From positions 1-64,000 of the forward strand of contig NZ_MTQO01000042.1 of assembly GCF_001984155.1 (NCBI RefSeq): a stretch of 64,000 nucleotides of DNA, given 5' to 3'. Position 1 is the stretch's first letter; every line of letters starts with the position of its first letter. The notes under the pieces are model-generated. The model saw only the letters and a program-made list of their open reading frames with translations, did no database searches and was not told the DNA's origin. Source of the DNA: Actinosynnema sp. ALI-1.44. GTDB taxonomy: Bacteria; Actinomycetota; Actinomycetes; Mycobacteriales; Pseudonocardiaceae. A program made the translations under genes and the position numbers. Shown here one piece after another: positions 1 through 64,000 of this stretch.

Positions 1-142
1 GTGTGGTTGGGCTTCGCCCAGGCCATACGGAAGGAAGAAACCCCGAAGCACCAGTCTGTGTTCGCACACAAGCCGCCGAACCTCCTGTGCCTGCTGCACA
101 GCCCAAAGCCGGACCCGAACCACCAAGCTGGGACACAGTGGA

Positions 143-190
143 CCGGAACCTGGAGACACCACCAACAGGCGGGGATCGATCAGGTTCCGG
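143..190 (-). terminator. Inverted repeat downstream of the operon's last gene, possible terminator
   Basis: A perfect 10-bp inverted repeat (CCGGAACCTG at 143-152 and CAGGTTCCGG at 181-190) with a 28-nt loop lies 20 bp beyond the stop codon of the 211-1503 gene, on its downstream side. No T-run follows, which is common for actinobacterial hairpins. It is the only strong inverted repeat in the first 210 bases. A shorter 5-bp hairpin (TGGGC/GCCCA) sits at 8-20. No gene was recognised in 1-210. Confidence 0.4.
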
Positions 191-210
191 CCAAGCTCAC
201 GACGCCGCGC

Positions 211-1503
211 TCACGACGAGTAGCGGATCACGTGCAGTGCCATGGGTTCCTCGTCGAAGGACGGGTAGCCCTTTTCGGCCATGGAGTCGATCAGTCGCAC
301 ACCGCTGTTCTCGTTGATCGCGATCAGCAGGTTGCCCACCGACTCCCGGCCGCGGAAGTCGTTGCGGCGGACCCACACCAACGCCCTGGCTCCCTGCGGG
401 GCCGCTGCCACCTCGGTCAGCACCTCGCCCCAGCTCCCGTGCACTGTCGAGCCCAGTGGCGTGCCGAGTTCTCGCATCGTGGGCTCGAACCAGGCGGCTG
501 CGCCGGGTGCGGGCGGGTCACCGATGCCCTCCTGCTCGACCTCCCACTGGGTCAGATAGGTCCACGGGTCGTTGTTCGGCAGGCCGAACGGGATCAGGCC
601 CGCTTCTTTGGGCACGACGAGCGCGGCGTCCAGCATCTGATCACGCCAGTCGCCCGACTCCTGGAACCGCTGGGTGGTGCACGCGAACAGCCAGCCCCGG
701 TTGGTCTCGTCCGCCGCGTCCGGCTGCACCACGACAACCGGTTCCTTGTAGGTGTGCTCCAGCCAACTGGTCGCCTTGTCCAAGGCGGCCTCCAGCGTCG
801 GCGCGGGGTTTTCCCACGGCAGCGGCAGGAACTCGTGCCGCTCCCCCGCCTCCCGGTGGAAACGGGCCACGACTAGCTGCCCGACCTCCTCGTCGTTCAA
901 CCGCGCGAACGAACCCTTCTGGCCGTCGAGGAAGATCGCCTGGTCGCCGTCGTTGAAGGCATAGATCAGATGGCCGGTGAGATCTTTCCCGGCGTGCTGC
1001 CGTCGCAGCCACACCACCGTGCGCGTACCCGGCCCACCCTCCAGCAGGATCGACGTGACGTCCGCCCATGTCGAGCAGGTGGAGACCTCGGCGTCCGGGA
1101 AGTGCGCGGCCAGCATCCGGTCCCACCAGCCCGGCGCCTCGTCCATCGGTGTCCACGGCAACGCCGACGACGGACGGTGGTCGACAGCAGCGTCCGTGGC
1201 GACCACGCAGCCGCGTGCGTTGACCCGCCAGCGCCACGCCAACGGGTCGAAGTCCGCCGATGGCGCCCCGTTCAGCTCCTCGTCCAGTGGGTCGGCATTG
1301 GACACCGGGAACGGCTCGCCACCGTTCTTCGGTACGGCGATGGTCGCCGCCAGCATCGGCTCGTCCGACCCACCGGCATAGCCACAGCCGAACAACTGGG
1401 TCCGGTCGCCGTCGACCAGTGGCTGGTCGTCGGTGAGGGTGACCAGGCCCCCGTAGGTGCGGTCCAGCCAGTCGGCAGCCCTGCTCGAAAGAGTGTCGTT
1501 CAT
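211..1503 (-). CDS. Duplicated YrhB/Imm35-like protein, candidate immunity protein of the giant toxin
   Basis: This 430-residue soluble protein has no signal peptide or membrane segment. It consists of two tandem copies about 213 residues apart. Each copy starts with a 'WL..TY' helix and a strand-rich stretch ending in 'VPK..G..PF', which resembles the YrhB/Imm35 fold. Each then ends in a stretch resembling the C-terminal half of the Tox-PL papain fold. Copy 1 keeps GH..(His178), then 'FLDGQKG'. Copy 2 has GN (Asn391), then 'LIDSMAEKG'. I see no clear nucleophilic Cys. The ATG at 1503 has a good GAGGT ribosome site, 48 bp after the stop of the giant gene, so it is the last gene of the operon. 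By analogy with Tox-PL/Imm35 pairs it probably neutralises one or more papain-like modules of the giant protein. An accessory effector or chaperone role is possible. Confidence 0.6.
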   Translation of the reverse strand: MNDTLSSRAADWLDRTYGGLVTLTDDQPLVDGDRTQLFGCGYAGGSDEPMLAATIAVPKNGGEPFPVSNADPLDEELNGAPSADFDPLAWRWRVNARGCVVATDAAVDHRPSSALPWTPMDEAPGWWDRMLAAHFPDAEVSTCSTWADVTSILLEGGPGTRTVVWLRRQHAGKDLTGHLIYAFNDGDQAIFLDGQKGSFARLNDEEVGQLVVARFHREAGERHEFLPLPWENPAPTLEAALDKATSWLEHTYKEPVVVVQPDAADETNRGWLFACTTQRFQESGDWRDQMLDAALVVPKEAGLIPFGLPNNDPWTYLTQWEVEQEGIGDPPAPGAAAWFEPTMRELGTPLGSTVHGSWGEVLTEVAAAPQGARALVWVRRNDFRGRESVGNLLIAINENSGVRLIDSMAEKGYPSFDEEPMALHVIRYSS

Positions 1504-1551
1504 CGTCTACCTCGGTCAGTTGCTCGTCCGACGGACCCGTTGCCACCGCCA

Positions 1552-4500
1552 TCACACGGACTCCACATCGGAGTCCTCCCGCACGTTCACAGCGTAGTCG
1601 AACTGGGCCTTGGCCAACTCCTCGCTGATGCCGAAGTGCACGACAAGGGCAGCCGGACTGCACGGTTCGCCACTGTCCAGTGCCGCACGCACGTACGCCA
1701 GCACATGGGGCATCACCGCGACTTCGACTGGGGTGAGCGCTGCCATTTCCGCCGTGAGCACCTCGGTTTCGGCTGTACCCCTGCTGACGTCGAACCGCGC
1801 GACGAGGTCATCGACCGAGCACCTGTCGCCACGCCGGAGGACCTCCGACAGTTCGGTCTGCACGGCGTTCATGATCGCCAGTCCCGCCAATACGGGCTCA
1901 AGGAAGTGGTTGTCCTCCGTCATGCCGTACCGCCGAGCCAGGGCCGCCCTGGGATAGCGCTCGCCGCGCGCCGCCGCTTCAAGCACATCGGCCTCGGCAG
2001 CAGCGACAATCGCGGACACGGCCTCCCTGGTTTCGTTGTCGTCGAAGCCACCTTCGTCCGGAAAATACCTCTCCTCGACGCCGCGGACGGAATACGGGCT
2101 GCGCAGATCGGCCGCGCTGCGCGCGTCCCGCATGGCAGCGGTGCGCTTCAAGTCCACAGCTCGCTCGAACGTCACGGTGAACATCTCAGTCAACTCCCGT
2201 GTGCCGGGTGGTCGTTTGGCGTCCGCCGCGTCAGCCAGGTACTCGAACACCGCAGCTTCGATCTGCTCAACCGCCCGTGTGCCCGGTACGCCGTAGTCCG
2301 CCGCCAGTTCCTCGACCGGGTACAGCTCGAATCGCTCCGCCCGCGCGCGGACATCGGCCCGGATGACAGCGTCGAGATGGCGGTTCACCGTTTCGGGATC
2401 GACACCGTGACGCTGAGCGAATGTCTGGACGTCCCGCGGTTCGTCCGGGTCCTTCGCGGCGACGAACGCGGCTTCGACCACCACTCGCTCGGCCGTCTCC
2501 CGATCGATGCCGTACTCGCGTGCGACGTTGTCGACACTGAGCGGCTTGTCCTGTGTCAGCACGTCCTCGCGGGCGGTGGCGACGATCTGATCGGCCGCCC
2601 ATCGAACGGCGAGGTGGTACCGGTCACCCAGTTCCTTTGCCGTGTACGGTTCACCGCGATCGGCCGCCGCACGCACATCAGCCTTGGCTGCGGCGTTGAC
2701 GACGTCCATACCTCGCTGGCGCGTCAGCCCGCGTCTACCCGCCACGCTCGCCACGTCGGCGGCTGTGTACAGCAATGTGGGGATCGACTCGGACTTCGTG
2801 CCTTCGTGGCGCAGGTGGTTGACGACCGCGGCTTCCACCTGGACGACGACCCACTCCGGCGTCCTGCTGTAGGTCCTGGCGAGCGTTTCGGACGTGATAC
2901 CGAGGGACATTCCCGTCGGCCGCCCCATCCGTATCCGCGCTGCCGCGTCGACCACGATGTCGGCCTCTGCCTCGCTGAGCCCAGTCCGCCTGGCAATGAC
3001 CGCGACGGGCGTGGCCAGGTCGATGAGCCCCTTCTCCATGGCCGAGACCACGAGGTGCGCGACCTGGAAGACCGCCCGTTCACGGCTGAGACCACGCTCG
3101 ATCAGTCCATCGACGGTGCCCCAGCCCTGCCGCAGCGCATCGACGTCGATTCCTTCGTGGGGCGTGGATTCCAGACTTCCCGCGTGGGTGATCGAATCGT
3201 GCGCGGCCCGCGCGTGAGCCACACCCGCGGCGCGGATCTGGGCCTCGGCCTCCGCGACTCCGATGTGGTGCTCGTCGGCGAGATCCACGGCATCAGGGGT
3301 CTCGCCACGGTCTTGCGCCTCACGCGCGTGTACGAACGCAGCGTCCGGACCTGTCCGGTACTCGACAGCCTCCCTGGTGATGCCGTACCGCTGAGCCACT
3401 TCGTCAGCGGTGAACAGCCCGCTCGCCATGGCGGCACGCACCTGAACACCGATCTGCTCGAACGCCCACCGCCGGTTCTTCTTGAACTTCGTGGCCAGCT
3501 CGCCCGGGGTGCGCACACCGCCCGGCGTTCGCAGCTCGTCGATCGCGGCCGACCTGATCTCGTGCTCGGCCTCCACGAGACTTATCCCGAACATCCTGGC
3601 GATGTCGTCCGCGGTGAACGGCGCGCCCTGGTCGACAACCAGGCGCACAGCGTCTCGCGCGGCAGCGCGGACCGCGCTGCGAGCCGCTTCGGGGCTGATC
3701 CCGTACGTCTTGGCCAGTTCCTCGTCTGTGGGGCGTGGTTTGTGCGTGAGTCCGATCTGGTAGACGAAGGCCTTGGCGGCCGCGACAATCTGATCGCCCG
3801 CTTTCGCACGGCTGATCCCGTACATGCCCGCCAGCACCTTCGTCGACAGGGGCTGCCCCCTGCCTGCGGACTTGAAAGCGTCGGAGAACGCGTATCGCTT
3901 CAACTGGTGTTCGATGACAAGCGCGTTGGCGATCTGCAGTTGCGCCCACCGGAGGTTCATACCGTACTTCGCAGCCAACACCGCCGCGTCATACCGCCTG
4001 CCACGCCCCGCGGCCTCGACCACATCAGCATGCGCCGCGGCACTGATTTGGTCGAAAGCCCACCCAAGACTCTTGTTCTTGAACCTCGCCACCAAACCCT
4101 GCGCAGTCCGCGGCCGCCCAACCGCCGCCTTCTCACGCACCCACGCCCTCGCCCGCACCTCAGTCTCACCAGCGACACCGGGAACCATCTCCGACAGGGG
4201 TGCGAAAGCAGGGGAGATCGCCGGGTCCTTCAGCGGCCCCATCCAGTGCGGCTCCTCGGTGATCACGTCGTACGCCCACTGGACATCCATGCCGTACTCG
4301 GCGGCGAGCTCACCGGCGGTGATGGAACCACCACCCGCCACGACCTCGCGCACGTCCGCGATCGCGGCGACACGCACCAGCCGCTGCACCTCAGCCTGGT
4401 CGATCGAGTACTTCTCCGCCAGCATCTCCTGAACGAACGGCTGACGGGCGGCCGCGGCCACACGCGCGTCCAGGACCACCGCGGCGGACAAGCCACCGCT

Positions 4501-7500
4501 GACCCTGGCGGCCAGTCCGGCCCGCCGCTCCGGCGGAACACCACCCATGCGGATCGCGGCGATCGCCGCGACGACGACCAGTTCCCGGAACCGCCTGTCG
4601 CCCGATTCCTCGAACCAGCCCCGCAAGGCGCGGATGGTCTCGTCCAGATCGGCTTGCTCCGCCGTTCGCAGCCGCTCGGCTGCCGCGCGAATCGTCACAT
4701 CCCGTGCCCACTCACGGTTCCTGTCGTGGTCACGGGCCAGCTTCGCGACGGGGTAAGGCCGCCCGCCCGCCATGGCCTCGACGACCTGCGCCAGAGCCGA
4801 CGTATCCCCGGCGGACGACCGCGAGCCGCCCACGACACTGTCCTCACCGGACTGTTCGCGGCGACTCACCCGCTTGGCCGACGGCCCGCCCGAAACAGTG
4901 CCGGGTCGCTTCCGGTCGCCTGCGGCAAGCAGGTGTGCCCCCAACGGCAAGGTGCCAGTCAGCTTCGCCGTACCAGTCCTGCGGAAGTTCACGAACCCCA
5001 CGACACCGTCCGGACCAACCCGGGGAATCCGCTCGTCCTGCGGATCCCCGAACACCACACGCCCACCAACCGACTTGACAACGACACCATGCAACAAATT
5101 GCCCGAACCAGGCAGGAACACCGCTCCATAAGTGTTCTCGTCCTGACCGGCCATATGATCGACCACCTGGCTGAACGAAGCAGCCACCGCGTCCCCGCGC
5201 GACGACTCCGCCAAGTGACCGATCGCCATCGGGCCACCCTTGCCGCCCCGCACCATCTCGCCCTCGACGATGGCCAACTCAGCCACGATCAACAACAGCA
5301 GGCAGTTCTCGGTGCTGCCCGGCCGCCCAGCCAGAAATGCCTCCCTGTTCCCACCCACGAACAACGGGAACTCATCCCGGAACGCCGCCTCGTTCTCCTC
5401 ATCGCTCGAGAAAGACGCAGCCGTGACCACCAGGTCAGCGGACAGCGACGGCCACGAGCCGACGTGCGTCGCGTCCTGCTCGGCCTGCTGGGCCCGCGCG
5501 TCCCGCAGGATCCGCTGAGTCTGGTTCACAGCCTGGTAATCGGCCTCATCCATGACGGAATCGTCGTCGCTGTCCACATCGACGTCCCGGGTGTCCTCGA
5601 TGTACGAGTCGGCCGTCACCGGGTCGACGCCGAACACACGGACGAGTTCGTCAGCGGTGAGCGGGTCGCCAGTCTCGTGGGCGGCCCGCGCCGCCGCACG
5701 GGCCGCCATCTGGATCTCCTCGGCCAGCGGGTAGGACAGGTCACCCGTGTCCGGGTTCCTCACCGCCGGAACGTTGTACCGCGTGTGAAGTGCCTCCGGG
5801 GTGGGCGGCGGAGCACCGGTTTCCAACGCCGCGAGCACATCGGCCCGTGCGAGAGCTCGGACCAGGTTCGTCGCCTCAGCGTCTTCGCCGGGGAAGTAGC
5901 GGACCTCGATCTGACCCAGCGAGTGCGGCTTGCCGCGATCCGCCGCCGCGCGCACGTCGAGACGAGCGGCAAGGCGTTTCACGGCCATGGCCTCGGCTTG
6001 TTCGAAGCCGAACTTCGCCCGCAGCACGGCCACCGGCTCCGGGGTCTCCGCCCGCGCCGCATCGTGTTGCTGTTCGACCGCGGCGCCCACGATCTGGTTG
6101 TACGCCCGGCCGAGGTCCACCCCGTACTTCGCTGCCAATTGCTCCTTGGTGTACGGCGCGTTCCGATCTGCCGCTGCGCGCACATCGGTTCGCATGATGG
6201 CGTCGACGTGACGATCCACTGCCTCAACGCTGATGCCATATCGCTGGGCGTGCGGTCCGATGACAAGCGGCTCCCCGGGCGCGCGAGCCGCGTCAGCGTC
6301 TGCCGACACGGCCGAGACAATCGCCTGCTCGGCCGTCGCGTGGCTGATGCCGTACTTGCGAGCAGCTTCGGCGACGGTCAACGGTGTGCCACCGTTGACC
6401 GCCGCACGCGCCTCAGCGCTTACGACGACGATGATCCGGTCTGTCGCCCACCGAGTGACAAGGAAGTACCTCGTGGACAGTTCGCCGGTGGTGTACGGCT
6501 GCGCGCGCTTCGCAGCCGCACGCACGTCCGCCTCGGCAGCGGCGTTGACCACGTCCACCAACTGGTCGGCGGGCAGCCAGGTTTCCCCCGCCTGCGTGCC
6601 CAGGTAGGCCACCGTCGTCGGCTCCAGATTTGCCCATGGCGTGAGCAAGCCGCGGCGTACGCCGCTGATCGCCTGGGCTTCGATCCGTCCGCGTGCCCAC
6701 TCCGTTGTCCTGCCGTAGTTCCGGGCGGTCTCTTCGACCAACCCGGCAGCGTCGATCCAGTTCCTCCGGCCGCGAGCCAGAGCCTCCGTGACATCGAACT
6801 CCGCGATGAGGTCGACGAGGGCGTCGGCCTCCGCCTCGCTGATCCCGAACCTGCTGACGAAGTCCGCGGCGCGCGGCCAGTCGGCTTCGTCGTTGCCCGT
6901 GAAGTACTCCAGTTCGGCGTGCGCCATGTGGAGTATCGCCCGTTCGCGACTGAGGCCGAACTTCTTCATCAGGGCACCGACGTCGCGTCCGCCGCGGGTG
7001 ATCTCTTCGCCAATGGCGATCCACGAGGCGGGTCCGTAGATCAACTTTTCCCGCGCGACGCGCATGTACGCCACGTCAGCCTCACCGATCTGAGCCGTGG
7101 CCTCCGCGACCGTGATGCCGAAGATACGGGCGAGATCCGCGGCGAGAGGTGTCTCGCCGCGGTCGAGCGCCTCGCGAGCGTGTACGAACGCCGCGGCCGG
7201 GCCTGTCAGATACTCGACTGCCTCGCGGCTGATCCCGTACAGCTCGGCCAGTTCATCCTTGGTGGACACACCACTGCGCGCATCCGCACGCACCAGAACA
7301 CCGATCGGTCCGAACGCCCACCGACGGCTCGCGCCGAACGTTTTGGCCAGTGTGTCCGGGGTGTGGGGACCGCCGGTGGTGCGGGCGACCACGACCGCGA
7401 GCGCGGCGAACTCGTGCTCGGCCTCCACGATGCTGATCCTGACGCTCTCGGCGATGTGACGGAAGATGATCCGCTTGCCCTTGCCGAGGTCGTAGTCCAT

Positions 7501-10500
7501 AAGGTCACGTGCGGCGTCCCGCTTGGCCTCCCTGGCCGATTCGAGACTGATCCCGTATCGCTCGCGGAGATCCTTGTCCGTGTACGGCGGCTCCTTGTCC
7601 ACTGCCGTGGCGTACACATCGTGTTTGGCGGCTTGGACGAGCTGCCCGGCCGCCTTGTCGCGGCTGATCCCGCGCCGGTTCGCCAGTTGCTCCGGTGAGT
7701 AGGGCCGATCACCGGCCGCGGCCCTGGCGTCCTGCCGGGCAAGCTCCATCAACTTCTGTTCGATGGCAACCGCGTTGGCGATCTGCCGTTGCGCCCACCG
7801 GAGGTTCATACCGTACTTCGCAGCCAACACCGCCGCGTCATACCGCCTGCCACGCCCCGCGGCCTCGACCACATCAGCATGCGCCGCGGCACTGATTTGG
7901 TCGAAAGCCCACCCAAGACTCTTGTTCTTGAACCTCGCCACCAAATCCTGCGCAGTCCGCGGCCGCCCAACCGCCGCCTTCTCACGCACCCACGCCCTCG
8001 CCCGCACTTCGGTCTCACCAGCGACACCGGGAACCATGTCGTCCAGTGCGGTGAACGCGTAGGCGATCCCCGGCTCGTTCAGCGGCCCCGACCAGTGCGG
8101 TTCCTCGGCGACCACCCCATGCGCCCACCGGCGGCTGTGACCGAACCGCCCGGCCAACACGTCGATCGAGAGGGTCCCTCCGCTTTCACGCACGTCCGCG
8201 AGCGCAGCGACACGGATCAGCCACTTCGCCACCTCCAGGTCGATCAGCGGGTTCGCCTGATCATCGGGATGCTGGTACCTCGCGACCAGCGACTCCGGAG
8301 TGAGCGGCCGGTCCGTCCCCGCTGCCGCCCGCACGTCCAATACCGCCGCGGCGTGCAGCTTGTTCGTCGAACCGTGGAACCTGGCCTCCACTTCCGCACG
8401 GCTGAGGGGCTGCCCGGTAGCGGCTACCCGGCGGATCTCGGCGACTTCCGCGGCGGTGATCAGACCCGCGGCGGTTTTCGTGTCGATGTCCTGTTTTCTG
8501 AGCAGCCGGTACAGCGATCGGCTGGTGTCGTCGGACTCGCGTCGCGTGGCTGTCCGCAACAGCTCAGTTGCAGCGCGGATCACCACGTCCCTTGCCCACT
8601 CGCCATTCATGCCGAAGTCACGGGCCAGTTGCTTGATCGGGTAGTCCTGGCCGTCGGCCATGGCCTTGCGCACAACGTCCACAGCGGCGGCGTCGATCCG
8701 GTCCGAAGCCCATGCGCGGTCCTTGTGGTACTTGCCCGCAAGTGCCTGCACACCAATCGGCTGTGACTTGCGCGCCGCACGGCGGATCTCCGTCTGCACG
8801 TCCTCATCGACCGGCCCGGCGGCTGCCCGCCGCCGGTTCGAGCTGCTGGAACTGACCTGACTGGACCGCTCGGTCGACTGCCCGCCCAACAACCGGCGGA
8901 CGAAGCTGGTTTGTTTGCCGCCGCCGGCCGCGAGGAGGTGCGATCCCAACGGTGAAGTGCCGGACAACGGCGCCGTACCAGTCCTGCGGAAGTTCACGAA
9001 CCCCACGACATCGTCCGGACCAACCCGCGGAATCCGCTCGTCCTGCGGATCCCCGAACACCACACGCCCGCCGACCGACTTGACGACAACACCGTGCAAA
9101 TGACCATTCGAACCAGGCAGGAACACCGCTCCATAAGAGTTCTCGTCCTGACCGGCCATGTGATGGACCACTTGGCCGTAAGACGCCGCCACCGCGTCTC
9201 CACGCGACGGCTCCGCCAAGTGACCGATCGCCATCGGGCCACCCTTGCCACCCCGCAACACCAACTGCTGGGACACGGCCAGCTCAGCCCCGACCAACAA
9301 CAGCAGGCAGTTCTCGGTGCTGCCCGGCCGCCCAGCCAGAAATGCCTCCCTGTTCCCACCCACGAACAACGGGAACTCATCCCGGAACGCCGCCTCGTTC
9401 TCCTCATCGCTCGAGAAAGACGCAGCCGTGACCACCAGATCAGCGGACACCGACGGCCCTGGACCGGCGTCCTGCTGCGCAACGACAGTCGCGTTGTTGG
9501 CCGGCGGCGGCACGAACTCATCCAGGTCGGGCGCGATGTCGCTGTCCGGACCGTCGGCGGTGTCGTCGACAAGGGAGTTGGCCAGCCACGGCGAGATGCC
9601 GGTCGACTCGGCGAGCTGGTCACCGGTGAGCGGATCGCCGGCCTCGTGGGCCGCGCGTGCGGCTTCGCGAGCAGCTTCGAGGACCTCGTCCTTCGCCTCG
9701 TCCAGGTTCAGGTTGAATCGCTTGGCGAGTTGCCGTGGAGTGGTGGTGTGTGTGCCGAGCTCGACAGCCGCACGCGCATCGGCCCGCGCGGCGGCCTTGA
9801 TCAATGTGTGCGCCACCCCGGCCGGGAACCGGAACTCTCCGTCCGTCGACCGGCTGGCCTGCAGGCCGTACTTCGCGGTCAGCGCTTCCGTTGTGTAACG
9901 CTCACCACGCCCCGCCGCTTCACGCACATCGTCCCGCACGGTGTCGTAGATCGCGGCCACTGCCTCACGGAGGTCGTGGTTGTTGACGGCGGCGACGTCG
10001 TCGTCGTCCCTGCGGAAGTGCCGTTCGTAGACCTTGAATACCGTGTGCGGGCTGCCGCGATCCGCTGCCGCACGAACGTCGGCACGCGCAGCGGAACGCT
10101 TCAGCTGCCAGGCCTCGCCAAGCTGGAGAGCGAACATCGCCTCCAGCTCATGCGCTGTGTACGGATGCTGGGATCCTGCCGAGTCGGTGATGTACTGCTG
10201 CGCGGCAGCCAGAACCTGCTTGACGGCACGCGCAAGCGGTACCCCGTGCTTCTCGGCGAAGGCCTCCTTCGTGTACGGCTCAAAGTGTTCCGCCGCCTGG
10301 CGCACGTCAGCCCGCATGATGGCATCGATGTGGTGGTCCACCAGTTCGACGCTGATGCCGTACCGGCGGGCATGCGTCTCGATGTCGAGCAGTTCACCGG
10401 GGACTCGGGCCGCCCGCGCGTCGACCAACGCGGTCGAGACCACTGCCATCTCGGCCAGCTTGGGCTTGACGTTGTACTTCCGGGCGATCTCGTCGACCGT

Positions 10501-13500
10501 GTACGGCGCGCGCGTGGCGCTGTTGGCCGCCGCGTGCACATCGGCGCGGATGACGGTGGCGATTCGCTCGGCGCCCCACCGCTTGCCGAAGAAGTACCTG
10601 GCGGACAGTTCCTCGGCGGTGTACGGCTCCCCGCGTTCCGCGGCCGCGAACACCTCGGCTTCGGCTGCTTCGTTGATCAGTTCGATCCCTCGCTGCCGGG
10701 GTATCCCGTAGTGAGAGGCCAGCTCGGCCAGATACGAGTCGGCAGGGGTTATCGGCTCGCTTCTGTCCTTGTTGCTGTACGTGTGTTCGTTCGGAGAGGC
10801 CGCTTGGCGCAACAGTGCGACGTATGCGGCGTCGATGCGTTCGCGTGCCCACTCCGGTGTCCTGTTGTGCCGCTTGGCGAACTCCTCGGCGGATACGCGT
10901 GGGCCCCAGCCCCTCTCCGTGAGCCGCAGGTAGTCGACCACCCCGGCTGTGTTGACCAGCACCTCTGCTTCCGCCCTGCTGATCCCGAACCGCTGGACGT
11001 AAGCCGCGGGCAGGCGAAGTGTGGTGTCGCCGCTGATGAGGTGCGCGATGAGGAAAATCGCGCGTTCCCGGCTGCCGCCGAGTTTCTCGGTCAGGACATC
11101 GACGTCGAGGTCGCCGCCTTGGATCTGCTCACCATTGCTCGTCAGCGAGCTTTCCTCGACGAGGATCGCTTCGCTCGCTGCGAGCGCGTGCACGTACTGC
11201 GCGTCTTCGCGCGCTCCGACCGGATCTGTCCGATGCTCGACGGCCTCGCGGCTGATTCCGTACCACGCGGCCAGCTCGTCGTTGGTGAACAGACCGGTTC
11301 GCGCGTCTTCGCACACCAGAACACCGATCTGCTGGAACGCCCACCGCCTGCTCCTGCCGAACAGCTTGGCCAACGCGTGCGGAGTACGTGGACCGCCCGC
11401 CTTACGCGCCTCGGCGAGAGCCGTGTCCCTGACCGCGTGCTCGGCCTCCACACGGCTTATCCCGAAGTCTGTGACGATTTCGGTGATGCTCAGCAGTTCG
11501 CCGTTGTCGGCGTGGCGGCGCACGACATCACGCACGGCTGCCAGTTTGGCTTGCCGCGCCGCCACGGGGTTCATCCCGAACTGGCGAGCGAGTTCCTTGC
11601 CGGAGTACCGGCCAAGGTGGGTACTCGCTCGTTCGTGCACGGCCGCGACGGCGGCGGCGAGGATCAGTTGGTTCGCCCTGGCGACACTGATCCCATGCCT
11701 GTCCGACAGTTCCCTCGCCGAGTACGGCCGACCGTCGAGCCCGGCGTCGAGTGCGTCGGACAAGGCACGAGCTGTCAGCTGTTCTTCGATGGCAACCGCG
11801 TGGGCGATCTGGCTGTGTGCCCATCGCGTGTCCATGCCGTACTTCGCAGCCAACGCCGCCGCGTCGTACCGCTCGCCGCGCCCCGCGGCTTCCATCACAT
11901 CGACGTGCGCGACGGCCTGGATCTGGTCGTAGGCCCAAGCAAGGCGCTGTTCGAACTCCTTCGCCAGTTTCTCCGGCGACAGCGGCCGCGGGGTGCCCGC
12001 CGCCGCGCGCACCAGGGCCCGTGCCCGCGACTCGGTCGCCCCAGCAGGATCGGGAACCACATTCCCCACTGCCGCATGAGCCCTCGAGACGACCGGGTCC
12101 TTCAGCGGTCCGGACCAGCCTGGCTCCTCGTTGATCACCCGGTACGCCACCTGAGGTGTCAGGTTGTACCGGTCAGCCAAGTCGGCAGCGTTGACGGTTC
12201 CGCCACCTCGGACAACCTCACGCACGTGGACGAGCGCGGCGAGACGAACCATCCGCTCCACGTGTGCCGGGTCGATGTCGTACTCGCGGCCCACCACGTC
12301 CGGGATGAGCGGCCGACCGGCCGCCACGGCCTCGCGCACGTCCTGGAGCACCGCGGTGTCCACCTTGGACGCGTCGTCGAACCTGATGGACAGTTCCCGT
12401 TGTCCGTAGGGATGTCCCGTGGCCGCAGCGGCACGGATCGCGGCGACTTCGGCGGCGACCACAAGCCCCGCGGCGGTTTCGCTGTCAGCGCCCGAACTCG
12501 TGAACCAGTGGAGCAGCGATTCGGCTGTGTCCGCTGAATCGTCCCGGTCGGCGGCCTGCAACCGCTCGGCCGCCACGCGGATGACCAAGTCACGCGCCCA
12601 CTCGCCGTGCTTCCCGTGGTCGGCTGCCAGTTTCCCGAGGGGATACGACCGACCGGTCGCCATGGCTTGGAGCACGTTGTCCCGTGCGGTGGCGTCGGTC
12701 CGGGCAGGGGGGTGACCGGCTCTCCCTCGCTGAGTCGGCTTGCCGAGGACGCGTCGCAAACCAGTGCCCATGCGGTTCGCGTCCGGCGCCCCGACAAGAA
12801 GATCCCAGTCCAGCAGCGGACCGCCCAGCCTGCCCGTACCAGTCCTCGCCATCTCGACGTAACCGACGACACCCTTCGGATCGACATCGGCGATCTTCTC
12901 GCTCTGCAGGTCCGAGAACACGATGGCGCCGTCGGGGCCGTGCTCGACGAGCACACCGTGCACCATGGTCTTGGAGACGTGCAGGAACGCCACTCCCCAG
13001 GCGCCTGGTGACTGGTTGCGGGTGTGCGCGACGATCTGCTCGTAAGTCGCCTTGACAGGATCTCGGCCCAGCACCTCTCTGAACCGGCCAACGGTCAACG
13101 GTTCGTCACCATCGACACCCACGATGATGCCCTCGGAGTCAGCCAAGTAGGAAGGATGCGGAAGGCTGCCGGGTTCGGCGCTCGGCTGGCTGCCCGAGGC
13201 CTCACGACGATACGGCGGCGGGACGTCCAAGTCCGCGTACGACGGTGGTGGCACCTCGGACTCATCAGGTTCATCGGACTGTTGTGCGGTCGCTGTCAGC
13301 GCGGCAGCGACTCTGCCGTCCTGTCGAGTGAGTGTCCGAGGCACTGCACCGCCACGCCCAGTCCGAGTGCGCCGGGGGTTGCCCTCCGGCGGTACCCCGA
13401 CGAGAAGTTTCGGGTTCAACGCGGGAGCTCGCAACGGCGTCGAACCCAGCCTCGGCATGTTCATGTAGCCGACGACGTCCTCCGGACGCGGATGCAGCAT

Positions 13501-16500
13501 CATGCCGCGCTGCGGATCGACGAAGCTGAGGCGCCCGTTGTCGTTGCGCACCAACACGCCGTGCAGCAAACCGCCAGGGCCACGCAGGAACGCCGCGCCC
13601 CACGCCCCCTCCGGCTGGGCTCGGACGTGCGCGGCGACCTGGTCGTAGGACGCGCGGACCGGCGTTCCCCCGGTTTCCCGCGCCAACGAACGGACAGACA
13701 CCGGGACACCGGCGTCGGCGGGCACCGTGACACCGCCGGTCAGGGTCTTCTCGGCCGCGATCAACGACGGCCCGCAGTTCTGCGTGTGGCCCAGTTCGCG
13801 CTGCTGGTACTTCGCCGCGTTGACGCCCCATAGCTGCGGGTAACGCTTCCGGAACTCGGTACGAGCCGGGTTGTCGACCCAGATCTCCACCTCGGTCGGG
13901 CCGTCGGAGTGCACGAAGTGCGGCACCGCGTCGAACCCGAGGTGGCCGCGGGTCAGCCGGTCTGCGACCGGGACCTGGGACTGCACCAGCCCGAGGACCT
14001 TGTCCACTTCCCGCACGGTCGCGGCGAAGTCATCCCCGACCCGGGAGGAGTCCAGGTTGCCGTGCACCCGGTAGCGCACGGTCGGCCGTGCACCGGCGTC
14101 GCTGGTGTCCAGCGCCTCCCGCACGAGCGAGTACAGCTTGACCCGCTGGTCCACCGGCAGCCGCTGCATGTCGGTGGAGTACGTCACGCGCGTGGTGGGC
14201 CGGGTTCCGTTCAGGCCCGGGTCGCGGCGGGCATGCTCCAGCGCACTGAAGTACCCGCGCGCCGCCTGCCAGTAGGCTGCCGCGGCCGACTGCTCGGCTG
14301 TCGCCGACCGACCGTCGACAGCACCCGCCTCGGCGGCTTGCACGGCACGGAGCTTGCCGCGGGCGGTCTGCCAATCCTTGTTCCGCGTCGCCAACTCCCT
14401 GGTCGCGTTGACCAGTGACTCGGGCAGACGGTCAGTCCGGTCCGTGCGCCGGATGACGTAACCGCTGTCGAAGTCGACGTCCACCACGGCGGTGCGCTTG
14501 AAGCTGAGCTTGGACGTGGGCTCGGCGACGAACCGGAACCGGGCACCGTGTGCCCAGACACTCGTCATACCGTCCGTGTCCGGCTTCTTGGCGGACGCCG
14601 GGAGCTGGTCCTGTTCGGCCCCAGTCCGGTTCCCCCGTTCGTGTTCGGACTCCTGCCCGCCGAGCGGCCGCACCGGCATCGTCCACGTGGCCAGTGAGCC
14701 GAACGGGTTGCGGAAGGGGTAGTCGGTCGCGTTCGGCGCCTGCGGGACGCCCGCGGCGACAAGCGGCACCGCCTCCGCCTCGTACGTGTGGCCGGACTGG
14801 AGCGTCGTCGCCGACTCCCCAGGCGTCTTCCTGTCCCCGTCCAGCTCTGTCCGCGCGCTCGCACCGCGCAGTTCACCGTGCCCACTCGGCACCGAGTGCA
14901 CGCCCAGCTTGATCCCGAGCTCCGGCGGCAACTCCAGCGGCACCGCGTCGGTGCCGTGCGTGCCAAGGCTTCCAGCGACGCGGCTGCTGGCCAGCTCGGC
15001 ACGCAGCATCGCGCGCGTCATCACGTCCACCGACCCGCCCGCGGCCGTGATGGCCTGTTCCGCGGCGAGGACCAGGTCGTCGACATCGCCATGGAAATCG
15101 ACGACCCGGTAGTTCTTCTGGTCCTCCGGCAGCTTCTCGGTGATGTCGGCGGCCCGCCACTGCGCGATCGCCCGCTCGTCCGCCGCCACCGCTGACCGCT
15201 GGGCGATCTCACCGCGCCGGGAGGCCCCTCCGGTGGCGGCGATCGACGTGTCCTCGATCGGGGTGTGCGTGATGACGGTGCGGGTGACCGGCGCCGCCGC
15301 GACACGTTCGCCGTGCCGTTCGATGCGCACGTCGAAGAGCATCTCCGTGCTGTGCTCGACCATCGCACCACGCACCGTCTCGGTGCGCGTCTGCTCGACG
15401 GTCCGGTCGTGCTTGGTGCTCAGGGTCTGCTTGAGGAACTGGAACATGTTCCCGACACCGAGACCCACGTTGCTGTACGGCGCGCCGTGTGCGCCGGGGT
15501 GCGCCTTCGCGTTGTCGACGGCCGAGTCGTTCTGGAACATCCCCGCCGGGATGAAGATGGACGCCACCTGTGCCACCACCCGGCTGAACTTGCGCTCGGT
15601 GCCCGCGAGGAACGTCGCCTTGGTGGTCTTGACCAGATCGCCGTGTCTGATTCCCGTCGGCACGGGTGCGCTCAGCGGCTGGGCGCTCATCCGCAGCTCG
15701 TAGGTTTCCCCGTCGATCCGGTACAGCCTGCGCAGCAGAGTCACGGTGCCCCTGTCGCGCAGGTCTCCCTGCGACGCGTGTACGTCGACCAGTGCTCGCT
15801 CGCTCTCGCGGGGATTGTCGTGCTCGGTGTCCAACGACGAAGCGGGCAGCAGCTTGTCGGCCGTCTCCTGGCCGACGGTGCGCACAAGGTGCTCGTACAA
15901 CGGCTGGATGCGATCGGTGAGGTCGATCGCCTCGATGACGTCGTCGGACGACATCGGGGCACCGATGGGCACGCTGTCCGGCACCGGGCTGAGGTCGTCC
16001 GGCCCCGTCGGCAGGTTCAAGTCCGGCACCGGCTGCGGTGCGTGTGCGCGGCGCGCGTCCTCCTGCGCCTGCCTGGCGCGGATCTCCTGCAGTTCCTTGT
16101 CGTCGACCAGGACCCGCACCGCTCGCGGCAACTCGAACCGCTCCGCGGCCCGGCTGACCGGCTTCGAGGAGAACAACTGCCACGGGTCGAAGTTGCCGCG
16201 GCGCTTGACCTCGACGGCCTGCGTGACTTCCAGCGTGGCGCGCACGAGGTGCATCCGACGTGGCTCCCCGGACAGCTCAAGGCCGTGGGAGAACGTGGTC
16301 CGGTGCCCCTGCTTGTGGCTGAAGCTGCTCACCCACAGGCCGAACTGGTGGATGATCGCCCCGAGGCCACGGGTGACCGTGCCGGGCGTGTGGTTGACGG
16401 TGTCGCTGGGGAACACGATGACCGGTTCGACCGCGGGCTGGGCGCTCCACGTGCTGCCGCGCTCGCTGCTCGTGGTGTCCTCGCCGATGACCGACTGGTT

Positions 16501-19500
16501 CGGCCGAACCCACATGGTGTCGAGCACTTCGAGGTCACGCAGCATGTACGACCTCGCGGCAGCGGCCTCCGAGTCGGCTCGCCTGCGGTGCCAGCGCAAC
16601 CGGCTCCGCTCCCGCGAGGCTGCCTCGTCGATCACAGCGGCCACGTCTCCACCCTCGAACTGCCAGATCGGATCACCGCCCGACGCCTGGTCGAGCAGCG
16701 AACGCAGTGAGGCGCTGACGTGCTTGAGCCCGTGAACGCGCCCGACGATCCGCAGGTCGCTGAGCCTGCGGAACGGGCCGTGACCGAGTTCGGCGCTCCG
16801 GTTGGTCGAGACGTTCTCCAACCTCGTGCGGTTGACCGGTCGCACGTCGGCGTCCAGGTCACCGTGTGAGGCGGGCAGTTCGATGACGACGTCGACGGTG
16901 ACCTTGCCCGCCTCACGCCCCTCCGCGGCGGCTGTCTCGTCCACGATCGTCAGCGGGTGCAGGTCCGGCGCGTGCCTGCCGGGGCGACCGATTGTCACGG
17001 CTTTGACCAGGTCGTTGTGCTGTCGCCAGTGAGTGCCGGACGCGGTGAGCTCGATCTTGGCCCGGTACCGGCGCATCGGCTCGGGCAGCACGTCACCGGA
17101 CTCGTCCAGTTCCTTGCCGCGGACATCGCCGCTGGACCGTTCCGTCCCGTGGGCGAATCCGGGCTTGGACAACCTCTCGTGGTTGACCTTGAGGATGCCG
17201 CTGAGCTGTGCGGAACCGCCCAGCATCGCGTACACGCGGCCGATGATGCCGCCGCCGAACAACCAGGCGCGGCTGCGGCTGAACGTCCCGGTCGCCTTGT
17301 CGGTACGGGAGTCGGCCGTGATCGGCACGTCTGCGGGCCCCAGGTCGACGAGGTCGCCGACGAGCCGCGCGGTCACCTCGGTCGTGACGTGGTAGTCGTG
17401 GGCGCGCCCGTGTTCCGGTTCGAGCTCCTCCACCAGTGGTTCACCCGCGACGAGATCAGGCGCCCCGCCCGCCAGCCGACCTGCGGAGATCCCGTCGCGG
17501 ACCTGCGCCTCCCTGGCGAGTTTGCGCTCGTCCTTGCCCGAGATGCCATCGGCGAGGGCCTCGTCGCCGAAATCGGTGACGAACTTGGTGTCCCGCCACT
17601 TCCACCGCTTGTGACCGGGCAGTTCCGCCGTGGAGTCCCGCAGGATCCTGCCCAGCTGCTCCGCGGCCTCGTCCAGCTGCAACGCCGCCGAAGCCGCCGC
17701 CTCGACCACTTCCTGACGGGTCGGGGCTGTGTCCAGCACCGCGGCGGCGTCGATTCCGGCGCGGGCGGCGTCATCGGACCTCGACCACTGGTAGGCCTCG
17801 AACGCGCTGGGGAAGGTGACCGGCGAGTGCCCTGGCTTGCGGAACTCCAAGTCGTAGACGACGCGGTTGCGTACCACCGAGACGGTGCCGGAGCGGGTGG
17901 TCTCCGCTCCCGTCTCGTGGCCGTAGCCCTGCTCGTGGCCCCGGTCGTGCCCGGCGGTCACGATGCCGCCGCCGCCGACCGTGATCATGCCGATGTCGAA
18001 CCCGGGTCCGGCGGCGATCGAGAAACTCGTGCTGTGTGTGGCCTTGTTGACGCTTTCGACAGTGTCGAGCTTCGACGTCACCTCCTCGTACGGCACGCCG
18101 TCGATCGTCTCGACGTAGGTGACCCGCCGGGCGACAGCGCGCATCTGCACGCGCCTGCTCTTGGTGCTCAGCAGCCGCTTGAGCGGATTCCCCTTGGGCA
18201 GCAGCTCGTTCGAGTCCACCCAGCCCGCGCCCTTCGCGGCCTGTGCCGGTGTCACAGCCATCTCCGGCAGCAGTCGCTCGACGTTGCCGGGGCTCGTGAA
18301 GTCCCGCAGGACGCGGCGCGATTCCTTGTCCAGCCCGCCGACGTGCGCCAGCAGTTGACCGAACAGGTCACGTGCCCGGGAACCGCGCTGACGCAACGGT
18401 TTTCCGTGATAACGGCCATGCACGGCGTCGCGGACGTCGCCGTGCTCGACCACGAACGTGGGCAGCGCCGACGGCACCGCGACCGCACGCCCGGTGTTGC
18501 GCAGCCCGACGGGCACGCTCACGTTGACGGAGACCGGGGTGTCCGCCGGGCCGATGGCCTGGCCGACCTTGATCTCGTGGCTGTTCGGCTTTCCCGAGCT
18601 GTCGAGCAGCACCAGGGTGAACGTGACCGGAGCGCGCACCACCCGCATCCCCTGGAAGCCGATCTCACTCGTCGGCTCGGTCGGGAGCGAGTAGCTGACC
18701 CGCACCTTCCGCGAGTTCGTGCGCGAGTCGCTGCTGGAGACGCCGGGCGCCGTCGAAGCGGCGCCGTGGCCGCTGATGAAGACACCGGGGATCATCGGAA
18801 CCACGAACAGCAGCTTCGCCAAGGGGTTGCGGCTGCTCGACGTACCGGCCTTGACCTCGCGCTCGTGCTCGGTCGTCGCCGACGCTGCCGGTGCGTCCGC
18901 CTCGACGGGCGCGGCGGCGGACATGTCGACGTCGGCGCGGATCAGGATGTGCTTGCCGCCGAGGCTGATCTCCCTGCCCGCGCCGCGGAACGACTCGACG
19001 TCGTTCGCCACGGCATTGCGCAGGGCTTCGATCTCCTCCGGCGTTCCTGTCGCCAGGCTCGTGGCCACGTCGACGACCCGCTCGACGCCCCGGGTCTGGG
19101 CAAGCTGTTTGCCCACGCCGAAACCACCGCGGTTGCGCAGCGAGTAGCGCGGCAGCCGCTGCCACCAGTGGCGCGGGGCGGGGCCGGTGCTGGTGTTCTC
19201 GGCAACCGCGACCTGGACCTGGTGCTGGTTCCCGACGGGCGGCTCGGCTCGCTCACCGTCTACTTCGGACTCGAAAGGCTCCGTCACCTGCGGCAGGATC
19301 GCGTCCGACGTCTTCGGCCAGAACCGTACTTCCTCAAGAGACCGGATCGGCACGAAATCGTGTACCTGCGAGCTGTAGACGACCGCCTGCCCGTCGATGT
19401 TGTGCACGGTGAAGAAGTCCGCACCGAACGCACCGTAGCCGCCGAACACCAGGCCATGCGCACGACCGGGTTCCCGAGCGGTGACATACGCCTTCAGGTC

Positions 19501-22500
19501 GTCGAGGCTCATCTCAACCTCGCCCGACAAACGCGCTTCCGCCACCCGGTCCCGGTGCACCGGCCCACTCGGCGCCGCGGCGAACTCGGCCGCCCGATCA
19601 CGATGCGCATCGGCGTTCAACATCTGGATCGACGACGACAGGCAGTTCGTGGAGTGCCCGGGACGGCCCGCGACGAAGTTCGCCCGGTTGATCCCACGCC
19701 CGTGCGCGAAGTGCTTGTCCAGGAACTCCTGCTTGCGAACAGGGTCGTCTACAAAGGTCTCCGCCGACACCACACCCGGCACCGCGTTGGTAGCCGACAC
19801 CGGCACACCCACCGGCGCGGCGCCGTAACCGCCCGTGCGGCGTGACCTGGCACGACCCGGGGGCTCGGGCTGCGGCGGGCGCGAGGACTCCTGCTGGGAC
19901 ACCCGCTGGGTGATGCGCTGGACCTCGCGCTGCGTGAAGCGGGTGTTCGCCCAGCTCTCCACCTGCACGCTGTCGTCGCCGGGTGCCAGAGTGGCGGTCA
20001 CCAGTCCGCCGTTGTCCAGAACGGCGAGGTGCCCGTCCGCCAAGGTCACCATCGGCCCGTCGCCCGTGGTCACCGCGAGTCCCGGCACGCTCTCAGCGAA
20101 CTGCCGGGCAAGGCGAAGACCGGCGCCGGGTGGCGGATCGCCCTGCACCAGCAGGAAAAGCGATCCTTCGCTCGCGTCGATCAAGCCACGCATGGCCCGC
20201 GCCATCGTCGCGCCGTCCACCCAGATCCGTTGACGTCCACCGACACCGAGGTTCAACCCGAACCTGCCGTCCGCCCGGACGTTGACGCCCCAGATCGGCG
20301 CGTCGACGACAACGGGCGTCTCGGACCGCGGCCGGCCCTCCCGGTGCCGCACGGCATCGGCGGCCGACTCACCCGGCACCGTGAACACCAGCTTGATCTC
20401 GTGGTCGGCCACACCTGCCAACCAGCCCCGCACATCGCCCAAGATGGCGTCGTCCGGAAGATAGCATTCCCTGTCCGAGTTGTCCGGGACGAACCCGGTC
20501 ACCGACACACCGCTCCCCCCGGATTCGACCGCGTTCCCTGCGTCGTCCAGCCCCGAGTAGGAGCGCTTCCCCTGCGACTCCGCGCCCTGACCAGCGGGCT
20601 GCTCCGAGCTGTCGACGTTCACCGACGGACGCGAAGCAGTCGATTGACGGAGCTGCTGGGCGGCGGCCCGCGAGAGACGGGTGCTCTCCACGCTGCGCAC
20701 CACGATGGACTTCTTGTCGTGTGCCCACCGGACCGCGAGCATTCCGTGGTTGTCCGCCACAGCGATGGACCCACCGGCCAACGTGGCGATCCAGCCTTCG
20801 CTGGTGTACACGGTGAGTTTGTGGTTCCGGCGCACCATTTCCTTGGCGAGGCGCACGCCCGCGCCGCCTGGGTCCCGCACCGCCAGCAGCAGCACGTTCT
20901 TCGTGCCGTGCGCGATGCTTTCGGTGTCCGTGAGCACCTTCCCCGCTCTGTCGGCGTCGACCAGGATCGGGCCCGGCCTGTGTTGCTCGGTCGGCAGCGA
21001 GTACGTGTCACGCCCGGCGGCTTCGACCGCGACGACCATGGTGGAACCGGGGAGCGGCCAGGTCCGCACCACCCCCTCCACCGTCGCGGCTCGCTCCGAC
21101 GCTTCGAGCACCGACTCCCCCGGCAGCGTGAGCAATACCTCGACCGACCGGTCATGAATGCTGCTCAACCAGGCCTGCAACCGGTGCCTGACACCCCGGT
21201 CCTCGAGGAAGGTCAGCGCGCGCAGCTCGGCTTGGACGAGAGTCCGTCGATAGAGGTCGTTGCGAATGAACCGAACCGGCTTGCCATGGGAGTCCGTTCC
21301 GGAGTACTTCGACGGACCCCCACCCCATCCTGTCGGCTGGCCGATCCCCACCGTGCCACGCCGCGCCACCGCCCCACCGGAGAGATCCACCGGTGCGGTC
21401 ACTTGCGTAAGCAGCGAGTCCGACGTCTTCGCGGAGAACCACACCTGGAGCGGAGATCCCACCGCGGCCATCCGGTGGGACTGGGAGTCGTAGTAGGCGA
21501 CATCCCCGTCGATGTTGTGCGCGGTGAAGAAGTGACCACCGGCGTCGCCGTAGTCCGCGTACACCAACCCGTGCGCACGACCGGGTTCCCGGCCTCGCAC
21601 GTAGTTCTCCACGTCGCTGTAGCCGTTCTCCTGCTTCGCCATGGGCGGCAGTCCGGATTTCGCGATCTGGTCACGGTGCACAGGACCGCTCGGAGCGGCG
21701 GCGAACTCGTTGGCTCGGCCACGGTTCGCGTCCGCGTTCAGCGTCTGGACCGCTGAGGGAGCGCAGTTCGAGGTGTATCCGGGAATGCCCGCGGCGTACC
21801 TGTGGTGGTTGACGCCTTTGCCGTATGCGAAGTGCTTGTCGAGGTACTCACGCTCGCCTGCCGGGTCATCCGCGAACGTCTCCGCCGACACCACACCCGG
21901 CCGCGCGTTGGCGGCCGACAGCGGCACTTCCGCTGGCGCGGCACCAAAACCGTACCCGCCATACGGATACGAGTCCGTGCGATGTGGCCTCCGATCAGGT
22001 TGATCGCCACGAGTCTGCCCCAACCCGTCGAACGGGTTCTGCGTGCGGAACCGCTTCCGCAGTTCCTCCAGTTCGCGCTGGTGGTCGTACCGCCGCCGCG
22101 CTTGCTCGTCCGACAGCACCTCGTACGCGGCCTGGACGCGCTGGAACTCCTCTTGGCGTTTCGCCTTGAGATGCTGGTCCTGCACCTTGTCCGGGTGGGT
22201 TCGCAAAGCCAGCTTCCGGTACGCCGTCCTGATCTGCTCGGTCGTCGCGTCGGTTGCGACACCAAGCACTTTGTAGTGGTCATCGGGGCCGCTGGAAGGC
22301 TCCTTCGCCGCTGTGTCGCTCTGTCCCGACGGCTCCGGCCTGGGACCAGGTCCGGCGTCGCCGGGCCGGTTCGACGGCCCTGCCTCGGGGTTCTCCGGCC
22401 GCGGCGGTGACGGAGCCGGTCGCGGATGAGCAGCCCTCGGCGGTGCTTGGGGACGTGGCGCTTCCTGTGCACGGATCTGCGCGATCTCGTTCAGTGTGAA

Positions 22501-25500
22501 CCGCGTGTCAGCCAAAGACTCGTTGTGGAGGAACTCGGCGCCGCGCGTGTCGCGCGTCATGTAGACCTGCGATATTCCACCGTTGTCCAGCACGACGATG
22601 CTTCCGCCTGCCCCCATCGCCATGTGGCCGTTCCCGGTGAGCACCCGGAGTTTCGAGTTCAACTCGACTATCTGCGTGGCCAACCGCCCACGGGGGTCGC
22701 CGGACAACAGCAGCACGTTCTGGACTCCGTGGACGGCCACCGCGTCCACCACGATGCTCGCGGCCGTCGGCCGGTCCACGTCGACGCGAACCATCCGCTC
22801 CCCGACGGCGACGAACACCGAGGGACGTTCCGAGGTGTTGTCGATCGACACGACCAGCGTCGACTCGGGCAAGGTCCACACCGTCGACGCGCCGGGCCAC
22901 ACGTCAGCTCTGGCCATGGCGCTTCGCACAGTGTCCTCGGGCAGCGTGCGCACCACGCGAATGGTGCGGTTGGGAACTTCGGCCAGCCAGTCCCGCACGT
23001 CCCGCACACCGCGTCCGACCAGATAGGTGATCGCCTTCAGGTCGGCCTCGCCGAGGAACGCCTTGACGATGTCGTCGTACCCGAAGACAACCTGCCCCTC
23101 GGCATCCGTAGCCGTGTACAACGGCGAGCTGCTCGGCCGCGGCGCGCGACTCGACGCCCTCGCAGTCGCGCGACGCGACGGGCCCGCCTCCGGCCGCGAC
23201 CGGCCACCGCGATCACGTTCCGGCCTCGGCGCAGGCTGGGGACCGGACTCGGACCGCCTGTGCCGCCGGGGCGCCTCCTGCGGCCCGGAGTCCGCCGCCC
23301 ACGGCCGGGGCGCGCCACCGGAACGACCGGACGGACCGGCTTCGGCACGCGGCGGAGGCGGTGTCCTCTCGAACTGGTTGATCGCCGCCACTTCAGCCGG
23401 GGTGAAGCGACTCGCCTTCCAGGTGAAAGCTTCCAGTCGCTCCCGTCCGCTCCTGCTACCCGGGACAGGCACCATGCTCACGGTCATCATCCCGGCGTTG
23501 CCGAGCACGGCGACGTACCCTCCGGGTTCCCGGATGGCCACCATCGGCCCCTTGCCGGTGTGCACCGTGAGGGTGGGATTGGCCTTGACCAACTGCTCGG
23601 CGAGGTGACTCGCGGCCCTCCCGCCACGGTCGCCCGTCACCAGGAGGAAGAGGCTCTTGCCGTCCATGCCCCTCGATCCGCCCACCAGCCGCGTGACCGC
23701 CTCCAAGTTCACCCAGACCCGGCGTGAACCACCCTTGGAGTCGACCTGCACCGCGTACCGCGCGTGCCGCTCGGTGCTCCTGCCTTCGATCACCACTATC
23801 TGCGTGTCACCGAGATCCCAGTCCACGACGGCGTTCTGCCGCGTGGTCCGGCCGTCCAGCGCGGAGGACACGCCCTCGGTGGGGATCGTGCGGACGATGC
23901 GGACCTTGCCGTCGCGAAGTCCCTGGATCCACTCGTCCGCCGTGGAGTCCGCGGTCCGGTATGAGATCCCCTTCACCTTGAACGCACCGGTCTGGCGAGT
24001 GGTCTGCACGAAGCTCACGTCATCGCGCGTGAAGTTCACCACGACCTTGTCGTCGTCCTTGCCGCTGTAGACGTGCGGGGCCTTCGGCGGACGTCCCACC
24101 AGGTCCGGTCGCTGTTCGCCGGTGGTGTCACCGGGTACCCGGGCCGCCCGCGTGTCATCGGCCGGAAGTGCGACGATCTTGTCCTGGTGCGGTGTGAACC
24201 ACACCTGCACGTCCGACCCGCGCGGATCGAGCCACTGCCCAGTCGTGCCGTCGAAGAACTCGACCAGGTCCGTCCGCGGGTCGTGCACCACGTTGATCGT
24301 GTGGCCGACGCTGTCCTCGTCCGGCCCTGTCAGCACCGAACCCTGACCGCCGCGCAACTCGGTTCGCATGTAGTGCCGGACACCGTCGTACCCGCCGCGC
24401 ATCGGCAGGTACATCCCGCCGACGGCTTTCTCGACTCTGGCCGTCCGCACCGGGCCGGGTGACGGTTGTGCCTCGACCGGCCGTGGCACACCGTCCGACG
24501 AGGCCTTCCACGTGTTGTGCGTCGCCACCAGCGCGGGACCGCAGTTCTGCGTACGACCGGGTTGGCCGTAGCCGAAGTTCACGTGCACCAGTGCGGGGAA
24601 CACGAGGTCCCGGTACCCGGTCTCGGCGAACTCGGCGGCGAACGGCTTGCCCGCTGCGAGGCGCGCGGCGTCCGCTGCCAGCAGGTCCCGGACGGGGTCG
24701 AGCACCGACGCCGCGTCGTCGTCGTCGGTGATCCGGTCGAGATCGGCGAACGTCTGGCCGCCGGTCTGCATGTGATCGAACACCAGGGCCAGCGCCCCAC
24801 GCTCGGGCAACCTCAGCCGGTCGCGCTGACGAGCCGCCCACCCCGGATACCGCTCGACCACGTCCGCGAGGTCGACCTTGCCCTGCTCGTCCCGCACGAC
24901 AGCGACCGAACGCACGAAAGCCGCGATCTCCCGGGGATCCGCCACCAGCCGGACCGAACCCGCGAACAACTTGTACGGGTCCATGCCGATCTCGGTCGCG
25001 AGGCTGCCCACATCACTGGGTACCCGGCGGATCACTTGGGACAGTCCCAGAACCGTCCGCACGTGCACCCGGCCGACCGCGTCCAACGCGCTGGTCAGGT
25101 CGGCCGGTTTGAACCACGGCTCGGTCCTCAGGTGTGAGAACCTGCCACCGTCCTTGACCAGGTAGTCCGGCGGCAGCTTGTTCTTGCTCGCCCAGTCCCG
25201 CACCCGCGTGTCCGAAGCCTTCAGCCGAGCCAGTTCGGCTGGCGACAGCTGCTGGTCGGCGAGGAAGCGGAACACGTCGGCACGCGTCCACCCGAGTCCG
25301 TCCGCCACCCGGTCGGCTCGCCGTTTGATGTCCTTGATCACCTGCCTCAGCGCTCGCGACGGGTGGCCGTCGACGATGAGATCCTCACTGCTCCCGGCAC
25401 CGATGAGGTCCTCGAAGGACACCAGCGCACGCGAGTCCGCTTTCAACTGGACAGTCAGGTGATACCCGACGTCCCAATCGAAGCCGTGGTCAGTCGCCCA

Positions 25501-28500
25501 CTGCGCCAGATCCACCGGGACGCGACCGATGGCCACGCTCGCCGCGCGGAAGTCCCGGAAGTCCTCCGGCGTGAGCGAGATGTGCAGCTGGGACAGGCCA
25601 TCCAACACCTCGGCGTAGTCCAGCCACGGTGTCTCGCTCACGTCCTTCGTGATCAGCTCGTCGGTCAAGCCCATCCTGGTGCCCCACCGCTGCCGGACCA
25701 GTTCCACCAACTCCGACCGCAGGGGAACGACGAGCGCACGCGCGTCGTCCTCCGACATCGCGGTCAGGTCCGCGAAAGTCCGGCCCTGCTCACGCATGCG
25801 CTCGTCGACGTGCGCGATCGAATCGTTCGCCGACAACCCCAGGTGGTCCCGGATCTGCCCAACCCACCGCGGGTACTCGCGCTGCACCTCGTCGACGTCA
25901 ACACGGCCCTGGTGGTCCAGCACCGCATCGCCCGCGGAACGCACGTACGCCGCGACGTCCGCCGGGTCCGCGTTCCACCCGAGTGCGACGTTGAACAGGT
26001 CCGCCGGACGCATGTCGACCGCTGTGGCCAGCTCGGTGATGTCGCCGGGTATCCGCCCTGTCAACCGGCCGAGTCGCAACACGTTTTCCAACTGCTTGAC
26101 GTCCAGTGTGTCGACCGCCTGCGCCAACTGGGCGCTGTCGACCCACCACTGGCCCCGCAGGTCCTTGAAGTCAGTCGAGATCGCCGCGACAGCGAGGTAG
26201 TCCGGCTGGACGTCGTTGTGCTTCGCCCACTGCTGGGCGTCCTTCACCAGCGCGGGTATCCTCCCCGTTCGCCGTCCCTCCGGCTGTGCCCAAGGCCGCA
26301 CCGAATCGACGTAGCCCTTGGCGGCCGTCATCTCCGCCGACGACGGCCGCTTCTGGTCGAGGTACTCGTAGACGTCGTTCTCCCGCCAACCCAGCCACCT
26401 GGCGAGGGCGGCGACCAGCTTCTGTACGCGTTCCTGTTCTTGTTCCTGGCTCGAAGGGCCCACCGGGTTGAAGCTCGCGATCAGGCCGGGGAACGCGCGC
26501 ACGTGCTCCGGCCGGATGCCCATCGCGGTGACCAGCCGGTACAGCCGGGCGGGATCGACGCGCAGTTCCGAACCCACTTCACGCAGTCGCGGCAGCTGCC
26601 CGATGCCTGCGGTGTAAGCACGCATCCGGCGGACGATGCTCGGCTTCGTCGACAGTCCCACTGTGGGCAGGTAGGCACGGACCTCGGCGGCGGTCGGCGC
26701 CGAGGCGTGGACATCCGCCAGTTCGCCCTTGCTCCTCGCCAGTGCGATGAACTTCCGCGCGTAGCTCGGTGTCATGCGGCGCAACGAGTCCAAGGTCACC
26801 GGTGACTGCCGCTTGCGCAGGAGCGCGGCGACCGCGCCGATCGACTCGTCCGGCAGCAGGGCCAGGTGCTCCCGCAGCCGCTGCTCCCAGGCCGGGTACT
26901 CGTCGACCACCTCGAAGAAGTCGACTTCGTCGTTCTCGTCCCGTACCAGTGAACCGTTCGAGCTCACGAACGCCGCCAGGTCCGCCGGATCGGTGTTCAG
27001 CTGGGCCGCCGCACCGAACAGTTCGATGAGCGGCATCCCGCTGTCGCGCACCAGCCGGCCGCCGTGGGCCATCCACGTCGCCACGCGTTGCGGCGTCGGT
27101 CGCAGCGTGGAAAGAAAGCTGTGCACGTCCAGGTGGTCGTCCCAGACCAACCACTTGCGCAACACCTGGACCCGGTCGCGGATGGCGCTCTTGAGTTCGG
27201 CGTACCGGGACGTGGTACCGCCGTCGCTGCCGAAGGTGCCGTGTGCCGTGCGCAACAGGTCACTGAACGCCACCAGCCCGCGCGCGTCGATCCTCAGGTC
27301 GAACGTCAGGCGTTTGACCAGCCGTACCGGCACTCCCAGCCGGGCTGCCTCTTCGCCGACGTCGCCGGGATTCACTCGCATCGACCGCGCGATTTCTCGC
27401 TGATCCTGGAAAGCCACCGCGGTGAGTTCCGAATCCGCTGTGACGAGCGCACCGACGATCCGTCGGTAGTCGACGAACGGCCTCTGGGTCTGGTCGGCTT
27501 CGATCATGTCGGCGGTCAGCCCGAAGCGTCCCTCCCACCGCTGGTTCACCAGCGTGCGCAGTCTCGGCCGGACGCCGTCGACTTCCTGCCGCGCCTGGCT
27601 TTCGGGCATCGCGTCCAGTGCCGCGAACGTCTGCGGGCCGCCCGCGCGCCGCAGGTGGCGCGACACCTCCGCGATCGAGTCGTTGCCCCCGAGACCCAGC
27701 CGCCTGCGCTGACGCGTCTCCCACTTCCGATGCCCGGCGACGACCTTCGCCTTGTCCAGGCTGCCGTCCGTGCGCCGCACCGAATCACCGGCCGACTGCA
27801 CGAAGGCCACCACGTCGCCGGGGTCCACCTCCAGTTGCGCCGAGACGTCGAACAGTTCGGCGGCGTCCACCGCGATCTCGCCGGCGAGTGCACCGATCTC
27901 GCCGCGCACCACGCCGGTCGTGCGTGCCAGCGTCAGGATGTCCGGCAGCCGGCTGATCCCGAGCGAGTCGACGGCCTGGCGCAACTGGTCCGGGTCGACC
28001 GCCGGGTCGCGACGCATGGCCATGAACTCGTCGGGGCTCACCACCGCGGCCATGAACCGGTAATCCGGCCGCACGTCGTGGGTCGTCGCCCACGCCCGCG
28101 CCTCCTGGAAGAACGCGCTGCCGTCGCGGTCCCACGGCCGCCAGGTCCTGGCGAATCGCCTTGCCTCCGCCAACTCCTGCACGGTGGGGCGGCGATCGGC
28201 GATGTACCGGAACACCTCGGACGCGGTCCACCCCAGCCGCCCGGCGAGCAGCCGGACGTGTGTCTCGGTCTCCTCCTTGTGGTACTCGACGGCGTCGCCG
28301 TCGGAATCGTCATCGGAACTGTCGTGGCCGGAGCTGTCCGACTTGAGCGCGTCGACCAGTCCGGGGAACATCAGCAGCGCGCGCGGGTCGGCGCCCATCC
28401 GCTGTGCGACGCGGTAGAGGTCGTAGACGACGGTGATCCCGGCCGACGCGGCCAACTGCGGCAGGTCATCGGGCATCCGACCGATCCGTCGGCTGAAGTC

Positions 28501-31500
28501 CCGCGCCTCGCGCATGTCGTCGGGCGTCTGCGCAAGGCGCAGCGTGGGCAGCAGACGGTACAGCGCGACGTGATCCAGCCACGGCGCGTCCCGTTCGTCC
28601 GCCTCGATCAGTGCCGGGTCCAGCCCGACCTGCTCGGCGGTCCGCTGTCGCCGCATCCACCGCGCCGCAGCGGCGTCGTCGCCGGGCAGGTCGGCGAACG
28701 TCTGGCCGTGGTCGGTCAGATGTCTGAAGACCCGCGCGATCGACTCGCCTTGCACCATCCCGAGTCGGTCTCGCTGCCGTTGCTCCCACTTCGGGTACTG
28801 CGCCACAACCGCGTCCGCCAGGCCTTGCGTCCCGGACTTGACTGTCACGTACTGCGAGAGCAGGAACGCGCGGATATCCCATGGATCCGTCTTGAGCCGC
28901 AGGGCCACGTCGAGCATCTGCGGTGGGGTCAGCGGCTGGGTCCGCATGCTGCCCGCGTCGGCCGCCCGGGCGAGGTTGCGCGGGATCCGGTTGAGCGCAA
29001 GGCTCAGCTCGATGGCCGCCCGCTCGTGCTCACGCCCGACACTCTCCACCAACACGTCGAAGTCGGACTGGTCGAACCAGTTCTTCTCCCGCAGCGTCTC
29101 GAATGCCGCCATCTGCTCCCACGACGCCTGCGACGCTGACGAGGACGACCGGCCGGACTCGGTGGTCTGGCCGCTCCACTCCCTGGCCGCGCGCAGCAGA
29201 CCGGCCCGGTCACCCAGCTCACGCGAGGACGGCATCCGCTCGCCGAGGAACCGGAACACCCTGGTGTAGTCCCAGTCCGGTCCCAGAGCCACCGCCAGGT
29301 CGGCGACCAGCTGCTCGGTCGCGTCACGGGTCCTGCGTTCCGCGCGCAGGCTCCTGACCAATTTCTCGGCCGCCTCACGGCTGCGGCGCCCGGATCTCCT
29401 CTCGTCGCGGTCGAGCGACGCCACGAGCTTGTCGACCGCCTCGCGGCTCTCCCGGTCGAGCCCCACCCGCGCCTCGCCCTGGCTGAGGTGCTCGATCAGC
29501 TCGTCGATCGCCTGGCGGCTGCTGGTGTCGAGCCCATCGTTCGGGCCGAGGCGGTTGAGCCGCCTCGCCACCTTCTCCACCGCCTCGCGGCTCTCGCGAT
29601 CGAGCCCCGACCACGTCCCGCCGTCCTTGAGGCTGCGGATCAGGCTCTTGAACGGCAACAGCCCGCGCGGGTCGGCGTGCAGCCGCGCCGTCAGCTTGAA
29701 GAACTTGTCGGCGGGGACACCGGCCTGCCTGGCGATGTCCGGGATCTCGTTCGGCAGTCTGCCCAACCGGACGGCCAGGTCCCGCACCGTGCGGAAGTTG
29801 TCCCCGTCGACCTCGACATCCACATCGGACAGCAGCTTCACCGCGCTGCCGTAGTCGAACCACGACGTCCGTCCGGCGTCGCGCACCACAGTGGCTGGTT
29901 CGATGCCGGGGATCTGCTTCGCCCACCAGCCGTTCATCCACTGGTCCGCCTCACGCGGCCCCAGTTCGTGCGCCGCATGGCTGAACAACCACATGACCCA
30001 CCGCGGGCGCACGACTTCGTCCTCGTGCACCTGGAAATGAGTCCTGGCATGGTCGCGCAGCTGCTTGGCGAGATCCCGCGGACTGATCTTCTCCTGGCCG
30101 TAGTCCGCCGAGTGCAGGAGACCCGACAGCCAGTCCAGGTGACGCGGATCGACCTGCAACTCGTTGGCGAGGTCGGCCAAGTACCGCGGGCTGACTCCGA
30201 GTTGGACGGCCAAACCCGGCACCTCCGCCGGAACCCTGCCGTGGCGCTCGCTCATCCGCAGCACGTCGTCCACCGGCACACCCGCACGGACCAGCTTCTC
30301 GACATCACCGGGCACGAACCAGGGTGACCTCGCCAGCTCGGCAACCGTTCGCTTGCTGATCTCCAGCCGCTTCGACCAGCGCTCGACCATGTTCGAGGAC
30401 TGGTACGGCAGGTCCGTCCAACTGACGGCGGCCAGCCGGTTCGGCTCGAGCGGAGCGTTCGTCGTTTCCGCGTAGCTGGGCAGCCGGTCGTTGCCCTGTG
30501 CCGTGAGCAGTTGCCTGACCACCGTGTGAGTTTCGGCGTCGCCGTGCAGGATGAACCGGCCTGGCCGGTTGTCATGCCATTCCTGCAACTGCCTGATGGT
30601 CGGGTTGGCGCTGCTCACCTGCGATCCGGGTCGGTAGGGGCGGACCTGGCTGCTCAGTGCTCGCGCAGCGCGGTACTCGCGCAACAGCCCCGCGTACTCG
30701 ATCGCGCTGTCGCTGACCTTGAAGTGCTGCGTCTCCGTGAGGAACCGCTCGGCCAGCGACCGGAAATGCGCACTGCCGCGCACCAGTTTCGCCAGCGCCA
30801 GCACCGGGAAACCCAACCGGGTGCTCAACTGCACGTAACGATCGCGGTCGATGCCCAGCTGGGCCAGTACCATTTCGAGCTCGCCGACGATCCGCCGCGC
30901 CTCTCCGCGTGCGTCACCGGTGACGAAGCCCGGCGGCGCCGCGATCTGCTGGAAGTCGTCGCGCAACGCCACCAACGACTCCGGCCGGTCCACTCGCAGC
31001 AGCCTGGCCACCTCGTGCACGACGTGACCGTTGGGCAGTCCGATGTCGTGCGCGAAATGCTGCAGGTAACGAGGGTTCTGCCACATGGCGGTGGCAACGG
31101 ACCGTGCGACCCGATCCGCGTTCGCGGGATCGCGCATGTGGGCGACGCGCTCACTCAGACGGCCGTCGGCGTTCATCCGTGCGATGACCGCCGTCGCGTA
31201 GTCCGCGTCGCCCGCTTCCCCGTCGTAGTGTTCGACCCCCGCCGTCGCACGACCGATTTCCTCACGCAGCAGCGCCAACGTCTCCGGCCGCTCGATCCGC
31301 AACTGCGCGGCCACCTCACGCAGCATGTCGCTGTCCGGCAGCCCCAGATCCCGAGCCAGCGCGTTGAGGTACAGGTCGGTGTCCCGGGAGCGCGCGACCA
31401 CATCCCGCACCCGGCCGAAGTGCTCGCGTGCGAAGTCGTTCGGCAGGTCGTGCACCAACTCCAGCGGCACACCGGCTCGGTTCAAAGCGCTGAACGCAGG

Positions 31501-34500
31501 CAGATCCCGTGAGCTCCAACCCATGCGGTCGGCGAAACCGGTCAGATAACCGAGGTCGTGGTTCGTCCGTACCCCGTACGGGTGCAGGTTCTCCCGCAGC
31601 CTGTCGGCGAGATCCGTTCCGGTCAACTCGGTGGCGTCGTTGTCGGCCTGACGCAGGACCTCCACCAGGTGCGGGCCCAGCACACGCACCTGGCGCGGGT
31701 GACCGAACACCCCTGGCATCGCCCGCACGAGCCGATACACCGGCTTCGGGTCGGACAACCCTATGTCCCGCGCCGCGTCGATGAACGCCGCAGGTGTTAC
31801 TCCCAGCGCCACCGACAGCCGCACCAGACGCCGCGGCTCCTCCCCGAGGCCTTCCGCCATGCTGCGCACGACCGCCGGATGCGACTGCCCGTCCGGCACA
31901 AGCTTGGTGAACTGCGCGTACCGTTCCGTGCTGACCCCGAGCGACCGCGCGTCGTGCTCCAGCGCCCGCTCTTGCCTGCTTTTCGACGACGAAGCCGGAT
32001 GCCGCCGCGGGTCCGGCCGCGGGTCCCGCGACTTGCCCGTACCCCACCCGGTGGGGTCCGAACTGCCGTTGCCGGTCAGGTCGGGCCTGCTGCCCACCGG
32101 CGTGTACACCGGCGTGAGGACCTCATCTGACGCGTGCGGCGAGAACCACACCTCGACGGGCGAATCCGGCCAGAGCTCACTGCCCTCCTGGTCGTCGTCG
32201 CCCAGCAGTTTCCCGTCGCGTTCGACGACGGCGAAGAAGTGCCCCCTCCCACCGCCGAGGTCCGCGTACACAAGCCCACGACGGCCTTTCCCGCCGTTGA
32301 GGTACGCCTGAACGTCCTGGTAGCCGCCAGCCTGCTTGGCCATCAGCGGCAGGCCGGTCTTCGCCACCTGGTCGCGGTGCACCGGACCACTCGGTCCGGC
32401 CACGAACTCGCTCGCCCGGCCGGGATGCGCGGCCGCATTCAGCGTCCGGATGGCGCGCGGCAGGCAGTTCGTGTCGTAACCGGCGGTGAACCTGGGCTGG
32501 TTGACACCCTGCACGCGTGCGACGTAGTCGTCGGCAGTCGAACCACTGAGCTGATCACTCGTCGGCTGGTGCGGGCGGAAGCTGAGCTTGCCGTTCTCGA
32601 CGACCTGGTCGACGTGCACGTCATCGGTGACGGGATCGCCGAACGGTGTCAACGTGACCGTCTTGCCGTCCGGTGTGTGCACCACCAGGTTGGCACCGAT
32701 GTGGGCGGCGACGAACTTCCCGACCGTGTGCACGGCGTTGGTCGCTTCGCTGCTGCCCGCGTCCGTGCGGTCGCGTTGCACGAACGCGTTGAACAGGTCG
32801 CCGTCGTGCGAGGGGTTCGTCGCGATGTGCACGCCGATGCCGTGCGGGTCCCTGCGGTCGTTGGCGTTGCCCTTCTTGTCCACAGTGGGCAGAGCGGAGC
32901 GCATCGCGGTGTCGATGACGTCCTGCCGCAACCGGTTCGCGTCCGTCCCGTCACCGATGGCGTCGGCGACACCGTGGTAGAGGCTGCCGACTGCCACGTC
33001 GGTGCCCGCCGTGCCGAGAACCTCGTTCTTGACGTAACCGAGGATCCGGTTCACGACGATGTCTTGACGCGCGGTAGCCATGTTGTGCGCGGCGACCACC
33101 TTGTGCTGATCGGGCACACCCGCGGTGACATCGGCGACACCAGTCGGGGCGGACAACGCCATGCTCAGGTTGTTGTGTTCCTGATCGCCCAGCCAATGTC
33201 CGTGCTCGTCGGACGCGGGCCGCCAGTTCGCCGCCGTGGCGTCGGACGGCCGGAACGGCTCACGGTCCACGTGGTCCAGAGCGGGGAACTCCGCACGGTA
33301 GGCCGAGGGCTTGGTGCCCTCCTTGTCGGCCCTCAGCCCGTAGAACCGGTTGGGCACCGTGTTGAGCGCGACATGCGACTGGAGAACGGTCTTTGTCTTC
33401 TTGAACTCCTTGGCCAGGCGAGCCAGGTCCGTTTCGACCGCGGCACCCACGTAGTCGGCGTCGAACGACTTGCCCCGGATCGGGTGGGCGAGGTTCTCCG
33501 CGTTGGTCCGCAGCGATTCCGTACGCGATTCCGCGAAAGCGAACAACTGCTCCGCGTTGGTGACATTGGCGGCGACGTCAACGCGTGCCATGGGGACCAG
33601 ATCGTCGTGCGCGTCCGTGGCATCTGAGGTGTCACCGCCACGTGCGTACTCACGAGCGGCCATTTCCTTCAGCCGGTCACCGGCCAGGTGGAACATGTCA
33701 CCGCGACGCGGATCCGGATGGCCGTTGGCCACGTCCAACGCGTGGATCCGGACCTGGGCGGCCAACTGGGCACCGGCATTGTCCAACAGCTCGTCGAGGA
33801 TGGTGTTCGAGCTGACGTCGTTGCCGTCGAGGAAGTCCTCCAACGACTCGTTGAGCTCCCCGGCCAGTTCCTGGCGTTGCTCCGGTGACAGGTCATTGAT
33901 GAACTCGGTGACCGTCGGCTGATGGGTGGCGGCCAACTCCTTGGCGTTCCAGAAGGCGATCGCGTCCACGAGGTTCGCGGCTTCACCGCTGGTCGCGCTG
34001 AACCAGATTCCGCCGACTTCCCTGAAGTCCTTCTTCCTGGTGTCCTTGTTGCCGATCTTGTTGTCGTCGTTGTTGTCGGCGAGCACAGGGAGCGCGTCGA
34101 AGAAGAGGTTCGGTTCCGGCGTGTACGGCAGCAGCGGGTGCGTCGACGCCAACCGGTCCCTGACGCGCATGTCCTCCGCGATCTTGCCGGTGAGCTCCGG
34201 ACTGCCGTCGACAGTCCGGTAGCCGCCCGCGAACAGCAACGGCCGCGTCGGCCGACCCTCAGGCGCCTCGGGCTTGAACTTGTTCTCGAAGTGGTTGAAG
34301 ACGTGCGCACCGGACGGAACCGCGCGTCCCCCGATGTCGAAGTCCTGGACGGAGATGTACGGGTGCATGCCCTGTCCGACGAAGGCCTCGGACAGCGTTC
34401 GGGTCGGCACGCTCCCGAGCGTGTCGTTGCGCACCGCCCCGAACGGGAAACCGCCCTTGCCGTCGAAGGTGAGACCCACCACGGCCACCGGGTGTTCGAT

Positions 34501-37500
34501 ACCGCCGATGAGCGTCTTCGCCTTGGCCAGCGCGGTGTCGATCTGGTCCGCGCTCTTCTTGCCGTCCTTCGCGTTGATCCCGAACACGAACCCGACCCGG
34601 CCGTCGAACCCGCGAGCCCCGCGCATGATCGACTCGACCACAGCGGGAATCTGCTCGACCTTGCCGTGCGGCAGGATCGCGTTCACCACGAACGCCATCG
34701 GCCGGTTGTCGTCCACCAGTTCCGTCAGCGTCTCGATGTAGTTGTCCGCCGTCACCGACGTCGCCGGGCCTGCGGTGAACTCGTCGAACGCGCTGTTGGT
34801 GTGGCCGAAGTCGAGCCGGAGCTTCTTCAGCTGGGTGCTCGGCGGGGTGTCGTCGATCGGATCGTCGACGCGCCGCCGTTTCCTGGACGACGCCTCCGGA
34901 TCCGTGCCGGGCGGTGCGCTGGGCGGCGGTACCTCGGCTTCCGGCGGCGAGGGGTAGTTGTCGGCAGCCGACAAGTCGGTGTCGGAGGTGCTCCAGAACT
35001 CCTTGCTCCGGTTCTCGATGAGCCACAGGTTGCGGGGCTTGAACGTCATGTCGTGCTGCTCGAGGCCCTCCGTCATCGGGCCGTTGTCCGGCACGACACG
35101 GCCTTTGCCGTCCTGGTGCTGGAAGACGGGCCTGACGTCGTCCTTGGACAGGTACTCGTCGAACATGCCCTGGAAGTGGCCTGCCTCGTGGCCCAACTGC
35201 CGCACGGTGGCGTCCACCGGCCAATGCAGCTGGTTCACCCGAGTGCCCGGTTCGCCGACCTCGACCACGCCGTGCGCCTCGGCCCGGTTGGTCACGAACT
35301 CGACGGACACGTGGAACTGGCGGCCGTTGGCCATCCGGTAGCCGTGGTTGTACAGCTCGTCGACGCCGGTCTTCGCGCGCTCCCGCAGCGCCTGGATCTG
35401 CTCGGGCGTGGCATTGCCCTGTTCGAGGTACAGCTTCGTGGTGTGGTGCTCCACCGGCACCTTCACCCGCACGCCTGGCTGCACCTCGTGCTCCACCTCG
35501 AACCGGCGGACGTCGTAACCGATCGGTCCTCGCCACGACGGCGTGCCAGCCGTGTTCAGTGCGCCCTGCTCACCACGCACGTGCCCCGAGATCGGCTGCG
35601 TCTTCGCGGCCTCTTCGATCACCGTGGACGGAGCCGCGTCCTTCTTCGCGTCGAACCAGGACGCACTCGTCGCGGTGCTGTGCCGCCACGACTGGTCGTT
35701 CAGGATCACCTCGGACGGGTGACTGGCAGGCCGATCGAGGGTCCAGTCGACGTACACGTCGGCGCCATCACCGCGACCCGGCTCGGCCGTCGCGGCGATG
35801 CCGTGCTTGAAGAGCTCGTCGGCGACCACATGCGCGTCGGCACCCGTCACCATCACGACCGGTGGCAGGTAGCCGTCCTCACGGCGCGTCTCCATCGAGC
35901 TGGTGAGCACCTCGACCAACGAGTCCATCTTGGCCCGCTGATCCACGTCCGACGTGAAGTCGAAACGCGCCTCCGGTGCCGGGGACTCGAGCCGGGTCGA
36001 CCCGACAGGTGGTGTGTTGCCGGACGGCGGGCTCCCGGCAGGCGGTGCCGAGACCGAAGACGGCCCAGCGGGCTGCGCGGGCAGAGGCGGCGGCACAGGC
36101 GGGGGTGCCGAAACCGAGGTGTTCCCCGACAGCACAGCCCCAGACGGCGGGGCGGCGGGCGGTGAGGCGGCGGGCGGTGGCACTGAAACCGACGTGTTCC
36201 CCGACAGCACAGCCCCAGACGGCGGCGACGAACCCACAGGCGACGTCGACCCGGAGGGCGGCGCAGCAGCAGGCGGAGCGGACACAGGAGGCGGCGCCGA
36301 GACAGGCGCGACGGGAGGCGGAGCAGCAGGAGGAGGCGGAGCAGCAATGGGAGGCAACGCCGAGGCAGGCCCAGCCGCGGGAGGTGGCGCGGCAGCGGGC
36401 GGTGAACCGATCGGCGAAACCGATCCAGGCGGCGGAGCCGAACCCTGAGGAGACCCCACAGGCGGCACGGCAGCAGGAGGCGGCGCCGAAACCGGTGTCA
36501 CCGCAGGGGGTGAGGCCGCAGGCGGTGTCGGCACCTGAGGTGTGGACCCCACGGGAGGCTGCGAAACCGGGGGCGGTGAACCGACGGGCGTCGATTGGAC
36601 AGGTGGTACCGGAGCAGGTGAGGACACTGGCGGCTGACCGGCCACCGGAGGCGGCGAGCCCACAGGTGGCTGCCCTACCGGAGGCTGTGCGGCCGGAGGC
36701 TGTGCGGCCGGAGGCTGTGCGGCCGGAGGCTGTGCGGGCGGTGATCCAGCCGGTGGTTGGACGGGCGGCGGTTGCTGGCCGTTCCACACCTGCTTGGGTG
36801 GTGCTTCGCCACGCGGTGAGTACGGCGGCGGTGCCTCGACAGGCTGGTACGGAGGTGGTGGGGCCTCTTGCCGATCCGGTGTGTCGCCGCCGACGGGCCC
36901 CTTCGAACCTGGCACCTTCGACTCGGTGACGAGCGGCGGCACCTTCGAATCCGGCCCCGGCCCCGGCTGCGCCTTCGAATCCGGTCCGGGCTGCACCTTC
37001 GAGTCCGGCTTACCACCGGTGATCCTCGTGTCCGGCCCGCCCTGCACCTTCGACTCGCCACCGGGGACCTTCGAGTCCGTCTGGCCGGGCGTCTCCGGGC
37101 GCGGCATGTTCGGTCCGGGGCCACCGTGCTTGTTCATCATCCACGGCGGTGGCGCGCCGTGCTTGTCGATGTACCGGTTCACCGCGTCGATCTGGACTTT
37201 GCGCTCGATCGAGCTCGTCGCGGAGCTGGACACCCACGTCTGGAGCATGTCGAGGTTGGCAAGGCCCTCGGCACCGTAGAACATGCCGATGCCGATCACT
37301 TCGGCGGGCATCTCCGTGAGCGCGTCGAGTTGTCCCGTCCCGATCGGCTTCTTCACGAAGTTGTCGAGATCCTTGTTCAACTTGATCAGCCTGTACGCCG
37401 GACCGTGCAGGAGCCTGGTCAGCCCGCCGACGACGGCCTCGGCGAAGATGGCCTTCACGTCCCAGCCGTCCTTGCGTCTGCCGTTCAGCGTGGTGATCCC

Positions 37501-38058: not shown

Positions 38059-38104
38059 CGTTCACCACACCATTCGATTCGCCGAACCCGGCCGGATCAC
38101 TCGC

Positions 38105-39079
38105 CTACTTGTCGTAGCGGTAGTAACTCGGTTTCTCGTTGCCCCGGATTTCCATGAAGACCTGTTCGTTGTACGGCCTGTCCGTCGCTTCCGGATTCAC
38201 CGTGACGAGGAAGAGCCGTTGTTTGCCGTCCACCGGGTACGGCGACGACACGTTCGGGTCGTTCGGGTCCTGGAGCGTCAGGCTGTCGGGGCCCAACGGG
38301 GTGATGCTGGAGTAACGGTCGATGCCGATCCACACCACACCGCCCGGCAGCTCGGTCGCGCTGACGATGCGCTGTCCCGGCTCCAAGGGACGACCACCGA
38401 CCATGGGCTGCTCGTTCTCGCGCAGCGCGTGCAGGCCCAGCGCGGAAATCATCTCCGGTGACCGGAACTGCAGGCTCTCCCTGTCGATTCCGCGCAACGG
38501 GTAGGACCCGGGAAATGGCCGCTGTGACTTCACGAAGTTCTTGTTCGGTTCCACGCCGAGGTTCGGTTTCTGCGGTGGTATGCCCTTTTTGGACGGTACC
38601 GCGCCGCCGCCGTCCCGCGCCACGGCTATCTTGTTCGACACCGCCTTGTTGAACGGTGTCTTCTGTCCGTCGGGCGCGTCCCCGTCGCTGCGCATCGTCA
38701 TCCCGACAGGCGGCTTGCCGTCCACATAGTGTTTCTTGGTGCTGTCCGCCGGGCCGTTCTCCGCCGCGGTCCTGAACCTGTGCGCCGCTATCTCGGCATC
38801 GTCGCGGGCGGCGCCGTAGATCCGCCCGTTCTCGTTGAGGCCGTCGCCGACGTAGCCGATCCGCTTGGCCTGGCTGTCGACGCCGTCGACGAAGATCTTC
38901 TGGCCGTCCTGGAAGTTCGTGAAGAACTCCCTGCCCACGTCGTCGTCACCGAAGCTCGCCTGGTACCGGTAGCCGAGGTCGCCCGACGTGCGCTTGAGCG
39001 AGGTCAGCCGGTCCTTCACGTAGTTGTAGCCCTCGCCTGTGCGCGACAGGCTCTCCGGGTCGACCCAGAACTGGTTCAT
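38105..39079 (-). CDS. Probable type VII substrate/partner with EspC-like N-terminus
   Basis: This 324-residue protein has an ATG at 39079 and GGAGGA just upstream. Residues 1-100 are helical ('LSRTGEGYNYVKDRL', 'DDDVGREFFTNFQDG') and resemble the small EspC/WXG-like family exported by ESX systems. The middle is a Pro/Lys-rich linker. Residues 190-324 form a strand-rich domain ('GGVVWIGIDRYSSI', 'QRLFLVTVNPEA') of unknown function. There is no signal peptide or membrane segment. It lies 12 bp after the YbaB-type gene and 46 bp before the giant gene, so it is probably co-expressed and may act as co-substrate or chaperone of the giant protein. Classification of the N-terminus is tentative. Confidence 0.5.
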   Translation of the reverse strand: MNQFWVDPESLSRTGEGYNYVKDRLTSLKRTSGDLGYRYQASFGDDDVGREFFTNFQDGQKIFVDGVDSQAKRIGYVGDGLNENGRIYGAARDDAEIAAHRFRTAAENGPADSTKKHYVDGKPPVGMTMRSDGDAPDGQKTPFNKAVSNKIAVARDGGGAVPSKKGIPPQKPNLGVEPNKNFVKSQRPFPGSYPLRGIDRESLQFRSPEMISALGLHALRENEQPMVGGRPLEPGQRIVSATELPGGVVWIGIDRYSSITPLGPDSLTLQDPNDPNVSSPYPVDGKQRLFLVTVNPEATDRPYNEQVFMEIRGNEKPSYYRYDK

Positions 39080-39091
39080 CTCGTCCTCCGC

Positions 39092-39502
39092 TCAGCCTCG
39101 GTTCAGGCGTTCCCGCAGCAGTGGTGGCAGCCTGGACTCGTCCGGCGCCAGGTCCTTGGCGCTGACCTTGCCCTCCAGCGCGGCTTTCAGGTCCAGGCCG
39201 GGCGGCATCATCGGTGTCATGATCTCGGCGAGCTGGTCGTTGAGCTTGGCCCGCGCGTCGGCGATCGTCTTCATCACCAGTGCGGACAACTCGTTCTTGG
39301 CCAACCGGCGGTACGCGGTGGACAGGAAGTTCAGCTCCGTCAACACGCCCTGCGGGCCGACCGTGACCGACAGCTCGCGGCGCGGGGACACCGCGGTCGC
39401 CGAAACCTCGCTGATCCGCTTCTGCATCTCCGCGAGGTTCGTCACCTGGCGCTCGTACTCGTCGCGCAACATCTCCACGTTGCGGCGATCCACTCCGGAC
39501 AT
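39092..39502 (-). CDS. YbaB/EbfC-family protein
   Basis: This 136-residue protein begins with a coiled-coil helix ('MLRDEYERQVTNLAEMQKRI'). The compact fold follows: 'LSVTVGPQGVLTELNF', 'YRRLAKNELSALVMKTIADA', and a helical C-terminal tail. This is the YbaB/EbfC pattern, small dimeric nucleoid-associated proteins. Relatives are frequently encoded next to WXG100 and ESX genes in actinomycetes, where their role is unclear. The ATG at 39502 is chosen because AGGAGGT lies 3 nt upstream. An in-frame extension to 39610 would overlap the hairpin at 39580-39604 and has no ribosome site. It is the first gene after that hairpin and probably starts the effector cassette. Confidence 0.75.
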   Translation of the reverse strand: MSGVDRRNVEMLRDEYERQVTNLAEMQKRISEVSATAVSPRRELSVTVGPQGVLTELNFLSTAYRRLAKNELSALVMKTIADARAKLNDQLAEIMTPMMPPGLDLKAALEGKVSAKDLAPDESRLPPLLRERLNRG

Positions 39503-39579
39503 GCGACCTCCTGACAGTGTTCCGATCAAGTCAACGCCAAACCGGCGCCATCTCGCTGGGCGAGGGCGCAACGGGAGTT

Positions 39580-39604
39580 GTCCGGGCAGCGCAACTGCCC
39601 GGAC
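39580..39604 (-). terminator. Strong hairpin between secretion machinery and effector cassette
   Basis: A perfect 10-bp stem (GTCCGGGCAG / CTGCCCGGAC) with a 5-nt loop lies 8 bp beyond the stop of the AAA+ gene (39612) and upstream of the YbaB-type start (39502). There is no T-run. It could be a partial terminator or an mRNA processing/stability element that sets lower or separate expression of the YbaB-substrate-giant-immunity group. The remaining 39505-39579 contains no recognised element. Confidence 0.45.
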
Positions 39605-39611
39605 CGTCATC

Positions 39612-42600
39612 TCAGCCGACCGAGGCGAACCCTTCGACGGCCGGAACGAGCCCGGCCAGCCCGGTGACGTCGGCGACGGCTAGCGTGCGCGACGCGGCCA
39701 GCCTGGCCAGGTGCCGGGCGAACTGGTGGACGCCGTGCACCGTGCACTCGCCGGACTGCTCGATGTGGCCACGGATCGCGCCGCGCACGTCGTCGGGCAC
39801 CTCGTGGCCGCGGTCGCGCAGGTACCGGACAGCGATCGTGGCAAGGTCGAGTGAGGTGTACGCCTCGATCTCCCACCATTGCCCGAAGCTGTCGCGTACC
39901 TGCGGCACCCTCCCGAACAAGCGCTCCACACCCGCGCGGGTTCCGGTCAGCACCACCACCGGGTCCGCTGTGTGCTCGCGCAGTGCGGCCAGCAGCGCCT
40001 CTGCCTCCTCCTGCTGCGGCTCTCCCATGGCGTCGACGTCCACGACGATGACTCCGCCTCGCGCGTCCTGAAATGCCTTGCGAGTCAACGTCTCTGCCTG
40101 CCCGGGCCATTCGGGCCGCAGGTCCTCGGTGAGTGAGGTGTACGCCACCTGACCGATGCCGACCAGCCCCAGCTCGGACAGTCCCTGTGCGTAGAACCGG
40201 GCCAACTCGCGTCTGCCGCTGCCTTTCGGGCCGGTCAGCACCGCGTTGCCGTACTGCCCCAGCGCCCAGCGCTGGTTGCGGCGCTCGCACAACGACACGA
40301 GCGCCGCGATCGCCGACTGGCGAGGCCGGTCCATCCCGATCAGTCCGGACAACCGCCGTCCCGCCAGGCTGTCCCGCACGGCCGAGGTGGGATCGTCCGA
40401 GGGGTCGGACGAAGCCGTCTGCTCGACTGGCATCTGTTCCAGCATCGCGATCTGCGGCGCCAGGTCCTCAGCGGTCAACCTGCTGAAGTCCGCGCCTCGC
40501 GTAGGCGGGGCCACTGCGAGCCTCGACGCCTGGGTCGAGATCATCGCCTCGAACAACTTCCGCGCCACGCGGCCGTTTCCGAACGTCTCACCCTTGGGCA
40601 CGCGGGTGAAGTACTCGACGAGCGCGTCCACCGCGTCGTCGGTCAGCTCGTAGTAGTGCTTGCCGCAGAGGTTGCTGGTGATCGTCACCAACTCGTCCAC
40701 GCTGTAGTTCGGGAACTCGATCGTGCGGGTGAACCGGGAGGCCAGACCGGGGTTGGACTGGAGGAACTTCTCCATCAATTCCGAATAACCCGCGACGATG
40801 ACCACCAGCTCGTCGCGGTGGTCCTCCATCATCTTCATCAGTGCGTCGACGGCTTCCTGACCGAAGTCCGGACCGACACCACCGGTCGCCGCGGTCAGGG
40901 TGTACGCCTCGTCGATGAACAGCACCCCACCGAGCGCCTTGGTGACCAGCTCGGTCGTCTTGATCGCGGTCGAGCCGATGTACTGGCCGACGAGGTCCGC
41001 ACGGGCGGCCTCGATCATGTGCCCGCTCTTGAGGATGCCCAGTTCACCGAGCACCGCGCCGTAGAGCCGGGCGACCGTGGTCTTACCGGTACCAGGAGGA
41101 CCTGCGAACACCAGGTGCCTGCTCATCGGCGGCATCGGCAAACCCATCGCCTGCCGCATCTGCGACGTCCTGATCAGGTTGATCAGGCTACGCACTTCCT
41201 GTTTCACACCATCGAGCCCGATCAACGAGTCCAGCTCGGCCAACGGACCGTCCAGCACGGCACCACCAGCCTCACGCAAACTCGTTTCCACAGGTACCGG
41301 TTCGTCCCGAATGGACGGTGATACCGTAGTGGCGCCGTCGGTGACCAGGTTCTCGACCACCGCCCGGTCCTCGACGGACGGACGCCGGACCGCCTCGCCA
41401 CCGCTGTTCTTCACCACGCACTGGCTCAGCCGCACCGGTTGCGTGGTCTCCAGGTGCACACCGTTCTCGGCGCTGTCCAGCACCTCGCACTCCACCAGCT
41501 CCGCCTTGCCGCCGTCGGCGATGCGGATGCCGTGCCTGCCCGCGCCGCGAACCCGGCAACGGGTACCGACGAGCCTGCCGCCATTGGCGACACTGATGCC
41601 GTCGACTGTCGCGTCGACGATCTCGCTGTCCCGCAACGAAACCTCACCGGCGCCGACGTCCAGACCGCCGCCCCGCAGGAGCGCCGAGGTCAGCTCGGCG
41701 AACCCTGTGCCGGTGAGCACGACGGCCGCGTCGGCGCCCGCGGCGATCCGCACGTCGGTGAGTGTCGCGCGGGCCGATCCGGCCAGTTCCAGCGCGGCCG
41801 CCGGGCCTGTTTCGATGGAGGTGTCGTCGAACGCGACCGAGCCGTCATGGACCAGCACGCCCGCACCCGTCGTCGCGGATGCCCGGAAACGGGCGAAGCG
41901 AGCGGTCGACGTGGTGGCCACGGTCCCGATCGCCTCGGTGGAGCCACGCACCGCGGTGTTCTCGAAGTACGGCGAGGCTTCGGCGTCCACGACGAACCCG
42001 AGCGGTGAATCCTCGATCGTGCACTCGATCAACCGAGGCGACGCCTGACCCGTCACCTGCACGCCGCAACGACCGGCCGAGGTGAAGGTGCAGCCGCGCA
42101 GCGACGGCTTCGTGGTCCCCGCGATGTGCGCGGACTGCGCGGCGGCACCGGCGAAAGTGGACTCGGTGATCGTGATCGAACCGGTGCTGGTCAGGTAGAG
42201 GTCGACGTTCGCGCCGTCCCGCACGGTCAGATCGTTGATCGTGAGCCTGCCCTGCTGCTCGGCGACGATCGCGGGCTTGGCCGACTCCGTGATCGTGCCC
42301 TGTTCGACCACGCACAGACCGCGGCCGTTGACACAGATACCGTTGCCACCCGGCCGCCGTACCTCGACCCGCCGCAGCGTCAGGAAACCGTCCTCACCGA
42401 CCACCGCGGCGGAGGAGGCCACGTCGGTCACGACCGTGTCCTCAACAGTGCTCGGGGCGGCGGACGTGATCACGATGCCCGCGCCGCCCGCGTTGCTCAC
42501 CTCGCAACCACGAGCGGCCAGCGAACCAGTCCCCCGGGTCAGCAGCGCCGCCCACGACGACCCGGTGACCCGGCAGCCGTCCAGCGCGACCTCCCCACGC

Positions 42601-42887
42601 CGGACGTCGATCGCGGCGACCTCGCCGTCCCCGCAGGACAGCCACAGGTCGCGCAGTTGCACGCCTTCCGAGTCGACGATCAGCACGCTGTCCGTGGCCG
42701 CGTGCACCTCGACCGTGCCCGCGCCCTCGTCGGCGGTGATGCTGACCGTCCGGGAGACGACCAGGTTCTCCTCATACCGACCGGGCCGGACGCTGATCGT
42801 CGCGCCGTCGCGGGCCGCCGCGAGCGCGGCACCGATCGTGGGGTACGCCCCCGCCCGGTCGCCGCCCACTACCAGCAGATTCATCAC
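39612..42887 (-). CDS. EccA-like double AAA+ ATPase with N-terminal right-handed beta-helix
   Basis: This protein has 1091 residues if started at GTG 42887; ATG 42884 is equally possible because the start overlaps the previous stop. Residues 1-540 are short regular strands with Gly, Asn and Asp turns ('VTGSSWAALLTRGTGSL', 'GVQVTGQASP'), the pattern of a right-handed parallel beta-helix. Residues 550-800 form a CbxX/EccA-type AAA+ domain with Walker A GPPGTGKT (596-603), Walker B 'LFIDEAY' and a sensor/arginine region 'LASRFTRTIEFP'. Residues 840-1091 are a second, degenerate AAA+ domain (GPKGSGRRE, 'VIVVDVD' without the catalytic Glu). EccA ATPases act in the cytosol on ESX substrates. Mycobacterial EccA has a TPR N-terminus, here replaced by a beta-helix. 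Confidence 0.8.
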   Translation of the reverse strand: MMNLLVVGGDRAGAYPTIGAALAAARDGATISVRPGRYEENLVVSRTVSITADEGAGTVEVHAATDSVLIVDSEGVQLRDLWLSCGDGEVAAIDVRRGEVALDGCRVTGSSWAALLTRGTGSLAARGCEVSNAGGAGIVITSAAPSTVEDTVVTDVASSAAVVGEDGFLTLRRVEVRRPGGNGICVNGRGLCVVEQGTITESAKPAIVAEQQGRLTINDLTVRDGANVDLYLTSTGSITITESTFAGAAAQSAHIAGTTKPSLRGCTFTSAGRCGVQVTGQASPRLIECTIEDSPLGFVVDAEASPYFENTAVRGSTEAIGTVATTSTARFARFRASATTGAGVLVHDGSVAFDDTSIETGPAAALELAGSARATLTDVRIAAGADAAVVLTGTGFAELTSALLRGGGLDVGAGEVSLRDSEIVDATVDGISVANGGRLVGTRCRVRGAGRHGIRIADGGKAELVECEVLDSAENGVHLETTQPVRLSQCVVKNSGGEAVRRPSVEDRAVVENLVTDGATTVSPSIRDEPVPVETSLREAGGAVLDGPLAELDSLIGLDGVKQEVRSLINLIRTSQMRQAMGLPMPPMSRHLVFAGPPGTGKTTVARLYGAVLGELGILKSGHMIEAARADLVGQYIGSTAIKTTELVTKALGGVLFIDEAYTLTAATGGVGPDFGQEAVDALMKMMEDHRDELVVIVAGYSELMEKFLQSNPGLASRFTRTIEFPNYSVDELVTITSNLCGKHYYELTDDAVDALVEYFTRVPKGETFGNGRVARKLFEAMISTQASRLAVAPPTRGADFSRLTAEDLAPQIAMLEQMPVEQTASSDPSDDPTSAVRDSLAGRRLSGLIGMDRPRQSAIAALVSLCERRNQRWALGQYGNAVLTGPKGSGRRELARFYAQGLSELGLVGIGQVAYTSLTEDLRPEWPGQAETLTRKAFQDARGGVIVVDVDAMGEPQQEEAEALLAALREHTADPVVVLTGTRAGVERLFGRVPQVRDSFGQWWEIEAYTSLDLATIAVRYLRDRGHEVPDDVRGAIRGHIEQSGECTVHGVHQFARHLARLAASRTLAVADVTGLAGLVPAVEGFASVG

Positions 42888-45439
42888 CCGTCACCCTCTC
42901 CGACCAGTCCCGGCATGGCGCCGAAGCGGGACGCGGCCGACTCGCCGACAGCGCCCTTGAGCGGTGCGCTCGCCCAACGTTCGACGCACTGCCGCAACGA
43001 GGTCAGCCCCAGTTCGTCCAGCGATGCCCGCGTGTCGACGCGGCCGTTCTCGTCGATCTCGGACGCGGCGAGCTCACGCAGCAGGATCCGCCCGCGTGTG
43101 CCGTCCGCCTGCGGCCCGGCCAACTCCAGGATTTTGAAGCTGGTGCCGGGCACGAACACCACGCGGTTGTCGACCTGGTCGGCGCCGCCGGGTTCCAGCA
43201 ACCTGGTCCGGCGGGCGGTCATCGACCACACCAGTACGTCGGTGTCGCCCTGTTGGTCCGGACCCGGTTCGGTGAGCGCGTGGATGAAGCTCCAGTCGGT
43301 CACCAGGTTGCGCTGGCGGTAGAGCTGCCACTGCGCCTCGGCCGGTGACGCGGTGAAGATCGTCGCGCCGCGGTGCGACGGCAGCCTCGTCAACCCCGAC
43401 ACCACGCAGCGGGCGAACGGCACGTGCGGCCCGTTGGCAGCCGTGCGCAAAGCCTGGTCGATCGACTCGCCACGGGCCGAGAGGTAGAGCTGCACGGCCA
43501 CCGTGTCGGCCAGCACGTCGGCGGACGAGCGGGCGTCGCCCTGGAACCCCGGGTGCTCGGAGAGGATCCGGGACACCGAGTGCGCCATCGTGTCGAAGTC
43601 GCGGCTCAACGTCTTGCGCAACCACGCACGCTCCTGCGTGAGGTCGTGGCTCGCCAGCGCGGAGGCCGCCCGCTCGGGCGTCGGCTGGCGTCGCACGGGT
43701 TGCTTGCGCTGTGCCGCAGGGGCTTCGTTCTTCGGTGGTGCCGCAGGCGGTTGCGGCGCGACGGGTTCGGCGGTGGTCGCTTCGCCGACCGGTGCGGGAG
43801 GTGCCGGTTCGTCGAAGCTCGCCCCGACCGAGCTCTCCAACCGGATCGCCATCGCCGACGCCGGTCCGGTCACCGCGGGCGGTTCCGGCACCGCAGCGGC
43901 CTTGTCAGCGGCGGCCTTGTCGGCAGGGGGTGGGGACGGGGCCACTGTCGTCATCGCGACCGTGCGCTCGGCCGGGCCCTCGTCCAGTGCCACCTCGGGA
44001 ACCTGGCTCTCCACTGCGGTGCTGACAGTCACCGACCTTTCGGCCAACGGGCTCTCTGCCGACGAGTCCGCGAGGACGGCCGCCAGGCGGACGGTCTCGG
44101 TCGACGACCACACCGGCTGGTCCGACGTCGGTTCCAGCTCACCCCGCGCGGGACCGATGACGCGGACCACGCCCCGGCCCAGGTCCGAAGCGGGCACGAG
44201 TCGGCACCGGACGCGGGTCGCGGGATCCAACCGGGCCAGGACGTCCTGCGCCAACAGCCGCATCCGCTCGGACATCGCGCTGTCGGTGGCGTCGAAGGCG
44301 AGCAGCGCGACCTCGTTCTGCCATGGTTCGGCACGCACCGCGTCCGCGTTCTGCGGGTCCTGCCGTGGCCGCATCCACAGTCCCGACTGGACGACCTCGA
44401 GAACCGCGTCCGGGGTGTACCAGTAGACCCCGGGGGTGACCTGCTCGACGCCTTCGACGGGAACGCGGTGGCTCAGCAACTTCGGCATGGAGCGGAACTC
44501 GGCGTCGGATTTGGGCGTGTACGCGAGCTCACGGGCAAACGGTTGCCACCCCAGTCCGCCGTCCTCGCACACGGTGTAGACGGCCGGGACCGCGGGCGAA
44601 CCGACCGGCATGCCCGGGTAGCAGACCACTCGCGCGCCCAGCAGGTCCGCGAGCGCCTGCCCGAGCGTGTCGCCGTCCGACACGCGGACAGGTCCATATT
44701 GGACGAAGCGCACCTTGTCGCGGACGCCCTCGTCAAGGCGCTGCCAGAACCGGGACACGTCGTCGAGCGACAGCGCGGGCAGGCCAGGGCAGCCGAGCAC
44801 GATGGTGAGCGAGTCCGGCTGGCACGGCATCCCGCGCACCAACTGCGACCAGTGCCCGCTCAGGTCCGCGTCACTGGCCGCCGGGTGGATCCACACCCCA
44901 CCGGGAATCGGGTCGGCCATGCCCGCCGAACTGGTCGCCCACGCGTCGACCGCGCCGGAATCCCACGACGGGCGGGGGAACCGCTTCGCGTCCCACTCCG
45001 GGGCGCGGCCCGGCCGGAACTTGACCCAGCCGCTGCCCTTGCCCGAGTGCACGAACAACGTCCCGCCGGTACCGCGGAATATCGCACCGTCCGGCGCGAC
45101 GACCGTGCGGCCGATCCGTTCCGACAGCCACTGGCCGGTCAGCGCGGTGGCTTCCCGCGACCGCCCGCCGATGATCAACCGGACCCCTCGCCGGTGTCTT
45201 GGCAGCAGTTGCGCGACCGAGTCCCACGCCGCGACCGGCATCCCGGCAGGCAGGTCGACGACGACCATCTCGTGTTCGGTGTCCGGTGCCACGGACATCG
45301 CCAACTGCTGCGCCTCGGCGGACATCCGGTCCTCCGGGCACACCACGAGCGCGTTGCCAACCGTGTGCTTGGCAAGCGAGAACCCCGCGTCGCCACGGCG
45401 ACGCCTGCGCAACGAGGCCAATGAGGACCGTGCCGACAT
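42884..45439 (-). CDS. Type VII locus protein with possible degenerate ADP-ribosyltransferase-like C-terminus
   Basis: This 851-residue soluble protein starts at ATG 45439, 4 bp after the eccB stop, with an AGGGA site inside the eccB end. Residues 1-430 are an alpha/beta region ('EHEMVVVDLPAGMP', 'GVRLIIGGRSRE') with no recognised family. Residues 480-610 are an Ala/Pro-rich linker. Residues 620-800 resemble an ADP-ribosyltransferase fold: 'LPSHRGATIF' (Arg near 690), a strand 'TDWSFIHAL' where STS is usual, and 'NRVVFVPGTSFKILEL' near 763-772. The latter matches the 'VLFPPGT.F.V' strand, but the preceding Glu-x-Glu is absent. It is therefore probably inactive if truly of that fold. Its conserved place between eccB and the AAA+ gene suggests a role in secretion rather than as an effector. 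Confidence 0.55.
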   Translation of the reverse strand: MSARSSLASLRRRRRGDAGFSLAKHTVGNALVVCPEDRMSAEAQQLAMSVAPDTEHEMVVVDLPAGMPVAAWDSVAQLLPRHRRGVRLIIGGRSREATALTGQWLSERIGRTVVAPDGAIFRGTGGTLFVHSGKGSGWVKFRPGRAPEWDAKRFPRPSWDSGAVDAWATSSAGMADPIPGGVWIHPAASDADLSGHWSQLVRGMPCQPDSLTIVLGCPGLPALSLDDVSRFWQRLDEGVRDKVRFVQYGPVRVSDGDTLGQALADLLGARVVCYPGMPVGSPAVPAVYTVCEDGGLGWQPFARELAYTPKSDAEFRSMPKLLSHRVPVEGVEQVTPGVYWYTPDAVLEVVQSGLWMRPRQDPQNADAVRAEPWQNEVALLAFDATDSAMSERMRLLAQDVLARLDPATRVRCRLVPASDLGRGVVRVIGPARGELEPTSDQPVWSSTETVRLAAVLADSSAESPLAERSVTVSTAVESQVPEVALDEGPAERTVAMTTVAPSPPPADKAAADKAAAVPEPPAVTGPASAMAIRLESSVGASFDEPAPPAPVGEATTAEPVAPQPPAAPPKNEAPAAQRKQPVRRQPTPERAASALASHDLTQERAWLRKTLSRDFDTMAHSVSRILSEHPGFQGDARSSADVLADTVAVQLYLSARGESIDQALRTAANGPHVPFARCVVSGLTRLPSHRGATIFTASPAEAQWQLYRQRNLVTDWSFIHALTEPGPDQQGDTDVLVWSMTARRTRLLEPGGADQVDNRVVFVPGTSFKILELAGPQADGTRGRILLRELAASEIDENGRVDTRASLDELGLTSLRQCVERWASAPLKGAVGESAASRFGAMPGLVGEGDG

Positions 45440-45443
45440 CAGT

Positions 45444-46790
45444 TCATCCCTTCTCGCTGGCGGCCGCCGCCGCCTTGCTGAGCACCGGACCACTCGGCAC
45501 CCCGGCGAGCATGTCGCCAGCCATCGGCCGAACCGGTGCCCCGGCCAGCCCCAGCGCCTTGATCGATTCGTCGTCCGGCATCAGGTACTTGCGGCCCTCG
45601 TCGGTGATCAGGTACCGGTCCGGCACCTTCCGGCCCGCCGGGACGGGCAGCGCCCCGACGATCACGCCTGCCCCGGGTCGCACCTGGACGCTGTTGCCCG
45701 CGAGCGCACCGCCCGCGGCGATCGCGATCTGGCTTTCCACCTGCGCGCCGACGGGAGTCTGCCGCAGGCACAGCGCGTTCTGGCCGTGGTCGAGCCACCG
45801 CGAGCGGCTCAGGTCGGGCAGCCGCTTGAGCAGCGACTGGTCGCTGGAACGCGGGGCCGAGGCGATGGCCGCGGTGTCGACGCGGACCGGCTGCGAGCCG
45901 GTGGACGCGGCCAGCAACGCGAACTCGGTCGCGCTCACCGGCGCGATGCCGTCCGCGCGCAGGACGAACCACTCCGTGTCGCCGTTGCCGGCCTGGTGCT
46001 CGAACAGCTGGCCGACCTTGCGTGGCTGACCGCCGACCGGGCTTCCAGGCGTGCCCGCCCGGTCGATCGCGGCCGGGGCCAGAGCCGGGCCGTCCACCAG
46101 CGCGTTCAGCCACGCCTGCGGGGCGGGCACGGGCCGCGCGGTGGCCATGCCGAGCGCGACGGTGACGATCGGATCGTCCACTTTGAACTTCATACCGCGC
46201 CAGACCACGTACTGGCTCCCGGCAGCGGACTTCACGAGCAGGTAGCGCTCGTCGGGCAGCGGCACGGACGGGACGACCGGGTCGAAGAGGACGTTCGGCG
46301 CGCGGTCGGCGGACACCGAGTCGTCCCACGAACCCGGCAGGCAGGTCAGCCAGCTCGACCCGCCGATGTCCTGTGCCGACGGCAACGCCTGCGGCGCGTT
46401 CGGGATCCCCAGCACACTGCCGCGTGGCGCGTCCTTCATCGACGCCTTCGACACCATCGCGACCTTGGAGTTGTTGCCCAGCAGCTTCGCCGACGCGTAG
46501 TTCAGCGTCGGGTGCAGCCTGCCGTCGACGTTGACCAGCATGATGCCGGTCTCCTTCTCCACGACGGTCGCACCCTTGGCCTGCCAGTCCCTGTTGCCAC
46601 CGGGCACGATCGCGCCGTAGGCGACGAAGCCGATGGCGATCAGCACCGCCAGCAGCACACCGACGATCATGCCCACGATCGCCCGCCGCGCGGGGATCTC
46701 GGGGCTGGCCGGGTCGGCGAGGACGAGCGCGGAGCTCATCCGGCCCATCATGAACTGGTAGGCGTTGAGGTGGTCACGCTGTGTCTGCAT
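45444..46790 (-). CDS. eccB: Type VII secretion protein EccB
   Basis: This 448-residue protein has the EccB layout: a short cytosolic N-terminus ('DHLNAYQFMMGRM'), one membrane helix at about residues 37-60 ('IVGMIVGVLLAVLIAIGF'), and a long extracytoplasmic part. The latter starts 'DWQAKGATVVEKETG' and carries the family's 'GARY..-like' LNYASAKLL stretch. EccB is part of the ESX core membrane complex with EccC, EccD and EccE. The ATG at 46790 lies 9 bp after the eccD stop. The length is close to that of mycobacterial EccB (about 480). The disulfide-forming Cys pair often seen in the family is represented by Cys in 'SSWLTCLPG' and 'QNALCLRQTP'. Confidence 0.9.
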   Translation of the reverse strand: MQTQRDHLNAYQFMMGRMSSALVLADPASPEIPARRAIVGMIVGVLLAVLIAIGFVAYGAIVPGGNRDWQAKGATVVEKETGIMLVNVDGRLHPTLNYASAKLLGNNSKVAMVSKASMKDAPRGSVLGIPNAPQALPSAQDIGGSSWLTCLPGSWDDSVSADRAPNVLFDPVVPSVPLPDERYLLVKSAAGSQYVVWRGMKFKVDDPIVTVALGMATARPVPAPQAWLNALVDGPALAPAAIDRAGTPGSPVGGQPRKVGQLFEHQAGNGDTEWFVLRADGIAPVSATEFALLAASTGSQPVRVDTAAIASAPRSSDQSLLKRLPDLSRSRWLDHGQNALCLRQTPVGAQVESQIAIAAGGALAGNSVQVRPGAGVIVGALPVPAGRKVPDRYLITDEGRKYLMPDDESIKALGLAGAPVRPMAGDMLAGVPSGPVLSKAAAAASEKG

Positions 46791-46799
46791 GGCCCGCCC

Positions 46800-48203
46800 T
46801 CACCCGAACAGTCCGCGTGCCCACGCGTACACCCCGAGCAGCTGCAACAACAGCGGGACGATCGCGAGTGCCGTGCAGGTGTCGAAGATGTTCGCCAGGT
46901 GGCCCCAGACCGGCAGCATCCGGCGGCCCACCGGCCGCAGCGCCGCCTGCATCAGTCCGTAGAGGACGAGCAGGAGGCCGACGAGCAGGACGATCCGCCA
47001 GCCCGGCGTGAACATCTGGGCCAGGTCCAGCGCCACCAGCGCCAACCCGATCGTTCCGGCCGCGGTGAGCGCCAGCCGCTGCCATACGCCGAGGAAGTTG
47101 CGCGCCCGCAGCAGAATCGCGCTGGACACCACGGTCACGAGCGTCCACCCGATCCATCCGGGCACAGCCAGGATGAAAGGGAAGGCCGCGGCGAACACCA
47201 CGCTCGCGCAGACCATGGTGACGCTGACGTACCGGTCGGCCGTCGCGGTCCGTACAGCCACCTCGTGCGCGGGAGCTGGGTCGACGTCCTGCTGGAGGTC
47301 CTCGGCGTTGCGCGGCAACTGCGGCCCACGGAGGTAGGCGATCCGGATCGTCGTCTTCGGCGACCAGATCACCACACCGAACATCACGGTGGCCAGCACT
47401 CCGGCGACCTGCCCGACCGTCCACTCGAAACCGAGGCCCATCCACACGCCGCAGATCGTCGCCACCGCGACCAGCAGGACCGTGGCGAACGGGGCGAACG
47501 GGATCCCGTTCGCGGCGAACTTCCGCAACGCCAGCAACACGACCGCCACCAGAGCGGCGCCCGCGGCGCCGACGAGGATGCCCATGGGGGTCGGCGACGC
47601 CGCGTCCGGCACGCCGTCAGCCGCGATCACCCCGGTCAGCCCGGCGAAAACGCACCCGGCCAGCCCCCACAACCGCGACAGCGCCAGGTCGTCGAGCGTA
47701 CGGGCGACCACCGTGGAGATGATGACGAACAACCCGCTCAGGCCACCGGCGAAGCCCGCGTGCAACGCGGTCGGCCCGTCGTCGAGCAGGGCCAGTCCGA
47801 CCACCGCGACCAGAGCACCGGACAGCACCTGGAACAGCACGCGGTTGTACTCGGGCTTCCACCGGTCACCGCGCTGCACGACGGAGGTCGCGATACCGTC
47901 GGCGAGGTCGTCGAAGTCCAGCTCCGGCAACGGGTTGTCGGCCGGGCGCAGGTACAGCTGCTCGCCTTCGAGCCAGTCGAGCGTCTCCGGTGTGCCGTCA
48001 TGGTCGAACGCGGGCTCGCCCAGCCGTTGCAGCACCCAGGAACCCTGCTGGTCGGCGGGACCCGGCTGGTGCTTGCGGGTGTGGCTCAGCAGCACCGGGA
48101 CCAGGTCGGCCACGGTCGTCGAGACCGGCACCGCCAGGTCGACCTTGCCGTCCGGCCCGAAGACCGTGATCCGGCACAGCTCCGCGACACGCACGCTGGT
48201 CAC
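46800..48203 (-). CDS. eccD: Type VII secretion protein EccD
   Basis: This 467-residue protein has a GTG start at 48203 overlapping the eccC stop (GTGA). Residues 1-100 form the YukD-type ubiquitin-like domain ('RITVFGPDGKVDLAVPVSTT'), followed by about eleven hydrophobic membrane helices from residue 125 to the C-terminus. This is the EccD architecture. EccD is the main membrane-embedded component of the ESX translocon. Length and helix number agree with the family. Confidence 0.93.
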   Translation of the reverse strand: MTSVRVAELCRITVFGPDGKVDLAVPVSTTVADLVPVLLSHTRKHQPGPADQQGSWVLQRLGEPAFDHDGTPETLDWLEGEQLYLRPADNPLPELDFDDLADGIATSVVQRGDRWKPEYNRVLFQVLSGALVAVVGLALLDDGPTALHAGFAGGLSGLFVIISTVVARTLDDLALSRLWGLAGCVFAGLTGVIAADGVPDAASPTPMGILVGAAGAALVAVVLLALRKFAANGIPFAPFATVLLVAVATICGVWMGLGFEWTVGQVAGVLATVMFGVVIWSPKTTIRIAYLRGPQLPRNAEDLQQDVDPAPAHEVAVRTATADRYVSVTMVCASVVFAAAFPFILAVPGWIGWTLVTVVSSAILLRARNFLGVWQRLALTAAGTIGLALVALDLAQMFTPGWRIVLLVGLLLVLYGLMQAALRPVGRRMLPVWGHLANIFDTCTALAIVPLLLQLLGVYAWARGLFG

Positions 48204-51200
48204 GAGCCACTCCTCTCATACGCGTCGACCGTCACCAGTCCGGTCTGGATCAGTCCGATTCCCCGCCGGGTGACGAGCTGGGCACGGCCGGGCGGCAGCT
48301 TGCGCGGCGGCGCCTCCCCGAGGAACTTCCCCTCCTCCTTGGGGTACGACAGCAGCACGCCGGGTGTGCCCAGCTCCCACAGCCTGCGGATCACCGGGTC
48401 CAGCATGGCGCGCATCGCGCCGGACGTGCTCCTGGCGATCACCAGATGCAGTCCGATGTGGACGCCCTGGGGGATCATCGACAGCAACGGTTCCAGCGGT
48501 GAACTGGCGCCGCCTCGGCCGAGCAGTTCGTAGTCGTCCACGACGAGGAACACCTCGGGACCGCTCCACCAGTCCCGCTTGCGCATGCGCTCGGACGTGA
48601 TGTCCTGTCCCGGTACCCGTTTCGCCATCGACCCGACAGTCTGGTTGGCCAGCTCGAACAACGAGTCGGCGCTGAACCCGTAGCCGACGCCGTACTCCGC
48701 GGGCACCTCCTGGTCCAGGTCGCGGCGGGTGTCGCCGAGCACGATCTTGGCCTCGTCCGGGCTGTAGCGGCTGCGGATCGAGCGCAGCACCAGGCGGAGC
48801 AGGTTCGTCTTGCCGGTCGCGCTGTCGCCGAACACCATCAGATGCGGTGTGGTGAAGAAATCGTGCCACACCGGCTGCAACCGCTGTTCGTCGTAGCCGA
48901 TGCACACCTGGAATTCCCGCTGCGGCGCCGGGAGTTCCGTGGCGGGCAACTGGGTCGGCAACATCCGCACCGGCGGCGCGCCACGTCCCGGCCAGAACGC
49001 CCGCGACTCACCGCAGATCGCTTTCGTCGCCTCGGCCAGGTCATCGACCTCGGACGACCCGTCCAACCGCGGCAGAGCGCCGATGAAGTGGAACCCCTCG
49101 GCCGTCATCCCGCGACCGGGCTGGGTGGGCACGGTCGCGGCCTTGCGCGAGCCGACCTCGGACTCCATCGAGTCGCCCAGCCGCAGCTCGAACTTCGTGC
49201 CGAGCAGGTCACGCAGCCACGGCCGGATCTCCGACCACCTGGTCGCGCTCAACACCACGTGGATGCCGAAGGACAGGCCACGCGAGGCCAGCTCGCCGAT
49301 CTTGGTCTCCACGTCCATGAAGTCCTGCTTGACGGTGAACCAGCCGTCCACGACGAGGAACACGTGCCCGAACGGGTCCTCCACGTCGCCACGGGCCCTG
49401 GCCGCGAGGTAGGCCGTGATCGACTCGAACCCGTGCTCGGCGAACAGTGCTTCCCTGCGCTCCAGCAACTGGTCCAGCTCGGCGATGGTGCGCACGACGC
49501 GGTCGTGTTCCATCCGGGTCGCCACCGAGCCGACGTGCGGCAACCCGGAGACCGACATCAGGCCACCGCCGCCGAAGTCCAGGCAGTAGAACTGGACCTC
49601 CTCGGGGGTGTGCAGCAGCGCGAGTCCCAGCATCAGCGTCCGCAGCAGTGTCGACTTGCCGCTCTGCGGCGCGCCCGCGACCCCGACGTGTCCGTCGGCG
49701 CCCGACAGGTCGGCGACCAGCAGGTCCCGCAACTGTTCGTAAGGCCGGTCGACGACACCGACCGGGACGCGCAAGGCACCCCGGCTGCTCGGGTCGTCCG
49801 CCGTCATACCGCGCACCGGGTCCGGCACCACCGAAGGCAGCAACCCGTCCAGGCTGGGTGCTTCCGACAGCGGCGGCAGCCAGATCTGCCGCGCGGGCGG
49901 ACCGGCTCCCTTCAACCGGCTGATCAGGACGTCCGCGAGGGAGGGCGCGTCCGACGGCGTCTCCTTCTCCGGCTTGCCCTCCGGCTGCTCCTCTTCGTCC
50001 TCGGTGGACCGCAGGGCGTGCAGGGTCGGGTACGGCTGCGTCCGGAACGGCACGACTTCGGCGTGCGCCTTGCTTTCCCCGGTGGCGACCGGCCCGCCGC
50101 TCGGCGCGCAGGGCCCGGAGACGTAGGCACCCTTGAACCGCACCAGGTTCGTGTTGTCGAACTTCAGATAACCGTTGCCGGGAGCGGACGGCAGCTCGTA
50201 CGCCAGCGCGGCACCGATGACAGCACGCGACTCCATCGACGAGAACGTCCGCAGCGCGATCCGGTACGACAGGTGCCCCTCGACGCGGTGGATCCGGCCT
50301 TCCTCCAGCCGCTGGGAGGCGAGCAGCAGGTGCACACCGAGGCTGCGGCCGAGACGGCCGATCGACACGAACAAGTCCATGAACTCCGACTTGCTGGCCA
50401 GCAGCTCGCTGAACTCGTCGACCACGACCAGCAGATCGGGGAACGGCACCAGCGTCGCGCCACCCGCACGCGCCTTCTCGTACTCGAACGACGACGGGAA
50501 ACCGCTGGCTCGCAACAGCTCCTGCCGTCGCACCAGCTCACCGTTCAACGCGTCCTGCATCCGGTCGACCAACGGCAGCTCGTCGGCCAGGTTCGTGATC
50601 AACGCGGAGGTGTGCGGCAACTTGTCCATACCCAGGAAAGTCGCGCCACCCTTGAAGTCGACCAGGACCATGTTCAGGATCTCGGACGAATGGGTGGCGG
50701 CGAGCGCACACACCAGCGTGCGCAGCAACTCGCTCTTGCCGGACCCGGTCGCCCCGATCAGCATCCCGTGCGGACCCATCCCGGCCTGCGCGGACTCCTT
50801 CAGGTCGAGGTCGACGACCTCGCCGTCCTCGGTCACGCCGATCGGCACCGACAGCCGCGACCGCTGAGCCGCGCGGGTACGCCACTTCGCGGCCACGTCG
50901 AACGTGTGCGGGTCGCGGATACCGAGCAGGGTGGTCAACTCGAAGTCGTTCTCCAACGGCTGGTCCACGATGTCGACCGCGCCGCTCGTCCGCTTCGGCG
51001 CCATCAGCCTGGCCAACGCCTCCGCCTGCACCAGGCTCAGCTCGTCGCGTTGGGCGGTCCCGGTGTCCTCACCGGCGGGGAACCGCACGTCGTCGCCGTC
51101 GACAGTGAGGCGGAGAACCTTGGGACCACCGGGCATGTTGCCGGTCGCGTCCAGCAGCACGAGGTTGCGCAGACCACCGTTGAGCAACCGCGACGACTCG

Positions 51201-52177
51201 GGGATCTCCACCCCGTGCGCCACGATCACGATGAACGGCTCGACCACACCGGGTTTGCTGCCCGGTTCGTGGTCGCCGCGGTCGGTGATGTCGTCGCCGA
51301 GCACGTCCATCAGCTCGTCGTGGTCGCAGGCGAGCATCCGCAGCGGCCCGGCCGCGTCCATCGACGTCGGGTGGGCGTTGTGGGGCAACCACTTGATCCA
51401 GTCCCACTCCGGCTGACCCGCCTCGCTGGTCAACACCGCCACCCGCAACTCGTCCGGCGAGTGGAACGTCACCAACTGCCCGACCACCGCACGAACCAAC
51501 GCCACGGCCCCGTCGCGGTCACCCGCGAACTCGACGCTGGTGAAGCTCCGCAGCCCCACCGAGATCGGGATGCCCGACACTGTGCGGTACGCCTCACGGA
51601 AGCGTCGCAACGAAATCGCCGACAACGGCTCCAAGTCCTCGATCGGCTTGGTCGACGGCGCCGTGTACTCGACGGCCGCCGCCTGCGTGCCCAGACCGAT
51701 CCGGGCACGGCCGAAGTCCTCGTCGTTGGCCCGGCGTTCCCACAACCGCGTACTGTCCACAACCGACCACAGCCACGACGGCGACGGGTGGTTCCACACC
51801 ACCGACTGCCGCTGCTGATCCGCGGCCTGCCGTGCCTTCACCCGCAGCTGCGCGATGTAGCGGAGGAAGTCGCGGCGTTCCGACTTCATCTTCCGCTTAC
51901 GCTCGGCACCAGCACGGCCGATCTGACTCAGGCCCATGGCCAGCAGCCCCACACCCATGGCGCCACCGATCATGTACATCACCGACGACCGTGTCGACGA
52001 CGCGAACAACATCACCATGGCCATCGAGCCGATGCCCATCGGCAGGAACATCGCGGCCGACCGGAAATCCATCGCCGCGGGCTCCGCCATCACCGGCGGT
52101 TCCTGCAACTCCACTTCGCCGTCGGGCATCTGCGGCCCGGCGGCCCGCGGGGGCCGCTTGACCGTGACGGTGCTCAT
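48200..52177 (-). CDS. eccC: Type VII secretion FtsK/SpoIIIE-type ATPase EccC
   Basis: This 1325-residue protein is a fused EccCa-EccCb form. Two membrane helices lie at about residues 43-87, followed by a helical stalk domain, then three FtsK-type ATPase domains. Their Walker A motifs are GATGSGKS (near 476), GAPQSGKS (near 832) and GDSATGKT (near 1114), with Walker B 'LLVVVDEF', 'VFLVVDGW' and 'VFLVVDDY'. EccC powers and selects WXG100 substrates. Domain 1 has the canonical catalytic Asp-Glu, whereas domains 2 and 3 lack the Glu after the Asp. The ATG at 52177 has GAGG 7-8 nt upstream. It lies 31 bp after the proline-rich substrate gene and overlaps eccD by 4 bp. Confidence 0.95.
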   Translation of the reverse strand: MSTVTVKRPPRAAGPQMPDGEVELQEPPVMAEPAAMDFRSAAMFLPMGIGSMAMVMLFASSTRSSVMYMIGGAMGVGLLAMGLSQIGRAGAERKRKMKSERRDFLRYIAQLRVKARQAADQQRQSVVWNHPSPSWLWSVVDSTRLWERRANDEDFGRARIGLGTQAAAVEYTAPSTKPIEDLEPLSAISLRRFREAYRTVSGIPISVGLRSFTSVEFAGDRDGAVALVRAVVGQLVTFHSPDELRVAVLTSEAGQPEWDWIKWLPHNAHPTSMDAAGPLRMLACDHDELMDVLGDDITDRGDHEPGSKPGVVEPFIVIVAHGVEIPESSRLLNGGLRNLVLLDATGNMPGGPKVLRLTVDGDDVRFPAGEDTGTAQRDELSLVQAEALARLMAPKRTSGAVDIVDQPLENDFELTTLLGIRDPHTFDVAAKWRTRAAQRSRLSVPIGVTEDGEVVDLDLKESAQAGMGPHGMLIGATGSGKSELLRTLVCALAATHSSEILNMVLVDFKGGATFLGMDKLPHTSALITNLADELPLVDRMQDALNGELVRRQELLRASGFPSSFEYEKARAGGATLVPFPDLLVVVDEFSELLASKSEFMDLFVSIGRLGRSLGVHLLLASQRLEEGRIHRVEGHLSYRIALRTFSSMESRAVIGAALAYELPSAPGNGYLKFDNTNLVRFKGAYVSGPCAPSGGPVATGESKAHAEVVPFRTQPYPTLHALRSTEDEEEQPEGKPEKETPSDAPSLADVLISRLKGAGPPARQIWLPPLSEAPSLDGLLPSVVPDPVRGMTADDPSSRGALRVPVGVVDRPYEQLRDLLVADLSGADGHVGVAGAPQSGKSTLLRTLMLGLALLHTPEEVQFYCLDFGGGGLMSVSGLPHVGSVATRMEHDRVVRTIAELDQLLERREALFAEHGFESITAYLAARARGDVEDPFGHVFLVVDGWFTVKQDFMDVETKIGELASRGLSFGIHVVLSATRWSEIRPWLRDLLGTKFELRLGDSMESEVGSRKAATVPTQPGRGMTAEGFHFIGALPRLDGSSEVDDLAEATKAICGESRAFWPGRGAPPVRMLPTQLPATELPAPQREFQVCIGYDEQRLQPVWHDFFTTPHLMVFGDSATGKTNLLRLVLRSIRSRYSPDEAKIVLGDTRRDLDQEVPAEYGVGYGFSADSLFELANQTVGSMAKRVPGQDITSERMRKRDWWSGPEVFLVVDDYELLGRGGASSPLEPLLSMIPQGVHIGLHLVIARSTSGAMRAMLDPVIRRLWELGTPGVLLSYPKEEGKFLGEAPPRKLPPGRAQLVTRRGIGLIQTGLVTVDAYERSGS

Positions 52178-52208
52178 TCCGGTGCCTCACTCGTGTGCAA
52201 GTGCCTTG

Positions 52209-55200
52209 TCATCCGATCACTCCGGACGGTGGCACGGCAGGCCCGCTGCCCCATGCGGCATCGTCCCGGACCAGCAGGTCCGCGCTCGATCGTTCCTTCT
52301 TGTTCTCGTCGTCGTCCTCGGCCTCGGCGGCCTTGGCTTCGGCCTCGGCCTTGGCTCGCGCCGCTTCCCGCTCGGCCAACTCCTCCGGTGTCATCTCGGG
52401 GCCGCCACACATGAGTGGTCTCGGCTCCTGCTCCATCGCGCTGTTCTCAGCCCATTTGGCCTTGCGCCAGGTGTCGTAGCCGGGATCAGGTGCGGGACGG
52501 CCTTCCCACGGTTCGCTGTCGCGCAACGCGTAGTCGGGAGCCTTTCGGTCCCCTTCCCGCTCACCGTCGGCAGCCGTGGTGACCGGGAACGGCACGAGCC
52601 ACGGCAGACCGCCCGCGGGCACGTCCCACGCGCTGGTGTCCTCCCCGCCGTCCGGCCGGATGACCGGAACGTGGTCCTCCGGTGGCTCAGGGATTTCGTC
52701 GGGTTCGTCGGGTTCAACGGCGGGAACGGACGGCACGACCGGCACAGCGGCAAGGGGCAGCCAGTCCCGCTGGCCTGCCGCTGACTGGTCCGCGGTGGAC
52801 GGTGTGCTGTCCGGCCACGGTCCACCCGCGACGGTGCCCTTGGGGGCGTCGGGGTCACCGGTGTTGGTGTCGTTGGTGTCCCAGGGGTGGTCGCCCGTCT
52901 CGATCAGGTCGGCGGTGTTCGTGCGCTTGGCGTCCGGACCACCCGTGCTGACCGGGACCACGGGCATTCCACCCGGCACGGGCACAGCGCCCCCAGGCGC
53001 CTCCGGCCCGCTCGTCTCGGAACCGTTGCTCAGCCACGGCTTGTCACCGCCGTGGAGCAACCCGGAGGCGTCCGAACGCTCATTCCCCTGGTTGTTGCCA
53101 CCCGCGGGCGGCTGCACCGGGGGAACCATCGGCATCCCACCAGGCAGCGCCACAGCACCGTCAGGTGCCTTCGGCTCACCCAAGTCGGGACCGCTGCTCA
53201 ACCACGGCTGGTCGCCGCCGTCCAGCAACCCTGAGGCGTCCGAACGTTCCGAGTTCGAACCCTGACCGGCAGGCGGCTGCACCGGCGGCACCATCGGCAT
53301 CCCACCAGGCGGCACCTGCGGCACACCAACCTCGGGACCATCGCTCTGCCACGGCTTGTCGCCACCGTCCAGCAGACCGGAGGCATCCGAACGCTCGTTA
53401 CCGGAGCCTTGACCACCAGCAGGCGGCTGCACCGGCGGCATCATCGGCATCCCACCGGGCGGTGCCTTCGGCTCGCCAGTCTCAGGACCATCGCTCAACC
53501 AAGGCTTGTCGCCACCATCCAGCAACCCAGAAGCATCCGAACGCTCGTTACCGGAGCCTTGACCACCAGCAGGCGGCTGCACCGGCGGCATCATCGGCAT
53601 CCCACCAGGGGGTGCTTGTGGCCCACCGATCTCGGGCTTGTTGCTCTGCCACGGCTTGTCGCCGCCGTCCAGCAGACCGGACGAATCCGAACGCTCATTG
53701 CCCTGGTTGTTGCCGCCCGCAGGCGGCTGCACCGGCGGCATCATCGGCATTCCGCCGCCGCGGTCCTGGTTACCTCCTGGCGTCGGGCCGCCGCCGGGTG
53801 GCGACCACTGGTTCGGGTTCGATCCGGGCGGTGGCTGGCTGCCAGGTCCCTGACCGACCGGAGGTGGCGGCGCGCTGCCACCGGGCGGCGGCACACTCCC
53901 CCCAGGCGGTGGAACCTTGCCCCCAGGCGGCGGCACGCTGCCACCGGGTGGCGGCACCTTGCCCGGTGGTGGGACGTTGCCCGGCCCTTTGCCGTCCCCA
54001 CCTGGGTTCTGCTGCTTGTTGCCGCCAGGGGGCGGCGGCACAGGCGGGGGCACGGGTGGCGGCGCCTTGGGCGGCGGCGCGATGGGTCCGGGGCCTCCCG
54101 GACCGCCACCAGGCGGCGGCACGCTGCCCGGTGGTGGGACATTGCCCGGCGGCTTGCCACCGGGAGGCGGCGGAGCGGGTGGCGGCTTGCCACCGGGTGG
54201 CTGCTCCATCTGGTTCTTCATCTGGGGTGGCGGCTTGCCACCGGGCGGCTGCTCCGTCTGTGTTTTCACCTGCGGCGGCGGCTTTCCACCACCGGGTGGT
54301 GGCGGCGCCCCGACGGGCGGCGGCACCGGCGGCGGCTTGGACCCACCGGGCGGTGGCTGGGTCTTGTTGTTCGGCGGTGGCGGCGCGTTCTGCTTGTTGA
54401 CCGGCGGAGGCGGCCCTTGTTTCCTGTCAGGCGGTGGCGGCCCCTGCTTCTTGTCCGGTGGAGGTGGTCCGTTCTTCTTGTCCGGCGGGGGTGGCCCGTT
54501 CTTCTTGTCCGGTGGCTGGGGTTGCGGTTTCGGTTGGGGCTGCGGCTCCGGTTTCGGTTTCGGCGGCGGGGGACCACCCATGCCCGGCGTGATCGGCGTG
54601 ATCTGCTTGACCGGGTCCGGTTCGAAACCGTGGTACTTGGCGGAAAGGGGCTTGATGATGTTCCGCATCGCGGTGTTCATCGACTCGACGAGTTCCTTGT
54701 CGTCGCTGATCCGCACCAGGTTGTTGTCCATGAGGAGGTCGGACCCCTGTTGCGCCCGCCACTGGGCGACCTGGGCGTAGTAGCGGTCGATCTTGTCCAC
54801 CTCGTTGCGAGCCCAGTCCAGCCACTCGCCGTCGTTGTAGAGTTCGTTGACGGCATGGAACTTGGCGTCGGAGCCACCGAACCGGTCACCGTTCGCTTTG
54901 ATGTTCTGGGCGAGGGTCTGCATCTTCGCCAGGAACTCGTCGGCGGCCTTGCCCTTCCACGAGCCGTTCTCACCAGCCACGGCCTTCGCCTGGGCGACCA
55001 GGTTGTCGGCGACCGAGTGCAGCGTCTGCTCGACGTTCGAGAAGATGTAACTCGCCTGGTAGAGCGTGCGCGGATCGACGATCTTGTACGCTTTCGCCCA
55101 CAGCGCGTCGGTGGACAGCGCGGCGCCACCCCACAGCGCGGCCTTGATCTGCTTCCAGTGCCAGGTGCCGACGTCCTCGTTCTCCGAGGAAGCCTTCCCG

Positions 55201-55304
55201 TCAGCCTTGGCGAAAATGGCGTGCTCGTCGACCGGATCGGACTCGAAGATGCCGTTGTCGAAGCCCTTCGCGCCGCCCTCTTCAACCTTGTTGCCTTCGG
55301 GCAT
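52209..55304 (-). CDS. Large proline-rich WXG-type secreted protein with repeated RS..GLL..GDKPW motif
   Basis: This 1031-residue protein starts at ATG 55304 with GGGAG 12 nt upstream. Residues 1-240 are helical and contain a WxG turn in 'GSWKGKAADEFLAKM', like the exported N-terminal domain of PPE- and CpnT-type proteins. Residues 250-500 are almost pure Pro/Gly/Lys ('GPPPPDKK' repeats). Residues 500-820 carry about five 50-residue tandem repeats, each ending with RSDASGLLDGGDKPW. The motif recurs in diverged form twice more, the last being 'RSSADLLVRDDAAWGSG' close to the C-terminus. There is no membrane segment. It is encoded directly before eccC and is likely exported or associated with the translocon. 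Function unknown; loosely comparable to Pro-rich Esp proteins. Confidence 0.65.
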   Translation of the reverse strand: MPEGNKVEEGGAKGFDNGIFESDPVDEHAIFAKADGKASSENEDVGTWHWKQIKAALWGGAALSTDALWAKAYKIVDPRTLYQASYIFSNVEQTLHSVADNLVAQAKAVAGENGSWKGKAADEFLAKMQTLAQNIKANGDRFGGSDAKFHAVNELYNDGEWLDWARNEVDKIDRYYAQVAQWRAQQGSDLLMDNNLVRISDDKELVESMNTAMRNIIKPLSAKYHGFEPDPVKQITPITPGMGGPPPPKPKPEPQPQPKPQPQPPDKKNGPPPPDKKNGPPPPDKKQGPPPPDRKQGPPPPVNKQNAPPPPNNKTQPPPGGSKPPPVPPPVGAPPPPGGGKPPPQVKTQTEQPPGGKPPPQMKNQMEQPPGGKPPPAPPPPGGKPPGNVPPPGSVPPPGGGPGGPGPIAPPPKAPPPVPPPVPPPPGGNKQQNPGGDGKGPGNVPPPGKVPPPGGSVPPPGGKVPPPGGSVPPPGGSAPPPPVGQGPGSQPPPGSNPNQWSPPGGGPTPGGNQDRGGGMPMMPPVQPPAGGNNQGNERSDSSGLLDGGDKPWQSNKPEIGGPQAPPGGMPMMPPVQPPAGGQGSGNERSDASGLLDGGDKPWLSDGPETGEPKAPPGGMPMMPPVQPPAGGQGSGNERSDASGLLDGGDKPWQSDGPEVGVPQVPPGGMPMVPPVQPPAGQGSNSERSDASGLLDGGDQPWLSSGPDLGEPKAPDGAVALPGGMPMVPPVQPPAGGNNQGNERSDASGLLHGGDKPWLSNGSETSGPEAPGGAVPVPGGMPVVPVSTGGPDAKRTNTADLIETGDHPWDTNDTNTGDPDAPKGTVAGGPWPDSTPSTADQSAAGQRDWLPLAAVPVVPSVPAVEPDEPDEIPEPPEDHVPVIRPDGGEDTSAWDVPAGGLPWLVPFPVTTAADGEREGDRKAPDYALRDSEPWEGRPAPDPGYDTWRKAKWAENSAMEQEPRPLMCGGPEMTPEELAEREAARAKAEAEAKAAEAEDDDENKKERSSADLLVRDDAAWGSGPAVPPSGVIG
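52960..53760 (-). repeat. 150-bp in-frame tandem repeat in the proline-rich protein gene
   Basis: Units of 150 bp (50 residues) repeat about five times. For example the ~67-bp stretch from 53391 recurs almost exactly from 53541. Each unit encodes GGMPMMPPVQPPAGG, then an ERSDASGLLDGGDKPW-type stretch and a short variable part. The two outermost copies are the most diverged. Confidence 0.8.
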
Positions 55305-55371
55305 CGGCCGTCACAACTCCCCTGGAGAACACATCTGGACGAAAGCAGCCGGACTGGAGAAACCGGCTGGA

Positions 55372-56157
55372 CTACTTCGGCTTGCCCGTGTTGTTGTTGA
55401 TGTAGCTGAACGGCTCGTTCATCACAGCGGTGAGCTTGTCCGCGGTGAGGTTGTTCAGCTTCTCGACGGAGTCGTACTCCTTCACGAGCTTCAACACCGT
55501 TTCCTGGATCTGCCGGAACTCGATCTCGAGACCGTGCAGGTAGCTGTCGGTCTCACCCTTCAGGCCCGTCGCAGGCGACGTGCCATTCACCCTTTCACGC
55601 AATTGAAAACCCTTGGGAAAAGCACCAGGAAGAATGTTCACATCCTTCAGGTGTCCCCGCGAATGAGAGATCATGTCACGCAGGGCGAGCATGTTCGCCG
55701 CGAACTTCTGCAACGCCGCCGTGTTGACGCTGACCGCGTCCTTGCCGACGTTCTTCCCGTCAGCGCCACCGGGCACCGGCGGCGGATCTTCCTTCTTGTA
55801 CTTGCTCGGATCCTTGTGCTTGTCGTGCGGCCCCTTGCCATCCGGCTCCGGAGAGTGCTTCGGCCCTTCGACCTCACCCTTCGCGTCCCTGGAGAACAGC
55901 GGGTCGTCCTTGTGCTCCTCGGTGACCTTGTCGAGCTTCGTCCGCGTCGTGAAGACATCCTTGAAAGCCGGGTCGTCCTTGGGCTGGAACCCGGCCTTCG
56001 CCATGCTGCCGAGCGCGTGCAGCAGATCCCGGTCCCGCTCCGTCAGCCAGCCCTTCTCGACGAAGACATCGACCTTCTCCCAGTTGATGTTGTTGTTCTG
56101 CTTGTAGAGATCGCTGGCTATCCAGTAGTCGAGTCCAGCCTTGCCTTCAGTAGCCAC
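55372..56157 (-). CDS. Probable type VII substrate with C-terminal WXG-like hairpin and YxxxE signal
   Basis: This 261-residue protein is read from GTG 56157, preferred over GTG 56163 because GGAGGT then lies 6 nt upstream instead of touching the start. Residues 1-90 are helical and acidic, residues 90-140 a charged Pro/Lys/Asp linker ('GPHDKHKDPSKYKKED'). Residues 140-261 form two helices: 'NTAALQKFAANMLALRDMI', then 'LEIEFRQIQETVLKLVKEY'. The second ends in YDSVE (about 228-232), a match to the YxxxD/E secretion signal. No signal peptide. It lies between the WXG100 pair and the Pro-rich protein. Likely an EspC/WXG-type substrate, but the specific family is not certain. Confidence 0.6.
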   Translation of the reverse strand: MATEGKAGLDYWIASDLYKQNNNINWEKVDVFVEKGWLTERDRDLLHALGSMAKAGFQPKDDPAFKDVFTTRTKLDKVTEEHKDDPLFSRDAKGEVEGPKHSPEPDGKGPHDKHKDPSKYKKEDPPPVPGGADGKNVGKDAVSVNTAALQKFAANMLALRDMISHSRGHLKDVNILPGAFPKGFQLRERVNGTSPATGLKGETDSYLHGLEIEFRQIQETVLKLVKEYDSVEKLNNLTADKLTAVMNEPFSYINNNTGKPK

Positions 56158-56248
56158 GAGCACACCTCCCTGTGGATGTCAGTGCGGCACGGGGGCCACC
56201 GGGGGCCGCGCCGCCCGGTGGCCCGGCCGCGTACGCCGGATCGGCGGG

Positions 56249-56548
56249 TCAGCGCCCCGCGCCGTTCCAGATCTGCTGGGCGCGCTGCTCGGTCGTGCCG
56301 TAGTTGTCCGAGATGGACAACAGGGTCTGCCGACCGGCCTCGAGGTAGATCGGCATCTGCTGGGCCTGCTGGTTCCACTCCGCCTTCGCGGCGTAGTAGG
56401 CCTGCTGCGCGGCACCGGTCCACTCCGCCAGCGTCTTCTCGACCTGGGCTTCCATTTCGGTGAGGGCGGTCTTCACGCGGTTGTTGATCGCGTTCATCTC
56501 GTCGAGGGTCATGTCCGCGACGTTGAAGTCGAACCTGTAGTCGGACAA
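56249..56548 (-). CDS. WXG100-family protein (EsxA/EsxB type)
   Basis: This 99-residue protein is a helical hairpin with W43-T-G45 at the turn and Y83-G-T-T-E87 after helix 2, the two hallmarks of a WXG100 substrate. The start is TTG at 56548. An in-frame stop lies two codons upstream and AGGA sits about 7 nt before the TTG, while the nearby ATG at 56555 is in another frame. WXG100 proteins form dimers and are exported by EccC. It lies 65 bp after the second WXG100 gene and probably pairs with it. Confidence 0.9.
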   Translation of the reverse strand: MSDYRFDFNVADMTLDEMNAINNRVKTALTEMEAQVEKTLAEWTGAAQQAYYAAKAEWNQQAQQMPIYLEAGRQTLLSISDNYGTTEQRAQQIWNGAGR

Positions 56549-56613
56549 CCTTCATTCCTTTCCAACCGACCCGGAACCGGGCGACGGCATTGGGAGTCCT
56601 GTGCGGAGGGAGA

Positions 56614-56937
56614 TCAGACGCCGGGCAGGGTCGAGGCGAAGGACTTGGCCGAGTCGGCGGCGTGACCTTCGGCGCTCACGTAGTCCTTGGTGTTGACCCC
56701 CATGACCTCCATCATGTTGATCAGCTTGTTGATGATCGCCTGGAAGGACTTCTCCCAGTTGTCCATCGCCGCGTTGAAGCTGGTCGACGCCTGTCCGGTC
56801 CAGCTCGTCTGGAGGGTCGACATCATCGAGTTGACCCGGTTGAGGTCCTGGGTGAACTCCGTGGCGCGGTCGCTGAAGATCTGCGCAGCCTGCTGCATCC
56901 CCGGCTGCGTCGTCTGAACCTTTGGGAAGCCTGCCAT
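56614..56937 (-). CDS. WXG100-family protein, first gene of the type VII operon
   Basis: This 107-residue protein has helix 1 from about residue 12 to 44, W46-T-G48 at the turn, and helix 2 ending near Y86-V-S-A-E90, a perfect YxxxE signal. The ATG at 56937 has GGAGGAG 7 nt upstream, the best ribosome site in the cluster. The extension to 57099 lacks one. It is probably the heterodimer partner of the 99-residue WXG100 protein. As first gene of the leftward operon it should be transcribed from the 56938-57185 intergenic region, where I found no convincing promoter hexamers on the minus strand. Confidence 0.92.
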   Translation of the reverse strand: MAGFPKVQTTQPGMQQAAQIFSDRATEFTQDLNRVNSMMSTLQTSWTGQASTSFNAAMDNWEKSFQAIINKLINMMEVMGVNTKDYVSAEGHAADSAKSFASTLPGV

Positions 56938-57135
56938 TAGGGAACTCCTCCGGTTGTTGGCGGACCCGCGTGCATGGCCGTACGACCAACCCCCTGGGTG
57001 CGGGCGATCACCAATCTGACAGCGGAGCAGTCCATCGCCCAGTCCAACCGCCTTCCTCTGCCCGAACGGATCTCGCGGTTGCCCGTTCTGACACGTCACG
57101 CTTCCCCACGAGCAACCCGATGCCTGAACAGGCGT

Positions 57136-57142
57136 TATACAT
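57136..57142 (+). promoter_or_regulatory. Possible -10 element of the CAP-domain gene
   Basis: TATACAT is a conspicuous AT island in GC-rich sequence about 45 bp upstream of the ATG at 57186. No clear -35 partner is visible at the usual distance. The rest of the 248-bp divergent intergenic region (56938-57185) shows no recognised element. Confidence 0.3.
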
Positions 57143-57185
57143 AGGGAAGGTTCTGCCCGAATGGAGCGAGAGGTGTCGAGGGCAC

Positions 57186-57593
57186 ATGACCCTGAGTGCC
57201 GGTCGCGACTCGGTGCGGGTCCAGATCGAGAACAAGGTCGTGTCCCTGGTCAACGTCGAGCGGGCCAGGCGCGGGCTCGGCCGGTTGCGGATCGACGAAC
57301 GGCTGCGCCGCTCGGCGCGGGGGCACAGCGAGGACATGGCGGAACGGGACTACTTCGCACACCAGGGCCCACGGGGCTTGTCGCCGTTCGAACGGATGCT
57401 GGCCGCGGGCGTCGAAGAACCCGCCGGGGAGAACATCGCCTGCGGGCAGGACACCCCGGCACAGGTCGTGCACGCCTGGATGCAGAGCGTCCCGCACCGC
57501 CGCAACATCCTGCACAAGGACTTCGGCACGATCGGGGTCGGCCTCTACGTCCACGCGGGGATCCCCTGGTGGACCCAGAACTTCGGCTATTAG
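57186..57593 (+). CDS. CAP/SCP-domain (YkwD-like) protein without visible signal peptide
   Basis: This 135-residue protein consists almost only of a CAP domain: helix 'VVSLVNVERARRGLGRL', 'RSARGHSEDMAERDYFAHQGP', 'PAGENIACG', and 'VVHAWMQSVPHRRNILHKDF'. It ends with 'GIGVGLYVH'-type strands and 'WWTQNFG'. The His and Glu residues of the CAP cavity (HQ.., GEN, HRRNIL) are present. Bacterial CAP proteins are usually secreted, but neither the ATG at 57186 (GAGG about 6 nt upstream) nor the upstream ATG at 57120 gives a signal peptide. Transcribed divergently from the WXG100 operon. Function unknown; could be cytosolic or exported by another route. Confidence 0.75.
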   Translation: MTLSAGRDSVRVQIENKVVSLVNVERARRGLGRLRIDERLRRSARGHSEDMAERDYFAHQGPRGLSPFERMLAAGVEEPAGENIACGQDTPAQVVHAWMQSVPHRRNILHKDFGTIGVGLYVHAGIPWWTQNFGY

Positions 57594-57628
57594 GGCACGT
57601 GGGCGGGCTCGGGCAGGACCACTGAGGT

Positions 57629-57634
57629 TAGGCT
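57629..57634 (+). promoter_or_regulatory. Possible -10 element of a leaderless thyA-folA transcript
   Basis: TAGGCT fits the actinobacterial TAnnnT -10 pattern and ends 6 bp before the thyA ATG (57641), placing the transcription start at or next to the ATG. This fits the absence of a well-spaced ribosome site (GAGG is 13 nt away). The -35 region is not convincing. Confidence 0.4.
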
Positions 57635-57640
57635 CGCGGC

Positions 57641-58438
57641 ATGCCGAACACGCAGTACGAAGACCTGCTCCGACACGTGCTCGAGACGGGCACGCGCAAG
57701 GGGGACCGCACCGGCACGGGCACGCGGTCGATCTTCGGTCACCAGCTGCGCTATCGGCTCTCGGACGGCTTTCCCCTGATCACGACCAAGAAGGTGCACT
57801 TCCGGTCGATCGCGTACGAGCTGCTGTGGTTCCTGCGTGGCGACGCGAACGTGACCTGGCTGCGGGACAACGGTGTCACGATCTGGGACGAGTGGGCAGC
57901 GCCGGACGGTGACCTCGGCCCGGTCTACGGCGTGCAGTGGCGGTCGTGGCCGACGCCGGACGGCGGGCACGTCGACCAGATCAGCGATGTCCTGCGCACG
58001 CTGCGTGAGAACCCCGATTCGCGGCGGATCATCGTGTCGGCGTGGAACGTCGCCGACATCCCCAGGATGGCGCTGCCGCCGTGCCACGCCTTCTTCCAGT
58101 TCCACGTCGCCGACGGCAAGCTCTCGTGCCAGCTCTACCAGCGCAGCGCGGACCTGTTCCTCGGCGTGCCGTTCAACATCGCGAGCTACGCCCTGCTGAC
58201 CCACATGATCGCCGACCAGGTGGGCCTGGAGGTCGGTGACTTCATCTGGACGGGCGGGGACTGCCACATCTACGACAACCACGAGGACCAGGTCCGCACC
58301 CAGCTCAGCCGGGACGCGCGGGAGTTCCCCACGCTGAGCCTGAAGCAGGCGGACAGCCTGTTCGACTACACCTACGAGCACATCGCGCTCGACGGCTACG
58401 ACCCGCACCCCGGTATCAAGGCACCGGTGGCGGTGTGA
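57641..58438 (+). CDS. thyA: Thymidylate synthase ThyA
   Basis: This 265-residue protein is full length for ThyA (E. coli 264). It catalyses methylation of dUMP to dTMP with methylenetetrahydrofolate, which is oxidised to dihydrofolate. Visible landmarks are '[17 protein letters not shown]' (phosphate-binding Arg), 'ELLWFLRGD', '[12 protein letters not shown]', the catalytic Cys148 in '[10 protein letters not shown]', '[21 protein letters not shown]' and 'GDCHIYDNH'. Nothing is missing. It is followed directly by folA (GTGA overlap), which regenerates tetrahydrofolate. Confidence 0.97.
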
Positions 58439-58893
58439 TCGGCCTCATCTGGGCCCAGTCGGCCAACGGCGTGATCGGCCGCGACGGCACGCTGCCCTGG
58501 CACCTCCCGGAGGACATGAAGCACTTCCGCACCGTGACCGCGGGCACGACCGTGCTGATGGGCCGCCGCACGTGGGAGTCGCTGCCGCCCCGGTTCCGGC
58601 CGCTGCCCGGCAGGCGCAACCTGGTGCTGTCGAGTACGACGCAGGAGGGCGCGGAGACGTTCCCTGACCTGGAGCAAGCGCTGGCGGCGGTCTGCGGGGA
58701 CGTGTGGGTGATGGGCGGCGCGGCCGTGTACGAGGCAGCGCTGCCTCGCGCGCAGCGGATCGTGATCACCGAACTCCGGGAACACTTCGACGGTGACACG
58801 TACGCACCGAAGGTGGACCGCGAGCCGGACGTCGTCGGGCCGTGGCAGGAGTCGTCGACCGGCCTGCACTACCGGTTCCTGAACTGGGGTTAG
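58435..58893 (+). CDS. folA: Dihydrofolate reductase
   Basis: This 152-residue protein has a GTG start overlapping the thyA stop, so it is translationally coupled. It reduces dihydrofolate to tetrahydrofolate with NADPH. Family landmarks are '[27 protein letters not shown]' (with the catalytic Asp of 'PEDM'), '[11 protein letters not shown]', 'RRNLVLSS', '[12 protein letters not shown]' (NADPH loop) and '[13 protein letters not shown]'. The length is typical. Its stop codon overlaps the stop of the convergent SDR gene by a few bases (58890-58893). Confidence 0.96.
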
Positions 58894-59780
58894 GCTGAGT
58901 ACGCGCCCGACTTGATGTCCTCGAGCAGGGTCGGGCCGGTCGGCGTCCAGTCGAGCAGTTCGCGGGTGCGGGTGTTGGACGCGGCCGCGTCCAGTCCGAA
59001 GAAGCCGCCGATCCAGCCGAAGTGCGCCGCGACGTCCTCCGCCGCGACTGACACCGAGGGCACGCCGAGGTAGTCGCCGATGGCGGCGGCGATGTCGCGG
59101 GAGGGGATCCCGCTCTCCGCTGTCGCGTGCACCCGTGACCCGGCGGGTGCTTTCTCCAGAGCGAGGCGGACCAGGCGGGCCGCGTCCGTGCGGTGGACGG
59201 CCGCCCAGCGGGTCGAGCCGTCGCCGATGTACCCGGCCGCGCCGCGCTCCGCCGCGATCTTCGTCAGGACGGCGGTGAACCCGTAATCACCGGCGCCGTG
59301 GACCGTGGGGGCGAACCTCAGCGCCACCGGGCGTACCCCGCGGTCGGCGTACTCCAGCGCGAGGTTCTCGCTGCCGCCGCGCGGCGAGTCGGGGCCTTCG
59401 TGGGGTGACGGGTCGTCCTCGGTCAGCAGCCCTGAGGCGCTGGTCGTCACCCCGGAGGCGATCAGGAACGGCCGGTCGCTGCCCACCAACGTGTCGAGCA
59501 TGCGCTGGACGACGGCGCGCTCGGCGCGTCCGGCACCTGCGACGTCGGTGAAGTCGTGTTTGAACGCAAGGTGGATCACGCCGTCGGCGGTCTCGGCGGC
59601 CGCGGCCAGGCTGTCGGGCGAGTCCAGGTCGCCCTGGTGAACGGTGGCGCCCTTGGCCCGTAGCGCCTCCGCTGCCTTGTCGGAGCGGGCGAGGCCGATG
59701 ACCTGGTGGCCGCGGGTGAGCAGTTCGTCGGTGACAGCCGAGCCGATCCAGCCGGAGGCACCGGTGACGAAAACGCGCAT
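58890..59780 (-). CDS. Extended SDR/NAD-dependent epimerase-like oxidoreductase
   Basis: This 296-residue protein starts at ATG 59780 with GGGA 9 nt upstream. The N-terminus 'MRVFVTGASGWIGSAVTDELL' is the NAD(P)-binding GxxGxxG of atypical/extended SDR enzymes. 'GDLDSPDSLAAA' follows, as in NmrA-like and epimerase families. The usual YxxxK is not obvious (the candidate region reads 'LALEYADRGVR'), so activity type is uncertain. It is divergent from the TetR gene with two operator palindromes between them, so it is probably the regulated target. Substrate unknown. Confidence 0.75.
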   Translation of the reverse strand: MRVFVTGASGWIGSAVTDELLTRGHQVIGLARSDKAAEALRAKGATVHQGDLDSPDSLAAAAETADGVIHLAFKHDFTDVAGAGRAERAVVQRMLDTLVGSDRPFLIASGVTTSASGLLTEDDPSPHEGPDSPRGGSENLALEYADRGVRPVALRFAPTVHGAGDYGFTAVLTKIAAERGAAGYIGDGSTRWAAVHRTDAARLVRLALEKAPAGSRVHATAESGIPSRDIAAAIGDYLGVPSVSVAAEDVAAHFGWIGGFFGLDAAASNTRTRELLDWTPTGPTLLEDIKSGAYSA

Positions 59781-59799
59781 GTGAGCTTCCCTTCGAGCT

Positions 59800-59850
59800 A
59801 TGTCAGCGACTGACATCAACAGTAGCACGGTTCATGTCAGCGGCTGACAT
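59800..59850. promoter_or_regulatory. Twin 17-bp palindromic operators between the SDR and tetR-type genes
   Basis: ATGTCAGCGACTGACAT at 59800-59816 and ATGTCAGCGGCTGACAT at 59834-59850 are 7-3-7 palindromes differing at one central base, 34 bp centre to centre. The second lies directly upstream of TAGACT (59854-59859), a possible -10 for the TetR gene whose ATG follows 8 bp later. The first lies between a possible minus-strand -10 (59819-59824) and the SDR start. This is the expected layout for autoregulation and repression of the neighbour by the adjacent TetR protein. Confidence 0.85.
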
Positions 59851-59867
59851 CACTAGACTGCCGGATC

Positions 59868-60425
59868 ATGAGCCGCTGGGAACCGGACGCGCGAGGCCGG
59901 ATGATCGGTGCCGCGATGGACCTGTTCGCCGAGCGCGGCTTCGACCAGACCACCGCCAGCGACATCGCCGAGCGCGCCGGAGTCACCGAGCGCACCTTCT
60001 TCCGGCACTTCAGCGACAAACGCGAAGTCCTCTTCGGCGGCTCGGAGGTCATGGAGAAGACCACCTACGACGCGACCCTGGCCGCCCCGGCAGACCTCAC
60101 CCCGCTCGACGCCGCAATGGCCGGAATCACCGCGGCCAGCAGCCTGATCGGCGACCGGCGCGACTTCACCATCCGTCGCGCCCGGCTGATCACGGCGAAC
60201 CCGAGCCTGCACGAACGAGAACTGTTCAAGCTCGCCACCCTGACGACAGCGGCCACCAACGCACTGCGGGAGCGAGGCGTCCCCGAACTCATGGCCAGCC
60301 TCGCCGCCCACTGCGCGGCGACCGTCTTCGCCGTCGCGTTCGAGCGGTGGGTGGCGAGTGCCGAGCCACTCAGCCTCGACGAGGAGATCAAGCAGACCGC
60401 GACGGTGTTGCGTTCGCTGCTGTGA
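59868..60425 (+). CDS. TetR-family transcriptional regulator
   Basis: This 185-residue protein has the N-terminal TetR DNA-binding domain: '[20 protein letters not shown]', then '[21 protein letters not shown]', then 'DKREVLF'. A helical ligand/dimer domain runs to the end. No Shine-Dalgarno is visible, but TAGACT ends 8 bp before the ATG, so the transcript may be leaderless. It probably binds the two palindromes at 59800-59850, repressing itself and the SDR gene. The 3' end overlaps the end of the convergent MFS gene by 38 bp. Confidence 0.93.
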
Positions 60426-61563
60426 CCAAGACCGGCCGCAACGCACGGGCACCAGCGACGATCTGACCGCACAGCAAGCCAAGAACCAGTACGAGCGGAC
60501 CTCGCCACGTCCCGGTGGAGCTGTGCAGCAGCCCGCACACCAACGCGCCGACTCCCGCGATCAGGTACCCCGCGCCCTGCACCAGCGCCGACAGCGCGGT
60601 GGTCAGGTCGACATCGCTGCCTGCCCGCATCGGGATCGCGGCCAACGCCGCAGCCAGTGAGCCGAGACCGATCCCGACCCCGATGGCGTAGGCCCATGGC
60701 GCGAACGCGGGCGCCACGAGCAACCCGGTCACCCCGGCCATGGTCGGCAAGGTCAGGCAGACCACGAGCGCGGTCTGGTTGTGCCACTGGTGAACCCATT
60801 GCGGCACAAGCCACATCATGGGCAGCCCCATCGCCATCGCCAGGGCGAGGCAGGACCCTGCCACCTCGGGCGACAGTCCCGCGTCCCGCAGGATCGCGGG
60901 AAACCAGCCCATCACCAGGAAGGTCACGGACGAGATGAGTCCGAAGTAGAGCGTCAAATTCCGTGCCGCGGCCGAGCGAACCAGCGACCACGGCCGGACC
61001 GGGCGTGGGCCAGGGTTGGCGAACACCGGGCTGGTACGACGCCAGATCCGCACGGTGAAAACGGCGATCGCCGCCCATGCGGCCAATCCCACCTGCCACG
61101 ACCACGTGTTCACGATCAACGGCGTCACCAGCGCCCCGACCGTGCTGCCCAGCCCCAGCGCCAACGTGTAGCAGAGGCTGAACCTCCTCGGCGAACCATC
61201 CGCCAGCACGGGGATCAGCGTGCCGACCACCGCGATCGCCAGACACGCCAACGCCGTTCCGGTCAACAGCAGAGCCGCGTCACCCAGGACTCTCGACAAC
61301 AACGCGACCACCAGCGTGCCCAACGCCAAGGTGACCGTCCGGTGCACGCCCCACCGCGCGGTGAAGAACGACGTCATCCACCCACCGACCCCGATCGCCC
61401 ACAGCGGCAACGCGACCAGCACCGCAGCCGTCGAGCCGTGGGCGACAGGGACATCCGGCAAGGACGCCCCGAGACTGGTCACCGCGGGCCGGAGGTTGAG
61501 CGCCAGCAGGAAGATCACCACCGCCGCGACCGGGGTGGTGTTGGTAACACGGGTATCGACCAT
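60388..61563 (-). CDS. CynX/NimT-type MFS transporter
   Basis: This 391-residue inner-membrane protein has about twelve hydrophobic helices. The first carries '[20 protein letters not shown]', the signature of the CynX/NimT branch of the major facilitator superfamily (cyanate and 2-nitroimidazole transporters). The ATG at 61563 is preferred because GGAG lies about 10 nt upstream and it starts just before the first helix; the open frame continues to 61647. Substrate not predictable. The region 61564-61690 between this gene and the next holds no recognised element. Confidence 0.82.
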
Positions 61564-61690
61564 GTCGCACGCTCCGCCTCGCCGGTGAGGTTCGGAGCGG
61601 TCCTGCCCCGTCCGCAGAATGCTGGCCAAGCCACCGCGGACAGACATCGGTCACATGACGTACATCTTCCGTTCGCCTGTAGTTCGCCTG

Positions 61691-62845
61691 TCAGATCGGG
61701 ATCGACAACAACTCACGGCCACGATCACGCGTCCAGATCGCGGCCAGCACCGGGCTGACGAGCAGGGCGACCGGGGCGATGTGATCGACGGTCCGGGGAC
61801 GCCACCGCGGCATCGCCTCGATCACCGCATGCCACAGCGCTTCCGGGTCGTCGGCGTGCTCGCCCAGCGCACGTTTGACCAGCATGTCGAATTCTGGGTT
61901 GCCGTAGTTCGGTTCCGTGTGGTCACGCCGGATCTGACCTGCGTCGATGGCCTCCCGGATCTCCGGCCGGTCACCGATGAGTGCCGACTGCAGGATCGAA
62001 CTCCGGTATCCCGGAGACCTCTCCTGCTCCACGAAAAGCCACGGCAGCAACTCGTCGGTGAACAACGGGTCGGTCAGGAACCCCTCAGGCATGAAACCGG
62101 GGCGCAGCAGCCGACTGAACAACATCCCCGCCTGGTAGTCGTTGCCCAGCACGAGTTCGAGCTGGGCACGCAGGACCGTGGCGCGAATCCTGCCGAACTC
62201 CTCGGCCTGCGCGAGCACGGCACCGGCTCCGTCGACGTCACCCGCGAGCGCGTCCAGCCGCGCCTGTTCGACCTTGGCGTCCCACGAATCTCGAGTCGTC
62301 CCCGGGGGCTTGAGCATCTGGTGGAACTCGGCGTACAGGTCCTGCATCAACGCCGTGAACGACGCGAACCGAGACGGCGCCTCGGCTCGCCACGTGAACA
62401 GGCTGTACGCCGCCCACTCCCCGGCCTCGTCGACGTCACCCGGGTCGAGGAACAGCACTCCGGCGTCCGCTTCCAGCGAGATCATCAACCCGCGGGTGAA
62501 CTTGTTGTCATCGTCGGGTTCGGGTTCTCCTTCGAGGCCTTCCCAGTCCCCTGCCCAGAACGGCTCGATGTCACGCAGCCAGCCGAGGTTCGAGGTGTCA
62601 CGCAGGCGCCAGACGAACATCCCGGCGTTGCGCCAGCCGTCGGTCGTCAGCAGGAATTCCCGGTACGAGGGCGGGAGCCGCACACCCAGCCGGTCCTCCG
62701 CGGCGACGACAGCGGCCTCGTCGGCAGGCTCGAAGCCCAACCACTTGTCCCGCACCACCTCCGGCACCAGGTCTTGGGGGTCGGCACTCCGAACCCACTC
62801 CTCGCTCCACAGCCGCAACCACGGTCCCCAGTTCACGGCTGCCAT
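61691..62845 (-). CDS. SUKH/SMI1-KNR4-type protein
   Basis: This 384-residue soluble protein starts at ATG 62845. Residues 40-170 have the SUKH-1 pattern: 'AEDRLGVRLPPSYREFLLTTDGW', later 'EPFWAGDWEGLEGE' and 'GLMISLEADAGVLFLDPGD'. The C-terminal 200 residues are helical with tetratricopeptide-like spacing ('AGDVDGAGAVLAQAEEFG'). SUKH proteins include immunity proteins of polymorphic toxin systems, but also proteins of other function. No toxin gene is visible next to it, though the TPR gene begins divergently about 55 bp away. Confidence 0.75.
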   Translation of the reverse strand: MAAVNWGPWLRLWSEEWVRSADPQDLVPEVVRDKWLGFEPADEAAVVAAEDRLGVRLPPSYREFLLTTDGWRNAGMFVWRLRDTSNLGWLRDIEPFWAGDWEGLEGEPEPDDDNKFTRGLMISLEADAGVLFLDPGDVDEAGEWAAYSLFTWRAEAPSRFASFTALMQDLYAEFHQMLKPPGTTRDSWDAKVEQARLDALAGDVDGAGAVLAQAEEFGRIRATVLRAQLELVLGNDYQAGMLFSRLLRPGFMPEGFLTDPLFTDELLPWLFVEQERSPGYRSSILQSALIGDRPEIREAIDAGQIRRDHTEPNYGNPEFDMLVKRALGEHADDPEALWHAVIEAMPRWRPRTVDHIAPVALLVSPVLAAIWTRDRGRELLSIPI

Positions 62846-62899
62846 TATGGCCTGTGCGACAAGGTTTTCACCGGGCACCCCGCCGGCATCGCCGTCCCT

Positions 62900-63739
62900 G
62901 TGGGCACGCCGGATCGCACCGATCCGGGCAGCAAGAGGCGCGACCGGGTCGACGACGTCCTCGCGCACGTCAAGAAGGCGCTGGCCCTGGTCGACGAGCT
63001 GATCGAGTTCCGCCACTCGGCGTACGGCTCCTTCCAGGACGTCCGCCGGTGGACCGTGGCCGATCTCGAGGTCGGCGCCCTCAGTACCGCGGTGAGCGAC
63101 TACCAGCAACTCATCAACGACATCCACAAGGCGGCCAACCCGTGGCAGCGGTACCACACCGAGCTGCCGCAGCACGGGCAGGAACTGTTCACCCGGTACC
63201 TCGAACCGCTCGCCGGGATGGCGGTCCGCGGTTTCGGCCTCGACGAGAAGGTCATGGCGGAAGTCGGGTCACAGCTCCAGCGCCTGATGGCACCGACCGG
63301 CCAGCCCAACGACATCGAAACGCGGGCACTGCGGGCGGATCTGCTGATCGTCAACGGCGATCCGGAGCCCGCACTGTCCGAAGCGGACACGGTCCTCGCC
63401 TCGGCGCCCGGCAACCCGGTCAGTCACCTGCTGGTGGCCGTCGCACTCGTCAACCAGCTGGGGCGCGCCCACGCGGCGGTCGACCGGTTCGACCTCGCGA
63501 TCACCGAACTGGACGAGGCGGCACAGGCCTTGCCGGACGACTCGGGGGTGTTCGACCGGCTCGCGGACACGCTCAGCGACATCGGCCTGTTCGACCCGGC
63601 CGCGAGAGTGGCCGAGCACGTCACCCGGTTGGCGCCCGACGAAGCCAACGCCTGGAACGAACTGGCCTGGGCGCTGCGCCACCACGACGTGCCTGACCTC
63701 GAACGTGGAGACAGCGATCCGCGAGGCGTGCCGACGTGA
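62900..63739 (+). CDS. TPR-repeat protein, apparently frameshifted near its 3' end
   Basis: The 279 residues readable from GTG 62900 (start uncertain; no clear ribosome site, and 54 bp separate it from the divergent SUKH gene) show a helical N-terminal part ('VLAHVKKALALVDELIEF', 'RYLEPLAGMAVRGF'). From about residue 145 there are TPR-like units: 'ADLLIVNGDPEPALSEADTV', 'LLVAVALVNQLGRAHAAVDR', 'FDRLADTLSDIGLFDPAARV', 'NELAWALRHH'. The frame ends in a non-homologous tail and stop at 63739, while TPR-like coding resumes in the +1 frame. TPR proteins mediate protein contacts; no specific role is visible. Confidence 0.6.
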   Translation: MGTPDRTDPGSKRRDRVDDVLAHVKKALALVDELIEFRHSAYGSFQDVRRWTVADLEVGALSTAVSDYQQLINDIHKAANPWQRYHTELPQHGQELFTRYLEPLAGMAVRGFGLDEKVMAEVGSQLQRLMAPTGQPNDIETRALRADLLIVNGDPEPALSEADTVLASAPGNPVSHLLVAVALVNQLGRAHAAVDRFDLAITELDEAAQALPDDSGVFDRLADTLSDIGLFDPAARVAEHVTRLAPDEANAWNELAWALRHHDVPDLERGDSDPRGVPT

Positions 63740-64000
63740 CCCGGACCGATTGGGGTACCGCAAGAATCTCGCCGACCTGCTGCGGATGACCGACCGTGAC
63801 CGCGAAGCACAGGCGATCTACGCGACCGTCCGGTATGAGGCGCACGCCCGACGTGCTCGTTGATCCCGTTGCCGGACCGGGATCCCCAGGTTCGCCGTGG
63901 CCTGCTCATCGTGGCCCGTACCGACCTGCTGCAAGCACGTCAGGACTACCCGCACCTGGCCGACGACCGGATCGACCAGGTGCTCACGTTCATGTCGGAC
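63693..64000 (+). pseudogene. Out-of-frame continuation of the TPR gene, cut by the window edge
   Basis: In the +1 frame 63693-63863 reads 'NVETAIREACRRDPDRLGYR' and 'REAQAIYATVRYEA', a natural continuation of TPR units. After a second shift back, the original frame from about 63840 reads 'LIPLPDRDPQVRRGLLIVAR' and 'DDRIDQVLTFMSD' to the end of the window. Two compensating shifts about 150 bp apart suggest either a decayed gene or two single-base sequencing errors. Confidence 0.5.

What the first reader, a model, noticed from the sequence alone, without database searches (positions are those of the whole stretch)
1552..38058. A single 12,168-residue reading frame in a type VII secretion operon
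The frame is open for 36.5 kb without a stop, in the same direction as eccB/C/D, and carries a WXG/CpnT-type N-terminus, enzymatic motifs and long repeat regions. A protein this size would be among the largest bacterial proteins and poses an obvious problem for export through an ESX channel. The combination of modules (metzincin motif, J domain, eight papain-like modules, three HTH-like arrays) is not one I recognise as a described effector class.
Basis: partly seen in the sequence, partly recalled or inferred. Interest (0 to 1): 0.88.

Follow-up and report, generated by a model that had tools for sequence, protein, structure and literature searches.

The report
Giant self-processing type VII secretion effector
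An unnamed, probably actinobacterial genome carries one unbroken gene for a 12,168-residue protein that looks like a many-part weapon made for export by a type VII secretion system, and relatives carry similar single genes of up to about 21,000 residues around one shared core of unknown fold.

Summary
In detail: 1552-38058, minus strand, is one 12,168-codon frame without internal stop. A 12,487-aa ortholog with the same gene order lies in a single-contig genome, so mis-assembly is very unlikely. The named parts are there: WXG-like N-terminus (Pfam hit below cut-off), metzincin-type motif, J domain, eight papain-like modules (Tox-PL1/PF15644; one lacks its Cys half) and three helix-turn-helix-like arrays (57 units).

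Added here: (1) a ~1,190-residue core without Pfam or PDB match occurs in 15 giant frames of 13 genomes (13 complete, 5,486-21,167 aa); EccC lies within 28 kb in 13 of 13 loci with wide flanks. (2) The next gene encodes Imm35 fused to a papain-like domain whose catalytic Cys position aligns with Ala; Imm35 lies beside 6 of 7 giants with papain-like modules and 0 of 8 without. (3) Only 12 Cys (about 107 expected), 7 in papain-like modules.

Best reading: an ESX-exported, self-processing multi-effector weapon. Giant actinobacterial multi-toxin proteins were reported in 2012 (longest 13,652 aa): a new variant of a known kind. Expression, export and cleavage are untested, and no structure could be predicted.

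The parts
1552..38058 (-). giant gene, 12,168 aa
   Evidence: ortholog of 12,487 aa in G002
37189..38058 (-). aa 1-290: WXG100_2/CpnT-type export domain with one hydrophobic segment (aa 109-137)
   Evidence: Pfam PF25547 E 6e-4, 20.2 bits, below its cut-off of 27; shared N-terminal pattern and hydrophobic segment in 14 of 14 giants with intact N-terminus
35989..37071 (-). aa 330-690: Pro-rich linker
   Evidence: sequence; 3.6% KR, 3.0% DE
34939..35961 (-). aa 700-1040: metzincin-like metallopeptidase module, HEAGHFQGMFDEY at aa 957
   Evidence: aligned in 8 giants; relative in G007 hits Peptidase_M6 E 1.2e-3, below cut-off
32101..32544 (-). Tox-PL1 module 1 (aa 1839-1986), NC-H-DxQ complete
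24739..31971 (-). aa 2030-4440: internally repeated region without Pfam match
   Evidence: self-BLAST; no convincing family
24169..24621 (-). Tox-PL1 module 2 (aa 4480-4630), C-H-D kept, Q lost
19879..24072 (-). span of a ~200-aa module of unknown kind present four times (23374-24072, 22483-23118, 20659-21306, 19879-20556)
   Evidence: no PDB match better than E 0.38
22084..22281 (-). J domain (aa 5260-5325) with HPD
   Evidence: Pfam DnaJ E 6.4e-22; same motif in two G002 giants and Saccharopolyspora L059
21394..21852 (-). Tox-PL1 module 3 (aa 5403-5555), complete
19279..19731 (-). Tox-PL1 module 4 (aa 6110-6260), His and Asp lost
14401..18900 (-). aa 6387-7886: region holding the shared core; profile A1 covers aa 6425-7610; no Pfam or PDB match
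13456..13860 (-). Tox-PL1 module 5 (aa 8067-8201), complete
12850..13158 (-). Tox-PL1 module 6 (aa 8301-8403), NC half missing
9559..12741 (-). HTH-like array 1 (21 units)
8989..9393 (-). Tox-PL1 module 7 (aa 9556-9690), complete
5584..8826 (-). HTH-like array 2 (19 units)
4984..5388 (-). Tox-PL1 module 8 (aa 10891-11025), complete
1555..4806 (-). HTH-like array 3 (17 units)
211..1503 (-). Imm35 + PL1-like gene (430 aa), 48 bp after the giant; catalytic Cys position aligns with Ala (NARGC)
   Evidence: Pfam Imm35 1.2e-28, Gln_amidase 5.2e-24
38105..39079 (-). 324-aa gene 46 bp upstream; WXG-like N-terminus by eye (W to F), candidate export partner
   Evidence: no Pfam match
39612..42887 (-). 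EccA/SpoVK-type AAA ATPase with N-terminal beta-helix
   Evidence: Pfam; NCBIfam EccA 296 bits, below its cut-off
42884..45493 (-). gene X (start uncertain), conserved cluster member, C-terminal XopAI-like domain
45444..46790 (-). EccB
   Evidence: Pfam 1.5e-82
46800..48203 (-). EccD
   Evidence: Pfam 1e-73
48200..52177 (-). EccC
   Evidence: Pfam FtsK_SpoIIIE 1.2e-86
52209..55304 (-). 1031-aa WXG-like, repeat-bearing protein
   Evidence: WXG100 E 5e-5, below cut-off; DNA repeats
56614..57099 (-). WXG100 protein
   Evidence: Pfam 5e-14

Best explanation
The gene encodes a multi-effector antagonism protein exported by the ESX (type VII) machine beside it. Shown by sequence: one frame, a WXG-like N-terminal domain, a shared core, many peptidase-like modules and an adjacent Imm35 gene. 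Inferred: the WXG-like N-terminus, paired with the WXG-like 324-aa protein encoded just upstream, docks on EccC. The poorly charged Pro-rich stretch and near-absence of cysteine help threading. The shared core is the common body (delivery, anchoring or assembly) and the flanking modules are exchangeable cargo. The papain-like modules with an intact triad, and the metzincin module, cut the chain after export (they may also act on the target) and so free the pieces between them, including the helical arrays. The Imm35-PL1 protein keeps the papain-like modules inactive in the producer and protects kin. It works like a MARTX toxin, but through type VII secretion.
For: T7SS cluster: an EccC homolog within 28 kb of the giant in 13 of 13 core-bearing loci with wide flanks. 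Common N-terminus plus hydrophobic segment in 14 of 14 intact giants. WXG-like or u324-like gene directly upstream in 9 of 14 (by eye, with u324 homologs; not seen in G022, G019, G007, G110, G103). Imm35 within 3 kb of 6 of 7 giants with PL1 and near 0 of 8 without (Fisher p 0.0014). In five of the genomes without PL1 in the giant (G022, G103, G110, G060, G233), Imm35 lies elsewhere, each time within 4 kb of another PF15644 frame. Six of eight PL1 modules keep C-H-D, five the full NC-H-DxQ. Cys 12 of 12,168 against about 107 expected from 8 neighbours, 7 of them in NC motifs. Cargo differs around one core: PLD in the last tenth of the 21,167-aa relative, SecA-like and Gln_deamidase_2 domains in the first 4,327 aa of the 16,760-aa one, Gln_deamidase_2 and Gln_amidase in the last 1,799 aa of the 11,795-aa one. 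G002 lacks 705 aa, window aa 5543-6248, whose ends fall in PL1 modules 3 and 4. Most parts of the giant evolve faster (dN/dS 0.25-0.76) than Imm35 (0.11), EccC (0.08), EccD (0.18) and EccA (0.09). Imm35 is reported as specifically associated with Tox-PL1, and internal Tox-PL1 is proposed as an auto-processing peptidase, in PMC3482391 (passages).
Against: No expression, secretion or cleavage data. A type VII channel is not known (recalled) to pass a chain of this size. No known toxin domain was found in the window protein besides PL1 and the metzincin motif; the Pfam scan was made in nine pieces, so a domain across a cut could be missed. The WXG100_2 hit is below its curated cut-off in the window protein, and a YxxxD/E motif is in the first 250 residues of only 5 of 14 intact giants. 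One giant with PL1 (C29, 4,299 aa, no core) has no Imm35 nearby. In two of the six Imm35 neighbours (G124, G309, a close pair) the PL1 module shows no NC motif, and in G002's second giant PL1 rests on my own HMM alone. The Cys-to-Ala reading of the immunity protein depends on the alignment; a Cys lies three residues on (NAR[GN]C). EccB (0.40) and u324 (0.44) evolve about as fast as parts of the giant.
Confidence: 0.62

Rival explanations
1. Same weapon, but the papain-like modules are toxins in their own right (glutamine deamidases or peptidases acting inside the target), not processing enzymes; the giant acts uncut or is cut by other means.
For: Pfam names the family glutamine deamidase; Tox-PL1 is the terminal toxin in a subset of proteins and Imm35 is listed as its immunity protein (PMC3482391, passages). 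An immunity gene is expected for a toxin.
Against: The modules sit between other modules and precede each array rather than forming the C-terminal tip; two of eight have lost triad residues, as if kept for structure or recombination.
Confidence: 0.3
2. A surface-attached structural or adhesive giant protein, like other giant bacterial surface proteins, with enzymatic domains as ornaments.
For: Long repeats; huge bacterial proteins have been grouped as surface proteins or NRPS/PKS (PMC11573180, passages); adhesion is proposed for Omnitrophota giants (PMC10066038, passages).
Against: No Ig-like, cadherin or other adhesion family in Pfam scans of the whole chain in nine pieces; peptidase modules with an adjacent immunity gene; a type VII cluster beside it.
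Confidence: 0.1
3. The arrays are DNA-binding effectors: 57 helix-turn-helix-like units read DNA in the target cell, as TAL effectors do with other repeats.
For: Some units score as HTH families in Pfam (best single unit HTH_psq E 1.1e-4); array order is kept in copies, with collinear 41-54% identity over about 940-1,060 aa.
Against: Arrays are net acidic (-22, -14, -30); the variable positions of the third helix are not basic in the 19 gapless units profiled; no convincing PDB hit (best E 0.29); each of 9 Pfam families matched only 1 of 19 units.
Confidence: 0.08
4. Artefact: mis-assembled repeats, or many separately translated peptides rather than one chain.
For: Internal repeats of up to 54% identity over long stretches; no expression data; the window's contig starts only 210 bases beyond the Imm35 gene (one search places the window at C38:1).
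Against: Ortholog of 12,487 aa in a single-contig genome with the same gene order; dN/dS below 1 in 30 of 30 blocks; 15 core-bearing giant frames in 13 genomes.
Confidence: 0.03

Closest known systems
Giant multi-toxin polymorphic toxins of actinobacteria (SACTE_5178, 13,652 aa; PMC3482391)
   Same: Giant chain, several peptidase/toxin domains in one protein.
   Different: The published group combines lethal-factor-like metallopeptidase, caspase, ART and MCF1-SHE domains (passage); here PL1 x8, a metzincin motif, a J domain, helical arrays and the shared core. Whether SACTE_5178 has the core was not tested. A single-sequence search of 199 genomes of the genus of G355 found none, but it also missed G355, a partial match of the profile search, so that negative says little.
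Tox-PL1 / PF15644 with Imm35 / PF15567
   Same: NC-H-DxQ signature, Imm35 neighbour, Imm35 fused to a papain-like domain.
   Different: Eight copies in one chain; in 4 of 4 neighbouring immunity proteins examined the NC reads NA.
CpnT and other WXG-type T7SS toxins
   Same: Helical WXG-like N-terminal export domain, small WXG-like gene beside it.
   Different: CpnT has two domains, the N-terminal one needed for secretion (abstract and outline only, PMC8092274); this is a chain of many modules.
MARTX toxins (recalled)
   Same: Works like: one chain, central effector modules, built-in cysteine protease for release.
   Different: No RTX or CPD family in the Pfam scans; type VII, not type I, neighbours.
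Omnitrophota giant ORFs (39,678 aa; PMC10066038)
   Same: Very large single frames.
   Different: The 39,678-aa example has 42 predicted transmembrane helices, and most giant ORFs there have few annotated domains (passages); the window protein shows four TM-like stretches by a simple hydropathy scan, one of them in the export domain.

Membership tests
Giant actinobacterial multi-toxin polymorphic toxin | several toxin/peptidase domains in one very long chain | tested here: met
   8 PL1 modules and a metzincin motif in 12,168 aa
Giant actinobacterial multi-toxin polymorphic toxin | export by T7SS via WXG-type N-terminus | tested here: inconclusive
   T7SS cluster present; WXG100_2 below cut-off in the window protein but 44.1 bits, over it, in the G103 relative with the same N-terminal pattern; export itself not testable
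Giant actinobacterial multi-toxin polymorphic toxin | immunity gene next to the toxin gene | tested here: met
   Imm35 gene 48 bp downstream
Giant actinobacterial multi-toxin polymorphic toxin | variable toxin at the C-terminal tip (classical polymorphic toxins) | tested here: inconclusive
   C-terminus is helical array 3 with HTH-type hits and no toxin family; a toxin of unknown kind cannot be excluded
Tox-PL1 (PF15644) | NC-H-DxQ | tested here: met
   complete in 5 of 8 modules, C-H-D in 6 of 8; curated cut-off reached by two modules in the whole-genome search
Tox-PL1 (PF15644) | papain-like fold and activity | not testable with these tools
   structure prediction switched off
Metzincin | HExxHxxGxxH/D (motif recalled) | tested here: met
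   HEAGHFQGMFD at aa 957, region aligned in 8 giants; no PDB match
Metzincin | Met-turn and fold | not tested
   no structure available
J-domain protein | DnaJ domain with HPD | tested here: met
MARTX | RTX repeats and CPD peptidase | tested here: not met
   no such family in Pfam scans of the whole chain
DNA-binding TAL-like repeat protein | basic, DNA-contacting repeat surface | tested here: not met
   arrays net acidic; variable positions not basic
ESX/T7SSa cluster | EccB, EccC, EccD, EccA-type and WXG100 genes | tested here: met

The most novel reading that the evidence does not exclude
A Gram-positive counterpart of MARTX exists: a family of ESX-exported polyproteins of up to at least 21,167 residues. 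Each is built on one undescribed ~1,190-residue core that delivers interchangeable cargo, is cut into pieces by built-in papain-like and zinc peptidases, and is held in check by an immunity protein that carries a naturally dead copy of the same peptidase. Cargo is swapped by recombination between the papain-like modules.
Probability: 0.3. Interest if true: 0.86.

Novelty: new variant of a known kind. Interest (0 to 1): 0.62.

Why it matters
It makes a concrete open question testable: how, and whether, an ESX channel exports a chain of about 1.3 MDa (or nearly twice that in a same-genus relative). The shared core gives a handle: no Pfam match in any of 12 diverse members and no PDB match of their profile, yet present at full length in 15 giant frames. 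The link of PL1 modules with an Imm35 gene carrying a papain-like domain that seems to have Ala for the catalytic Cys suggests an inhibitor design worth a structure.

Tried and rejected
Internal repeats in the core (a four-hairpin, pore-like reading suggested by eye): profile-profile self-comparison gave at most 8.5% probability and reversed controls of the four named segments were similar; rejected. A beta-rich fold of the core: crude propensities do not support it; I call its fold unknown. Matches of the core to Pfam (0 of 12 members), PDB (0) and plasmid records (0). DNA-binding arrays: see rivals. PL1 profile against PDB: best E 0.0072, a CdiA chain, C-terminal half only, suggestive only. 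Four-fold ~200-aa module: no PDB match better than E 0.38. Metzincin region: no PDB match. Phage families: none for 4 proteins. Promoter and terminator scans around the gene ends: no promoter-like site in either stretch; three terminator-like sites on the plus strand near 38.5-38.7 kb, not interpreted. Tree of the three arrays of window and G002: no clean one-to-one orthology. Pfam on three genes next to other giants (downstream of C47, G110 and G103) and one WXG-like gene upstream of C29: no family.

Rows dropped before counts: G233 (contig ends inside the gene), L059 (cut flanks) and C29 (no core) are left out of the 13-of-13 EccC count; C29 had no EccC hit in its 40-kb stretch. L059 (flanks cut) and G494 (genome not searched for Imm35) are left out of the Imm35 table. 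G494 (9,865 aa) is left out of the core count: its match was 47 positions and absent. Shorter frames with partial core matches (G355, G524, G556, G664; 1,717-2,156 aa) are not counted as giants; G618 was not fetched. Of the giants other than the window's, Pfam was run on the whole of G007, the first 4,327 aa of G103 and the last 1,799 aa of G019, and on the core stretch of each member of A1.
Full report
What is there. The frame 1552-38058 lies on the minus strand: ATG at 38058, stop at 1552, 12,168 residues, no internal stop. About 270 stops would be expected by composition, and the longest open run in any other frame of the same stretch is 2,048 codons. Third-position GC is high in all 25 blocks. 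A genome of the same genus holds an ortholog of 12,487 residues in an 11.76-Mb single contig, with the same neighbours in the same order: eccC, eccD, eccB, gene X, eccA-like, the 324-aa gene, the giant, the Imm35 gene. The two giants are 57% identical over 10,883 aligned codons. dN/dS is below 1 in 30 of 30 blocks with data (0.25-0.76; one of 31 blocks had none). Seven neighbours give 0.08-0.44, Imm35 0.11. A mis-assembly or a decayed frame is therefore very unlikely.

Anatomy. Residues 1-290 resemble the WXG100_2 domain (Pfam E 6e-4, below its cut-off); the same pattern, followed by one hydrophobic segment, opens 14 of 14 giants with an intact start, and one of these is over the Pfam cut-off. 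A Pro-rich, nearly uncharged stretch follows. A metzincin-type motif lies at residue 957 in a region that aligns across eight giants; the strict motif is in 7 of 17 giant frames, and the copy in G007 hits Peptidase_M6 weakly. Eight Tox-PL1 modules are spread over the chain: three are found by PF15644 at E<=1e-3, two over its cut-off; the rest rest on self-BLAST and an own HMM seeded with seven of them. Five keep NC-H-DxQ, six keep C-H-D, module 4 has lost His and Asp, module 6 lacks the NC half. A J domain with HPD lies at 5260-5325, and the motif recurs in three other giants. A ~200-residue module of unknown kind occurs four times between residues 4660 and 6060. The last third holds three units of PL1 plus a helical array; the arrays contain 21, 19 and 17 recognisable units, commonest spacing 38 residues, and were copied as whole arrays (collinear 41-54% identity). 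They are net acidic.

The shared core. Of seven other giants first compared, six share a stretch within residues 6387-7886, while the arrays were matched in G002 and, for one short block, in G019 only. The first search, with an overlapping 1,200 residues, hit 5 of 60 genomes, the window's own included; a wider one hit 10 of 298 genomes of the order, own included, so nine others (few candidates per genome were scored, so this is a lower bound). In all, 15 giant frames of 13 genomes carry it at full length; the 13 frames complete at both ends run from 5,486 to 21,167 residues. An EccC homolog is within 28 kb of the giant in 13 of 13 loci with wide flanks. The core has no Pfam match in any of 12 members and no PDB match. 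A profile search of 394 genomes of the class hit 8, own included: G060, and six of one more distant genus with partial matches, in frames of 1,158-2,156 residues and one of 9,927 whose match was 47 positions long.

Immunity. The gene 48 bp downstream encodes Imm35 and a PL1-like domain. In 4 of 4 such proteins, from window, G002 (two) and G019, the NC of the papain-like domain reads NA in the alignment, while the His and the DxQ remain; a Cys three residues on (NAR[GN]C) leaves some doubt. An Imm35 gene is within 3 kb of 6 of 7 giants with PL1 modules and near none of 8 giants without (Fisher p 0.0014). The species are related, so the p value overstates independence. C29 is the exception; in G124 and G309 the PL1 module shows no NC; in G002's second giant PL1 was found by my own HMM only. 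In five genomes whose giant lacks PL1, Imm35 lies elsewhere beside another PF15644 frame. That Imm35 pairs specifically with Tox-PL1 was stated in PMC3482391 (passages).

Cysteine. The chain has 12 Cys against about 107 expected from eight neighbours (P about 2e-31), and seven of the twelve are the NC cysteines. Seventeen giant frames, two of them cut, together hold 116 Cys in 158,831 residues. This fits a chain selected for export, with Cys kept where it is needed; that link is inference.

Cargo exchange. G002 lacks 705 residues (window aa 5543-6248) whose ends lie in PL1 modules 3 and 4, and has insertions of its own near residue 1030 and elsewhere. Relatives carry other cargo: PLD in the last tenth of the 21,167-residue frame, SecA-like ATPase and Gln_deamidase_2 in the first 4,327 residues of the 16,760-residue frame, Gln_deamidase_2 and Gln_amidase near the C-terminus of the 11,795-residue frame. 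The rest of the 21,167-residue frame gave no further Pfam family at E 0.01 apart from the M6 hit.

How it probably works. Export through the neighbouring ESX machine with a WXG-like partner (the 324-aa gene, or small WXG-like genes at other giants) is inferred by analogy with CpnT, whose N-terminal domain is needed for secretion (abstract, PMC8092274). Self-cutting by the PL1 modules and the metallopeptidase follows the proposal of PMC3482391 for internal Tox-PL1 (passage). Delivery by the core, and Hsp70 recruitment by the J domain, are guesses. Against: no expression, secretion or cleavage data, and no terminal toxin domain was recognised.

What is known. PMC3482391 describes giant actinobacterial multi-toxin proteins, longest 13,652 residues (passages). 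Larger bacterial frames exist (39,678 residues, PMC10066038, passage). Hence: a new variant of a known kind.

Noticed in passing
G007:C4:1626031-1689534 (L033-L036): A same-genus genome has one open frame of 21,167 residues in the same kind of T7SS cluster, with core, M6-like metallopeptidase motif and a PLD domain in its last tenth.
   Followed up: partly
G103:C4:6247018-6297300 (L081-L083): A 16,760-residue giant contains SecA DEAD, SecA P-loop and SecA cross-linking domains plus Gln_deamidase_2 and a WXG100_2 N-terminus over the Pfam cut-off: a Sec motor part inside a T7SS giant (first 4,327 aa scanned).
   Followed up: no
window 42884-45493: Gene X, found in 11 of the 13 wide core-bearing loci, has a C-terminal domain related to the type III effector XopAI (PDB 6k94, E 9e-6; NCBIfam below cut-off); by eye the ART glutamate (position recalled) seems replaced.
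   Followed up: partly
window 39612-42887: EccA-type AAA ATPase carries an N-terminal right-handed beta-helix; the usual EccA N-terminal domain is of another kind (recalled).
   Followed up: no
window 53164-54559: The gene of the 1031-aa WXG-like protein contains DNA tandem repeats of 150/300 bp and shorter G+C-rich repeats.
   Followed up: no
G000:C29:47224-60123 (L042, L043): Another giant of 4,299 residues in the same genome: WXG-like N-terminus and one PL1 module, no core, no Imm35 nearby, gene-X homolog directly downstream.
   Followed up: partly
window 23374-24072, 22483-23118, 20659-21306, 19879-20556: A ~200-residue module of unknown kind repeated four times; by eye similar to part of gene X.
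   Followed up: partly
G355, G524, G556, G664 (L093-L096): Partial core-like matches in much shorter proteins (1,717-2,156 aa) of a more distant genus; these could reveal what the core does on its own.
   Followed up: no
G019:C1:6205463-6223033 (L030, L031): A second giant frame of 5,856 residues about 20 kb from the 11,795-residue one, with a similar start.
   Followed up: no
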